Assembly: GCA_014871385.1 (NCBI GenBank)
Contig: CM026426.1
Coordinates: forward strand, 1,067,201-1,131,200
Source of the DNA: Ceratodon purpureus
Lineage: Eukaryota > Streptophyta > Bryopsida > Pseudoditrichales > Ditrichaceae
Direction: 5' to 3'
Length of the DNA: 64,000 nucleotides
The position numbers were made by a program, and so were the translations under genes. Each line of letters begins with the position of its first letter. The stretch's first letter is position 1. The notes beneath the pieces are model-generated. The model saw nothing but the letters and a program-made list of their open reading frames with translations. It did no database searches and was not told the origin of the DNA. Positions 1 through 64,000 of this stretch are shown here, piece after piece.

Positions 1-1931
1 ATCCTCTGCCATGGAGGAAACATCGTGTGTCAATTCTGAGTCGAGCATGGAACGTAGATGTTCCATTACGTCAGCGAAGTCATTGCGTTTTCGAAGACTC
101 TCTAAAATCTGCGAGATGTCCTTTTTGGTGGTCAAACTTCCTCTGGCCTCAGTTTCTCCCACTCGACGATCATTTGTTTCTGTATCCGATGGTTCCTGGA
201 ACAGGAATGTGTCGACTATGTTAACATAGTAACATGGCTGAGCACGTCCTGAACCATGTACTCATTTCTGATTTTTGAGATATAACGTTTATCATGGAAC
301 TGCCGCAAGACAAGGTTAAAAAAAATTCTTCACTCAAGAAATTGGGGAAAAATGTACCGAGGGATATTCAGAACCTCATGAACTCTTTCGTGTTCACGTG
401 CTTGCTGACGGATTCCACCATAGTCTGCTTCCAAGACTTCTACGTCATCCAGCGAGTCGTCTGCTGCTTCACCAGTAGGTATTAACTTGGACTTGCCTTT
501 CAGCATATCATTTCTTCTGTTTGTCGCCTCCAGACCCATCTGCAGGAAACACGATGGTCACTAGAATCATTTATCATTTCCATCTTAGATAATTGAATGT
601 CAGCATGAACTACATCACTATTTAATCTGTATATCTATTATGCGAATCCAGTACACGCAATGCTGAAGTGAAAAAGGGAACTTAACCACCCCTACATCCT
701 TGTTCTCTGAAACTTGAAGTAACACAGAGCGTTCTCTGTGCACATCCTTAGGACGCTCACACAGTCGTTTCGCTGCTCGTTCAGAGTTCATCTCCCGCAT
801 CCTCCCAGATGCATTGATACCTGCTGGACTTGCCCACCATGCTAAGAGGGCTGGATGTCTGTTTTTGGGACAATCAAGATGTCTTTTCCCGTGTTCATCA
901 TGGTACTTGCGGAAAATGGACCTACTCTTCTCCAAGCTCCTCCTCATATAGTTTGGAAACCAGCCTTTCTTCAATGGAGGATCAAACTCATACGCATCTC
1001 GCACCATCTGTTCTACCTTAATAAACTGATGGTCATCATCATCATAATGTATCTGCGTTGGGTCCACAAATGTGGTCATCAGTTGCTTAATGAGAGAGGT
1101 GATTCGTAGTTTATTGGTGATGATATTTCCGCCTCCATCTGTCATTATCTTAAATTTTGTTCCATTGCCAAGCCTCTTATGGAGGGCAAATGCCGAACCT
1201 GCTTTACGTTGTAAAGCTCTCCTCGAATTATCCCGGTTTCCTCCTAAGCAGAAGTCCCGACTCAACTGCTGATCATTGCTCTCCAAAATGACATTACCAA
1301 GCTCTAATCCGGGACCACTAGGATCCGAGCCATCAAAAAACAATGATGCCTCAGGGGGTCTCACTGACGGTGACTCCAAAACCGTTGGAGACGACATCGG
1401 GTGAACACTCGTCTTATTTCCAAGATTTCCTGTACCCGGTGCAATACTCTGATTATTGATAGATAAAGCCGCCAAAACCGGTTTGAGTGTCTTCGCCGTT
1501 AATGAATTAGGTGCTAAACTTTGTAGCATCTCCCGTTGGATTCGTTCCATAGCAGCTTCGTAACCAGCCTGATATGAATCTGTTCCAGGCGGATTCATTC
1601 TATCTCTATTTGAGTTTTCTCCTATTTCGGCAATCGTTCCCAAAGATTTACATGTGCTTACAAAAGGTGAGTGTATTTCTTCTCTAGCCTTTCGCTGAGC
1701 TGCACTTGCTAACCTACCATGGGAACCAAGACCAGTTGACGGGATAGCTTCTCCACTAACCGATCCAAGAGTGATATTGCCAAATACCGATGAGTCGATA
1801 TGTCTCACGTTGTCCACTGTTGTATCTTCTTTTTGCATGAAAGCAATCTCCCGTTCGTTGCGACCAACAAACGCGGTGTTCTCCATTGTTACCTGCATGT
1901 ACTGAATCGTAAAACCGAGGAACGAGATCAT
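1..1931 (-). CDS. TNPA-like (Ptta/En/Spm family) CACTA accessory protein gene, 3' end off window
   Basis: The main exon (1931 to about 690) encodes roughly 400 residues. A variable Ser/Pro-rich N-terminal half is followed by a conserved C-terminal block of about 130 residues: it begins GNGTKFKIMTDGGG, contains FDPPLKKGWFPNYMRRSLEK, and ends in PALLAWWASPAG. That layout resembles the plant transposase_24 (Ptta/En/Spm) domain of CACTA elements, whose TNPA-type proteins bind subterminal repeats and act with the TNP2 transposase; the assignment is by motif resemblance. A second exon (539 to about 358) follows a good acceptor (TTTCCTGCAG). An open stretch from about 218 to 1, with SQILESLRKRNDFADVMEHL, continues off the left edge. 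Exact splice phases between the last two exons are unresolved. The gene is divergent from TNP2, unlike the co-directional order in maize Spm. Upstream in-frame Met codons leave the start uncertain. Confidence 0.6.
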
Positions 1932-3909
1932 ACGATCAAGATTCTATTTGAATGCATCAATGTATTTTTTTCCGCACATAATCCAATACATAAGGAAGAC
2001 TATGAAAGAAGATGCAGTGCTTCATGAAATACATCCTCCTAAAATGATTTGCCGTGACATTTTATGTCTAATACATACATACATGACATATGTTCTATGG
2101 GGTAAAAAAAAAAAAAAAAAGGCAATTACTAATCGCCCCAGTATCATGATTGTGATCTGCCAATACAATCACCCGAAACACTAAGTTCTTTTCTTTCAAC
2201 TCTTCTGAATGCCACAATGCATTCAAAATTGTCCTTCGTGAAAATAATTTAAGCTATCTTGTTCACAGTTCAAACAGTTGTTTTAAAAACAACGAGAATG
2301 CATAACGCGCAGTAAGACGTTTTTTAGACAACCATTCTGACAGTAACTAATCAAACAACTCCATGGACGACTATTTAAAATTGGAAGACAGTATGGCAAT
2401 TCAAAATAAAAGATTTTACGTAAACAGCGTATACAATACATTCAGTCCATATTAAGCACAATAATCAACTATTCCACGCACACCATCTACGGGGGTTTAA
2501 AAAATTACTCAAGTATCACATAATTTTTGTTTTCATTTGCCAAAAAAAACCTAAAATAAGCTTCATCATTAGCTAGAATACAGTGTGCAAGGCCAAAACA
2601 AATTACTTACAGGGAGAAACAAAGATTCGCAAGAACTGTTACAAAGTTCCCAACACGCACTTACTGCACAAATGCGTCCAAAGACCACCTGGGGGCTGAA
2701 GTAGAGCCGCCGCCGAGTAGAGGCTGTGCGGGCCTTCGTCTGAAACCCTAGGAGACCTTTAGTTTCCACCATTGTGGATATACACTGGCAGTTACCAGAG
2801 CCAGTTTTAGAAAGTTCGTAGTCTCTAAACCTCCGTCCACGCAATCAAAACCGCGGGAAAATGCAGTGCCAATTGGCAAATATCAGACGCCACATCGAGA
2901 AAGGCAACATCTGCTGGAACGACCGCGACGATTACAAGACAAACAACTAATGCCAGAGGTGGGCATTCTTTAACTCCTTGTCTATTCTATACATCAATTT
3001 ATCTACCATCCATTTCTGTGCCTTGCCTCGATTTATGTGCCTTAACAAAGTGACTGATGTTGGAATATATAATGTCTACTTCACCTAGGTATTGCGACTT
3101 CGGGATCGCCAACATAGTTGCCTGCTAGGAGTGCTTTACATAAACGGGAGGATCACGCGCAACAGAAACAGGTCAGTACATTGATTGTAGTCCTTTGAGT
3201 ACAGCCATCGTTGGATACCAATGCAATGAAACACTTCATTGACAGTGGTTATTGCCTATCTTGGTTTTATCTGAGTTTAGTTTTTAGGGTTAGTACCCAT
3301 GGTAGTTTTCTGTAAACCCTATTTGCCATCTTATAAATCACTGTGATTTAAGTAATGCTTGTATCGATTTGTTTGGGTAGTAAATGCATATCAATTCATG
3401 GTTAGGTCTACCTTAACCCCCCTGTTAAGTCTTCGCCAACCAGCAAAGAATACGAAATGTTTGAAGTCACTGCATCATATGTTCCTTGAGTCCTTGCGGT
3501 CCCTATAATTCTGCACATGATACGGCATTAGAGTTTTTAATAGATCGATTAGGTCCCCAGATGAGGAGAATGTTTCAAGGTAATAACTGATGGCCTTGTT
3601 TAGCGTATTATTGTTTGGCATGGTTGTTTATTGCAATTGTTTTGAGAGTTATAAGTTTCTTTATGTAGATCAAACCATTTAAGATTAATGTTATGAATAG
3701 AAACTGTAGTATATCATTACAATTAATTTTTATTTTTGACGTGCAATCAAGAGTTGTGCATTTCAGGTGAAACTTACATCACCTCTCACGATTGGTTTCA
3801 TGCACTTACCATGTAGGAAAATCCATTTATCACTTAATATGAAGGGAAAACTTGATTCGGAACTAAGCATCTCTCTAACATTCTTACATTTTTATTACAG
3901 CTCAAGGCC
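1932..3909. promoter_or_regulatory. Divergent spacer between TNPA-like and TNP2 genes
   Basis: No supported coding exon is seen. A 17-A tract lies near 2104-2121. The TNP2 start codon is preceded by a splice acceptor (TTTTTATTACAG ending at 3900), so the right part of the spacer contains a 5'-UTR intron. The spacer probably holds promoters for both genes, but no clean core promoter motif could be chosen. Confidence 0.4.
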
Positions 3910-6900
3910 ATGGAAAGCTCTACGAGGCTTCCGCTCACTCATCCGTCACGAGTGAGAGCGAGAGAGAAGAAACTATGGTCCAGGGAGCTCTCATGGGCTA
4001 TCCGAGAGCAACTACGCACAAAACAACCATGGCTTCGAATATCATGCCCCTGTAGATTGTGCAATAGAGGTTTCAGACAGGAGAAGTATGTGGGCACAGT
4101 TCTACAACATTTGGACGCCAAAAACAGTTACGGGAGGGACCCTAAGAACTACGGTTCTTCAAAGGTATGCGTTTTCAATTTCTTTTGGTACGTATTATAT
4201 GTGTTGGCATACAGTACTAAATATTTAGTTTACATATGGATGTTAATTATTTATTTGTAGACACTATATATTTAATTTACATCACCGAGATCATCATGCA
4301 TAGTTGTGTCACGCTCTGTTTCAGGGCTGTCGGTAGTTTAATATTTTAGTTCATCTACTATTACCTTTGGATATGTAAATGGTTTAAGTCATTCAAGATT
4401 GCATTTTGTTTATGGCTTTGAAACACATATCGCAACACTTGGTCTTGTGAAACGTTGCTCATTAGGGAATATGTACCTTCTTTTTGATTGCACCATGTAC
4501 CGTGCTGACTTATTGCAAACTATTCAAGTGACGGAGGAAAGTGTACAAGTAGGTTATTATTTTGAACATGGATGTGCGTGACATTTTTTGTGAACCGCGC
4601 TGTCTCCACAGGGGTACCTAGAGGATGAGTCCGACCAGGAGTGGGATTCACATATACTCCAATCGTATGGATCAAATACAGTCAGAGAAAATGTGCCTGG
4701 TTCAAACGCTCCAACCGAAGACGACCACGACCTGACTGAATGCATAATTGGTTCCTTTCATATGTACGACACTTACTTTGCTGAGCGTTATCCGGGCAAG
4801 GTTGGTAACGAGGAGTTCCCTCAGGAGGCTTCGGATGGCAGGGACCAAAGTCGAGGTTCACAAGCGGAGTGCAGTGATGCTTAAGGTGCCCAGGTTGGGA
4901 ACATGGGAGTTCCTACGGAGGCAACAACTCCTTTAACCACAGAAGATGATCAAGCGGGATACGAGGCAGACTACGATGTACCTCTGCCAGAACCGGGTGA
5001 ATACGCAGATGAAGAAAATATCCATCACAGCGACTGTCGTCAGGAAGCAAACCAACACACAGAAGGAGATGACGACGTATTCGAGAGGGCTTTCGGGAAC
5101 GACTCATCGGATGACGATGACATTCCACACTGGAATGCCAACCAGGAAACTCCCATGTCCTCTGAAGAAGCATTCCTAAGAGACGCTGCAAGGACTCCGT
5201 TATTCCCTGATGCCAAAGTATCGTCTCTGAGTGCCATGATCCTCATTTTAAACTGTTCACGTATGCATGGAGCTTCTTCTGTCTTGATTGATGAACTTTT
5301 CACTTTGCTAGCAAAGGTTATTCTTCCGGAAGTGAACAGTATGCCATCATCAGAATATGAAGCTACCAAGATGCTAAAAAAACTTGGACTGACATACGAA
5401 ATGATAGACGTGTGCCCCAACCAGTGCCTATTATTCAGAAGGGCTTATGCAGGATTGGATAGTTGCCCTCGTTGTGGTGCTACGAGAAGAAAAAGACGCG
5501 GCAACAGTGTGGTACCAAGACGAGTTCTCAGGTTTTTTCCTCTTAGACCTCGACTCGTTCGGATTTTTAGGAATCGCATGCTGGCGGCTTCCATGTCATA
5601 TGCGGCTACACACAAGAGCAGGGATTTGAAGATGCGCAGTGTCGCAGACTCCGATGTCTGGCGTTTTATTGACACCACATACTCAGATTTTGCTGCGGAC
5701 CCTAGAAATATCAGACTTGCGTTGGCCACGGACGGTGTTAACCCATTTTCAGAAAAGAGGAGTGTCTATTCTGTGTGGCCGGTACTTCTACTGAACTACA
5801 ACGTGGCTCCGTGGTTAACATTGAAGCGGTTTTTTGTAATGATGACACTTATAATTCCCGGTAAGAACTCAGTTACAGGTGAGAACTGGGACATGTACCT
5901 TGAACCTATGCTTGAGGAGTTGAGGTCTCTCTGGTCGGTAGGAGTCCTAATCAGAGATGCATCCATGGAATATGCCAACTCCTTCCACTACTTGAGAGCT
6001 ATTTTAATGTTTACGATAAATGATTATCCTGCATATGGTATTGTATCTGGATTAGTCACGAAAGGATACAAAGGTTGTGTGTGTTGTGGGCCTCACAACA
6101 TATGTAGAAGATCGAAGAGTTTGGGGAAAAATGTGTGGGACAATCAGCATAGGATGTATCTTCCAGAGTCGCACTACTTGCGCGACAATGAGGTGCAGTT
6201 CAGTGGCCAACGGGAATACAGATCGGCACCCACTAGGATGACTGGAGTTGAAACAAAACTTTGCGGATTAGAACGAGAGAGATGGCTCGAAGCAGGAGGG
6301 GTGAAAGGAGCACCAGGGGATCCGGTGCGCAAACACGGAGTGAAGCGAGTGAGTGGCTTGTTCAGTCTTCCCTATTGGGAGGTACGTGCATTTAAACTTG
6401 CAATTTTAAAATAGAAAATTGTTTTATGATGTAATGAGTCTCTCAGGTATCGGGTTCATGAATATGAAAACTAGATATTGATAAGTGTATCCCTTGTTCT
6501 CATACAACATTGCAATCACATGATTTGTAAAATTAAAAATGGAATTCCTCTTTATTTTGTGAACTGCTTGGTGCATTAGTGGGACTAGGTTACATATGTC
6601 ACTTTGTAAACATTCTTACAAGTCAAATGTTGCGTAATGTTACGATGGCCTCTGATCATGATAGTTGTAGTGATCAACGTAGTTCAAGTTCAATTTATTA
6701 TCTCAGTTCAATTCATTTTTCATTACTGTCAGTGTAATATTTGAAATTAGCCAGACAGACAACTAGTTGCTGGAATAATGCATTGAAACGATGTTTGGAA
6801 CTTTTGACCTTCCTGAGTCATAGACTACGCGTTTGTTACATCATTAAATTATTAAAAATATGGTTATCATATTTATATTAAGTGCTCGTCATGGTCAGTT

Positions 6901-9900
6901 CTGATACGACAGAGGAAGAACTCTTATTTTATTATCACCATGTTCGCTTATTTGCTATCTATCAAGGGTCATGGGCGATGTTAGAATTTGGATTGGAATC
7001 TAATTTCTCCTTCATTCATTGTAGTTATTGTATTTTTTTTCTAATTCAGCCGACCTAGTGCACATGATCACCTTGAACTAATTGTCCTGTTAGAAGTATA
7101 AAGAAACGTTTTATTAGTGTCTATGTAATATACGATAACATGCCAAGAGACAGCCAGTATCTGTCTGTACGCATTGAGGTGATGTTCGGAAAAGTGCACT
7201 AACTTAATCAAGTTGGTTAGCAAATTGTTTTTCCTAATAAGAATAGTCAACTGATGAAATGTTGTTATCATATTTAATTTCAGCGCTCCTCATGATTAGT
7301 TCTGATACAACATATGTAGAACACTTATTTTATTATGACTATGTTCGTTTACATAGTGTCTGTTCCGGGTCATTGGCGCTGTAAGGATATGGGTTGCTAT
7401 CTAATTCTTCCTTCAGTCAATGTAGTTTTCGTCCTTTATTTATTTTGATTCATATGAACTAGTGCACATAATCACCTGGAACTAATTGTCTTTTTAGAAG
7501 TAATAAGAAAATTGTTTGGGTGTCAGTGTAATATACGATAACATGCCAAGAGACATTCAGCAGCTGATTGTACGCATTGAAGTCACGTTCTAAAAAGTGC
7601 ATTATGCTGAATCAATAACTTTGCGTTTGTTAGATTATTGATATTTATTAATGCTGTCAGCAACTTTGTTCTCTAATAAACATATGCTACGACATATATT
7701 CTAGTAGGCCCGCATGGGTTCACGAAGTTAAGAGAGATGATTTGTTTTTGAGAGTGTACTGTATTCTGTTGGGCTTGCAGAAAACGAGTTCCAGTTATTA
7801 ATGCATAGAAGTGTTGTTTGTTACAGCAGACCTGTTCGAAAAATTAAAGTTGCAGCTTCGGGTTTTAAAAATACAATTCATGCATTATGTTCTAATCTGG
7901 ATTTATGACACGAAAACTACTCGTCAATGTCTGTTTTGTAATGTTTGCATCTAATTATGTGCCCCATCGTTTATCATTGAATCTTGGGAGCACTCTTATA
8001 GGGCATGCTGAGAGAGGGGTACCTCTAGAAACTGTTTGGCGTAACCAATTACATTGGAGATCTACAGTCACTGAGGCTAATGAACTTTGTTTGTGCGCAG
8101 GAATTACCTATACGACATACTTTAGATCCAATGCATTGCGAGAAGAATGTGAGCCACAGTCTACTTGGATATATAATTGGGGAGAAGGATACTACAGCCG
8201 TACGGAGGGACATGGAGGAGGTCGGGGAGCCTGTCAACCCTGAAAGCCGCCGAGAACCCCGTCTGCAACATACTCCTGAACTCCACTTGAGACCCATTGG
8301 CAATTCAGGTCGATATCTTAAACCACATCCCTCTTATGCATTAACAAGTCAAGAGCGTGGGAGGTTCATCAACTTAGTGTCCTCCATCAAAACTCCAACG
8401 GGATATGCTGGACAATTAGGAAAACATGTTGGACAGAAGAGAATGGGAGGATTAAAGAGCCACGATTATCACGTTTTGGTGCAACAGATAATGCCATCAG
8501 CAATTCGCAGGTTTCTCCATCCAGGAGCAAGAGATGTAGTAATAAGAGTTGGAAATGTATTCAAAAGAATCTGTGCTAAGGTAATTGACAGGGAGGAATT
8601 GGATGACTTGATGACATACACCGCTGAGACACTAAGCTTACTGGAGATTTGGTTCCCACCAAGCTTTTTTGATACTATGCCGCATTTGATGGTTCACCTA
8701 GTACAAGAATTAAAACTATGTGGACCCGTGCATAGTAGATGGTGCTATGGAGTGGAAAGATATTTGTATGGTTTGAAAAAATCTGTGAGGAATAGATACC
8801 GTCCTAAAGCATGCATGGCTACTGGCTATTTGGCTGAGGAAGCTTTAGGATTTGTAACAGACTACACTAACCTCTCCCCATATATTAAGAGGAGAATGTG
8901 GGACATGGAGGAAGACGAAAAGGTATATGGCGAGGTACTAGAAGCCGGGGTTCGATACGTTAGGCTAGGGGAACATGACGTATGCAGATTCATGACTACG
9001 TTATCTAGAACTCTGTCTGCACACAGGAGTTACGAAGGTACGTCGTTTCTCTTTGAATTGCCGATCTGATGTTATCTTGTCCATCAGTTTTGTACACATC
9101 ATGGTAAAGTTTTTCTATCATATGATTCATTCGATCTGTCAATGCATATCTGTTAGTATTCATTATTGAACCATAACAAGGAGTAAAAGTTAATTTCAGT
9201 AATCGGGTTAGAGATTTCTGTCACATGATGGGTGTTTTGTCAAGACAGTCCTATTATTTTATTGTTGATTATATGACCTTTGTGTGTATAAAAGCTCCTT
9301 ATCTTTGTCATATATTACTCCTTCCAGATTTTTGTGGCTTTCATTTTTTTCAGAGTATGTGGTTTGTATGAAACTCTCTGTTTGTTAATTATGCAATAGT
9401 CCTCCAAATTCTGAAATGTTAATATTAAACCACCCTTGTCTATCTGGAAAGTGACATCTACTTATGTGTCACTTTTTAGAATCAATTTTTTTGTAAGGAT
9501 GCGGTTTGTGTGAAACATCTCTGTTTGTTAATTTTGCGACAGCCACCAATAATTTGAACCGTTAGTAGGGGACTGCCGCTGTGTTAGTGTAAAGTGACGT
9601 CTGCATATGCGTGATTTCTAAAAAATAAATGAATCCATATATGGTAATATTGGATATCTTGTATTCCGAAGACTGCAGTGTAATGTTGTTTCTGATTTGG
9701 TAGCTTTACTTGTGGATGCAGTGACTATGAAGAACTTCTACATGAGAGGATGAGCAGAAGGAGATCAAGAGAAGCACCTATACCTGGATTTGCTGAGTGG
9801 TTGAGGATACGTGTGCACGAGAAAATTACTTCAGGACAGGATGTAGACTTGGAATTAGCTTTTATGTCTACTCCCCCGCAGCAAGCTGCTGAAGAATATC

Positions 9901-10842
9901 CCTCTATGTGGGCTTATGGCAATCATTACCGATGCTTAACCGACGACGAGTCAATCAATTACGAAACTTTTGACTCTGGGATTTTTGTCATGTCTCCTCA
10001 AGGGTGTCGGGCCTCTGCGCGGGACAGAAACGTAGTGGATGCTCACCTCCCATATGTGGGCCTCGTGAAGAAGATTGTAGTTGTCACGTATCGCACTATA
10101 ACGAGGACTGTGATGATGTGCTCATGGATTAAGCCTAACCTCACAGGCAACCCTTCCATTCGGCAGGATGACTACGGATTTTGGTTGGCCAAAGTGGGAG
10201 TGCGTCAAGACAGTAGTCGGGAAAATCCATATGTATTTCCCTACTCTATTTCCCAGGTACAATCCACAGTCCCTTCTTCTTATTAAAGGTTATGGTTGAT
10301 TGCAATAAAAAGAAATAGAATGTAGGAACAGTGGAGAAATTCACATTAGCATCACCATGCTCAGTCGTTGCTCTGAAAAGAATTGAATAGATTAATGATC
10401 TTGTATTATATCTTTAGGTACTTCTAAGGATACAGGAGTAATGAGGCCTTGGATGTTTTAGGTTTTTTTTGTAGACGATCCTGAAGATAGTGATTGGAAA
10501 GTTGTATTGGAAAAACAACCTCGGTCGAAGAGACATGCTCAAGAAGACGACGACGATTACCGGCCAGACGAGGCAGAGCATATTTTTGATGCCCCAGGTC
10601 TGCACATGCTGATTACAAGCGCCATTCCCTCTGATGGTATACCAGCACCTGGAGTGTCATCCTCCGGTACTGAAACACGTTTTTCCGAGGAAAACCGTCG
10701 AGGGCCTGTAGGAGAAGATGTAGCCCAGGCCGAGATAGAAGCTGTTAATATTCGCAGAGCACGGGACAACGACACAGAGGCATGGCTGGACGTTGATTTT
10801 GTTGAGGATGACGACAACTTACCATTCAATCCCGATTGCTAG
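3910..10842 (+). CDS. CACTA (En/Spm) transposase TNP2, six exons, probably damaged
   Basis: This is the DDE-type transposase of a CACTA element, which would cut and rejoin element ends in the nucleus. Proposed exons are 3910-4164, 4612-4800, 4894-6381, 8101-9037, 9722-10256 and 10462-10842. Exon 1 carries a Transpos_assoc-like Cys motif (ISCPCRLCN). Exon 3 carries the tnp2 core: DVCPNQCLLFR, a CPRCGATR zinc knuckle, LALATDGVNPF, SVYSVWPVLLLNYN and FTINDYPAYG. Exon 4 continues with LPIRHTLDPMHCEKNV and a DUF4218-like block (LKSHDYHVLVQQIMP, WFPPSFFDTMPHLMVHLVQE). Exons 5-6 form a DUF4216-like end (VFFVDDPEDSDWKVVL). Most junctions fit GT-AG in frame. Problems: a TAA at 4882-4884 is avoided only by assuming a 93-bp intron (4801-4893), and the best exon 4/5 sites leave the frame one base short. 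It may therefore be a decayed copy. Confidence 0.85.
6770..7690 (+). repeat. ~400-bp tandem repeat inside TNP2 intron
   Basis: The 1.7-kb intron (6382-8100) contains about 2.3 diverged direct copies of a unit of about 401 bp. The phrase AATATACGATAACATGCCAA occurs at about 7127 and again at about 7530. GTTATCATATTTA starts the unit at about 6863 and 7263. Similarity runs over the whole unit but is imperfect. No coding potential is seen. Confidence 0.8.
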
Positions 10843-11662
10843 TGGGAGCAGGAAAGAGTATTGAAAAATTATTTTGCGGTGGGTACCGAGGTAAAGGGAT
10901 AACTGGTGTTACGTAAAGTACTAGATACAATGTATGTGGTTCTTAATTTCCGTGGGTTTTGACTACACATACGATAATCAGAGTGAGTTTTGTTAAATGT
11001 CAACGTACATCTCATACTGAGATGCGTCTTATTCAAATTTCATGTCGACGCTGTTGTTGATTAAGTGTAGATGAAACGTTGATAGAGTAACAGAATGTGA
11101 ACTCAGACACTTTCACCTTATTTTCTGTTATGATATTTCAAATGTTGTTGTAGTTTCAAGAATGCTTCAGAGAGTTAAGCGAATGAATTACAGCAGATGA
11201 GTAATGTGATTTGGTATTTAAATCTGTTAATGACATAAGTTTTTTAGAATGTCAACTGGAGGATATTTACTAGAAGAGGAAGTTTGACTAAAGTTGCACT
11301 GGAGGTATGTAAATGTTTCCTGAGGTTTTAATTTACCACGTGGAATATACTTAGCACAGAACTAGAACATAACTTTTAGCGGATCTTGTGTGAACTCGTA
11401 GTGAAACATAGATTGTAACGCTGCCTCGTCATGCGTATGTTTTGGTAGTTCTGTACCTACCTCTACATCATTCCATTGAATTGTTGTTGTCGGTGTTCAT
11501 GTAAAGGTTGTCAGTAACCTGCATACATTGAATTCTATCATCTTAAGTTGTTCGTCCTAGATCACTTTGATATTAATTTCATAAGTTTCATTGTAAGGGA
11601 GGTTGGTCAAATCAATGAGTGAGTATATAATGTGAAGCAGTGTTTGTTTTTCATTTTTTCAG
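10843..11662. other. Spacer or 5'-UTR introns before the third CACTA gene
   Basis: There is no coding exon. An acceptor-like TTTTTTAG ends at about 11245 and a donor-like GGAG/GTATGT lies at about 11304, bounding a possible short untranslated exon. A second good acceptor (CATTTTTTCAG) lies directly before the ATG at 11663. The downstream gene therefore probably has leader introns, or is a 3' part of the TNP2 transcription unit. Confidence 0.35.
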
Positions 11663-12128
11663 ATGGCACAGCCGCAGAATCCCCAAAAATTTCAAGTGCA
11701 GGACAACATCAAACCGAAGACATGGACCACAGATGCGGTAAATGACATTCCTCTTCTAGATATGGAAGACCAGGTCGGACAAAACATTGAACGGGTTCCA
11801 CAGAGGGTAGTAGTCTGTGAGGAACCCCTTACAACAAGGGAAAAAGGGCAGTGTTTGCTCAATAAACCTTCGTTATTAGTAGAGGAAGGTGAAGCTTTTG
11901 CGGAATATATCAAGGACCAAAGAGTAAAGCAAAGGGAGAGGTCGATCCCAAATCGGGGGGACCTCAATGTTTCGGATGGAGATTGTAAGACATTTATGCA
12001 ACTCTTCATATAATAGTCCTTCTCATTTTTTTCGTATTTATGGTTAAGTAGAATTTTTATTACTATCTCAAATTGTGTGGTTTTCAAGGATTGAGTTACG
12101 ATATCCATGATGGCAGATATGGCGGATG
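11663..12128 (+). pseudogene. 5' half of a small CACTA-associated gene, interrupted by the giant hAT
   Basis: The first coding exon, 11663-11984, starts with MAQPQNPQKFQVQ. A 111-bp intron (11985-12095, GTAAGA donor, TTGAG acceptor) follows, and the second exon opens at 12096. At 12128 this exon is cut by the 20.3-kb insertion and resumes at 32429. Joining the flanks with one copy of GGCGGATG keeps one frame through to the stop at 32674-32676, giving 200 residues. The product is hydrophilic with charged segments and a Lys-rich end. I recognise no domain. Position downstream of TNP2 on the same strand suggests an element-encoded accessory protein, but this is inference. The gene is disrupted as it stands. 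Confidence 0.75.
12121..12128. repeat. Left 8-bp target site duplication of giant hAT
   Basis: GGCGGATG lies immediately left of the CAGGG terminus and is identical to 32421-32428 at the other end. An 8-bp duplication is diagnostic of hAT superfamily insertion. Confidence 0.95.
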
Positions 12129-12157
12129 CAGGGTTTTCTATGCCGTCGGGTCGTGAC
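12129..12157 (+). repeat. Left terminal inverted repeat of giant hAT
   Basis: It starts CAGGGTTTTCTATGCCGTCG. Compared with the inverted right end there are three mismatches in 29 positions (14, 21 and 23). The start of the 250-bp derivative at 29118 shares the first 13 bases. Confidence 0.95.
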
Positions 12158-12359
12158 TTTTCCGTTGCGACGTCCAAATGGGTCGTGACGGGGGTCCTCC
12201 GACGTCACAATAGGGGTCAGCGTAGGGTCCTTTAGGTCCTGCGAGTAGCGTGGGTAAAAGAGTTACTCGGCCCCGTTACGTGGCGTCCTACTTGGAATTG
12301 CGGTGGCCCTGGACGGTGACGTGGATGTGCGGAGGAGTTCCGACGGCGGAGTGGGGCGA

Positions 12360-12790
12360 ACAGAGACGGGCAACCGATTTAGGGTTCAGGGGCGGACGTG
12401 TTTAGGCCTGGCGGACGATTGAGGAGGAACACGACCGTTGATTGCCGGGGAAGTCCGCGAGTGGGCCGGACTGGTAGGCGGACATGGCTCGGACGGGCCT
12501 GTAGGCGGGCATAATGCGTATCCGGGTGGGCGGACTTGATGCCGATCGTATTGCGGACGGAGGTTGTCGGACCGAGCGGACACGATGTGGACGAACACAT
12601 ACAGGGTGGTCCACGATGCAGTGGGGTGTTGGGAACATGGCTCGGACGGGCCTGTAGGCGGGATAATGCGTATCCGGGTGGGCGGACTTGATGCCGATCG
12701 TATTGCGGACGGAGGCTTTCGGACCGGGCGGATGCGATGTGAACGAACACATACAGGGTGGTCCGCGATGCTGTGATTGAGAACATATTG
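12360..12790. repeat. Left subterminal CGGAC-rich region with a 153-bp tandem duplication
   Basis: A unit beginning CATGGCTCGGACGGGCCTGT at 12483 repeats at 12636 with only scattered differences. Both copies and their left flank are dense in CGGAC/GTCCG (for example GGCGGACGTG, GCGGACTTG, TTGCGGACGG). Long open frames on the minus strand across this region are by-products of the duplication, and I do not call a gene. Subterminal repeats in hAT elements often bind transposase; that role here is inferred. Confidence 0.8.
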
Positions 12791-13164
12791 TCTTCAATTT
12801 TCACACAGCTCAACTGCTTCACGAGCAAATATGAAATTCGAACCATCCGACACTACTGAAGTGACACACTGACCAACTACTTCTCAAACCGATATTGAAT
12901 TCCATCAGATTATATATTGTAATCGACCTGTATCCATTAAAACATGGCTGTCTTGGTAGAAGTTTAGTCAGTGAAAGAGTATAGCTCTGAAAGTTCCTTA
13001 TAAAAAACAGGACTTCCGTGATAGTAGCTTAGTTATCAAACGAGTATAGGTCCGAAAATTCCTTACAAACAGTCTTTGATCAAAGTTTTCCTGGTTCGGA
13101 TGCACATTTGGGAGTTTAAAAAAGATAAAGTGTCTAAGCTACTGTAAGAAAATTCACTGCGTAG

Positions 13165-14677
13165 TCACAATGCAATCCATTCCGTCGCTGAGATACAGTC
13201 GCAGTCTTCCAAGAAATCGGAGGTGGAAAACACTATTTTGATTTCCGGCGGCATGTAGAGGTCGACTTGTCCTTGCGCGCATAATTCCACCCTCCAATGT
13301 CCGAGTTCAAATGCTTGCGCCTCTTTTCTCCCTCTCCAGTATCCGGCGCACTGCCAATCCCGACTCGCGCTGTTGTAGCAAAACTCAGATATCAGTTCCG
13401 GACCAGCGCAATGGACACTCTAATGCACAGTATCATGTCAAAAACGAATTTCAAAAAAAAATTGCTTATCAGATGCAAGATACAGACGCATAAGTCGGAA
13501 GTATTTCATATTCGGTTCCATTACAGATTCAGCAATACTGGAAATCAATGCACATGCGCGACATTGACGTACCTTCGCACTTGAAAAAGCCGAAGCTGTT
13601 CAACCAGTTCTCTGCAAAATGCTCCCCGCATCTTGCACAGTTCTGACCAAGCGAAGTCCGCACTGCAGCGCACCACGGGTGGTATGGGCAAGCGCACGAC
13701 GCAGTCACGAGGTCCATCGCCGGAAACCCTTGGTTACAAAGGGAGCAACCTTGCACTGTAAGGGTAATTGAGTCGATGTTCTGAGTGGGCGCTGCGATTC
13801 GAGGACTGGGGGCACGGAACATTGATGTAGACGACCATATCTGAAGCTGGCGGAGATTTTCTTTCAAGCCTCTCACCTTGTCCCTTGCATCCTGCTTTGC
13901 AGAAGACAGGCGTTTCTCATCCTCGATGGCCACCGCGAGATCCCTCTCCGACGTTTCACTTAAATCCTCCTTCATACGTTGCACTTCCTCCCCAGCCTCC
14001 AAGATTCTCTGTTCTTCGCCGTGGATTTCGTCCTCGAAGAACCTTAGGAATGTTTCATCAGCAGAGCCTTCGACGACGGACTTCATCGCCCCCCACTTCT
14101 GCAGGTTCGCCTCGGAGGAGTCCATAGTCTCCTCAATGCACCTCAGCTTGATCTGAAGCTTGTACCTGTCCATATCCGTGAGCGGTGGCTTGGCCGTCTG
14201 CCTCAGAAGTGCAGCCCGTTCGTGTGCAACACTATGGGCTGCCACGGCCGTCTCGAAGTCCTTCTCAGCGTCCGCAATCTCGGCTTCCAGGCCCTTGTAG
14301 ACGATTTCGACGTAGGTGGCATTCCGGTCAGGGGTGCGATACAGGACTGTGAGTTCGTCTCCGCTCTCGATTTTCTTACCCCTCCAGCGATCCTCCGCAT
14401 ACTTTGCCCAGTTCATTGGGTAGCAATGGAAAACCTTCGAAACGACCGCTCTCGCGAAGCTCTCCGGGAGGAACAAACCAGCAGGAAGCTCGGGAATTTG
14501 AGAGATTGCTGGGTACAGCTCCAACACTCTCGCCTTGACCTCTCCTGATTTCGCTCCGTCGAAGAGATATCCCTTCCCAGGAACCCTCTCTCCGAATATG
14601 GACCTTAGCTCCTCATTGCTGACATGGTTGCAGTCGAAGGCGGGGTCCAAACCTGCATTTGGCAACCCAACCTTCAT
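13165..14677 (-). CDS. Cargo gene: coiled-coil protein with C-terminal RING-like zinc motif
   Basis: Exon 1 (14677 to about 13573) encodes about 368 residues. A unique N-terminal region is followed by a coiled-coil stretch (about residues 125-275: EIADAEKDFETAV through KVRGLKENLRQL). A compact zinc motif follows at about 308-345: Cx2C-x13-CxCx2Hx2C-x10-Cx2C (CSLC, CACPYHPWC, CARC), then NSFGF. The same motif occurs in the genes at 17.4-19.8 kb and 53.3-55.9 kb, defining a family. A strong donor (GAAG/GTACGT) ends the exon at 13573. A second open stretch (about 13419-13165, with LGHWRVEL) resembles the post-RING part of the 53-kb gene (HGHWDVQ), so it is probably exon 2. The best splice sites are one base out of phase. 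RING-like folds usually suggest ubiquitin ligase activity, which is unproven here. A TATA-like GCGTTAAATA lies near 14891. Confidence 0.7.
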
Positions 14678-14889
14678 GTGAAAGTAATTCTCCTTCCCAA
14701 CTTCTCATATTCTGACCCCTCTCACTCGCAACAGGTATATCCCTCCTCTTCGATCGGACCCTTGCAACCTCAGACCAGCGAGCTACAAGTTGGAACCAGA
14801 ATGCAATGGAGACTCCAACCAAAACTCTCAGCGATGGCGTGGATTGAATGGAACTGCCCTGGCCATGGCTACCCCTACAGGCAGCCGCC

Positions 14890-15939
14890 ATATTTAACGC
14901 CAAGGTGGTCATCTCATTATGGTGATTTGAGGGGTTGAGTTCGGATTGGCGACTGTGACTTGACAACATACCTTTCAGGACTTCTTGTCTTCGTACTCCT
15001 CCTTCAACACTCAGTGTATCCAAGTAGGCTCCATCATTGCAACATGAATATGGTGTTTCAAATGTCCTGTAGGCTGTGGGTAATAGACGGTTTAATAGAT
15101 GGATCAACACGAAATTCATTGCATTCAAAAAAATCTATGCACCTTGTAATTCTACTGAAGTGTCACACCGATCAACTCTCGTGTTCGTAAGTTCTATTGG
15201 GAATTTTCGTTCATGAGTTGGTCACAGTTTGAATTTCACGTTGTTGAAGAGGATTTGTGACATTTTCTCTGCCTAAGCACGGGACACGAGCCGTATTTCT
15301 CGGCCAGTCGTCCGGTCTTTCCGACATTCCTCGTCGCCAGGTTTGAAGATCGAAGTGGTTTAATGTAGCGGACGATTGAGGCCGGACAGGCGGATGCGGA
15401 TCATGGTTTAGAGTCGAAAGGCAATGATATGCGGACGCGGCTGGGGCGGACTGGTAAGCGGGCATGATTCGGACGCCAATAAGACGGATCGGAGAGCGGG
15501 CACAACGAGTACGCGGAGTGGGCGGACTATATGTCGGACAGTGGTCACAACGGGAGGGTGTCGGATCGCACGGATTCGAGGTGAACGGGCACCATCCGCG
15601 GGTGCAGTGGGCAAGGGGGTGGTCCGCGTCGCCGGACCATTTTCAGAGGGTCCGGCGTGGAATAGACGTTGGGTGTTTAGGGCTCTGGTCCCAATATTGT
15701 GGAATTACAATCACTCTATCATGGCTTTGGGGTCAGGAATGTGACAAACAAACTCTATTTACAAATTGATCTGTTCAGAGTCGGTACATGACCTCCTATG
15801 CGCCTAACCTGGGCGAATGCAAACTCAGACCCTGGTGTTCAGAATGATATAGTTATATTCAAATTGTCAGACCACTAAGAAGCGGTACCTGTGCGTTGGA
15901 CAAAACGTTTCTAAGGAGTTTTGCATACTCACATGTGAT
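14890..15939. promoter_or_regulatory. Spacer with dense CGGAC/CGGAT array (15290-15660)
   Basis: The left part contains the likely promoter and leader of the RING-like gene. From about 15300 to 15660 there are roughly 17 occurrences of CGGAC, CGGAT or complements, such as GTAGCGGACG, GGCGGACTATATGTCGGAC and GCCGGACC. No coding exon is supported. The array lies just downstream of the kinase gene and upstream of the RING-like gene, as in the other cargo spacers. Confidence 0.6.
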
Positions 15940-17400
15940 TTATGAATGGGTGTCCCGGAAACACATATTCGGTGTTTGCAGATTGTAAGGTGGTAACTTC
16001 AATGTCCTCACGACGTGTGTGACGGTTTGTCTAGTAGCCGGGTTGATCTGGGTCATTTCGTCTAAACCCTGCTCAAAGCGCATCTTAACCCCGTTAGGAT
16101 CTCGATCCTGCTGAAATAGAACCAATGTCGAGTCGGAGTTGTAAATCTGCCTTGCGAGTACTCCAACGCTATAGGACTCTGATTTGTACGTGTGAGGGTG
16201 CTGCTTTGCCATGCGACGTGGGGATTGGGATGAGCCTCTAGAGCCATGCACATGGAACAACTCCGGAGCGGCACAACTGTACATTTCCATGTACTTCTTT
16301 ATCGCGTCTTCGCTCTGTACTCCGTAGTACGAAGGGGCCGATTTGGGCATGCAAGAAGCCATTCCCCAGTCACATATACCTATGAAAATAGCTCCATCAC
16401 GGTCTGTTGGAAAGTGGAGCATGACATTGTTAGGGTGTAGGTCGCAGTGTAGCACTTCCTGGCCGTGTACCACATCCACAATGCACATGAGAGCCCAGGC
16501 CAAGTGAGCTCGATTTTTTCGGTAAACGACCAGCTTCTTCCGGGCCTCGAAGTCCAGACCTGAGTCTTTGAGGAGTTCCATTTCATGGGTTTCCCCAGAT
16601 TTCAAATCGAACGCACGCATGTTCTTCAACGAGCCTCCGTTCCACCATAGCGAGTACGACTCTAACGTCTTCCGGTTTAGGTATTGCAGCTTAATCACAC
16701 CAGGGTGATCAACTGGACATGACATTGCCTCGATAGAGCGTTGATCGCGACTTGTCTTGAAGTCAGTCACCTTCATGGTCTTCCTTGCAAAATGAAGCCA
16801 CTCCGGGATGAAACATGCCTCTGCAATTCGCACCCTTCGCACGATTCCAAACGAACCCTGAAAACTATTTTCGTCTACGGGGATGGCGTAAGAACCCTTC
16901 GGTAGCCACTTCAGACCGTTTCTGTCCCGAGAAGCGATGTCGTCGGCCAGAGCTCTCCCGACAAACTTCGGCAGTGTAGTCCTTCCCTTCCCCTTCGCGA
17001 GGATAGCACCTCTTTTCCAATTCTCCAGCTTCTGTAGGAGCTCGGAGTTTCCCCCACTACGTCCCGAACCAGGTCCACACAACATTTAAATGGCACTGTC
17101 GAATTGAACAATGCCTCCTGCACCTGTTCCTTGATCCACTGTCCCCAATTGCTCTTCCCTCTATCCTCCTGGAACTCATCCCCCGCCATGCCCTCCTGCA
17201 GTAGTAACCTCAGAGCATTCGAAGCTTTCTCGAGTCCCGCCGGACCATCATTCAAGAATGTACTCTCCAAGTATGGCATGTCGTGGCTTGCAAACCAGTC
17301 CAGGATTATCTTTCTACAGCAAAGCCTAGCCTCCGTGGAATGCTGGTCACACGCGGCTACCTTCTTCCGATGCTTGTGCTTCCTAACCTCAGAACCGGAC
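15940..17400 (-). CDS. Cargo gene: divergent protein kinase, possibly fused to the upstream RING gene
   Basis: The kinase-domain frame runs from 17085 to 15940, about 381 residues. Kinase landmarks in order are a glycine-rich loop (QGSFGIV), a VAIK-like ARKTMK with the ATP-anchoring Lys, a catalytic loop HCDLHPNNVML (an HRD variant keeping Asp and Asn), GICDWGMA in place of DFG, APELF, SYSVGVLA in the helix F position, and a helix I Arg (NPATRQTV). Catalytic residues look present. An N-terminal stretch in another frame (about 17388 to 17060; LCCRKIILDWF, GQWIKEQVQEALF) probably belongs to the same protein, but no adequate intron connects it to the kinase frame, so an indel is likely. No CGGAC spacer or promoter separates it from the coiled-coil/RING gene immediately upstream, so the two may form one RING-kinase transcript. 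The substrate is unknown. Confidence 0.72.
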
Positions 17401-19783
17401 GCGGTCGACCCAGACTTTGAAATTCCCGAGCGGAAAGTTCTCTGGGAACTCTCTTGGATCGTACGCCCAGCCCCTGGGCATGAAATCCCTCAATCCGAAT
17501 GTCAAATACAGGCGAGGATGGAGAGGGGCTGAGCAGATTGGACACGCACGTCTTCTTATCATCATCGGGATTAAACAATTCCGGAGGGTACATCGTCTGT
17601 AAAGGCGGCCAGGAGATGAGGAGCAAGTGTCGCAATCGTCCATTCTCCGTCCACTCTTTCTGAATTGCCTCGAATTCCTTCTCGTACTGAAGTCGCCCCG
17701 CTATTGCAAGTATAGCGATCATGTAGATATCCTCCGTTTTTTGGAGCGCACCCACGAGTAATGCCTTCTGCTCCTGAGTTAATGACTCGGACCAGCCCAG
17801 GATTGGATCATCGTTGGCACCACCTTCATTCACAGCGCCAGTGGCCTTCCCAAGCCGTGTTACCTCCTCTAGTAGTCGCAGGTTCTCTGTCTCCAATTCC
17901 ACCACCTTCGCATTGTTTGCTTCTTTCTCCGCCTCTGCCTCCGCACGTATCAAGTTGTCGCTCGTCGTAGCGACTTCCCGGAGCTCGTTTAGTTCTTCCT
18001 GTGTTTTCTTTGCCAAAGCTATTGCGTCCGAAGCCTTATTCTTATGATCTTCCAGTTTGGACGCCAATGACAGGATGATCTCTCCTTGCTTCGATGTGTT
18101 CTTCTTCTCCTCCTCCAGTTGGCGAGACAGTCTCCGACATTCGTCTTCCATTGCCTTCGCACGTATCTCGGATTCCTCTAGTCGGACAACCCGCTCCGTG
18201 GATGTGGCTTCCGCCGCTATTGCTCGCTTTTCCGCATCTTCGAGTCGGACGCTCATCTCCCTCATTTCCGTTTCCAACGCAATTATGCGTTCCTCAGCGT
18301 CCGTGAGTTGGCCATTTAACTGCGTGGTCAGGTCCTCGGCCGTTTTCGCTGCGTACATGGAGGCTTTCATATCCTTTTCCCATGCATTAGCCCGTGCCTC
18401 TACCCTCTCAGCGCATCTCAACGCCTCGTCCCTTTCTCGCATCAACTCTGTGTCCGATGTTCCTGCCATCTGGTCCCCGCTGTCGGACACGCGAAGAGCC
18501 TCTATCTTTAGTTCCAAACCACCTATTGTTGCTTTTAACTCCCGAACGTCCGCGTCATGTTTGGCAAAAACTTCCTCTAGCAGACGCCGCATTACCGGGT
18601 CTGCTCCCAATACAACGTTTGCTGCACCTCTCGGCTGAGGAGGATCGTGATGGGCAGTGCTAGTTGTCGCACCTCGTCCGAATAACCCGTGTTCCGAGCC
18701 GGGCATCCGCCAATCCCGTGAGGTCGTCGGAGCGATTCTCCCATCGAATCTGTGGTCCGACCCACCTAAACCCTCGTCCGACGCACCCAGACCCTCGTCC
18801 GACGCACCCAAACCCTCGTCCGACCTACCTAAACCCGGGTTCGCGTTCTCGATCCCATCGTGCGCCATGTCAAGGTCTATGTCAGCTCCAGAAAAGGAGG
18901 CTACTGTCGCGTTGACGACTTCTTCCAATCCGACCATAGCCACATCTGGCCCGGAACTCTCCTCACCTGCCTCGGATGGTCCCCATGCCGATCCCGTCCG
19001 ATCGTTCCCCCCGTCCCTCGCATGGGATGCAGTCGCCGCGCCCGACCCTTCTCCCGCACTCCCGCCAATGATGGGGTCCGACCCACTTCCCTGCCAATCG
19101 GATCCGAGCATACCAGCCATCTGATCCTCGTACGTGGCATTCTGTATTGTGCGTTGCCGTGGTCTCCCGGCCCTCGACGGTTCCCTGTCTGTCGGTATCG
19201 GACCCCCTGGATCTTCAACGAGGGAAGGATTACGCTTGAACCATTCAGGCACATCTATATAAGGTATGTGCACCGGCTTCTTCGCTGTCAATTTCTCTCC
19301 TAGACCTCCGAAAGTGGAGCCTGGAGTCTTTAAGGTAGACCAGTCGACCTTCTTCTTCAACACATGCTCGGCATACATCAGGGAAAGAATAGCCTTCGGG
19401 ATCTCGTTCTTGGGCCACTTCAATTCATTGGAAATTGCCCGAAAAATGCAGAGGAATCTCCACTTCACGTCCACGTCTGTCAAGGATGCATATTTCGCGT
19501 TCTTCGACTTACAGTGTTGTGCGTGCGAACTATCTGGCCAAAGCCGATCGAAATGAGGAAAGTCGACAAAATGCATAGCCGTCGCAGCGTCCCAAGGCTC
19601 TGGCACTTCCTCCCAGCCATTAGCAGCCAGTATCGCTCTATTGTGGAAAACGTCTAGCTGCAAATCCAGTTCTTTGCGGGCTCTCTTCCCGGAACCACTG
19701 GCGGACTGCGATCCGCCGGCGGACTCATCTCCGCCCGGTCTGCTCGGCCTCCTCCTAGAGGGAGTGCCCGATCCGGTGGACAT
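17389..19783 (-). CDS. Cargo gene: large coiled-coil protein with RING-like C-terminus
   Basis: The start ATG at 19783 gives MSTGSGTPSRRR. The N-terminal family domain has GWEEVPEPW at about 56-64 and LMYAEHVLKKKVDW at about 135-148; both recur in the gene at 53.3 kb. An 8-residue repeat (SDEGLGA type, about 310-340) is encoded by GTCCGA-bearing 24-bp units. A long coiled coil spans about 390-650. The RING-like tail (NCLIPMMIRRRACPICSAPL, then LTFGL) lies in a different frame (17643-17389) from the coiled coil (ends near 17640). Either a small intron or a frameshift separates them, and the first Cys pairs are degenerate. A TATAAA lies at 20081-20086 about 300 bp upstream on the minus strand. 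Coiled coil plus RING suggests a scaffold or E3-like protein, by analogy only. Confidence 0.7.
18760..18850 (-). repeat. 24-bp coding repeat carrying GTCCGA motif
   Basis: Three to four in-frame 24-bp units of the form CCCTCGTCCGACGCACC- (plus-strand view) encode repeats of SDEGLGA in the coiled-coil gene. Each unit contains the same GTCCG core that fills the non-coding spacers of the element. Confidence 0.75.
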
Positions 19784-21354
19784 CCTCGTGCTGCGAACTT
19801 CGGACCTGCTCACAATATCTTGGTTAGATCCTGATACGATTACTCTTAAACCCTAAACGGACACTTCGCATATGCTGGGTTCAGGGGAAAAAATTAACAT
19901 TAAGTATATAATGTGACAGAGCACACGAATAGGGTCAATTTAGTACTTACAGAATATTCAGGTCGTACAAGGACCCCACGCTCACCCCGCACCCCGCGCG
20001 CCCGCACACTCAGAGAGAGGCAAGCGGTCTGGGCGCAAAAGTTGAGAAGTGTGGAGAACGAATGTGCGTCCGAACTTGCATTTATACGAGTCCGCCTCTC
20101 CGTTCCGCACCCGCCCGACCCACTGCCCATCCTGCTCTTGCCCCTTCGCATTCCTCGCTCCCTTCCACATCTCCCGCTCCCTGTCAAGTGCACAACGTTC
20201 CCTTTCAGGTCGAGGGCGGTTCGGACCAGGAATCCGACGTCCAGTCTGACTACTGATCAACATTCCGATTCGGAATTGTCAGTCCGGCTTGCAGTCCGCA
20301 GTCCGCGCTACAATCGGGATTGTAGTCCGCTGCATCGCGGACACGCGCGAACGTTCCAGAGTGACCTCGTCCGACCTCGTCCGTCGTATCGCTCTTCCAA
20401 GCTTTGGTGCTCCCCAATTATCACGCCATCCAGGAACGGGTTCCGCTGCGTCCATCCGGCTTGGTTTTTTATCGATTAAAGTTTTCCTTATTATTTTTTC
20501 ATTATCTTTCTTGGATGTTTTTTGTGCCAAAGAGCAAACTTCATCTCAAAGACCCGATTGAGGTCCTCGTCGGACGACTTTTCACATAAAAGATAGGATA
20601 CTGCAGCATTGTACATGTACAAAACTAACACTAGTTCGGAGGTATTCCTGAAGTTTATAGTTACGGATCACGATGAGGATGAGTTCGAATTGCAAGGACG
20701 TGTCCGACCGGATGTTGGATTAATCGTTACACAAGTTCTCTGTGATGATCAGCTCTACAGTGAGTTCTTACTGAACAGTTGCACATTCAGAATCGTGTTC
20801 GAGAGAAAAAGGAAGGAACCATACAGGTGGAGGTTGCATGCAAGATTTTATTTTATTTTTTGACGCAAAGGAATTCCATTGGAAAAGATAGATTACAAGC
20901 CCGCATGCAAGAGTCTATCACGCATTGCCCTGGCTAGAACACCAGTATCGTACCTGAAGAGGATACACAACATACGCAAAAACTAATTAGGGGTAAGGCA
21001 GGCACATGACAGCCGTCAGAGCCAAATTTCCATAACGCAACGCGGACTCCATATCACGACAATGAATGATCCGAGATTTAATGCACGCCGCCAACTCCAT
21101 TGGACGAGAATCTTACGAAATTGGGACTTTATTGGACGTTGCCAGAGCACTGTTCTATACATAGTAAAAAGGCACATAAACTGATAGTAACAACATGTCT
21201 AGCAAAGGTTCGTGCAGGATTAGAAAAGCCGAGTAATCCAACCCAGGATCACTTTCCGTAAATCAAAAATAGGAACTACAAAAAAGGGATCTGTGAGACG
21301 TAAGTTACAGTGAAGAAAAGTTCTCAAAATGGAGCTTAAAAACTGCAAAGCTCA
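19784..21354. promoter_or_regulatory. Upstream region of coiled-coil/RING gene, with CGGAC array
   Basis: The minus-strand TATAAATGCAAG (20081-20086) is a good core promoter for the coiled-coil/RING gene. Between about 20200 and 20400 lies another cluster of GTCCG/CGGAC motifs (AGTCCGGCTTGCAGTCCGCAGTCCGC). The rest, 20600-21350, is lower in GC. An 84-codon plus-strand frame at 20609-20863 lacks any recognisable feature and is not called. Confidence 0.5.
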
Positions 21355-22172
21355 TTATGCACCGCAGCTCCAGCAGACCCTCAAAAGAGGCGGGTTCAAA
21401 GGAAGTTGCATTGCATCGCTGGCGGATTCATACTTCAACAAAATTGTTCGTTCGAATGCAGGTCCACCCCTTCCATTGCGCAAATACCCGCTCCATTCTA
21501 ATAAGCCCGTAAATTGTTCCACTTCATATGGCTCCATAGTGTCCACTTACAAATGGATTAATAGTTACACGTACATTCCGGCTCCGACAGAAGATCCACG
21601 AAATCGGTCTCCGTTCCCTGGTCGCGAGTGACGCGCCGGGGCGTCGTGGATCCGCGAAAAGCAGGGGGTTGAGGAGGCATACCTTCGTAATCGCGACTAA
21701 GCCGCCGTTCCCGACTTCTGCGATGCCGTGCGACTCGGCCACCTCCGGCGAGAGTCCGAGAAGATATCCCCGGTCGGATTGGAGCGGGGATGTCCGTCTC
21801 GCGATGCGCGCTTGTGGGTGATCCGGTCTGCGAGTTCGTGGGAGTTCCGCTCTGCGCGTGAGCCGAGCCGTGTGCAGTTTGATCTCCCGAGTTCGCAGCT
21901 CCGGCTGCGAGTAAACTCCGTCGCACCCAAGTGTAGTTCAACACATTGTTGACGTTGGTGAACTGCTCCTGCATAATGGGCGTCCACTGGAAATCACGAG
22001 AAGTATTCAACAAAGACCTCACAATATCCTGGTAATCTGGTAAATACCGGAAATCTCTAATCTCGTGCATCACGCGGGTTACAAGCAGCCACTGCAAAAC
22101 ATCCGTGGCGGTCTCAGGGTGCGGGGAGGACTCTATCGGACTAGGCATTCTAAACGAGGAGCTCCCGGCCAT
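21355..22172 (-). CDS. Cargo gene of unknown function
   Basis: The ATG at 22172 gives MAGSSSFRMPSPIES, about 205 residues to the stop at 21558. The first 90 residues look folded and mixed helical (ATDVLQWLLVTRVMHEIRDF, FTNVNNVLNYTWVRRSLL). The remainder is Ser/Arg/Pro-rich and probably disordered. A second open stretch just downstream (21546-21355; PYEVEQFTGLLEWSGYL) may be a further exon. Only a 29-nt gap with GT and AG ends separates them, too short for a normal plant intron, so a frame break is as likely. No domain is recognised. Confidence 0.5.
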
Positions 22173-24417
22173 GCTACGAGACGATGCGGAAATCAAGAGA
22201 GTCAAGTGGGAGTCTCAAATGACAGTCTCAAAAATACGCACCCTGTTCATTCTAAAACGGATAACAAGAATAACCAAAAGTACTATACGCATATCGTGGA
22301 AGAGCATAGGTAATCTACCGTGTAGACAGTAGACTGCCGTTGTAGAAGAACGAGTGAATAATGACTGAACAATGCATTTGACATGATATCCGAGAGCAGG
22401 GAAAGAGTGACAATGATTAGATCAAGCATGTTAATCATAAGTACTGATGTTTTGGTGGGAGTGGAGACATGTTAGTGCATGACTTAAAGAAGAACGTCCA
22501 TTCAAATCCGACATTGCCATCCGTCGTCCGACCTTCGTATCCGCGCTCTCCGCATCCCGTCCGCATGAACCCGGGTGCATTTGGATCCGACGAGAGCACG
22601 CTCCCGACCTGTCCGACCCACTGACCGCGTAATTCCCAGTGTTGAACGCAGGTTCCGATGGCTCAATCGCTCCGATTCTCCGATCACAGTGACTGTCACG
22701 GACCACGCAGCCAAGATTAAACAAAAATACGAAATTCATGGAGAAAAGAAAACGCTATGAATGAAGAAGGATGAATAAGCGTTTAATAAGAAAAAAAAAA
22801 TAAGGGAAAGTTATAGAGAAATTATGAAATAATGTTTAAATAAGGATGATATAGAAACAAATTCGTGAATGATAAAGGAATGAGGTGGGAGTACAGAATA
22901 GAATACTTAGAGCTAAATAATATATTAAGCCCTAAAGTTCTGAGGGTATTTTTCATCAAAACTGCCTGAAAACAGCTCCTCTTCGAAGCAAGGTGGATTC
23001 TGAAAACTTGGGGGTTTTTTTTTTAGCATCTAACCAAAAGATCTTGTAGCTAACTTCAATAAATTGCATACATACGTACATGCCCAAATTTAAAAAAGGC
23101 CCAAATGTGGTAGATTGTCCTTTAGGGGTTAAAAACGATAAATACAGAGTGATTACTAACGGGAGTATTGGAACGATATTAAAAATAAAATTAATTGGTG
23201 GCAATGATCAATTAGATGGCATAAGAGCGAAAGTAGACTAAAAAATAATATAGAAGTCCAACTACAATTCCAATGAGGACAATTAAATTTCCTTAAAAAA
23301 TATAACGACCGTATAAATTATACTACGATTTAACTAGGTATGACAAAGTTGGTTGGCGTGTAGGCAAAAGGTTTAACATATGTAGGCCAAAAGTTTTGGA
23401 TATGAAAGGCGTTTCAATTAAATCTTAACCGCAACTTACCGCAATGTACCGCAACTTACCGCATTGTGAGGTAGCACTACCCCACCGCCCCCCTCCCCCC
23501 CTTCCGTAACAATGAGGATAATGGGATTTGGGTTTAGAGAGCACGTATGCACATGTTTGTTATATGCACATGTTTGTTATATCAATGTAATTACTATACT
23601 CATGTGTTGGTTGCATAAACAAACATTTAAAAAAATATATAAAAATATATCTCCAAAGATTAGAGATTTTATAGGAATCTTGGAATGTAAATGCCGAAAT
23701 TAGTAAATGATTGTCACGCGCTTTAATAACTTGTTATTTGGGCTTTTATAAAACGGATGCCAAAAAATTTCAATGTTTTCCTTATTCCATTTGTTTTTTA
23801 TAATACAGATTCTCACTCTGTTTGTAAATCACGTACAATTACATCCACATGTGGAATACTATACCAAATGGGACTTCCCACGATGCATGCTCTACGAAAT
23901 AATGATATTTTTATTATTCGGAACAGGATAAAATAGACAAAATTGAGGGACCGCGGAGGGTGCACTCTAATACGCACAAAAGGGAAGTGAACTGTACGCA
24001 AACGGGGACGAAGATTACAATGCAACCCGTCCGACCTGCACCGGACATCCGGCAACGGGATCGGACGAGTAGCCTCCGAGATCATCCAATCAGTATAGGC
24101 GCCGGACAGTGAGTCGGACAGTGCAATATCCGGGGTAGCCAAGAGTGCATGTCTGACACAGAAGTGAGGATGGCGCGAGGAGGGGAGTGCGAGGAGGGGG
24201 AGTGGGAGGGGCAAGACACAGAACACTAAAGGATCCATGGCGGACAAGGTCGAAGAGCCACCAAAAGGGGATATTAATCGTGGGCGGACAGAGGTCGCAC
24301 ATCTGTCGCGGAGCAGACCGATTCATGCGCGGACGGGTGACAAGGTTGTCGGACACGGCTTGCATAAGTACGGAATGGAGGTCTCCTCATATCGTAGTAT
24401 GAAGACTAGGCGAGCGT
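22173..24417. other. Gene-free interval: two CGGAC clusters flanking AT-rich DNA
   Basis: GTCCG/CGGAC clusters lie at about 22496-22640 and 24000-24360. Between them (about 22740-23960) the sequence is AT-rich, lacks the motif and has no coding exon. It includes short repeats such as ACCGCAACTTACCGCAATGT near 23430 and a C-rich run near 23480. The composition change suggests a later insertion, but I found no terminal repeats. Confidence 0.5.
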
Positions 24418-27400
24418 TCACTCTCGGATGCGAACAGTTGGGTCGTTGGCTTCATCGCAACGTCGGTCCTCCTCGGATTCATCTGGGCTCATGTCGTCAT
24501 CAGACCGCGGACTTCTAGTGCTTAGCCGCAACTCATCGTCTCTGGTGATAACTAGCTTCTTCGTTGGACGGGATCCTTGGGGGTCGCGTATTCCATTTTC
24601 ATCGAGTTCTGGTCTACCTTCGGAGTTGTCAGGTTCGTACGGGGCGAAACGCGACGCAGTCCCCTGGAACCTTTTCTTTCGCTTTACACCTCTTGTTGTT
24701 CGTTGGATAACACTTCCCCTTGCAGGACCACTGGACACTCTTTCCCCAGTCGTGCAACTAGATGCACGTGCCCCAGGGTTCCGGATCGACGTAGATGGAA
24801 CCCCTCTCCGCACGGGCCGGCTGCGTGAAGAAGACGCGGTCAGAACAACGGACTGGCTACCGTTGGTTACAGCAGATCCTACTGCTCGGCGTCTGCGTCC
24901 CCGGCCGGAGGTCTGCTGCGGAAGGATGTGACCCCTACCAACGGGGGTGGAGAGCAGGGCAGAAGCTGGCTGTTGCTGGTTTACAGCCATACTTCCGGAC
25001 GTACTAGCAAGGCTTTGAGTTATGGGACGGCGTATTTCCTCAGACGGGGTCTGAACTTCCTGATCAGCCATCCTCCTTCTCGAATCTTCCTCCGTCATTT
25101 CATCTCTCCGGCGATTGATAGGTGGTAAATCCTCCTGAAAAACTGTTCAAATCTCTCCCTCCATGTTCGCCAGGTTCTCGTCGAAATCCCTCTGGCCGAA
25201 TGACAAAGAATCACTCCAAGGTTGCGAGAAGTCCGTGTCGACGATAGGTATCCTCCGGGCCGGACTACCATCTCCTCTATCCGACTGTATTTCTGCTTCG
25301 TTGATCGGACTCTCAGCTCGACGCTCACCTCCAGCATACGCCTGCCGTCCGACGCGACTATCCTCGCGGAGGATATCTTCAACCGCATCTCGGCGGTGTC
25401 CTGCGTCAAACATATTGTGGAAGAGCTCGGCAATCCGGACATCGCCACCGTCGTCACCGTCAGATCCTGCGTCGTCCGATCCGGATTCCTCAAAGTCGCT
25501 CTCGGGCGGATCGTCGTCCGCAAGTCCGACACCCCCCATGCCCAATCCGCCCTGTCCGACACCATCCATGCGGGCATCGTCCGCCACATCGTCCGCTACA
25601 TGGTCTCCTCCCCGTCCAACGTCTTCCTCCTCGTCGTCCTCGTCCGGATCCTCGCCATCGAGGTCATCGTCGGAATGAACCTCCTCTAAGCCATACCACT
25701 GTGCCGGACGCGGGGCCCGGCGGTGATGAACGAGTCTACTGTTCGTGTAGATATACACGAGGTCCTCCGCTCGTACATGTTTCAATCTATTGCGCACCTT
25801 GTTGTGCACGTAGGAGTACATGCTCCAGTTGCGCTCACACACAGACACGGAGCAAACCTGTCCAAGTATACGTCTAGCTATTGTTTGGAGAGCCCGGGCT
25901 CCACCTCCCATTGCGTCCCACCATTTGGGATAGCAGTGCCGTGCGCCTGGGGATCGGTTGAATCAGCAAATGCCTTCCCGATTCTCGAGGGAATCCTGAT
26001 ACTGGACAAGGATCTGGACGTAATTCTCCTCGTTAGACGATAACTTGCGAAAAACCCGGTTTAAAATGATCCTCGACTCCTCGTGGTTATGAAGTGGCGC
26101 CTATCCACGTAGGGTCGGGTTGAGCATCGCACCTGCCCAATGAAGATCTGTCAACATCATAGCCCATCTGTGGTCGAATGCAACCATGGCGTCTGCTGCC
26201 AGGTCCGCGTTCAATCTAAATGGATGGGAGGAAAAACTGCGGACGTGGTTCTTCAAATCGTACATCGCCCTCCAAGCTAGGCCCATTGCAGGTGCCTTCC
26301 CATCAAAAAGGCGTAATGCCTTCACCACTGGGATGACCATGTATAAGAAGTTATGGCACGTGTTCCAGAAACCGTCCGCACGCACATACTTCCGCATCAG
26401 GCGGACCCTCTTCCCTGCTGAGCTGTTCACATCAGGATAGGTTGCTAAAATACCTGCAAACGCCGGATCGATGACCATTCTCTCAAATGCATTCCGAAGT
26501 TCCACAAGACGCTCGATCATAATGAAATTGGTCGCGAACCGCGTCTCAACGGGCAAACGGATGGTCAGTTTGGGACACATCACGCGAAACAAAGCCATTG
26601 ATGAATGATGATTTCTAACCCATAGACAAATAAGTCTCGCCTTTCTGACTATGTGCTTCACCCAATCCTCCTTCCCCCAATCTTCGAGCAACAGATCCAA
26701 GCAGTGTGCGGCACACCCTTGAACATAAATGTGAGGATATCGTGTCTCGAGCATCCGACTAGATCCAAGCATGTTCGGAGCATTGTCAGTGCAAACTTGG
26801 ACCACATGTTGCGGTCCGACCCGTTCCACAAACGGACGGATCTGAGAAGCAATGTAATCGCTATCTTTGTAGTGTCCCGTCGTGTCTATGGTTCCAAGGA
26901 AAACATCGCCCCTGGTCCCACTCTGGATAACATTCAGAAGAGGACGACTCTGGACGTTGTCTTAACCGTCTGCACATATCGTAACACCGTATTTCTCTGT
27001 GGAATTGCCCGTGAGTTCCTTTACTTGTCTCACCATTTCCGCCTTTCTCGCGCTCAACAGTTTTGTGCGAATAGCATTCATCGATGGCGGCAGGTATGCC
27101 GGGAAGCGGGATCGCACTGTTTCCCGAACGGCGTTAATGAAGGCAGGATGCTTAACAACGTTGAATGGGATATTGGCTTCGTAGAATGCCGTCGCCCACA
27201 CTTTATCTAATCGAAGCTTCGTGGAAGCATTGAATCCTTGCACAATATTCAGTTGACGCATTTCCTTGGGTGGAGAACCCTGGGGTGCCATATCGGGCTC
27301 CTGCATAGCTGGCCCATCATTCGCGCGCGCCCCCTCGTTATCGGGAGCTTGAGGTATTACCGGATCTGGGACCCCGTCACCTCCCAAGCCAATGTCATGA

Positions 27401-27663
27401 ACATCATCGGGCTCTCTTCTAGGAACTTCACCTCCGCAGTCTACGAACAACCTCCTCACCCGCGCACTCAGCAACCTGCAAATTTGTATAGCGTAGTTAC
27501 CTGGAGCACCTAAAGGTCTGTATCCAAAGTGGGCGAACATTCTATCCTGACGGTACACAATAGTCACATTACAAATTCTACACCTAACCTGCCTCTGAGG
27601 CCTCGCACCCACCACGCCCAAGTCTTGCCACCACTGATCCCAGGCCTCTACTCTTCGCGGCAT
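24418..27663 (-). pseudogene. hAT transposase (BED finger, RNase-H-like core, HATC) with four in-frame stops
   Basis: The ATG at 27663 (MPRRVEAWDQWWQ) lies about 40 bp below a TTAAATAG box. Domains in order: BED-like finger (VRCRICNV... with His at about residue 46); DKVWATAFYEANIPFNVVKHPAF; a DUF659/RNase-H core with KYGVTICADG, GTIDTTGHYKD, VVQVCTDNAPNM and QGCAAHCLDLLL; and a HATC dimerisation region (YPKWWDAMGGGARALQ, SVCERNWSMYSYVHNK). After an acidic region comes a long basic, low-complexity tail to 24418. One frame stays open over 3.2 kb with no shift, but has stops at 26962-26964 (TAA, just after ADG where the family has Trp), 26101-26103 (TAG), 25963-25965 (TGA) and 25147-25149 (TGA). 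The copy is probably inactive and would need a transposase supplied from elsewhere. Confidence 0.9.
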
Positions 27664-28776
27664 GCCTGCGACAGAAAGCAAGAATCTGGAGGGTGAACGC
27701 ACTATTTAAGGCGAGATGGACCTATTACAGAAATTGCGCCCGACAACGCACTTCTAGCGTCGTTGAACGAGGGTGGAGGGATGGACTTGCCCTGATTATG
27801 TTCCAGATTTCCGATGGAGTTCGGACGGTCCGTTCCAGTGGGCTATGCTTGACCCCTTGAGCACACTTGGGTCTCATGCAGAGGAACCTCAGACGAGACC
27901 CCAAAGTCTTGAGACACGCAGTGCAAAGAAGGGAGAACAGATCGTGGTGAGTCGCATCTTTTATGGCACTCCCCGAGCGTGTCCGGGACCAGGGAGCGGA
28001 ACATCGCGGAGTTGTTCCGGGTGTTGCGGACGAGGTCGGACGAGGGCGGGATTGATGGCGGTCCAGTAACCAGATTCGATTTTGGTCCGCGTTGAAGGAA
28101 AAAGATGGTCAGGATCTGCATATTATGGCAGTCGTGTGCTGACATCGGGGAGGTGGTTCGCACATCGTGAGATTGGCCCATGTACGGAGATGGATCAACC
28201 ACGAACGGGCGGACTACCTGAAATCCGATCGTTTTGCGGAATGTGGTCACTCCGCAATCGGACATCGACGAGGTACCCCGACGGACTAGAGGCTCGGACG
28301 TGGTCCGCCGATCGAAACGTGCGCGTTCCGGAATCGGTCGGACGCGACCTCGGGGCAGGACTGCGGCGAAGGCGGACATAGTTGATTACAGGAACGATTA
28401 AACAATATCGCGTCGTTCTTCTAGAGCATAGGTCAAGGGTCGGAACTTTGCGAAGCGGAATCCGACTTCGGAAAGGCGGATTGTGTCTGGACAGTGAAAA
28501 CGGCGCCGGATAATACGAACCTCGCACATCCGCCCTTTGGCAGGAGATTGTGCCGGTCCGGTCTAGCGCGGATGGTGATCCGGTACGGTCGGATAGGGGC
28601 AGCAGGCAACGGACGTTCGGATTCAATCCGAGGCAGCGTCGTCCGGCAAAGGGCGAATGGCGGAGTATAGTGCGCGAGGTATGCCATGATATATAAACGG
28701 GAAGTGCGATAACACAGGTCCCTTTTGATGCAGTTAGCCCACAAGTTATTGTGGACGAGTCCTCTCCAGTTACAAG
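27664..28776. promoter_or_regulatory. Divergent promoter region between hAT transposase and small acidic gene
   Basis: Minus-strand TTAAATAG (27702-27709) serves the transposase, and plus-strand TATATAAA (28690-28697) serves the gene at 28777. The interval is crowded with CGGAC/GTCCG motifs from about 27800 to 28640 (for example GTTGCGGACGAGGTCGGACGAGGG). No coding exon is supported. Confidence 0.6.
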
Positions 28777-29493
28777 ATGGATCCTTGTGACATAACTAGT
28801 CTAGAGGATGAGGTATTAGAGTTCTTGCTCTCTTGGAATCCCGAGAGGAACGAAGTCGTTGGGGACACTGATAAGGAAACTGCTCCAGGAGCGGGCAGTG
28901 GAGACAAGGACATCGGCGTAGACAAGGTACAAGTATTGGGGGGAGGTCTATGCATTCCAGCTAACGAGGGATGCAAGTGGAAGGACAACAACGAGTACGG
29001 GAAGCCCGGAGGAAGTAGTAATGGGAGGTCATCCCCAGCACAGGGAAGGAAGCATTCCACCGCTGCTACAACCGCGATAGGTCCGATACGAAGAAACATG
29101 TGGGGGAGACCAGCCGCCAGGGTTTTCTATCCTGTCTGGTCGTGACTATCCCGTCGCGACGTCGGAATGGATCGCGACGAGGGTCCTCCAACGTCATAAT
29201 AGGTTTTGTAGTGTAAAAATGAAAAAGTATATATGAAAAGGTTGCCTAAAGGAGTTGAACCGTCACAATAAAGACCGAATGGGACGTCCGGTCGTGACTC
29301 TAAACCGTCGTGACGTCCCGACATTATGACGCAAGAGGGCCACGTTACGGCCGAATAGAAAACCCTGCCAGCCGCATCCGTAGAGACCGAAACTTCAAAG
29401 CCTAAGACTTACGTCGAGGAACTGGAGGCGATTTGGCCATCCAAGTACCTGAAACTGAAGAATGACATCGAACAAGCTAGGAAATCTAGGTAG
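28777..29493 (+). pseudogene. Small acidic cargo gene interrupted by a 250-bp hAT derivative
   Basis: The ATG at 28777 follows a TATATAAA box by about 80 bp. The frame (MDPCDITSLEDEVLEFLLSW) is open to 29117, then broken by the insertion. It resumes at 29376 and stops at 29491-29493. With the insertion and one CCAGCCGC removed it encodes 152 residues: acidic N-terminus, Gly/Ser/Lys-rich middle, and a helical charged tail (YVEELEAIWPSKYLKLKNDI). No known domain is seen. It is transcribed divergently from the transposase, so it may be an element-encoded helper, but nothing in its sequence proves this. Confidence 0.75.
29118..29367. mobile_element. 250-bp non-autonomous hAT derivative (MITE) nested in the giant element
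   Basis: The ends are CAGGGTTTTCTAT and ATAGAAAACCCTG. They are flanked by perfect 8-bp duplications CCAGCCGC at 29110-29117 and 29368-29375. The left ~90 bp resembles the left end of the giant element, and the right ~145 bp resembles its right end (shared AAAGACCGAATGGGACGTCC). It is therefore an internal-deletion derivative that retains both subterminal GTCGTGAC motifs and could be moved by the same transposase. Confidence 0.95.
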
Positions 29494-29869
29494 TTACGAA
29501 GTAAATAGTGTCCGGTTAAATACGGAGAATCTCCGTTATCGACGCAATGCATTGGCAATTAGATAAGAGGTTGGAAGATGCATGTCTGCTTAGAAACTGC
29601 ACTGGATGGATATTTCCGAAACAGAAAGGAGATATCAAACTACGGGGGACGTTCGGAATAGCTCCGTCATTATAAAACATAAATATACTCTGATCATCGG
29701 AAGATCAGCATAATAATAAACGGGGAATAAATATTATAATAAGGCCGAAAATTTACGAAAATTCTCGTCCCATATACAAAATAGTCAGAGAAAGAGAAGG
29801 CCAGAGTTAAGCATTCCAAGATTAGTAGTGAGCAGAATCATTAACAGCTGCAACACTCGTCTATAAAAA
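29494..29869. other. Non-coding interval
   Basis: AT-leaning sequence between two cargo genes. I see no exon, motif array or repeat here. Confidence 0.5.
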
Positions 29870-30709
29870 TCAAGCGTTTTCCCAAAAACCCTGCGGAAAA
29901 CCGTCCTGCTTGTTCACAATATCCGACATCTCACCGAGAGAAGGCATCGTTTTCCAGCAATACCATTGGAACTCGTAGTCCGTCATTTCGCGAGTCTCGT
30001 CACTTTCATGCTCCGAGTCGTCTTCGTCCTCGTCTACCTTACGCTTCTTGGCATTACCTGAAGATCCGTGTGTCGCATTAGGGGATTCTGCATTCGCCCT
30101 TATGGATCTACGAGATCCCAGCGTAGCGTCTCCCGCTTCCATCTCCAATGAAACCTGGCCAACTCCTCTGATTCTATCCCGGCGGAGTGGCCTCGTCGTC
30201 GTCCGACTTCCAGCCCTCCACCATCAGGCATGCGCGCATGCACACCCCTCACGCACTCGATCACTCGATGGACCTCCAGTCCGTGTCCGCACGATCTTCC
30301 GACCCTCCTCGTCCCCCCGGACCCCACTTTGCACCACCCGTTCCGCTGGAATGCGCACGCGTATCGGATGCATGATGCCTGTGCAATTCGCCACGGATTG
30401 GAACTGCAACACTACGACTGGGTCCCAGTTCGACGCCCACAGACGGGTCTCCATGAGGGGCACGGCGGAGAAGTCGGGACACAAGAGGCCATACTCTTCC
30501 TGAAACGCGTCGACGGATTCGAGCCAAGTCCGTAGACATTCCTTGGATCTCGGCACATCTTTCGCATGTTGAAACTCCCCTCCTCTTCTCCTCGCTGCAT
30601 CAACCCACACTGGCAAATCCGCGGATTCGTAGTCCGATCGGAGGAACTCGCTTAGGCACCGGCTACTCCCTTCCATACAAGATGGAGGGCACTCGCGCGA
30701 GCAAGCCAT
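29870..30709 (-). CDS. Cargo gene of unknown function, probably two exons
   Basis: Exon 1 starts at 30709 (MACSRECPPSCMEGSS) and contains CLRTWLESVDAFQEEYGLLC and WASNWDPVVVLQFQSV. A possible donor (GTGC/GTGAGG near 30260) and an acceptor before MEMEAGDATLG (30148) would remove about 110 bp containing a stop. The last part holds a basic cluster (KKRKVDEDEDD, resembling a nuclear localisation signal) and ends FPQGFWENA. No family is recognised. Spacing and strand match the other minus-strand cargo genes. Confidence 0.5.
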
Positions 30710-31400
30710 CGGGCACGGCTCGAAATGAGTTGAGGTTGGTGCAGGTTAGCGCGCGGAGAATAGACAACGCTACACCACCCAGGAAGAACGTTTTCCGCAA
30801 TGGTGCTGCATTACCAACGGCGCTCAACACATAGAAGAAGGGAGGCGATGATCATCATAGTTCCAAATGGGCATTTAATTTTCCCTCTCAGTTGCAATAA
30901 AACTAATAATCCACCTAGATTTTGGATTATGAAATCAATCCCAAGTTGCGAACAGACGTACACGCAGTTATAACAGGGCCGACGGTATAATCATAAAACG
31001 TAACACGCTCGATATGTCTAGAGAGTATGATATCATTCATAATACACCCTATCACACGAGTATCACTCGAGAACAGAATTGATAGACGCCCCCGGACATG
31101 TATTGGCATCATGAACTTATTAGTGACCACGCATGTACAAGTATGATTACAGTATCATCAATGATTTAACAATTAAAGTTTCATGATTCCAATACTTACG
31201 GATTCAATATCATGATAAACCAGCCTTATTCGGCTGCAATGCAGTGTCCGACCCGTTGTCCGATAGGCGCCGGACAATGGTCGACACCAATCCGACCATC
31301 GCAGACCTGCAACTACGCTAAACCCTAAGCATTGCAGGTCTTGATGTACTAAACTGCGATGTTTGGTACCCTACACCTTAGTGTTTCAACGAACAATATC
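30710..31400. other. Spacer, AT-rich with a small CGGAC cluster at its right end
   Basis: There is no coding exon. A motif cluster (GTGTCCGACCCGTTGTCCGATAGGCGCCGGAC) lies at about 31245-31280, just downstream of the F-box-like gene. The rest is AT-rich and unremarkable. Confidence 0.5.
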
Positions 31401-31748
31401 CTAGGATTTGTCTTCAGAATCCATAAAAGGCCGCAGGTTGAATGCAAGTCGGCTCTGGTACCAACGTGGCTGAATATCCACAAAGTTCCTCCACCCCCTG
31501 CAAACACAACGGAGGAGAGTGCATGTTCTGTAGTTCTCGATGTTGTCATCCTCGACCATCAACATCTTCCAGATGATGCCCTCCGAGACGTCTCCCGGGA
31601 TGGCAAGTAAGAAACTCGGCCTGACTCTCGTCCCCATCTCCACAATCGCCAAATACTCTTCATCGTCGCTAAAGTCAGAATCGTTCCTAAACTGGGCTGG
31701 CCCGAACAAGGCGATAGGACTCCCTGGAATCCCAGCACTGTGAGCCAT
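31401..31748 (-). CDS. Cargo gene: short F-box-like protein
   Basis: The single frame of 115 residues starts MAHSAGIPGSPIALFG. Residues about 45-95 fit the F-box pattern: LLAIPGDVSEGIIWKML, an acidic insert, then LLRCVCRGWRNFVD, with the typical hydrophobic/Trp tail. F-box proteins normally link substrates to SCF ubiquitin ligases through SKP1. No substrate-binding repeats follow, so this may be a truncated or adaptor-only form. The assignment rests on motif shape alone. Confidence 0.5.
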   Translation of the reverse strand: MAHSAGIPGSPIALFGPAQFRNDSDFSDDEEYLAIVEMGTRVRPSFLLAIPGDVSEGIIWKMLMVEDDNIENYRTCTLLRCVCRGWRNFVDIQPRWYQSRLAFNLRPFMDSEDKS

Positions 31749-32391
31749 CGCTGAAATGCAGTCAAAGTGTCACGTTTCAACGAGCCGTTGCCGAAGTGGA
31801 AAATAATGCACCGATTCCTAGAACGACCATGAAGATAAAGCAGGCGTAGCATAGTACGCCAGTCCATTTGATGGGAGGCGAACCGGGATATGTTGCCGGA
31901 CATCCGAATTCGATATGCGTCGGACCCGAACTCAGGTCGGAATTTGGCAGTCGAAGGTACAATGTCGGGATAGTGGCCGAACCAGGGTCCGACGACGAGG
32001 AGTGCAGGAGAATGTGGCGGACTTCATCGGAGCCGACAGCAATCGGATGGCAGATAAGCGTCTTGAGGGATGCCAGAATGCGGACGAGATCACGAAGGCC
32101 CGTCGGACGACGGGGCATCGATCCGGCGGAAAGCGGATGTCGGATCGGACATCGGACTGGGTATCGGATCGTACAGGGTGGCGCGGACGAAGCGGACTGG
32201 TACTGAGGCCCACCAGTATCAGACCACCTTTATCGCAAACGTGGACATCGGTTGTCCGAGGTGTCGCTGGGGCAAAAATGTAAAAGTGAAAATGTTGCCG
32301 TAAATATTCGGGCCGTCGCGATAAAGACCGAATGGGACGTCCGGTCGTGACTGTTCACCGTCGTGACGTCCCGTCATTATGACGCGAGAGG
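31749..32391. promoter_or_regulatory. Right subterminal region with CGGAC array
   Basis: From about 31885 to 32200 the motif is again dense (TTGCCGGACATCCG, GGGTCCGACGACG, GTGGCGGACTTC, GTCGGATCGGACATCGGACTG). From about 32272 the sequence matches the right part of the nested 250-bp derivative, including two GTCGTGAC copies. No coding exon is supported. Confidence 0.7.
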
Positions 32392-32420
32392 GTCACGTCG
32401 CGACGGAATAGAAAACCCTG
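32392..32420 (-). repeat. Right terminal inverted repeat of giant hAT
   Basis: It ends ATAGAAAACCCTG directly before the duplication GGCGGATG. Its reverse complement matches the left end at 26 of 29 positions. Confidence 0.95.
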
Positions 32421-32676
32421 GGCGGATGTTGGTGGATCATCGGAAAGAAAGTTGCCATCTGCGAACTTGGATCCAATGTTGGAAGCACTAGGATTGAAGG
32501 AACTCCTAGATCGTCCAGCGCAACCAAGAATTACAGCTTCTGACAAGGCAGTGGAGGAAAACAGCGGAGAAAGTAGTGGACAGAATTGTTTGAATCTTTC
32601 TATGAAAGAACGTCTTAAGAAAGCATTGAAGAAGCGTCCGGTGTCATCGCTGAAGGGACGTCATGACAATAACTAA
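32421..32676 (+). pseudogene. Right duplication copy plus 3' half of the interrupted CACTA gene
   Basis: 32421-32428 is the second GGCGGATG. The frame that left off at 12128 continues from 32429 (VGGSSERK, NLDPMLEALGLKELL) and ends with a basic segment (MKERLKKALKKRP) at the stop 32674-32676. Exact frame continuity over the repaired site confirms both the insertion boundaries and the pre-insertion gene. Confidence 0.8.
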
Positions 32677-34980
32677 CTTGAAAAAGAACAGAATTGATAG
32701 GCATACTAGGCCTTGATAGAAAAATTTCACTTCAATTACATAGTGCTCTTGTGTTATTTTAGTGGATTGTAGTAATCTGAGGTGCTTGACAAAATTTATT
32801 ATTATCTACCTGCAAAGGAAAACAAGTTTAAATCATTTTGTTCACCTTGAATGTCTTTGAGTTGCGTGAGACATTGCGGAAGAATCTTTAACGAAACAAG
32901 AAGAAGAGTACAGGTGAAGGATGTCTTCAGGAGTCCACCTTCGTAGTAAGGAAGGGCTCCAAAATAAAATGTTGCATATAGACTATTAATTTCGACTGTA
33001 ATATTCAATCTCATAGCATTTTACGTAATAATTACTGATGTGCATAGGTTTGCACATTTAGTACTTGTTAGAACACATCGTCATGATTAACTTTAGACCT
33101 GTATGTCAAGTTCTTAAACAAGTGCGTGGCTAAGGCGGATAGGTTTCTTATTTACTTTTCGATCTCATTAAGTAAAACTCTAACTCACTGTGTTTGACAG
33201 AGGTAGTGAATTCAAAAAAGTTTGACATATGAAACCTCAGAATTGATAGCATCGTAACCTTCCACATCTTTTTATGTGTATCTTTACTGTTGATTCTTTT
33301 TAATCAATATCTGCTACTCATAGTAGCATTGTGAGATGTAAGTAGAGCTTGTTAAATCCTAGTCGTTCATAGTACACGTTGTGTGGATCAACGAAGACCA
33401 AGTTTGTTAGCTAGACAGAACAGAATCTCTTCCAGTGGTCGTTGTATACATATTAAAAAATACATCATGCTATTCGTTGAAGAGTTGCATATGGAGTATA
33501 AAGCAAAGTTTTTATTGAACTGTTGATTCGTTGAAACATAATGTAATACATATGTATTTTTAAACATCATCACAATGCATCTGAAGCGAAGAATAACTTG
33601 GAAAACGTAAATTTTAGAATTTTAATTTTGATGAAAAGGTTCAGTTAATATGTCAACCCATTAGGAAAGAGGAAAAATCTACTACGTACATTAATTAAAC
33701 TTTTATTAGATTTTTTAATTTAAAAAGAACATCAGCAATCCGGACAATCAACCCTTTCGGGAGGACAATCCACCAAGCGAGTTCTTATATATATTTAAAA
33801 TGATTATTTATAATTTTTTAGAGAACGTCAGGAATCTAACTTATCAACCTTTTTAGGAAGATAAACCACCAACTGAGTTCTTTAAGGTAATTTGATAAAT
33901 AACAAAATATTTATTAAAACCAAAAATACATTTACATTGCACTAGATAATACATTTACATTTACATTTACATTTACAATTACATTTACATTTACATTTAC
34001 ATTTACGACAGACATGTTAAAATCGAATACATTGCAATAAATCACCTAGTTACCAATCATATGAAAATCAACCATACATTGCACTAACGAGCTCAACCAA
34101 ACAACTTCCTATCAACCATGGTATCCCCAACTCGAGTACTGGCGCCTCCAGGCAACACAACTGGGATATGGCCACGCCCACACGACAAAATCAACACGTT
34201 TCCCTCTGGAAACACTTTGAAGATTTAGAAACACTTCCGTTAATGCAGCCACAGACTGTGAAAGGGATTTGCATTCCAAGCTAACATCTAAAACCTAGCT
34301 TTAGAATCGAGGAGCATATCATGTGTTGAAGAAACATCCACTGTACTGAGAATCTACATTTACCTTAGGCAAGTTGTGCAGGGGCTGTGTCAGATGCATA
34401 GAAAGAAGTGGCAAGTAATCTAATCGAACCCCGAATCGATTGAAATTTCGTTCACCCTGTATGTTCAATTTCATTTTAGTTACAACTCTGTTGCCTTAGA
34501 GATAGTAATGCAGCAATCATCAGATTCATATGTGAACAAAACATCTTGCATCTCAATGAGAGGTTGCTGACAATTCAGCGAGCATGATATTCAGAGTGAA
34601 AAGCCGAATTCAAGAATCAAAAGATTCGTGAACTGTAAACAAAGGAAGATGTACTTATTCATTCTACCTGGACCAGCACCTCTCGTTGGCCATGAATATA
34701 AGTAACCCTGAAAGCCCCGTACCCTCAAAAATTAGTATTGAAGATAAGAAAAAGAGTCCCCATATATTCATAGAAAACTTTATAGACCAATTTACATCGC
34801 CTATGTAGACCAAACCTCAAGTTCCGCAGGTTAATGTTCTATTAGTGCCAAACGTAATAATGCTGCATAAGTATCAATACCCTAATCAACTGCAGTTTTA
34901 ATAACAAATTTTAGCATTCTTGTACCTCTCAACCTTGAGTTAAAAACATGCAATCTAACTTAAATGTGTGTATATGCAGG
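32677..34980. other. Non-coding AT-rich interval
   Basis: There is no supported exon. It contains a diverged 60-bp direct repeat (about 33727-33786 and 33823-33882, spacing 96) and a hexanucleotide microsatellite (see separate entry). It may include the right end of the CACTA element, which I could not place because the left end is outside the window. Confidence 0.5.
33937..34012. repeat. (CATTTA)n microsatellite
   Basis: About ten near-perfect copies of the hexamer CATTTA occur in an AT-rich region. Confidence 0.9.
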
Positions 34981-34989
34981 AAGTAATGC

Positions 34990-36157
34990 ATGCTGGCAGG
35001 TTATGGCGAACATACGGAATGATAGAGGTCACAAATGAGCCCATCTAAGCGTGCTGCCATTGCCGAAATCTTCGAATCTGGACATTCACAATGTCACCCT
35101 CTGCAATCCAAACCACAATCTACAAAATCAAAACAATAACAACCATGCTTCACAACAGATCCGACTCCTGATGTCCTCCCTCGGTGACTAAGATCATCCA
35201 TGTCTGCTCTGGACCCATCTGAGCAAAGATTTTTTACTTGGAGGGACTCAAAGGTGTATGAACGTAAACAAAGACACAACAAGTGGATGTAAACACTGAA
35301 GGTAATTACTACTTGAACAAAGATTAAGCCAGAACAAAAAAACAGACAAAAATAGTTGCCGAGCAATATTCCAACTTCAGCCCAAATCCTGAGTAGCCAG
35401 AAAAGTAATGCAATTCACAGACAGATCAACAATCCAGCAAAATTGTAGGAACTCATGCCAGTCCGAGCTATAGCATCCATACGAGCAGTTCCGCTAACAC
35501 CTCGGTCCTCGGCCACATTTATTGGGGCATTAATTCACGTAATTCTCCTGGATGAGTAGTGGCACGAGGTCCATATCTGACATAGCAGCATATATGCGCT
35601 CATCCATTTGCAGACGGGCCCCATCGAATCCTAATAACCTGAAGCCAGCAGTATATTATAAGCTTTCTACGGAAGATCCAAACATAACAACATTCTTTCA
35701 CACCCATCCGAAGCTCTCTCTGAATTCACGAGATCAAAATGTCACTGCTCAATACCACTCCACTTTCCACCCCAATGTTGAGTAACTTTCAGCTTTTGTA
35801 AATGTTTGAGTGCTATACAATATGGATGTGAAGGCCAAATTTTGATTCTCGTTCTGATTATGACTTCGGAATGAAGGGACTAAATGAGTAGGAATAGAAA
35901 GGCAGGTGTGCATGCAATACCATAAGAAATAGTAGAACGTCATCTTATACACAGAAGGATTGAAAAGCAAGTGAAACTTACTTATCAACAGCAGAGATGG
36001 GAGAAACATCCTCGTCCTTTGCCCTAGCCATGAGTCTTGCGCGCACGTCTGTATACTTCAGGGTCCGTGATCTTAGACTGATGTACTGAAACTGATTCAA
36101 AGCCTTTCGCATGTCTCCATTCACCCTTTCAGACAACTCTTCCAAAGCTATCTGCAA
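34990..36157 (-). pseudogene. Replication factor C subunit 1 (RFC1) gene fragment
   Basis: Three to four exon remnants match the clamp-loader large subunit in the right order. 36154-35982 encodes IALEELSERVNGDMRKALNQ through DEDVSPISAVDK, with a good acceptor (TTGCAG) and donor (GTAAGT). 35638 to about 35535 encodes LLGFDGARLQMDER and DLVPLLIQENYVN. After a frameshift, 35520-35450 gives EDRGVSGTARMDAIAR. About 35100-35010 gives GDIVNVQIRRFRQWQ, then TAG, then MGSF. RFC1 loads the PCNA clamp onto DNA. Here the ATPase N-terminal part and the C-terminus are missing, and a frameshift and a stop are present, so it is a dead fragment, perhaps captured by a transposon. Confidence 0.85.
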
Positions 36158-36418
36158 TCGGCACCACATCGTTTCTGTAAAGTTCGTCCAACTTCATCAC
36201 AAATCTTGAACTTTTTTTACTCAGCAGACTAAGTTCAGACCCATAGAACAATTCGAACGCACCATCACCCCAATACTGTGAGTCATCTGATGTCACAATT
36301 ATTTGTCCGAGGTAAAGGCAGAGTGAGATGACAACAATCAAATTCCTGGATATGTGTCCTAAAAGCAAAATAATCTCCACCTTGATATTGAGCAAATGAG
36401 AATATACTACATATTATC

Positions 36419-36547
36419 CTTAGCTGCATTCATATAAATGTCTAGAAGTGGGTGCAGGATTGTGTTGCCGGTATCAAACTGACATCGCAAGTGTCCCCTG
36501 GCTGTGTCGCCCAGCTCCACGACCAACCGGTCCATCGTCAAAGTGTA
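36419..36547 (-). other. Unrecognised open exon-like stretch
   Basis: An acceptor (TTTCTGACGCAG) is followed by an open frame reading LTMDRLVVELGDTARGHLRC and a hydrophobic end (ILHPLLDIYMNAAK). It could belong to the RFC1 fragment's neighbour or to another captured gene. I do not recognise it. Confidence 0.3.
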
Positions 36548-36599
36548 GGCACTGCGTCAGAAAGCAAACATGAACTCTGAATACGTCAACAAGAACATG

Positions 36600-39200
36600 A
36601 AGCGTGAAGTCATACTAGTATTGCACAAACCACAAAATGAGAGGAGGCTTTGGATTGGCACTAAGAGACTAATCCCTAAAAGAATCCCTGTAAAACCTAA
36701 GACACCACTATCCAACAAACCCTACACAACTAACCATACCCAACAAGAGCTCATGTCCAACATTCAAACGCAGGGCACCTCGCTTCCCGCGCTCCCCCCA
36801 ACTGCCACCCAACGTAGTGTAACTCTCCAGTCCCTCCCTCATTATTATTCCGCCATCATCACTGTACCCCTTACCCCCCAAAAAATCATTTCTTGGACAA
36901 CTTTGTAATCACATACTAATGACCTTACTAATGACCTACCAATCACTTATTAAACCCCATTAATCCAACTCTAAACCTAACTAATCCAGCTCTAACCTTG
37001 AACTCTAAGAATCAAGGCCCTGGTATAGGATAGGGATCAATAAATGGGATTATGTTCTATGCAGTCATAGTTTTATACATAAGTATGCACATCGTCGATT
37101 AAATATGATATTATATTATTGGTCCTCAATTTGCTTCATAATATATAATTCTAGTCTCTTATCATCCTTATCTGATTTAAAACTAGTGGAATAGTTTTCA
37201 TTTATCCTTCAATTTTTACTATAATAAAATTTTGTTGAAAGGTAACTGACTTGGATTTATTAACTTTATACAAATACAACTTATGGAATTTTAATAGGAT
37301 ATTAAATTTTATTTGAATTTATTTGTATATGAAATAGTATTTCAAGTTTCCCACATTAACCCCTATAGGACAATAGTCCTAGAATGGGCTTTTTTAGGAT
37401 TTGGGCATGTACCTGTTACTTCAATTAAAGTCACGATTTTTTGAAACTTTTTGTGAATATAGATCAGAACAAGAACTTTGAGGGAATCTAATTTTTTTTT
37501 CAATTGGACATTTATAAAAACAGTTATAGTACCTGAAGTGGAAAAAACTGCTCAAAGGGCAATTCGGGAAGCCTTTCTAAATATATCAATTACCTCTAAA
37601 AATATTTCTATAAATACTTCATGATGTCATCTTTAAGGTTTCCCAGAAAAAAAGCGACTTTGAATGCATAATGTTCACTCCACAAAATATCAATGTTTTC
37701 TCACCGTTTCGGGTAGTGTACAAAAAAAACTTCTTCTTTCTCTAATAAAATGTTAAAAAAATATTATTTTAGGTTCATCTTTTTTTCAGTGAAAATATGG
37801 ACACCAATATGTACTTTGACCGTTTGGATAGGGACTTTATTGGAAAATAGAATTTCTAGGAAAGAAATAAGATTAGCACCCTTATGTATTCAATTTAATA
37901 AAAATATTGTTTCCAACATGCTACACTTGAATTTATGGTGTAATTTTATTTATAAATTTACGTAACTTAGTATTCTTTGTGATGCTCTAAAACCCCCAAA
38001 ATCCATAATGAATAAAACCAAAGAAAAAATAAGTTAGAGTGTGTCAACCTGGTCAAAACTCTTGACAAAAAAGTTTGTTTTTCAATTTTAATTGCTATAA
38101 TCTTCTAATATCTACGGTCGATTATATGACATTTGTTTTTAAGCTCTTTATTACAATAATCTAATTGAAAATCTTACAGTTAGAATTAGAAAAAAATTGT
38201 TTTTTTGTCATTCATGCTTTTTACATTGGAAATGGGCAGTTTTGAAGCGTTTTTTGTGGTGAAACATAGTCAAGAAACTTTAAGGGTTAAGCATGCTCAA
38301 GTAGACTGATCAATCACTGACTTCTATAAATTTCTATGATGGTTGTTGACTGTTATATCATTAAATATGTTCTCACAACAAATGCATTGCCACATGGTTA
38401 AAACTTCCATATCCTTGGTCATGGAAGGCTGTAAAACATTATTAATGAAAATAAATTAATTAACATAATTTTATGGGCCTAATCACAAGCAAAAAAAAGT
38501 AGGTTCATTCTATATAGATATTATAGTCATTAATCCGATCAATTATAAGCATTTATTTCATACATCATATTATTAAAAGAGATTTTTGACGTCATATTAT
38601 TATAAGATAACATATTGTACTAAATGTCTCAAAACACAATAGATATGTAAGAGGTATTTAGAAGGATTTGCAAACCCTTTTAAAAATTAAAAGTAATTAA
38701 AGAGGTTTTAAAAAGGGATTTAAAAGATCTTTAAAAAGACTTTCAGAAATCATATAAGTCATATAATTTGATTTTGGTAGGATGCAGTTATCCAACAGTA
38801 GTCATTCAGTCACGTCTCACCTATGGAAGGACCTCTATATGATGTGGATTTGAGAGATTACTAATTCAGTGCTTGTAATGGTGGAGGAGTATTGATGCAC
38901 CCACCTCGCCAGTACTCATCCCCATCTCTCCCCATCTCTCCCCATCTGCCACCTGTCTCCTACCACTTTACAGGTTCACACATTTGGGCACTTGTCTGTT
39001 CCATTTATGTGAATAGTTTTCGGACTTTGATCGGTTATCTTCTTTGAGGCTTTGCAGTGCGTAATGTAGCTTCTTGTGAGTTCGCTTTGAATTTGACGGA
39101 ATTTCTCTTCGCAGTTTCTACGGTTCACACTAACGAGAGCGATCCTGGGTTTTTTAACATTATCTTCCCTTCTCATTCATCGGATCTGAGGAAAGCTTTG
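36600..39200. other. AT-rich non-coding interval
   Basis: No supported exon. The sequence is strongly AT-rich (37.0-38.8 kb). A short tandem of CCCCATCTCT lies at about 38920-38950. No structured element was identified. Confidence 0.5.
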
Positions 39201-40589
39201 CCCATCTTATTGTGAAGGTACGCTCTCTGTGTGCAACCTGTTCTTAGCGTTGTTGTGACAGCATTTGTTTGTAATGGATACGCTTATGCTGAGAAGGAGG
39301 ATACGGAACAGGAGGTGAGCAATTGGTGGCAGTTGTTGAGATTCAGGTCTAACTTCAGGCGATTCCAGCAGATATATTTCAGATATTTTAGTTTGCCTTG
39401 TTCCGATAATGGCCGCGGTTTCATTCTGCGATTACTCTTTCGGGTGACCAGCAATGTAGATGATTCAATGAACCAGAGACGCGTCTCACTATATTGGTTT
39501 TGTGCAAAATCTATTCAAGTACCACTGCATTCCCAGGATATAGGTGCATTGAATTTTTCGGAAAAGCCGTGCCCACTCAGTGTCTCTGTTTATAGGTTGG
39601 ACATACTTGTATACTGTTCTAAATCTGCATAGCTCTACTGTACTGTAATTGTCATGACATATTTTACAAATTGTTTGTTTTGAAGAGATTTATCTGATGC
39701 TGTAATTTGTAGGTTCACTCAAGATTGTTTGAGGGAGAAGTTGTATCATCTGGTCGATACAACGGAGATTATTTCAAGTACCATTTCATCTCCTGAAGTG
39801 AAGACGTGCAATTGTTGTCCTAGAAGTGAGTGTTCCAAAATCAAAGAGATTTAGAGGAACTTTTTCCGTGACGTTGTTCAATTCTGTAGATTGTTCGATT
39901 ACATTATGTCGTGTACCTGTTTCTCCTCGAGTTGTATAGCGCTAGCTTGTTGTTTTTCATTCTAAGTGTACAATTTCAGACTTCCATTCAATCCACTGGT
40001 AATCGAACTTGTGAGAAGGGAAACATAGTATGTAATTATCTAGACCAATATGTATCTAGTAATTGCTGTATGCAATGACGTTGATGCATTCCTTGGTCTT
40101 TTTGGCACTTTGTGATGTTTCAGTTAAGACATTCACTTCAACTGCCACCCAAGAGATCCAAGCATGGAAGGAGGTAAACTACCATACGCTACTACAAATG
40201 TTGGTAAGTTTTCATTTTACTTCAACTGCTCTCGAAATTGTTGCTATCATCAATCTACCTTTTTGAACACATTCATAGACATCTGCTGGACATGTGTGCA
40301 AGAAGTTTAGTTAATTTCAGAAGGTTTATGCACAGTGTCATCTGCCATTGTTCTTACAAAAACCTGTGACTTATCGGTCCAGGTAATTTACATTCACTTT
40401 TTAGAATGATTATGACAGTATATTTGCATAGTATTTGTTGTGCGAGTGTAATAAACTGTCCGTATTCGAAAATCAATCTCCGAATAGCGTTGCTCGTGCA
40501 GCCGTGCTTACCACGCTTTTAATCAAGATTGATAGATATGTTATCGGGATGTGCAGATGACGTTATTCAGCCGGTGGTAGAGAGTCACA
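39200..40589 (+). other. Probable leader introns and exons of the gene at 40590
   Basis: Several donor/acceptor-like pairs (for example GTGAAG/GTACGC at about 39217; TGTTTCAG then GGAG/GTAAAC at about 40122-40174; GTGCAG at about 40557) suggest spliced untranslated exons. No long coding frame is convincing. Confidence 0.3.
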
Positions 40590-41205
40590 ATGATGAACAG
40601 CTCAGAAGAGATGGGAAAGAAGCTCTTGAAGGTAGACTCTCCTGCACTTGATGACGAAATAAATCATTTCAAGAACGCCTTTGGGTTCGAAAACCACAAG
40701 CTCGTCGGAGCACCTACATTTTACCTGGAGGGGTCTCGGACTCGAGAGGAAAAACTCGCAAGTAAGTATAAACTGTAATCTCATTACGGTTTATGGAAGA
40801 TTTTCAGTTGTACCTTGCCGAGTTGTGGCTGACATAGAAATAGTTATGTCCGAAAAGCATCACGCACATGGTTGAAACCGTTTAATAGAACTATGTATTA
40901 ATTAAATTTTGTTTTCTTGTAGACAGCATCTTTAAAAGCATTTCAAACATCTCTCACTATTCAGTCCGATGTGCAATGAGAATACTGATGTCAATGATGC
41001 ATGTACTGATTAATAAAACTTGTAACAATGGGCTTGTGTAGAGACGGAATTCGATGATGACGACTCCGACTCCAGCGATGTTGGTATCGTACCAAATATG
41101 CCTGAAACTCAATTGTTGAAACCGGCCATAGAAAACAAGGTGTCTCCATTCCAATTTCCTGAAGAGATTCCAAAAAATGTGGAAGATGATGACGACGACG
41201 ACTAG
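40590..41205 (+). CDS. Small acidic protein gene, two exons, function unknown
   Basis: The ATG at 40590 is the first after an in-frame upstream stop. Exon 1 runs 40590-40761 with a strong GTAAGT donor; exon 2 runs 41042-41205 after GTGTAG. The junction keeps frame and yields about 111 residues: MMNSSEEMGKKLLK at the start, FKNAFGFENHKLVGAPTFYL in the middle, and a tail of six Asp. No domain is recognised. It lies on the same strand as, and 0.7 kb before, another small gene of similar style. Clean splice sites argue that it is real. Confidence 0.5.
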
Positions 41206-41266
41206 TATGAGGCTCCCAATTTCTCCAAACGATCCGAATGAGAGAATACCAGATGTTTTTGTTGAT

Positions 41267-41417
41267 AAATGACTTTCCATTGGTCTGCAATAGTAGTACA
41301 AATCTTTACGGCATAGTACATAACATGGAGGTGCCTTGATTGCGGTGAGGGTCACATAGGCTAGTATGGTATAATTAGACCTAGTGTCCATTGTGGAGGA
41401 GTATCACTATTGATCTC
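41267..41417 (+). repeat. ~150-bp direct repeat, copy 1
   Basis: It begins AAATGACTTTCCATTGGTCT and recurs at 44208 with substitutions and small indels. It lies just 3' of the acidic-protein gene. Confidence 0.8.
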
Positions 41418-41865
41418 TGTCACATGTAATAACGTTGGTGAATTAGGTCCTCTCCCTTGATCCCTGGGACTACACGTGGCAACGTATTCAGTTCCTACTG
41501 CTGAACTCGCACTAACGGTATGGCTTCTGATGTGTCACTGTCACTTTTCCCCCCAAAATGCATTACATGCAGGGAATATAAGTCTGTTCGGTACAACACG
41601 ACGACGAGTTCATCGAGTTTTTTTGAGATCACATGCAGAAGGTTTCTAAGAGTACTACTAGATTGCTCCTTTTGATACCTTTCAGTTCGACACTTGCGGA
41701 CTAGTGTATATAAGTAATCTGAACTAGAGCAATACTGCTCATATCCCTTCATGTCGTTGTGTATCCTTGAATGCGTTGTGGCTATCACATTGTATGTTTC
41801 TTTTCTGGGTATGTAATTCTGGGGGTTTCATTTTTGTGCTTATTATTGAAACCGTGAATACAGAG

Positions 41866-42519
41866 ATGACAGAGGGACCGAGTGAACATGACTGTGAGTC
41901 CTACCATGGAAGTGTGTTGCCTGTTAGTTCCGGAGACGAAGGAGCTCATGGATCCCCGTCCAGTTCGAAAAGAAAATCACCTCCTGCGGATGTGGTTTGC
42001 ATTGAGCATGCAGCTGAGAGTAGGGAAGACGGTGATTTTTCAATCCTGCAGTGGCTAAAGGAAGATGTGTACCAACCTCCACCAATGTCTGAGGAACTGC
42101 GAAGAGCGAAAAGGAGGGAAATATTACTTGCTCAGAGAGAAGGCCCTGCAAACATACATGGTAGACTCCTAGACTACCCTTGAAATAATGTTTGTACTGA
42201 CTCTTTTTTAATGAAGTAGTATGTTATATAGCTATGCCAGAATTTTTGACTAGGATATGATCATTTGTCAACAGTTGCCGCTAATGTCGACCACCATGTA
42301 AACCGCGGAGCGGTGGAGCGAGAAATACAAGGGCATACAGCTGACACAACACTAGATCTCTGTGTGCCGTCTAGTGAGGAGGAGACTAGTCATGAGCTAC
42401 GGACGGAGAAGGTTATTGACATTGTACCTGAAGTCGGAGGAAATCCACAACCTGCACAACTGAAGTACATTCCGCTGGATGTACGTCTCCGTAGATTATT
42501 GAATAAGAAGCGTAATTAA
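41866..42519 (+). CDS. Small two-exon gene, function unknown
   Basis: An acceptor (GTGAATACAG) precedes the ATG at 41866. Exon 1 runs to about 42160 (MTEGPSEHDCESYHG; a KRKSPP basic patch; ILQWLKEDVYQPPPMSEELR). Exon 2 runs from about 42275 to the stop at 42519 (VAANVDHHVNRGAVE) and ends with a basic LRRLLNKKRN. The frame is kept across the junction, giving about 180 residues, mostly hydrophilic. The charged layout with a Lys/Arg-rich end resembles the gene split by the giant hAT, but I cannot show homology. Confidence 0.5.
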
Positions 42520-44207
42520 GAATGAAGACTATCAAGGGATGCCAAGTTCGAGTCTATCATACCATGTAAGTGTCCATTTTTTCTTTCATGCTTCTCAATT
42601 CATGTTTCAAATGGTAGGCAACTTTCGGTTTCATATTTAGATTTAAAAATTTAATGCACGTATGAGATATGTATTCGTGTACTTGCAAAGGCAGAATATA
42701 TAAACATTGCACATAAGTTTGTCACACATTTACTAACCTCCTCCTTCTGGCTCCTTGTGAAACAGGTGATGAAGAAGTGAACACATATCCCGTTTTACAA
42801 CCTCTTAGTGGGGGTTGACATGTTTATATTGTATTTGAGTGAGATGATGGTTATGTAACCAAATTACTTGCTTTTACTTCAGTGTTCTCCTGAAATTCGC
42901 AATCAGAACATGGGTTTTTTGGAGCAGAAATTCTTATTCTTCAAATGCTTACTGACGATTGTATAAAATAACTTGTATTCCAGAATATTTCCACAGTCAA
43001 CCTGGAATTGTATCCATCATTAGATGGAATGACGTTAAAAAATATTAGAGGTTCTTTCAAGTGATGATGGTCCATGGAATTTTTGACATGTACATTTCAA
43101 CGACTATGATTATTTATGATGAATTAGTAGTCAATAAGGAGTTCTGAAAGATGTCTGAATCATCATTGCTTTATTTGCAGAGGAGCACTCTAATGTCGAC
43201 GATATCCATAGTGCAAGCATGATGGTGTAATGATTTCGATTCAACAACACCTTGCAGGATTTGCTAATACCCATGTTCATCATTTTAGGAGTAGAGGGAT
43301 TGGGTGCAGGTATTCATGTGCGTGCGGATACCTCGGTGAAGCCTATGTTTCTAAGGTATGTTTTGAACCTCAATCTCGGTCTTTTAGTTAATTTATAAAT
43401 GACTTTGCTGACTGATTAAATTATCACGAATTGTGAAATCTGAATTCAAATTTCACTTTAACGACGAGATTATAAATGTAATACCTTGAGTCTTATAAAA
43501 GTTTCAAGGAGAAGCTTTCACCTGCGAATGCAAGTAATTTTGAACGAACTTTCTCTTACATCTGTTTTGGATCTTTATAAGTCTGGGAATATGTTTTACG
43601 ATATCGTCATAAACAAGAGTTTATATTGTACAAATTGTTGTACTCTCATGGACGACTTCAAAAATTTACAAGTATCATGGGCAAAGAGCACAAATGCACT
43701 TGGTACCTGATGGGTCTGCACGTAAATTTCCTGGCAGCGGTGAAGATATTACATCAAAATTCCAGCTGCACCAGAGATTGTTCGATCTGCTATGTAGCCT
43801 GAGACGCAGAGGTTCACCATTGATGCTGAGGTTCGTTTTTTTGGTATCCAAGTCTCACCATTTCTTTAATTCTGAGACTAGATGTTGATATATCACATCT
43901 TCAGACAATTCTGGACTCAATGTTTTCCGATTAATTTGGATCAATAATGTTAAACTTGAATTTGCAGATTTGCTAGGTGTTGGCTGTAGATAGGAAGAAT
44001 GGGAATAATATCCTAGCGCTTCAGCATCTGAGCACTCAAGAGAGGGGAGCAAAGGACTGCAGCATTTTACAGAGTATGAGAGTAGAGAAAGTACAATTGA
44101 ACTGTAATTGTGGTCATCTTAGATGATCTTAGGAGAAAGTACTCTGTAATTGTAAATGTGAAACCTATACCCCTGGGCACTTGTATTTCACCCACTTTTT
44201 TGTTTAG
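42520..44207. other. Non-coding interval
   Basis: Only short open stretches are present, such as an exon-like segment near 43288-43358 with a GTATGT donor. No gene is supported. The interval separates the two-exon gene from copy 2 of the direct repeat. Confidence 0.4.
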
Positions 44208-44344
44208 AAATGACTTTCCATCGGTCTGCAATAGAAGTACAAATCTTTACGGCATAGCACATAGCAGTTAGGAAGTCATTGCCGTGAGAGTCACACAGAC
44301 TATGGTATACTCTGACCTAGTGTCCATTGTGGAGAAATATCACT
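44208..44344 (+). repeat. ~150-bp direct repeat, copy 2
   Basis: Matches 41267-41417 (shared runs include TACAAATCTTTACGGCATAG and CCTAGTGTCCATTGTGGAG). The offset between copies is about 2.94 kb. Confidence 0.8.
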
Positions 44345-44999
44345 ATTTACAACCAGTTCGTAATGAGACCCAAACATTGACAAAACAACACAATTCATTA
44401 TCTACATTTCTCCTCTTCATTCTTTACACATCGTTCTTCGATTTTGGCACAAACAATGCGAATGATTCTATCTTTAAGTTTGTAATACATGTTTTCAGTT
44501 CAAGATTTACAGGTATAAAATTATCCAGAGAGATATTGAGGACTCAAGAGTAAACATCGATTATCATCAGCACAGAAATTGTTATCCGGAAAAAACCATA
44601 GAATGTTGGAAAAGGATCTACCAACGTCAAAAGTTCGAAGACAATGGTCTTCATAAAGCAAAAGTAATCCTGCATCTCCAACTTCGACCTTGATCCAAAA
44701 ATACCCAGTAACAACATCTCACGTGGAAGAACGGAGTCACATACGGGGTATTTTACTGAAGCGGACAATTACAACAATTAATAATTGGAGGAATAAAAAT
44801 GGTAAAGAGGCAGTAGAAGCTATAACGCTGCCACCTAAGCCGCGAGCAAAGAAGTTTACCCTACACAATTCCCCTACCAACTCCCATGAGCACAGAGTCG
44901 ACTGCGGAGCCGTTTCGGGAGCTCCATTGGTCCTTCGCTATCGAACTTTCAGGAGACCATGGCAAGGGGGGGTGACACCCCCCTTGGCCACTACCCCCC

Positions 45000-45893
45000 A
45001 CCCCCAGAAGCCTGGATCTGTTGTAGTGTGCATTCATCGCCCCACTGGTTAGCCATCGTGGTCAATCCTATCTTCATAGTTTGAACGAATCATTCTGCCA
45101 TGCCGTTGCATTGCGGCCACATTGGAGCAGTGCGCTCATGTTCAATACTCCACTTGTCACATAATTCATCAAATTCTCCACTGAACTCTGATCCATTATC
45201 TGTGAGCACAGCATATGGTACCCCATACCGACATATGATTTCCTCGTCAAAGAACCTCGCTGCTGTCAATGCATCATGTCCCGCCACTGCTTTAGCTTCC
45301 ACAAACTTACTGATGTGGTCGATTGCAACCAACACATACTTGGATCCGCGTTTGATCTCTGGCAAAGGACCTGCAGTATCGATCGCAACTCTAAACATGA
45401 AGTCAATTACCGGAATGCTATGTAGTATTGCATCGCCAGATCGAATACTTCCATGCACTTTTGACAATTGACAGTGATGGCATTCCGCAACCACCCTCCG
45501 CATGGTCTCTGTTATGTTTGTCCAATAAAAGTTCTTCTGAACTGCAGCAAGAGTTCGATCCATCCCTGGATGCCCTAGTTCTTCATGTATCTTCATGACT
45601 ACTCCCTCTCTGTCTGCTGGCTCGGGCACTATTTGACCATTCTTGCAAATATGCTCGTTATCAACATGATAACCAGACTCAATTCTCCGCGATATTCTCC
45701 TACGTTCTTGTTTGTTCCTTTCTTCTCGCATTATACTACTTTGCATGTACTCCATCACATTGTTATCAAGGTATATGTCCAGTTCAGCCTTGGCTTCCTT
45801 CTTGGCGGATTGTTGCACTTGAGCGTGTATTCCAGCCTCCATCACTAATCCCGACAACATATTCTTTGAATACCAAATCTCTGGCCATCTCAT
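45000..45893 (-). pseudogene. Gypsy integrase region
   Basis: An HHCC zinc domain (HEELGHPGMDRTL ... CHHCQLSKVH) is followed by a DDE core with VAIDTAGPLP and VLTDNGSEFSGEF. A TGA at 45090-45092 interrupts the NGMAE-FVQTMK block, where related integrases have Arg. The frame continues about 80 bp and then ends, so the C-terminal integrase domain is lost. It would have joined element cDNA to the host genome. Confidence 0.88.
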
Positions 45894-47192
45894 CTAATTG
45901 AGTTTATCAGATTCCACCACCTCTTCACCTCGCAATTCTTGTCCCTTGTTGATGCTCTCCCCTTCGAACTGATCTTGCGATATCTGCAGCGACTGCTCAC
46001 TTGGCGACTGAGGCTCCTCCACACTACTAGTCAATCGTTGCATCATGTTCACCACATTAATGTGATCATCAATATCTACCTCTGCTTCATCCGGCTGTGA
46101 GAAAGGATTTCGGGACAATGCATCCACATTGGCATGCTTGAGACCAGGACGGTGTATGATCTTGAAATTGAAATCTTGCAGCATCATAATCCATCGCCCT
46201 CTCCTTCCGTTGGTGTCTCACACTGATGCCAGCCATTCCAAAGGTCGATGATCCGTCCGTATAGTGAATTGGTTACGGTAGAGGTATTGCCTGTAATGCA
46301 TCACACCCCACACAAGTGCATAGCATTCGCCTTCCATTGGATGGAATTTCCTCTGCACCGTAGTCAGCCCTCTACTTGCGTAGGCAACTGGATGCTCCCG
46401 CCTTCCCTTCTTTTGAGACAGTATGGCTCCCACTCCTCTTTGTGACCAATCAATATCCAAGATGAATGGCTCATTAAAATCTGGTCTGATCAAAATGGGG
46501 GCACTTGCGAGACATAGTCTCAATGCCTCAAATGCATTATGTTGAACTCCATCCCACCGAAATTCTTCATTTCGTTTGGTCAGTTGAAAAAGCGGTGCTG
46601 CAATAATGGCATAGTCTCGTATGTATATACGATAATATCCAGTGATCCCTAAGAAGCTCCGCACATTGGTCACATTCTTAGGAATTGGAAAGCGCATGAT
46701 AGCTTCTATCTTTGATGGACTTGGTGTGCATCCTCCACGAGATACCTTGTGACCCAAGAATATAAGTTCAATGTACCCAAAACTGCACTTATCCGGGTTC
46801 AAACGTAAGTTTGCACCACAAAGCTTCTTCAGCACCTTCGCCACGTGTTTGAGATGATCTAACCAGTCTGCACTGTGGATATTTACATCGTCTACAAACA
46901 CCTTCACCATGTCATTCAAATCTTCTTCAAGAATCTTGTTTATAATCCACTGGAACGTGGCAGTTGCATTTTTCAGTCCAAACGGCATCACAGTCCATTC
47001 GTAAAGACCTCGTTTTGTAATGACTGCCGTTTCTGGAATATCAGGTTCATGCATGGCTATTTGCCAGAATCCTGATTGGAGATCTAGCGATGAGAACCAT
47101 TGACTCGTTCCAAGCTGGTTGAGTACGTCACTGATAAGTGGCATAGGAAAACAATCCTTCCTCGTTTGCTGGTTCAATGGACGGTAGTCTCA
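45894..47192 (-). pseudogene. Gypsy reverse transcriptase and RNase H
   Basis: RT motifs: DYRPLNQQTRKDCFPMPLI, FSSLDLQSGFWQI, PFGLKNATATFQ, the catalytic FVDDV (YxDD variant) and FLGHKVS. RNase H begins FILDIDWSQRGVGAILSQ, with TDHRPLEWL. Stops are at 47190-47192 (TGA, within RFY-DYRPLN), 46218-46220 (TGA) and 45894-45896 (TAG), all in one frame. RIYRPGLKHANVDALSRNP-type text (actually IIHRPGLKHANVDALSRNP) at 46130-46187 marks the RNase H end. Confidence 0.9.
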
Positions 47193-47363
47193 ATAGAACC
47201 GCTTGCTACCATCCTTCTTCATCGGCAAGGTCACCTTTGACGAGTATTTTGATTTGCTATTCCTCATCTTTCCTGTCTTACAAAGACCTTCAATTTGACG
47301 TTGAACTTCCTTCTCTTCATAGTCCGACAATCTGCTTGCTGCACTTTTGCAAGGATAAAATCC

Positions 47364-48651
47364 CTAAGTATCTATGCGGTGTTCACCAATGGTGCAATGA
47401 GATAACTCTGATTTATCCACCGCAAACGCATCTTGCTGTTCCTTCAAAACGTCGTACATTTGTTGTCGTTGCTCATCGTCTAGTTCCTCTCCAATGTGGA
47501 TGCGTGATTTGATGCTGTCCCAACGAGCATCTACATGAAGTTCACTGTCTTCCGCTTCTTTCGAAGGTGTTGCTGTCCACCTTATCCAGTCAGTGAACTC
47601 ATAGTCTTCTAGACTCTCTTCGATAATCTTCTGAGCTTGTTCTTTGAGCAACACCCGGGTCATCTCTTGTTGAGCATTGTCAGCGAACCACATGGAGAAT
47701 TCATCGTCATGTTCTCCTTCAAGCTCCATGTCAAAATCTTCTAATTGTTCGATGATGTCACTCATGTCTTTGCCCAGCATGTCACCGTCTTCTTCGCGTG
47801 TTGATCCTTCCAAAGATGTGACCGTGTTGATGTTGTGGACCTGTTCTTCTTCTATGGTTATTTCTTCATGATAGTTTTGCTTCAAGCAGATTATCGAGTG
47901 TGCAAAATCAATGGTTGTGTATGCCTGAGTAAGGAAATCACAACCTAGAAGCATTTCAATATTGCTGGCATGGACCACTAGCACCTTCAGAATGTAGGAG
48001 TTTGTCTTGACACCTATCTTCATTCTTGGAATCATCCCAGCAGCATCTTCAATTGTACCTGAGGCGGTCTGCATTCTGCCTCTTGGCTGGATTTGATCGA
48101 TTAGCTTCTGTCTCCTTGCTGTCTTCAATGATATCATAGTAATCGATGATCCAGAATCAATTTGTGCCAATACATCTTGACCGTTCACCTTCACGCTCAT
48201 GTTAATGACTCCCTCTTGTGTGGTCTCAAGTGCACACATTAATCCACCATCGCTTGTGTTAGATGCTGAGTTTGCAGGCGTTACACCAGTGATCATGCGA
48301 ATCTCGTTCAGAGGTAGCACCCCTTTGTCATCACCGGGTCCCCTTCTTATCTGTATCAATGACTGCTCAAAATCAACCACTGCTCCCATCTTTTTCAGAA
48401 AATCATATCCCAACAGTAGATCGTAGGACCTTGTTGGGATCACCATAAAGGTCATGTTGCATGACACTCCTCCAACAACTACCCGCAATCCCATTAATCT
48501 TCCCAGGGCCTTCTCAAGTTTCAACAGCACCGGATGCGGTTCTATATAGTTCAGTGCCCACCACTTCCTTGAGTAGACCAAGTTCTCTTACTATGTCTGC
48601 TGATAAAACAGACATGGTAGCACCACAATCAACTTGTCCAGTTATTTCTTA
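47364..48651 (-). pseudogene. Gypsy double aspartic protease region and linker
   Basis: Two retropepsin-like units lie in tandem. The first has QVDCGATMSVLS (Asp-Cys-Gly in place of Asp-Ser/Thr-Gly), then SYDLLLGYDFLKKMGAVVDF. The second has LAQIDSGSSITMISLKTARR, then NIEMLLGCDFLTQAYTTIDF. Both share the TASGxxE motif and the LLLG/LLG-DFL flap-to-end pattern. A TAA at 48649-48651 precedes the first unit, and a frame change near 48525 lies within it. Downstream is an acidic linker (QLEDFDMELEGEHDDEF) leading toward RT. Confidence 0.8.
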
Positions 48652-49971
48652 ACCAGCTATCTCCACAGTAAGGTGCACCGATCTCCCTCCTGACATGCTA
48701 AGTAGCATTTGTACATCACCGTCTCGCTTGGTCAAGTTGATCGCAACTGCTGCAGCGGTGGTTGTAGTTACTTTTGTTGCTGCCCTCTGTCTTTTCACCA
48801 CCTTCAAAAGTTCTTCCAGATGTTCCATTTCACCAGGCAGCCAAAGAATACATTCCAAAGGACTTATCGACAATCTCCCCTTCATGAAGTGGGCCAAGAT
48901 CTTGGATTTCTCACTGATGTCTCCTAGAGGATTGACATCTCCTTGACTTGCGTTTCCTCCTGTCATATTTGGTTGACGATCAACTGGTACAAATGGATTT
49001 CTTCGTTTTGGGAGTCTGGTAGTGTTGTTGATTTCAGCAAAGTTAAGCTCATGAGCAAGCTCATCCTAATATTCAGCATCGTCTTCCACTGTGATTCTTT
49101 CTGTAAGGTTGGTGTTGTGTGGCTCAGTCATGGTGCAATTTTGGCATTCGTGATCAAAATGCCAAAGCCCTTTGCATGTGCCACATCTCACTCCGCATGC
49201 AATAGTACGATGTCCTGCACCTCCGCATTTCCCACATATGGAATCTTTTTCGAGACAGTCTATTGCTCTGTGGCCTGGCTTATAACATCGTCTCCAAAGA
49301 TATGGAGTTCTCATGCTCGTCTTCTTCTCACTTCTCTCAGCAGTTGTACTCGTCATGAGATTCTTCTGCAGTATTGTGGTCAGCGTGTTGCTCATAGTAG
49401 CAAGGTGTCGTTCAGTTTCCGTCGCACGCTGCGTCACCACTGTACTCTCTTCTTCATCTGGCAAGGGCTCATATGGTGTTTCTCCTATCTTGCTGAGTCC
49501 CTTCTCAATGGCGATCACGTTGGATAGCGCAGAGTCTATATATGGATATTCCTTTCCAATACATATCCTCTGCAGCTCAATCCGTAGTCCACACACAAAT
49601 CTCTCCACCTTCTCGGGCTCTGGAATCTTTCCCTGATCATACCACCGCTCAAGCCTTTCAAATTATGATTGCACTCGTTGTCTTAGCTCTTGCTTGATGG
49701 CGTCAAGTTTGCTCTTGATTTCTGTTGGATCATATACCCCAAATTTTGCCTTCAAGGCAATCTCTAGTTCGTCCCAGTCAGCCGGTGGTGGTTGGCATCT
49801 CTTGAACCAGTCCTTTGCTTTACCACGTAAATTAAGCCGAGTTACCTTGAACAACTGCTCCTCAGTGTAATCACGTACTTCTGCCGCCATTTGTAGACGT
49901 TCCGTCCAATCAAATACATCCTCATACTCTTTTCCAGAAAAAGGCTCATTAAGACCTTTAGGACTTGCCAT
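48652..49971 (-). pseudogene. Gypsy gag
   Basis: The start at 49971 is MASPKGLNEPFSGKEYEDVF, followed by a retrotransposon gag core (LNLRGKAKDWFKRC, ADWDELEIALKAKFG). Zinc-knuckle-like clusters follow (CYKPGHRAIDC, CGKCGGAGHRTIAC, CGTCKGLWHFDHEC). Stops lie at 49663-49665 (TAA) and 49066-49068 (TAG). Gag would form the particle and bind RNA. Confidence 0.85.
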
Positions 49972-50571
49972 TTTGTGACTGGTTTATCAGTGTTGAGTCG
50001 TTGACTGTTCCACACTATCTATATTCTCTGGACTAATCAACACTACTATCCTACACTATCTTTACTGTGGGAGTATTCTAGTCATTGATCTGTTGCCTGT
50101 AAAGCGGCTTAAAGTAGAGAGAGCATTTACAAAACATGCATTACATGCAGATGTCCAAACATACTCTTCTCCTATGGCCAATGCAAGCACATTCAACTCA
50201 GTGACATCTATCTCTATTCTAATAATAGTGATTATCACGTCTATGATTTGCAAGAAATAAAACAATGTTATTCTATTCGGTGGTGGATTTGCTTCAAAGT
50301 TTATCTGCATGCAAATGGATACAGCCGGATCGTAATTCATTGCTCATCACGTTTGTTTGCATGCTTGTTTCAACGCATGATGCCTTCGAGGTGGATCAAT
50401 AACAATGCCCAATATCAACAAACTAGCCGCTGTTCACGTCCACTGCTCTCGTTTCACCAGCAGTTACAGCTCCTTCATGGGTGTCGCCGTTCATGAGAAT
50501 CACTCCACTATCTCTTCTCAATCATACTGCACTAACTCACACGACCTTTATTTCCCTAGAAGTGATCACTA

Positions 50572-50586
50572 ACCTGCTCTGATACC
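50572..50586 (-). other. Primer-binding site for initiator tRNA-Met
   Basis: The minus strand reads TGGTATCAGAGCAGG, the usual plant LTR-retrotransposon primer-binding site. It fixes the element's orientation and the inner edge of its 5' LTR. Confidence 0.92.
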
Positions 50587-50589
50587 AAA

Positions 50590-51480
50590 ATGAGGACACT
50601 ACTTTCACTCCCTCTTACTAGATACTAGACACTTCCAACACGACATGATCGGTGTGCCACTACTAGAATCTGGGTACCGTAACAACGTCTAATAGCAACG
50701 TCTACTGAAGAAAGCCACGTTTGGGCAAAATTGTTTGTCCAGAACACAGGGTGGGCGTTATTTCTTTCGGAATTCTATAAATACCAGAGAAAATGGTTCC
50801 CATGTATCGATCCTGAAAGGTAACCTTCACGAGCACTCGTTCCTACCCATTGAACCGTGTTCACTTACAGTTTTCAGATGACATTTCAGTTGCCATTTGT
50901 GGACATCCATCCCGTCGATGGTTTTCGTAGCTGAATTCCACCGACCGTCCAGTGGCACGACAAAGACGGCTGAATTGGGCACTGAAATAGAAATCTTCCT
51001 AAAATCACTGTGCGTTACGTTACTTGGGGGGAGAGAAATCGTTCGAGGGTAGTAATATTATCTGTAAGCTGTGAAAATGAAGCCATGTTGTTCTTCGGCA
51101 AGGTAAATATGCCATAGCTTACGTTGCCGGAGGTTTCCTTGGAATTTGCAGTACATCTTGTTGTAGATTGGAAAGAAGGGTTAGTTTTTTGCCAATTTCA
51201 GTTAATGTAAATTTTTGTGTCAAGGTGGGATATGAAGCATGGTGGGGGGAATCAGATGTGGTATAACATTCTTTGTGTCTATATTAGCAATACATGTCGA
51301 ATTGACAACATTACATGAGGATGGGAGGCAGCGTAAATTGGATATCGTGAGAATACATGGTTTCATATATCGACTGTGAAGCAAATGGGTTGAAAAAACA
51401 AAGTCATCGATGCCACAACAAATGAATTTAAGTTAATAGCAGTATGTTTATTGTTGAGAGATTGGAATGGTTTTTCCAGA
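50590..51480 (-). repeat. Probable 5' LTR of the gypsy element (outer boundary uncertain)
   Basis: It lies immediately outside the primer-binding site; the minus strand ends TCCTCA before it. A minus-strand TATTTATAG near 50771-50780 could be the promoter. The 3' LTR is missing, so the outer end cannot be set by comparison. The value given is only the left limit of the next open frame. Confidence 0.45.
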
Positions 51481-51488
51481 AACTCCTT

Positions 51489-51794
51489 CTAACTCGCAAA
51501 TCCTAGGATTTGAGAAATGCTTGCTACATTTTCTAGTCCAGCCGCAAAAACTAGCTTGAAGGCTGCATGGCTAAGTATTCGTCTACAGGAAGTATCTTCC
51601 GTGCGGCTAGTGACTGTACCAGCGAGTCTTTGTAGACTACTTTCATAGAAGATCCGCCACCCCGGTCCTCTCCTCCAGAAACGACGAGGTCCAGGGTTGT
51701 CATAATAGACGGACGGGCCATAAAATTGTCGTGTAGTCACGTGACAAACGTGACGGACGGTTATCGGATAGACGCTTATCGGACGGGCTCCCAA
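51489..51794 (-). other. Unassigned open frame with CGGAC motifs at its 5' side
   Basis: About 100 codons (with GPRRFWRRGPGWRIFYESSL). The 5' side carries GACGGACGGG, ATCGGATAG and TATCGGACGG, as in the giant hAT spacers. CAGGGTTGTC at 51692 recalls a hAT terminus but has no partner. It may be an eroded piece of a related element. Confidence 0.3.
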
Positions 51795-51835
51795 CCGCGA
51801 GCAAAATTACTGTCCTCACAGTTTACTACTGTTTA

Positions 51836-52060
51836 CCATGGGTGGCGCCCGTCGTCGTGTCCGCGCGCGTCTTTGCGCCTGCTCGCGCCTGTCAGATGTG
51901 GTTGATCGCGCCCGTCGTCTGTCTCGCGCGCACGCAGTAGTCGCGCCCGATTACCCTCGCCCGATCAGGGTCGCGCGCGCCCATAGCTTAGGATGAATGT
52001 GCTCGCGCCCGTACCAGCCTGCGCGCGTCCAACCTGCTCGCGCACACACTGTCGGCCCCG
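51836..52060. repeat. GCGCCCG motif array 1
   Basis: Dense repeats of TCGCGCCCGT-like words (GGCGCCCGTCG, GATCGCGCCCGTCG, AGTCGCGCCCGAT, GCTCGCGCCCGTA). GC content is far above the flanks. It ends just before the TATA box of the next gene. Confidence 0.8.
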
Positions 52061-52061
52061 T

Positions 52062-52599
52062 GAGTATAAATTGCCACCCTCCTCCACTGATTCGCACCCC
52101 CCCCCCCACTTTGTGCATTTTGCCTTCAACAGCCCGAGGGTAGCTGATTGCTTAGTGTTACGGTGGGTTTCTCAACAATCGTTGTACCGTCCAACATGAA
52201 TTCCAGCGCATGCAATTGCCAACAAATCAAGTCGTACTTGAGTGTAACGAATGGTGCCACCCCACCGGGCACTGCACAGCGAACGGACACAGTTATTTGG
52301 TCAATGCTGGAGCGACTCCGACAACTGATTGAGTTCTTCGAGGATGGATCTCTCGCCGTGACAAATTGGTGGCCTACGCAGAGAATGGACGCCCTCTGCC
52401 TCCAACCACTGAAGAGCAGTTGACAACCCAAGCGACTGTCGAAGAACTTGACTATGAGATTGGCGATCTCATCAAAGAACTGGAGAAGGAGATGGCAATA
52501 CTTTGTGTCCCCAATATTGTCTCTAGTGCTCAAACGAACCATTTCAAGACGCACTTGAAAGACCTAGAGGACGGGTACCTAGAGTGCATGGCACTGTAA
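52062..52599 (+). pseudogene. Small gene with TATA promoter, frameshifted
   Basis: GAGTATAAATT at about 52064 is followed by the leader CCTTCAACAGCCC-GGGTAGC, shared with the next gene. Coding from the ATG at about 52196 (MNSSACNCQQIKSYLSV; VIWSMLERLRQLIEFFEDG) loses frame near 52350. It continues one frame over (LVAYAENGRPLPPTTEEQ; VEELDYEIGDLIKELEKEM) to the stop at 52599. About 130 residues in all, with a helical C-terminal part. Function unknown. Confidence 0.5.
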
Positions 52600-52704
52600 T
52601 TGAATTACAATGAAGTGATAAATTTTCAAAATAAATAAAGTATTTTTTTTTAACCCTGAATTTGCAAGTTCTCTTTGGTTTACTCTGATTTTTAACTGTG
52701 TTCT

Positions 52705-53070
52705 AGTTTGTGGTGGCGCCCTTCCTAAACCAGTGCTCGCGCCCGTCCATCCAGCGTTCGCGCCCGACGGTCGCGCCCGTGCAATTCGGATCGCGCCCGA
52801 TTAATATCCGCGCGCCCGCGACGACGTCCGCGCGCGCGCTCCTTCGGTACCCGGACGACGCCCGCGCGCGCCCCCGACGAAGACCGGGTCGCTACCCGCT
52901 CGCGCGCGGTAAAACCCACTCGCGCCCGTCATATACCCGCCATGGAACCGCTCGCATCCGTTGATACCCGCGCGGGCGCGGAGGTATACACGGCCGAAAC
53001 CCCGCCGTCGGTGCCCGCGCGCGCCCGTGGGGTTTCTGCTCGCGCCCGTAGCAGGATGTTCGCGCCCGTT
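52705..53070. repeat. GCGCCCG motif array 2
   Basis: A second and longer array (TGCTCGCGCCCGTCC, GTTCGCGCCCGACG, GTCGCGCCCGTGC, GATCGCGCCCGAT). It ends at the next TATA box. Long open frames through it on both strands reflect base composition only. Confidence 0.85.
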
Positions 53071-53079
53071 CTCTGGCGC

Positions 53080-53335
53080 CGGTGACTATAAAAGGGCGAT
53101 TTGCCCCCTCATTTTGCACTCCCCCCCCTTTGAACACCTTGCCTTCAACAGCCCCCGGGTAGCAGATTGCATGGTACTCAGGTGGGTCCCAGCACTCTGA
53201 CACGTGTCTTTGCTTTAGTTCTCCAGAACTCTATGGTGTTTGTGTCGTACATTTGAGAATATTGTAAATGTTTATAATTTGTAAATGTGATTGAGGTTTT
53301 GGGGTAGTCATAGGCTTTTAATTTTGCACTTTTAG
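53080..53335 (+). promoter_or_regulatory. Promoter and leader copy 2 (TATA plus conserved leader and donor)
   Basis: GACTATAAAAGGG at about 53084 is followed after a C-run by CCTTCAACAGCCCCCGGGTA and a donor-like CAG/GTGGGT. The same layout occurs at 52064-52178. An acceptor TTTTAG ends at 53335. The leader is therefore probably spliced to the coding exon. Confidence 0.65.
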
Positions 53336-55878
53336 AAGACTTCGAAGAACGATCTACCTCGAGCAGCTATAGAACGGCAACGACCAAATCAGCTCACGGC
53401 GGCAGAACAGAGGAAAAAGCAAAAGGATGCAGGACGGCCTAGGCATGGAAGCCTCCAACATAAGAGGGTTCACGTCTTAAAGAATCCTGCAAAGCTGGCA
53501 TTCAGAGGGTGGGAAGCTGCACCGCAACCGTAGAGTCTAGCAACGTGTGAAGAATTCATTGAACGCTGCCACATTGGGAAGTTATTCCCGTTGCACCGCC
53601 ATAATAAAAATCGTACTTCAAACAAGGCGAACATGAAATGGTGCAAGAACCGTCAGTTCGGGAGGCGGTGTTTGGAGGTGTACCAGGTTCTATACAACCG
53701 AGCGATGAACGATAGAAACAAGGTTCCGCTCTTTATTTGTAGAATGGTATATGCCGAGGTAATGCTTCATAGGCAGGTGGATTGGAGGACCATACGGTTG
53801 ACTCCTAGCATCGAGCGGCATCCACAAGAGATGGCGATACCTACAGGGATCCTAAAATTGCCAAATCAGGACTGGGCATACGCGGATGATCCTGAGGATC
53901 ATGCGCCTGTTGATTGGAGTGACTCAGGGGAGGATAATGATTGTGATGATACGGTAGACCGTCCCCATCAGTCACAAACAAGAGCAGCGACTAGTGCTAG
54001 AATCACACGGTTAAAAAAGAAGGATCCTGAGCTAGCTGCCTGTTTGTCGACGAGGAATCGTGCACCGCCTGCAAATCCTACTGGACCGGGTATTCCTCAT
54101 CAGGCTCCTCTAGCAATCGTCGGGGGCCCAAGCAATGTTGATGTTGCTCCTCCTATATTAGTTCCACTGATTGCGGGCCCGAGCAATGTAATGGAAGATG
54201 ATGACATTGGGTTTTCAGATGAGTTGGAGGCTACAATAGCCGCCTTTGATGCCCAAGGCCCGCAAGGAGACGCATTGCGGAAGGAGCTGGAAGAAAAAAA
54301 TGCAATAATTTCTGAGATGGAGAAGACTATCCAGAACTTGTACGAAGAAGCTGATAGGATGAATGAGATTATCCGGAAGCAGAATGAAGAGATTTCGCAA
54401 CTTAGATCTGCGAGGACTCCGATTTACGTATCCAAGGCGAGCCAAGCTCCAATCCTTGGTAGCCCTGGAATAAATGAGGAAGACGTGAATGCCATCATTG
54501 AATCGGCCACGCACGGTCTCGTGGAAGATACCCCGGTCCGAGTTCCCCGTAAGCCAATCATCCCATTCGCATCATCAAGTCAAGTGATGCACCCCCCCGA
54601 GCGGCAAATCATGATCGTGGATTCTCAAGAGACGGAGGACTCTTTGGGATTTCAACAGTCAGCGGTACCCACTGTCTCCGAATTGCAAGCTACCAACGGG
54701 ATGCTCAGAAAGTATTTGATCCAGATGAGCAGACAGTACTACCAATGGAAGATTGCATGCATCATGAACGTTGACCGTCACAGACAGATGTATAGTGAGT
54801 TCAAGAGGATTGATCGCGACTACCTCCAGCTTAATTCCAGGAAAGATTTCGGACTTACCTCGTGGGCAGATCTAGATGAAATGTTCCCTGACGAGATACC
54901 GATTATTGGTAAGGAAATAGATTGGACGCAGTTGGAATGGGAGTACAAGACTGCCAGATCCAATGAGTAGATCCCTGAGAATAGTAGTGCCTGCCAAGAT
55001 TGCTCTGGCCCAATCCACAGAAGTATGTGTTGGATGGGACCACTTGTCCCATTTGTACCAATCTATTTGGGCCAGAGGGGGGCTGGTCATTGGGATCCTG
55101 TCACTGCATGTATCATCCACAATGCTTGATTACCCATGCCATGATACGTCAGTGGTGTGCAGTATGTAAGGCCCCCTTATACAAGCGTTTTTATGAGCAG
55201 TTCGGCTTAGCGACCCGGATGCCATCGCATTGGGAGCAAAATAAGGAAAATACTCCTGACTTTCCGAACAAGTGGGGTGAGAACTTCATTTGGAATTGGC
55301 TTATGGGAATGCACCAGTCCTATGTTAAACAAATGAGCGATATGTGGGGGTGGGACCAGGATCCTGCGAAGATTGTAAGGATCTGCCACGAACTCATCAG
55401 GGGTGGAACAGACGACGAACTCGAGGGAAGGAGGAATTTCTTCTACCAAGTGCTACATGGGCACTGGGATGTTCAAACTCGTACATTCCAGTACGGCCCC
55501 CATCCTCTTGGATTTAAGTGGAATTCCAAAGGGAAGTTGGTTGCGGATCAGCGCAAGGAGTTGCACGACATGACTGAACACGAAATCCAGATCGGTAATG
55601 AGTTACAAACCGCGGAATCTGAATGAGATACATTGTTCAAGACTCAAGCCGTGGATTTCCTATGTGCGCAACATACTCCGGATACCCTAACAGTGCTCCG
55701 TCGGATGCGCCACAACAACTTCATGGAAGCAATGCTTGGAGGAGATGGCATAGCAAAGAGAACCCGTTCTGCGAAGCGGAAACTCATCGCTAACGATGGG
55801 GCAGAAAGAAGTGCAGCCAGGAGCTCTCGTGCACGACACGATGAGGGTGGATCGAGTTCCTCTGCACCGGGCACGTGA
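53336..55878 (+). pseudogene. Coiled-coil/RING-like gene, homologue of hAT cargo
   Basis: The N-terminal part aligns with the cargo gene at 17.4-19.8 kb: VHVLKNPAKLAFRGWEAAPQP, then MVYAEVMLHRQVDWRTIR. A coiled coil follows (about 54240-54420; LRKELEEKNAIISEMEKTI), then a RING-like motif CPIC-x14-CHCMYHPQC-x10-CAVC and YEQFGL, matching the zinc motif of the gene at 13.2-14.7 kb. Lesions: TAG at 53531-53533, where the homologue has Trp; a frame change between 54908 and 55020 that a GTAAGG donor and CCACAG acceptor do not repair; and TGA at 55624-55626 before a basic C-terminal tail ending at 55878. The copy is therefore probably inactive. The family role is unknown, perhaps E3-like. Confidence 0.75.
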
Positions 55879-56928
55879 CGTCGTGGAGATCCATGAGTGA
55901 AGACCACGTTTTGTAAAAAGATATCGGAATATAAATACATGTAGAAGGCATAGGGAATTGGATAGGTTTAGGATTACATTCACATGTTTAATGTTTGTTA
56001 AACTCAAACAATGGATGATAATTTTCTTTCCGAAATCATTGTCGTGGTTCCCAAGACGCTTTTATTCTCCCTACATAATACATTGGCCTCCCGTTTTTTC
56101 ATTGCCAATCATGTTATTCATTCCGTCCGATGACTCTCCTCCTTCCATCGTATGATAACTGTATAAATAACTCTGATTCACAAATTAATGTTTAATATGG
56201 TAAGTGGATTTAAGTCACGGTAAGAAAAATTAAGTTATTGTAAGTGTATTTAACTTATGGACTGAATTTTATGTTACGTGGATTTGAACTCTGAACCCGC
56301 CCGCATGCACGCGCGCGTTTGCGCGCGCCCGTAGTGTGCGTACCCGCGCCCGCGCACACCTAGCCCAGCGAGAGTAAACCCAGGAACGCGCCCGTACGCG
56401 CGCGCGCGAACTGCTCGCTCCCGTCGCACAAGGGAGACTTGTATGCGAGCGGAGAGCGAAGAGCGGAGAGCAGAGAGCGGAGATTTGGAGAGCGGAGAGC
56501 AGAAAATGGGGTCTGAAATCTAAAAACAGTATTTTTATACTAAAATTAGACACTAAAATTAGAAAATTAGAATATTCTCAGAATATTCTCCGACTGTTAC
56601 CTATTAAAAGCTGAATTTAAGACCTATGACCGTGGAATTTTTTCAAATATTCAGGGAAATATATGACATTTTGATCCTATTACCGTTTTATTGTTTTAAA
56701 TAATTTTGGTGGTGGATAAAAAATTTGACGCATTCCTGTGAATTTCTGCTTGTTATTGATCCCATCCTGTCTGATGAATGTTGGTGTCTGGTGCCATGTC
56801 CGTGATCTTAGGGCGCCAAGTCAATGCCTTAATATATTTAAGTTCAAGGTGAGAGGAATGTCTTCTTCATTTCCGCATTCTTTTCGTTTTGTGTAAGGGA
56901 CACTTCTATTTTGTACCGATCCTCGATT
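55879..56928. promoter_or_regulatory. Spacer with GCGCCCG array 3 and promoter of next gene
   Basis: AT-rich at first. A motif array follows at about 56290-56430 (GAACCCGCCCGC, TGCGCGCGCCCGTAG, ACGCGCCCGTACG), then an AGCGGAGAGC purine repeat (56450-56510) and AT-rich DNA. A TATA-like TAATATATTTAAG near 56830 precedes the gene at 56929. Confidence 0.55.
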
Positions 56929-57384
56929 ATGGAGGACATCGAGGTGGTTGTTGTTTCCCTTGATGATGTTGTGTGCCCGTTTCAACCTTACGTGGAGGTT
57001 GAGGGGGAAGACGAGCTGTTTGGATGTGGCGAAGCACTTACACTTCCGGAGGTCGTGGATGTTGGAGTGGAGTTGGGAACAGACCCTTCTGTGTTACGAG
57101 ATCCTAGGGAGATCATAGTGGTTGAGGACGAGGTGGAGAAGCCGTTGCCAGCTCATGCATACTCTAAGGTTGGGAAGATCCCACCCGGGACTTATTCGAG
57201 GGAAGCACTTAAAGGGTCAAGTGGGAGTAGTCCATTATTGAAACGTCCCTACCTAGGTTTGGGAGTGCCTAGAGTGGAACCCAGAATGGACAAGAATGTA
57301 GCTTCTCAAGTACTAGAGTCTGATATTGGTAGATATGCTGAGAATGCAAAGGGCAAAACTAAACGCATTAAGTACAGAGAATGA
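56929..57384 (+). CDS. Small acidic protein, function unknown
   Basis: The ATG at 56929 opens an intact frame of 151 residues (MEDIEVVVVSLDDVVCPFQP). The N-terminal two thirds is very acidic and Val-rich, and the end is basic (NAKGKTKRIKYRE). The acidic-then-basic layout and size are similar to the small gene at 28777 in the giant hAT, but no residue-level homology is clear. It is the only cargo-like gene in this block with an undamaged frame. Confidence 0.55.
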   Translation: MEDIEVVVVSLDDVVCPFQPYVEVEGEDELFGCGEALTLPEVVDVGVELGTDPSVLRDPREIIVVEDEVEKPLPAHAYSKVGKIPPGTYSREALKGSSGSSPLLKRPYLGLGVPRVEPRMDKNVASQVLESDIGRYAENAKGKTKRIKYRE

Positions 57385-57685
57385 AATAGCTATTTGCAGC
57401 AGTTTCTTGGTTGAATGAAAGTGATGATTTACTATAATATTTCCGTGCTTAACGGGGTGAAGGGTACAAGTGGTCGAATGTAGTAATGTGACATGCATTG
57501 CATTATTAGTTGGACCAATTACTAGGCGGGGCAATCAATGTGAATAGTAGGACTCTATATATTAAAAAAAACAATACAAATCTGTATTGCTAATTTGATA
57601 CAGAGAATAATTCAAATAGCAACTACTATGCAACCTAGTTGCCACCGTCCACGTGAAAGAATATGGACTAAAAGTAGCCTGCCCC

Positions 57686-60600
57686 CTAGTTTCTTGCTGA
57701 AGGGTGTGTCAGGATTCCGCTTTCAAGAAGTATCTTGACCTCGTTGAAGCTATAGGTATGCGCGTGGATGAAAAGGTCGTCGTCGGGATCGCGGTTGCAA
57801 ACCTTCAATAGGATGAAATAAACGTGCTTACAGTAGGAGAATTGGACCCGCCCACGAAACTTAGTCATGGTCTTCCGAAAAGCTGGACAACTGCAACCGG
57901 GGTTGGAGCTGATGGTGATCTGATAGTGCGTGACATTAGGTGGAATGCCGGAATCCAACCCTATGATGCAACCATGGCCAAGATGAGGTATCATGGTGAC
58001 AGAACGGAGGCGAGCTCTGAGGGTGTCGGAGGAGCCCATGGAGAGTCGCTGCGGCGGATTAGGGCGAGTGGCAGTGCGCTTCACCATCTTCCCGTCTCTC
58101 TTGCCTGGGTAGCGGTCAGCATCTGCAGGAACTGGCAAGGAACTTAGATTTGCAGGTGGCGGAGCGGAGGAGAAGAGGCGTCGTGGGGAGACCGGCCTCT
58201 TCTCCGGGAGCTGGAATCCAGCCGCCTCTAGTGCACGAATTTCTGTGATGTTCAGGTTAGTCCCGAGCTTGACAGGCTAGACGTCTGGAATTGGAGGCAT
58301 CTCCTGGGTTGCAGAGTACTTAGCAACCCACTTGTGCCTTGAGCCCTTCACGCACCTTTCGATGTCGTCAGAACAGAAGAAGAATTCTGTCCTCTCCGAA
58401 GTGTTCCGGCGGATGTTGGTCCAAACTCCAGTGTAGGTTGGTGCAGCAGTAGCGTTCACATTCCTTACAATTTTCTCTGTACATTTCTCCTTACTGACAG
58501 CTCTCTGGGCCCAGCAGCACTTTGCAGAAGTCCTCAACAATCTTGCAATGTGCCATTCCTTGACGTCAACCTTGGTCTCCTGAACTGCATTCACCTGGCG
58601 GATTCCGATCTCGTTTCGTGGGGTATCCGGGATTGTCACGGCAACCTCTGTAGGAGACTGTCCTTCGTCGACCTGCGTGTCATCTTCGATGTCATCCTCA
58701 ACAACGATGGGCATCCGGGAGATGCGAGCCCTGACATTACAACTGGGTGCTTTTGGATAGGAGTAGTTTACCTTGTCCGGACGGTGAGATTCTTCCTCAG
58801 CTCCAAGGGGTAGGTCGGGCTTCCGCTTCATGGATCCGAACACTTCCGCTCCAGCTAGGCGTGGCAGACCTGTGCAGAACTTGTCTGCTCCAGGCATCTC
58901 TAACATGGGGTCTTCAAGCACATGCGGTCTCCCTGTCAACTTTGCTCTGCGCTCTGCCGCTCTTAGCTTCAGTTCCTTCTTGGATGGACCTGTCCCTCCA
59001 ACTTCTCCTTTCAGAAACTGGTAGAAGTTGACAACTTGAAGAAATGCCCGAACATAGTCATCAACTGTAGCCACGTAGAGGTCGCCACACTTGTTACCAG
59101 AGGACTGAAGCCATTTGCTGTGAACAGTTTCAGCAAGGTTACACGTAGGCATTTCTGCAAGTTCATCCTCAGTAAATTTCTGTACATCCAAATGCAGTAC
59201 TGGTTAGATGTGCTTCGGCATTAAGTGCGGTGGGGGTAACTGCGAAGTAGAAAACGGAGTGAATGATGAAGGAAAAAAAAAAGGTACCTCAGTCATGAAG
59301 CCGCCCCACTGGCGAAATCTGAAGTGCCACAAACAGAGCCAGAGCTCCAATCTAGCTAGAGCCTTCTCTGAGACAGCTCCAGTAGAAACCCACCAACCTT
59401 TGATTGCAAGGTAGAGAGTATCCGCCTCCTCCATTGTTTTCGCCACCCGGTATTGCTGGCACATTTTCTTGTGTTGCTCCCATAGTTCTTCAGGGATGTA
59501 CTTCTCAGTGTTATTGACCATGGACTGCGTCCAATGGAATAGGCAGGTCCTCTCCCGATCCTCCATACGGTACTCCTTGTTCCTTGTCCCGTACACGATC
59601 CGTACTGCATTCCAGTTGGCCTGTGCGCTGTCCGCCATGAAGCCCTTGAAGTTTGCCGCTGCAACGCCATTCCTCTCCATGACAGCATTTAGGTTTCTCC
59701 AAAACAGGATCTGGGCATCGCAGTCCTCGGACATCATGTCACAGGTAGCAGTCGTCATGACCCGGCAGTACGTGGAGTCGTACACGTGGCATGCCAACGT
59801 GGTCCAATCGCGTACCCGCTTGACGTGGTCAAACATCACCCAGGCGTTCTCGAGATCACCGCCGGGCTGCATCCTGGTCACGAGGTCAACACCGCTTCCG
59901 AGACCCACTTCCGACATCTTGAAGAGGAACACCTTGTCCAGATCTTTTCCTTGGCCAGGGAATTTGTTCTCTTGGACATATGCCCAGAGACTGATTCCAC
60001 GCAGCTTTGTTATGGCATCTATAACTCCATAATTCCTCAACTGACGGAATGACATTACCTTGTTGCGAATGTTTGGAGATGCCATGTCCTTGCACCTGTC
60101 AAGGACTGGAATAAGCTCCTCCATGGTGAGTTTCTTGGGAGGTGCATCCTCTGGCTGTAGCAAGTAATTCCCGATGAGAACCTTGCTCGCCTCCTGCACC
60201 AGAGAGCTCTTTGTTGCTCCAGGTGTATTCTCGACCTGTTCTGAGATCAAACTATTGATCTCGTCCGAGGACTGGTGATGTTGGTGGTGATGGTTTCTCC
60301 AAAACAGGACTTGGGGCGGGGGACGGCGTTCCAGGAATGGGCAGTCTTTGTTGATGCAGCCCAGCCATCCGACACAGGTGGAGGACCGGAAAGACAGCCC
60401 CAAGTCGTTGGTGATGTTGGTGGTGATGGTCTTGGTCCAGACGTGGCCGTCGTATCGTTTGTCCATTCCCTACATGGACTTTGCTTGCGACCGCGATGCT
60501 CCTAGTGCCGCATGGGGTAATTCGAATAGAACTGGTCCATCGAAAACGGCAGGCAGGTACCCTACTCTCTCGTGACGCATTCTAGAGTAGTTTAGTTTTT

Positions 60601-61225
60601 TCAGAACGTTCTTACTACTAGGTCTCTCGGCAAGTTTGCGAAGTGAATCGACAATACTGATAGTACTATACTCTGAAATTTGAGAGGAAGTGGAGCACTT
60701 TACTGGAGGGGGGACTAGGGGCCTAGACTCTAGAGCGTCCTGTGTGACAGGAGGGGACGACATAGGAGGACTAGTTTCTTCATCTGAAGAGAGGGAGATG
60801 ACCGGAGTATGAAGAGTAGCATCTACGCCAGACTCTACCTTGACCTTCACGTGACGAGGAAGCGGAGTTTCAACAGCGCAAGTAGAGGAACGACGGGAAG
60901 TAAGAATCTTAGTAGACGTCTGCATCTGCGACTCTGTAAGTCCATAAACTCTATATGTTCCAAGATACAAGCGCCAGTACAGAATTCCATCTTCACCCCT
61001 CTCGGACAACTGACCTAGAGTGTGAGTGACTTCAGTTGTTATCTCGTCAAAAATCTCCTCCTGGACCGTGATTGTATCCTCTCTAAAAGTGAATCTCATA
61101 CTTAGGTGCTGGGAGGACACGCTAGCCATACCATCGGCACTGGTCTGAAAAGAGAGAGGGATTCCAAGGCCGTGAGCATAAAGGACGACTGTGCCTTGGA
61201 CTTCCCGAGGAGCTGCGTACGCCAT
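57686..61225 (-). pseudogene. MULE-like transposase with SWIM zinc finger, two in-frame stops
   Basis: The ATG at 61225 gives MAYAAPREVQGTVV. A Ser/Pro-rich N-terminal part leads to a FLYWCH/WRKY-like MULE N-terminal region (YDGHVWTKTITTNITNDLGL, FRSSTCVGWLGCINKDCPFL). The MULE core follows: HVYDSTYCRVMTTATCDMM, AQILFWRNLNAVM, GFMADSAQANWNAVR and ERTCLFHWTQSM. A 108-bp intron (59180-59287, GTACCT donor, GTACAG acceptor) is followed by a long linker, then a SWIM finger (CSC ... YCKHVYFIL). Stops are TAG at 60470-60472 and TAG at 58277-58279, with no frameshift otherwise. Such proteins mobilise Mutator-like elements, or occur as domesticated nuclear factors. No terminal repeats were located. 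Confidence 0.85.
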
Positions 61226-61824
61226 CGTGTAACGTAGAGTGTGGGGATATGACACTAAACGATTGAAGGTGCACAACAATGAGAGACTGATGAGGTCGAG
61301 TACAATGATTATATACAGTTATAATTGTATCTTAGGTAATGAATCTGAATCACGAGTAAGGAAAGTTAGTTAGATTGTAAGTAACAGAGTTAGTTGTCCC
61401 AGGCGCCGTAATGAGAATTTAAGAGTTCTTATATTAACTCATGTCAGTACCACTTTAGATCGGGGTTTGATTTTTTGTTGAAGACAGCATGTCAAGGATT
61501 AGCTTTAGCCGCCTTTCATTCTAGGACTCATGGCCAGGCCTCAGTGATGGGTGACCCTTTGTCATCAATTCTATTTAAATGGAGATTATATTGATTTCCG
61601 GATGAATTTTAATTATATTTATTTGCACATGAACTTTAATTCAAAATTCATATATCTTTAGTTGTACAATGTCAGTGACCATTTTTAGAGGTACATGTCA
61701 GTGATCATTAATATTATGATAGGAGGAGTTGTTCAGCTGTAGTTAGGAATGATGAGTATATAAGCAGAGCTGAAGTTCTAGGGTGTCTTTTATTGTGAGG
61801 AAGGTCATTAGGTTACTTAGACAC
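61226..61824. promoter_or_regulatory. Divergent promoter between MULE gene and small basic gene
   Basis: A plus-strand TATATAAG at about 61757 lies some 70 bp before the ATG at 61825. No coding exon is seen. The arrangement mirrors the transposase/small-gene divergence in the giant hAT. Confidence 0.5.
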
Positions 61825-62229
61825 ATGAACCAGAGTGGAGGGCCATCTCCCTCCACTTTTGTCACTCCTAAACCGAGAAGAAAACCATGTAAGACAGATT
61901 TTACGAATAGGAGCGCGAGAAAGAGGAGAGCATCATGTAAGAAGGTAGATTGGGAAGCTGACCACTTGAGTGCATCCGTGAAGAGGAGAGGAGCGGGTCT
62001 GCCTGTAGCCTTGAAGTTTTGTAGCATTCGAAAAGTCATTCTAGACTCTATTGTGGAGGTAAAGGAAGAGACCTTGGAAGACAGTGGAGTTGCGGGTCTG
62101 GAGCACGCGACACCTTGTAGTGAGTTACAACGTAAGGCGCAGATGGAACATTTAGAAATTAATTGTAGTCAAAGAGTAGAGTCTCCGCTGCCTTCGTTTG
62201 GGAAGAAGGATTCACGCTCAAGAGATTAG
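61825..62229 (+). CDS. Small basic protein divergent to MULE transposase
   Basis: The ATG at 61825 (MNQSGGPSPSTFVTPKPRRK) opens 134 residues to the stop at 62227-62229. The N-terminal half is rich in Lys/Arg (RSARKRRASCKK), suggesting nuclear or DNA association. The C-terminal half is more acidic (VEVKEETLEDSG). No domain is recognised. Some Mutator-like elements encode small extra proteins beside the transposase; whether this is one is open. Confidence 0.5.
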   Translation: MNQSGGPSPSTFVTPKPRRKPCKTDFTNRSARKRRASCKKVDWEADHLSASVKRRGAGLPVALKFCSIRKVILDSIVEVKEETLEDSGVAGLEHATPCSELQRKAQMEHLEINCSQRVESPLPSFGKKDSRSRD

Positions 62230-62872
62230 CATTTACAATCCGATGATGATTGCCATTCTGAACTGGTAAGTGAACTACACTGTCTTAGCATATGGTGTCT
62301 TGTTTTTGGTAAATAGAAGTATACAATTTTTTCTAATTATTTTAGGACTAGTTGGATCGATTGTATTATGTGGAAAATGTTCAATCTTAAAACCAGCAGC
62401 TGAACGTAGCGGTATACTACGAGTTAGAGCTTTTACTTGAATTCATAACTATTTCTATAAGAGTGCGTGAAAATGTCCATACCAAATACTTCACGGGGCT
62501 GGAAACCTATCTTTTAAGTATATTTTAAGGGGCTAGAAACCGGGAGAGAACTAGTTATTATAATGAGACATGAAAGAGAGCCCATGCGAGAACCCGTTTT
62601 AATTATTTAAGAAGAGTCCGTGCAGGGTATTTTGGATATCGCATGATGCAGTTGACATGGATGTGATGTAAAATTCAAACACTAGATTCGGGTAGTAAAA
62701 GTCAACCGAGCTCCACGCATTCACTTCGGGTTAGTCTATATTTCGCACTGGCAACTAGATAGGTTTCTTGAGGTTTTTGGGGTTCATTCTTTTTGCAACA
62801 CAGTGGTTTCGAATTGAGGGAGAGTGGGGAGAGGAGCTGCGAGGGTGTGCAAGGAGGGTTCGGGCTGCCATC
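62230..62872. other. Non-coding interval
   Basis: No exon or repeat is supported. It separates the MULE block from the Gly/Asp-rich exon. Confidence 0.4.
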
Positions 62873-63073
62873 ATGGAGGCCGGCGGAGGCAATGCGCGGG
62901 AGGACGAGCGGATGCAGGATGTCGACGTTGAGGAAGCTGCAGGAGGAGCCACCGACCAGGAAGTGTCGGCAGGAGCAGGTGACGGGAGATTTGGAAGTGG
63001 GAGAGACTCGGACGGGAGAATTGAGCGAGGTAGTGGAGACGACAACGGCGAGGAAGATGGTGATGATGGCAAG
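62873..63073 (+). CDS. Gly/Asp/Glu-rich first exon (partial gene)
   Basis: The ATG at 62873 opens a 67-codon frame (MEAGGGNAREDERMQDVDVE ... NGEEDGDDGK) that ends at a good donor (AAG/GTAATT). No downstream exon is visible because a tandem repeat follows. It may be a captured or broken host exon. The overlapping minus-strand frames are compositional shadows. Confidence 0.35.
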
Positions 63074-63104
63074 GTAATTCAACATTGCGACATTGCTACG
63101 ATGT

Positions 63105-63310
63105 GGATATGGGTTGTGGGTTGGGATTGTGGATTGGCTGTGGGTTCTGGATTGGTTTGAGGATTTTGGTTGTGGGTTGGGATTGTGGATTGGCTGTGGG
63201 TTCTGGATTGGTTTGAGGATTTTGGTTGCGGGTTGGGTTTGCGGAATTGCTGTGGTTGTTGGATTGGTTTGTGGATTTGGGTTGCGGGTTGGGTTTGAAG
63301 GTTCGATTTG
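63105..63310 (+). repeat. ~56-bp tandem repeat, G/T-rich
   Basis: A unit containing TTGTGGGTTGGGATTGTGGA starts at 63114 and 63170, with further degenerate copies rightwards. Because the unit lacks stops, the minus strand shows long Pro/Asn/Gln repeats. I regard these as non-coding. Confidence 0.85.
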
Positions 63311-63500
63311 TGTTTTGGTTGTTGGTTATAAATTGTGTGCAGTTTGTTTGTAATTTGCCTGGGGTGCGTTGTATCTGGATCTCGGGTTGTGGGTTGCCTG
63401 GGGTTGGTTCTTCGTGAGTGTTGGGCTGCCCTGTTCTTGGTGGCTCGCGGCTTGGGACTGTCCATCCGCAGGGAGTGGTCACCCGGGAGTTGGAAGTTGC

Positions 63501-64000
63501 CTCGAAAGCCTCGGCCACATCCTCGCAGTAGAGGTAGCTGCGCACATTGGATCCGTCGCCGTGGATCGGCAATGGCTTACCTTGCATTGCGAGCATTCTG
63601 AACTTGGGGATCAGCTTCTCCGGAAACTGATTCGGCCCGTAGACGTTGTTCCCACGAGTGGTGATGCAGGGCAGTCCATAGGAGCGCCCGTAGGCCATCA
63701 CGAGCATCTCCGCACCAGCCTTGGTAGCAGAGTAGGGGTTCGTAGGCAACAACTGCGACGCCTCGTGGTTTCCCACTATGGCCTCGGCCTCCGTCTCCCC
63801 GTACACTTCGCCTGTGCTCACATGAATGAACCGCTTGATTTGGCCCGTAACCTTGCAAGCCTCGAGGAGCACATGGGTTCCATAGATGTTGTTCTTCGTA
63901 AACTCAGAACTGTTGCCAAACGAGTTATCGGCGTGAGTCCGCGCTGCAAAGTGCATAATAGTATCAATACCCTTAGTGATTAGAAGGTAGTTCACCAGAT
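63501..64000 (-). pseudogene. Truncated UDP-rhamnose synthase (RHM) 4,6-dehydratase fragment
   Basis: The frame entering from the right edge reads LVNYLLITKGIDTIMHFAA, then GEVYGETEAEAIVGNHEASQ, YSATKAGAEMLVMAYG (the YxxxK motif is kept) and GDGSNVRSYLYCEDVAEAF, almost as in plant RHM. RHM converts UDP-glucose to UDP-rhamnose for cell-wall pectin. Differences include HVSTGEVYG, where the family has STDEVYG (the catalytic Asp is lost), and ARTHADN for AQTHVDN. Homology stops abruptly at about 63501 with no splice donor and runs into unrelated repeat DNA. It is therefore a truncated pseudogene copy, and its 5' part lies beyond the window. Confidence 0.85.

Follow-up and report, generated by a model that had tools for sequence, protein, structure and literature searches.

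Giant multi-gene hAT transposons of the moss Ceratodon purpureus with putative kinase and RING genes in two very diverged families

Few transposons have been studied as thoroughly as the hATs, which are regarded as small units with a single gene. Members of the superfamily (Ac/Ds, Tam3, hobo, Hermes) have CAGGG-type ends, an 8-bp target-site duplication and a DDE transposase with a hAT dimerisation region, and give rise to short deletion derivatives such as Ds. The moss elements described here share these features, including a predicted Hermes fold; they differ in being 23.4 and 12.0 kb long, with four and three long genes, respectively. In the consulted sections of a survey that covered 276 hAT sequences from plants and green algae, the longest is 7,144 bp, none is from a moss, and the plant ends follow the pattern [T/C]AGNGNNG (PMC6027215). 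A word search of the accessible text of a review of giant eukaryotic transposons gave 0 matches to the hAT superfamily, and the same text expects DNA transposition to fall off with cargo size (PMC6431247). No comparable multi-gene hAT was found in the open-licence literature searched.

The enlarged En/Spm (CACTA) families of Chondrus crispus, given as 16–20 kb with 4–5 ORFs in the accessible text of that review (PMC6431247), are likewise cut-and-paste transposons enlarged by extra ORFs. They belong to another superfamily, whereas the extra genes of the moss hATs are identified and common to diverged families. ToxhAT/ToxTA of wheat fungi is a large element (14 kb) with a passenger gene, formerly called a hAT; the authors of the report now place it, in the part consulted, among Tc1/mariner-like elements with a TA duplication, so that it is not a large hAT (PMC12506042). 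Starships and Teratorn, as described in the portions of the sources consulted, are giant eukaryotic transposons with several genes, but they are far larger and use a tyrosine recombinase or a piggyBac transposase. Where Starships have a tyrosine recombinase captain and lack an 8-bp duplication, the moss elements have a hAT transposase and 8-bp duplications.

The window, the whole stretch of C. purpureus DNA that was analysed, is 64,000 nucleotides long. The first-pass annotation had placed in it a 20.3-kb hAT transposon with a perfect 8-bp duplication, and this is confirmed: GGCGGATG is present at 12121–12128 and again at 32421–32428. The interval then given, 12121..32428, includes both target duplications; the element proper occupies 12129–32420 (20,292 bp). 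Its 29-bp ends, the left one (CAGGGTTTTCTAT..., 12129–12157, plus strand) and the right one (32392–32420, minus strand), are the CAGGG inverted repeats that had been claimed, matching at 26 of 29 positions. The hAT transposase reported inside was also recovered, on the minus strand at 24418–27705 (DUF659 E 7e-29, hAT dimerisation E 1e-6). Removal of the element had been said to restore a 200-codon frame. An open frame does span the junction once the flanks are joined, but it has 93 codons (46 with the element present); a restored frame of about 196 codons would require an unproven intron near 11.99–12.11 kb.

Copies of the element are found elsewhere in the 362-Mb genome. Its first and last 300 bp each have at least 40 scored matches, the element's own included, at 96–100% identity (first-look candidates: 260 and 248, respectively). 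Because these end matches recur genome-wide as a family, chance is excluded as the origin of the window element. Three uninterrupted sisters (A, B and C), 23,391–23,397 bp long, lie in other places with exact 8-bp duplications, and 13 of 21 end pairs are 22.3–24.6 kb apart. A deletion derivative of 2,366 bp, which also has an exact duplication, matches the ends of sister A at 99.8% identity. The duplication was tested in 14 end pairs, namely the window element, A, B, C, the short copy and nine others. It is exact in 10 (five of the nine others), has one mismatch in two and no match in two, the last four all being among the nine. The annotation was to fall if both ends and the cargo could be found together in no second copy; such copies exist, full-length and with their own 8-bp duplications. 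One real insertion with inner genes common to other full-length copies supports the reading as a giant hAT. The near-identical copies and the near-identical deletion derivative suggest, on sequence similarity, recent movement. Some sisters hold nested retrotransposons. Contig C6 may be a sex chromosome, given the large sex chromosomes of C. purpureus.

The giant size that had been claimed stands, although 20.3 kb is not the canonical length: uninterrupted sisters measure 23.4 kb and the window copy is shortened. Compared with them, it lacks three stretches, of 1.93, 0.25 and about 0.77 kb, and has acquired a nested 250-bp element; by this comparison it is an internally deleted, decayed member of the family (family 1). 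A 152-bp tandem repeat (1.9 copies, 12482–12775) lies near the left end. It is followed, all on the minus strand, by a 391-aa ORF (13529–14704) that corresponds to a 417-aa ORF in sisters; by a kinase gene remnant (15940–17085) with a protein kinase domain (Pkinase E 5e-11), whose 5' end is lost; by the remnant of a coiled-coil/RING-H2 gene (17389–19852), two deletions having taken the C-terminus and half of the RING; and by a 218-aa ORF (21558–22214) that sisters A, B and C likewise keep open (omega 0.42, window copy against A). The transposase is broken, with three stop-codon cells relative to sister A. Beyond it, also on the minus strand, are an ORF kept in sisters (30224–30745; omega 0.24, window copy against all, over 21228–21722 of sister A and from few changes) and a small ORF (31401–31769) whose similarity to the F-box is weak (E 0.0065) and falls short of the Pfam cut-off. 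The nested element, a 250-bp non-autonomous relative (29118–29367), has its own 8-bp duplication CCAGCCGC at 29110–29117 and 29368–29375. It had been overlooked in the first-pass annotation, and its site is empty in the three sisters that cover it.

The sisters code for a transposase of 1,081 aa, a kinase of 644 aa, a coiled-coil RING protein of 1,107 aa (copy C10_8.6), resembling a ubiquitin ligase, and the 417-aa protein. The transposase is a single 1,095-codon frame in A and B. Sister transposases match DUF659 (E 3e-37) and the hAT dimerisation domain PF05699 (E 1e-7), both above cut-off; the latter match (32 bits; cut-off 21.4) indicates that the hAT C-terminal dimerisation region is present. 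A PDB search with the sequence gave no match. A Foldseek search with a predicted model (pLDDT 64) gave 12 PDB matches at E ≤ 0.001, every one of them Hermes (best 1.4e-14). The acidic triad D, D, E, whose catalytic roles we take to be those of Hermes, is invariant or nearly so among 18 aligned relatives. A BED-type zinc finger is common, but not universal, at the N-terminus of hAT transposases; here none is matched by Pfam, and a CxxC motif lies close to the N-terminus. No relatives of the transposase were found in IMG/VR viral contigs or in the collection of bacterial and archaeal genomes. Two diverged relatives, one of the transposase (P0007) and one of the kinase (P0079), apparently lie on the same 15,563-bp ENA contig, as read from their equal size and source.

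Kinase relatives at 45–66% identity retain the same N-terminal domain. The RING matches (E 5e-5) are under the Pfam cut-off, and the search for RING relatives gave one protein, P0091, among the best 7,996 candidates scored. The Scenedesmus protein RNF32 (P0049), whose annotation combines RING and hAT domains, was rejected as a fusion of the same kind, its RING being of another sort; it is a lead at most. By eye, the C-terminus of the 417-aa protein shows a cysteine/histidine pattern resembling a RING variant, with no significant Pfam match.

Among seven sisters, the 417-aa ORF is open in all seven, the kinase in five, the RING gene in three and the transposase in two; of the other five transposases, two are interrupted by inserts, two are broken and one was not read to its end. 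Unique indels number 15 in the four ORFs (9.7 kb), nine of them in the RING gene, against 52 outside (11.6 kb, repeats left out; p 1e-4). Among young sisters, the dN/dS ratios of the 417-aa ORF (1.18) and of the coiled-coil part of the RING gene (1.11) are close to 1 or exceed it. Between the window copy and sister A they are 0.78 and 0.62 for these regions, 0.32 for the transposase and 0.25 for the RING N-terminus; the comparison leaves out the C-terminal part of the kinase.

A 12,025-bp insert inside one family-1 sister represents a second hAT family. It has CAGGG/YAGNG-type short terminal inverted repeats, as in family 1, and an exact 8-bp duplication (ATTGCAAA, read in one copy), and its site is uninterrupted in seven of seven counterparts. 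In blastp comparisons, its transposase is 40% identical to that of family 1 over 699 aa (4e-162), its kinase 33% over 462 aa (1e-81) and its RING protein 30% over 294 aa (7e-36). The gene order of this trio differs between the families, and no counterpart of the 417-aa gene turned up in family 2. The best-scoring matches of a genome search include at least 64 family-2 transposases (57 without a stop), 82 kinases (80) and 63 RING genes (60), and all those listed are 97–100% identical. Among the 64 listed transposases, 54 have a listed kinase 723–935 bp upstream, 50 have a listed RING gene in divergent orientation within 20 kb, 44 have both partners and 60 have either. Judged from this near-identity, family 2 is young.

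The same window contains, on the plus strand, a third member of the lineage, F3, which is degenerate. It begins with the left end CAGGGTTGTC at 51692 and runs past position 64000. Its coiled-coil/RING gene (53534–55623, plus strand) consists of two adjoining frames and shares 44% identity with family 2 in the RING part. In window coordinates, its transposase is at 73047–75074 and the first part of a kinase at 77290–77658; no right end was found up to 93000, 29 kb past the window.

The first-pass annotation had called the element a cargo-carrying giant hAT. A giant hAT with extra genes it is, but 'cargo' understates the case: all three genes, for transposase, kinase and RING protein, are found again in another hAT family that has diverged very far, and therefore behave as core genes. 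From sequence comparison, the trio look less like accidental passengers than like a core that this multi-gene hAT lineage has conserved. We consider it very likely (probability about 0.9) that the feature in the window belongs to a family of giant hATs with several genes, moved by their transposase, with the kinase and RING protein retained as helpers.

From the ends, the duplications, the empty sites and the modelled fold, we infer that a hAT-type DDE transposase would excise the element at its CAGGG ends and reinsert it with an 8-bp target duplication. The lineage appears to retain an intact-looking kinase and coiled-coil RING-H2 protein in two diverged families, the third being degenerate. 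Most likely, the host or the transposase would be the target of these proteins, through phosphorylation and ubiquitination, and the genes would travel as one unit because they are helpful to the element encoding them. Removal of a silencing factor, for instance, is the most likely role, at a little under even odds; direct control of the activity or stability of the transposase comes next. The VANDAL elements, of the MULE superfamily, code for anti-silencing VANC proteins. As plant DNA transposons with accessory counter-silencing proteins, they correspond to the model proposed here for the moss hATs; we know of no kinase or RING in them.

The alternative that survives best is that the kinase and RING protein are cofactors of the transposition machinery rather than anti-silencing agents. 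It is a serious possibility, if a tentative one: linkage to the transposase is strict, a coiled coil could serve assembly, and TnpA of En/Spm offers a parallel. However, to our knowledge the described hATs move by transposase alone, and RING and kinase domains are signalling modules. A Pack-hAT, whose kinase and RING genes would be hitch-hikers without a role, picked up from the host by chance, is improbable. Gene pieces are frequent in plant DNA transposons such as Pack-MULEs, according to the accessible text of the review (PMC6431247), and some ORFs are under relaxed constraint among young copies. The genes seen here, however, are whole, long and common both to copies and to the second family, where the homologous trio stands in another order (and in part in F3); the kinase relatives share the N-terminal domain, and most listed family-2 copies keep all frames open. 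Host-gene fragments copied by individual copies, the mark of Pack-TIR elements, were not what we found. Teratorn is a fusion of piggyBac and a herpesvirus, and a similar virus-like hybrid using a hAT transposase would accord with the size and the signalling genes; it is very improbable, since no transposase relative was found in IMG/VR viral contigs and genes for capsid, polymerase and packaging are all absent from the ORFs given to Pfam. A chance joining of separate insertions, for which the nested 250-bp element and the retrotransposons in sisters might speak, is ruled out, as is chance in general, by the sister copies, uninterrupted and of nearly constant length elsewhere, and by the spacing of the end pairs.

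The reading as multi-gene hATs with helper genes extends to the group as a whole. Probably, these elements form an old, separate hAT lineage of the moss and its relatives, with a three-gene core and lengths of up to 23.4 kb, whose 12-kb family, with dozens of near-identical all-open copies, was active very recently or still is, and whose kinase and RING protein would be a signalling and ubiquitination kit against host control. Units of 12 to 23 kb at high copy number run contrary to the expectation expressed in the consulted text of the review (PMC6431247). The retention of kinase and RING through deep divergence implies that a conserved toolkit can be part of a cut-and-paste element, and provides a testable case in which a transposon may evade or steer its host through phosphorylation and ubiquitination.

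The element at 12129-32420 of the window (20,292 bp) has inverted CAGGG ends, in which 26 of 29 bases pair, and is flanked on both sides by the exact 8-bp duplication GGCGGATG, as the first-pass annotation had stated. Removal of the element gives an open frame across the junction, as also claimed, but of 93 codons and not 200. The 362 Mb genome was searched with the first and last 300 bp of the element. The best 40 of 260 first-look candidates for the left end and the best 40 of 248 for the right end, window included, show 97-100% and 96-100% identity, respectively. Left ends were paired with a listed right end lying on their own strand up to 80 kb downstream; among the matches listed, 21 of the 40 left ends are paired, one right end being common to two of them. 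The spacing is 22.3-24.6 kb in 13 pairs, 20.3 kb in the window and 2,366 bp in one case; six pairs are longer (32-63 kb), with inserts demonstrated in some, and the longest is perhaps mispaired.

Seven other copies (sisters), picked near the top of the match list, were read. Copies with both ends, on which the first-pass reading depended, are indeed present: three sisters are uninterrupted from end to end (23,397, 23,391 and 23,397 bp), each with its own exact 8-bp duplication (CATACATG, TGGCTAAG and GGTGAGGG, respectively). The other four are interrupted or were read in part; two inserts carry retrotransposon-like proteins and a third is an element of a second family (see below). The seven sisters diverge from each other by 0.5-1.8%, and from the window copy by 2.6-3.1%. 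Nine further end pairs include five with an exact duplication, two with one mismatch and two with no match, one of the latter having a right end misplaced by a few bases. The 2,366-bp copy retains only the leftmost 1,465 bp and the rightmost 902 bp (99.8% identity, exact duplication) and is a Ds-like deletion derivative. Family 1 is a genuine hAT family, with many copies, several genes and exact ends.

Two copies on different contigs (L039 and L043) have the same 12 left-flank bases (catagcctcacc) and different right flanks, reflecting either a rearrangement or insertion into a repeat. The window occupies 1,067,201-1,131,200 of contig C6 (110.5 Mb, 30.5% of the genome), which may be a moss V sex chromosome. 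Among the matches listed, family-1 ends are enriched on C6: 21 of 40 left ends (p 0.005) and 23 of 40 right ends (p 0.0004).

The family-1 transposase (1,081 aa, counted from its first methionine; a single open frame in two of the seven sisters) carries Pfam DUF659 and hAT dimerisation domains, both above cut-off, and all 12 PDB matches of its predicted structure with E <= 0.001 are Hermes, in agreement with the hAT assignment made initially. Of its 51 relatives in the protein collection, a metagenomic one is 99% identical and most others are at 26-65%. A near-identical transposase (P0002, 99%) and a near-identical kinase (P0054, 98%) occur in ENA and JGI public metagenomes; their likely source is moss within soil or crust samples. 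The kinase (644 aa; a single open frame in five of seven sisters; 37 relatives) matches Pfam Pkinase above cut-off, and its alignment conserves the lysine, HxD aspartate, asparagine and DWG aspartate. Its model has a kinase fold by Foldseek (probability 1.00) and an additional helical domain (residues 175-290); with a pLDDT of 61, the fold assignment leans on the catalytic domain. The RING protein (1,107 aa; open in three of seven sisters; full-length relative P0091) shows the RING-H2 spacing C-x2-C...C-x-H-x2-H-x2-C-x10-C-x2-C, read from sequence. It matches zf-RING_2 below the Pfam cut-off (E 5e-5) and RING finger protein 24 in a PDB sequence search (E 2e-5). A 417-aa protein, open in all seven sisters, has no significant family in Pfam.

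In the window copy most genes lie on the minus strand. Compared with sister A, it has lost three stretches: 1.93 kb that held the 5' part of the kinase gene together with the 3' end of the RING gene, another 0.25 kb from the RING gene, and about 0.77 kb that is non-coding. Its transposase is interrupted by stops. A 250-bp relative, flanked by an 8-bp duplication of its own, is nested in the window copy; all three sisters covering that site lack this insert. Between the window copy and sister A, dN/dS is 0.32 for the transposase and 0.78 for the 417-aa ORF; in the RING gene it is 0.25 at the N-terminus and 0.62 over the remainder. Among young sisters it exceeds 1 for the 417-aa ORF and the RING remainder. 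The four ORFs hold 15 unique indels in 9.7 kb, a lower density than elsewhere outside repeats (52 in 11.6 kb; p 1e-4); none of the 15 falls in the 417-aa ORF, two fall in the transposase, four in the kinase and nine in the RING gene.

A second, diverged family was found as a 12,025-bp element interrupting one family-1 sister (contig C13, 2.4 Mb), with the exact duplication ATTGCAAA and ends of the CAGGGTTGTC...GACAACCCTG type (left CAGGGTTGTC, right AACAACCCTG). The insertion point is uninterrupted in six other sisters and in the window, where the 8-mer has one changed base. This nesting of a 12-kb giant within a 23-kb giant (C13:2431280-2401280, L024-L026) provides a direct relative date. The element encodes a hAT transposase (1,109 codons), a kinase (535) and a RING/coiled-coil protein (705; 801 in most of its relatives), with 40% (E 4e-162), 33% (1e-81) and 30% (7e-36) identity to their family-1 counterparts. 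Gene order and orientation differ between the families, and nucleotide similarity is next to nil beyond the transposase core.

Stop-free frames are found in 57 of the best 64 of 1,389 first-look family-2 transposase candidates, 80 of the best 82 of 1,420 for the kinase and 60 of the best 63 of 1,513 for the RING gene. At least 54 of the 64 transposases have a listed kinase on their own strand, 723-935 bp upstream. For at least 50, a listed RING gene lies upstream in divergent orientation, no more than 20 kb away; at least 44 have both partners and at least 60 have one or both. Family 2 carries the same trio, tightly linked genome-wide, with many open frames. Among the matches listed, its transposases (13/64, p 0.08) and kinases (18/82, p 0.12) show no enrichment on C6.

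A third, degenerate element begins at 51692, 19 kb from the first, with a RING gene at 53534-55623. Further on, in window coordinates, come a transposase at 73047-75074, with 52% identity to family 2, and, at 77290-77658, a kinase of which the initial 123 residues are present (40%); followed up to 93000, the element yielded no right end. Broken minus-strand frames at 57689-61318, with a weak SWIM zinc-finger match below cut-off, are probably a MULE-like transposon nested in this third element. Inside or beside the third element, 63099-63998 (minus strand) holds part of a gene for a GDP-mannose dehydratase/NAD-dependent epimerase (E 1e-38), followed by tandem repeats. In public metagenomes, a diverged transposase (P0007) and a diverged kinase (P0079) share a source and a recorded contig size of 15,563 bp, which suggests a transposase-kinase pair on one contig. 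The green algal Scenedesmus RNF32 (P0049) is a gene model fusing a hAT transposase with a RING finger of another kind than that of these elements.

The first-pass reading of a giant hAT, of a class not known to have been described in plants, holds for the giant element itself; as to novelty, no giant hAT was found in the open-licence PMC literature searched, including PMC6431247, PMC6027215 and PMC12506042, and these repeats may already have been annotated. The longest plant or green-algal hAT recorded in PMC6027215 is 7,144 bp. ToxhAT is now assigned to Tc1/mariner (PMC12506042).

Family 1 would move by cut-and-paste, using its own transposase, and the accompanying proteins are predicted to have kinase and ubiquitin-ligase activity. 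Since the trio has outlived divergence to 30-40% identity with a reshuffled gene order, we infer that each of its genes must serve the element. Kinases and RING proteins being regulatory, the favoured purpose of the element-borne pair is that they would act on host silencing, or else on the transposase itself.
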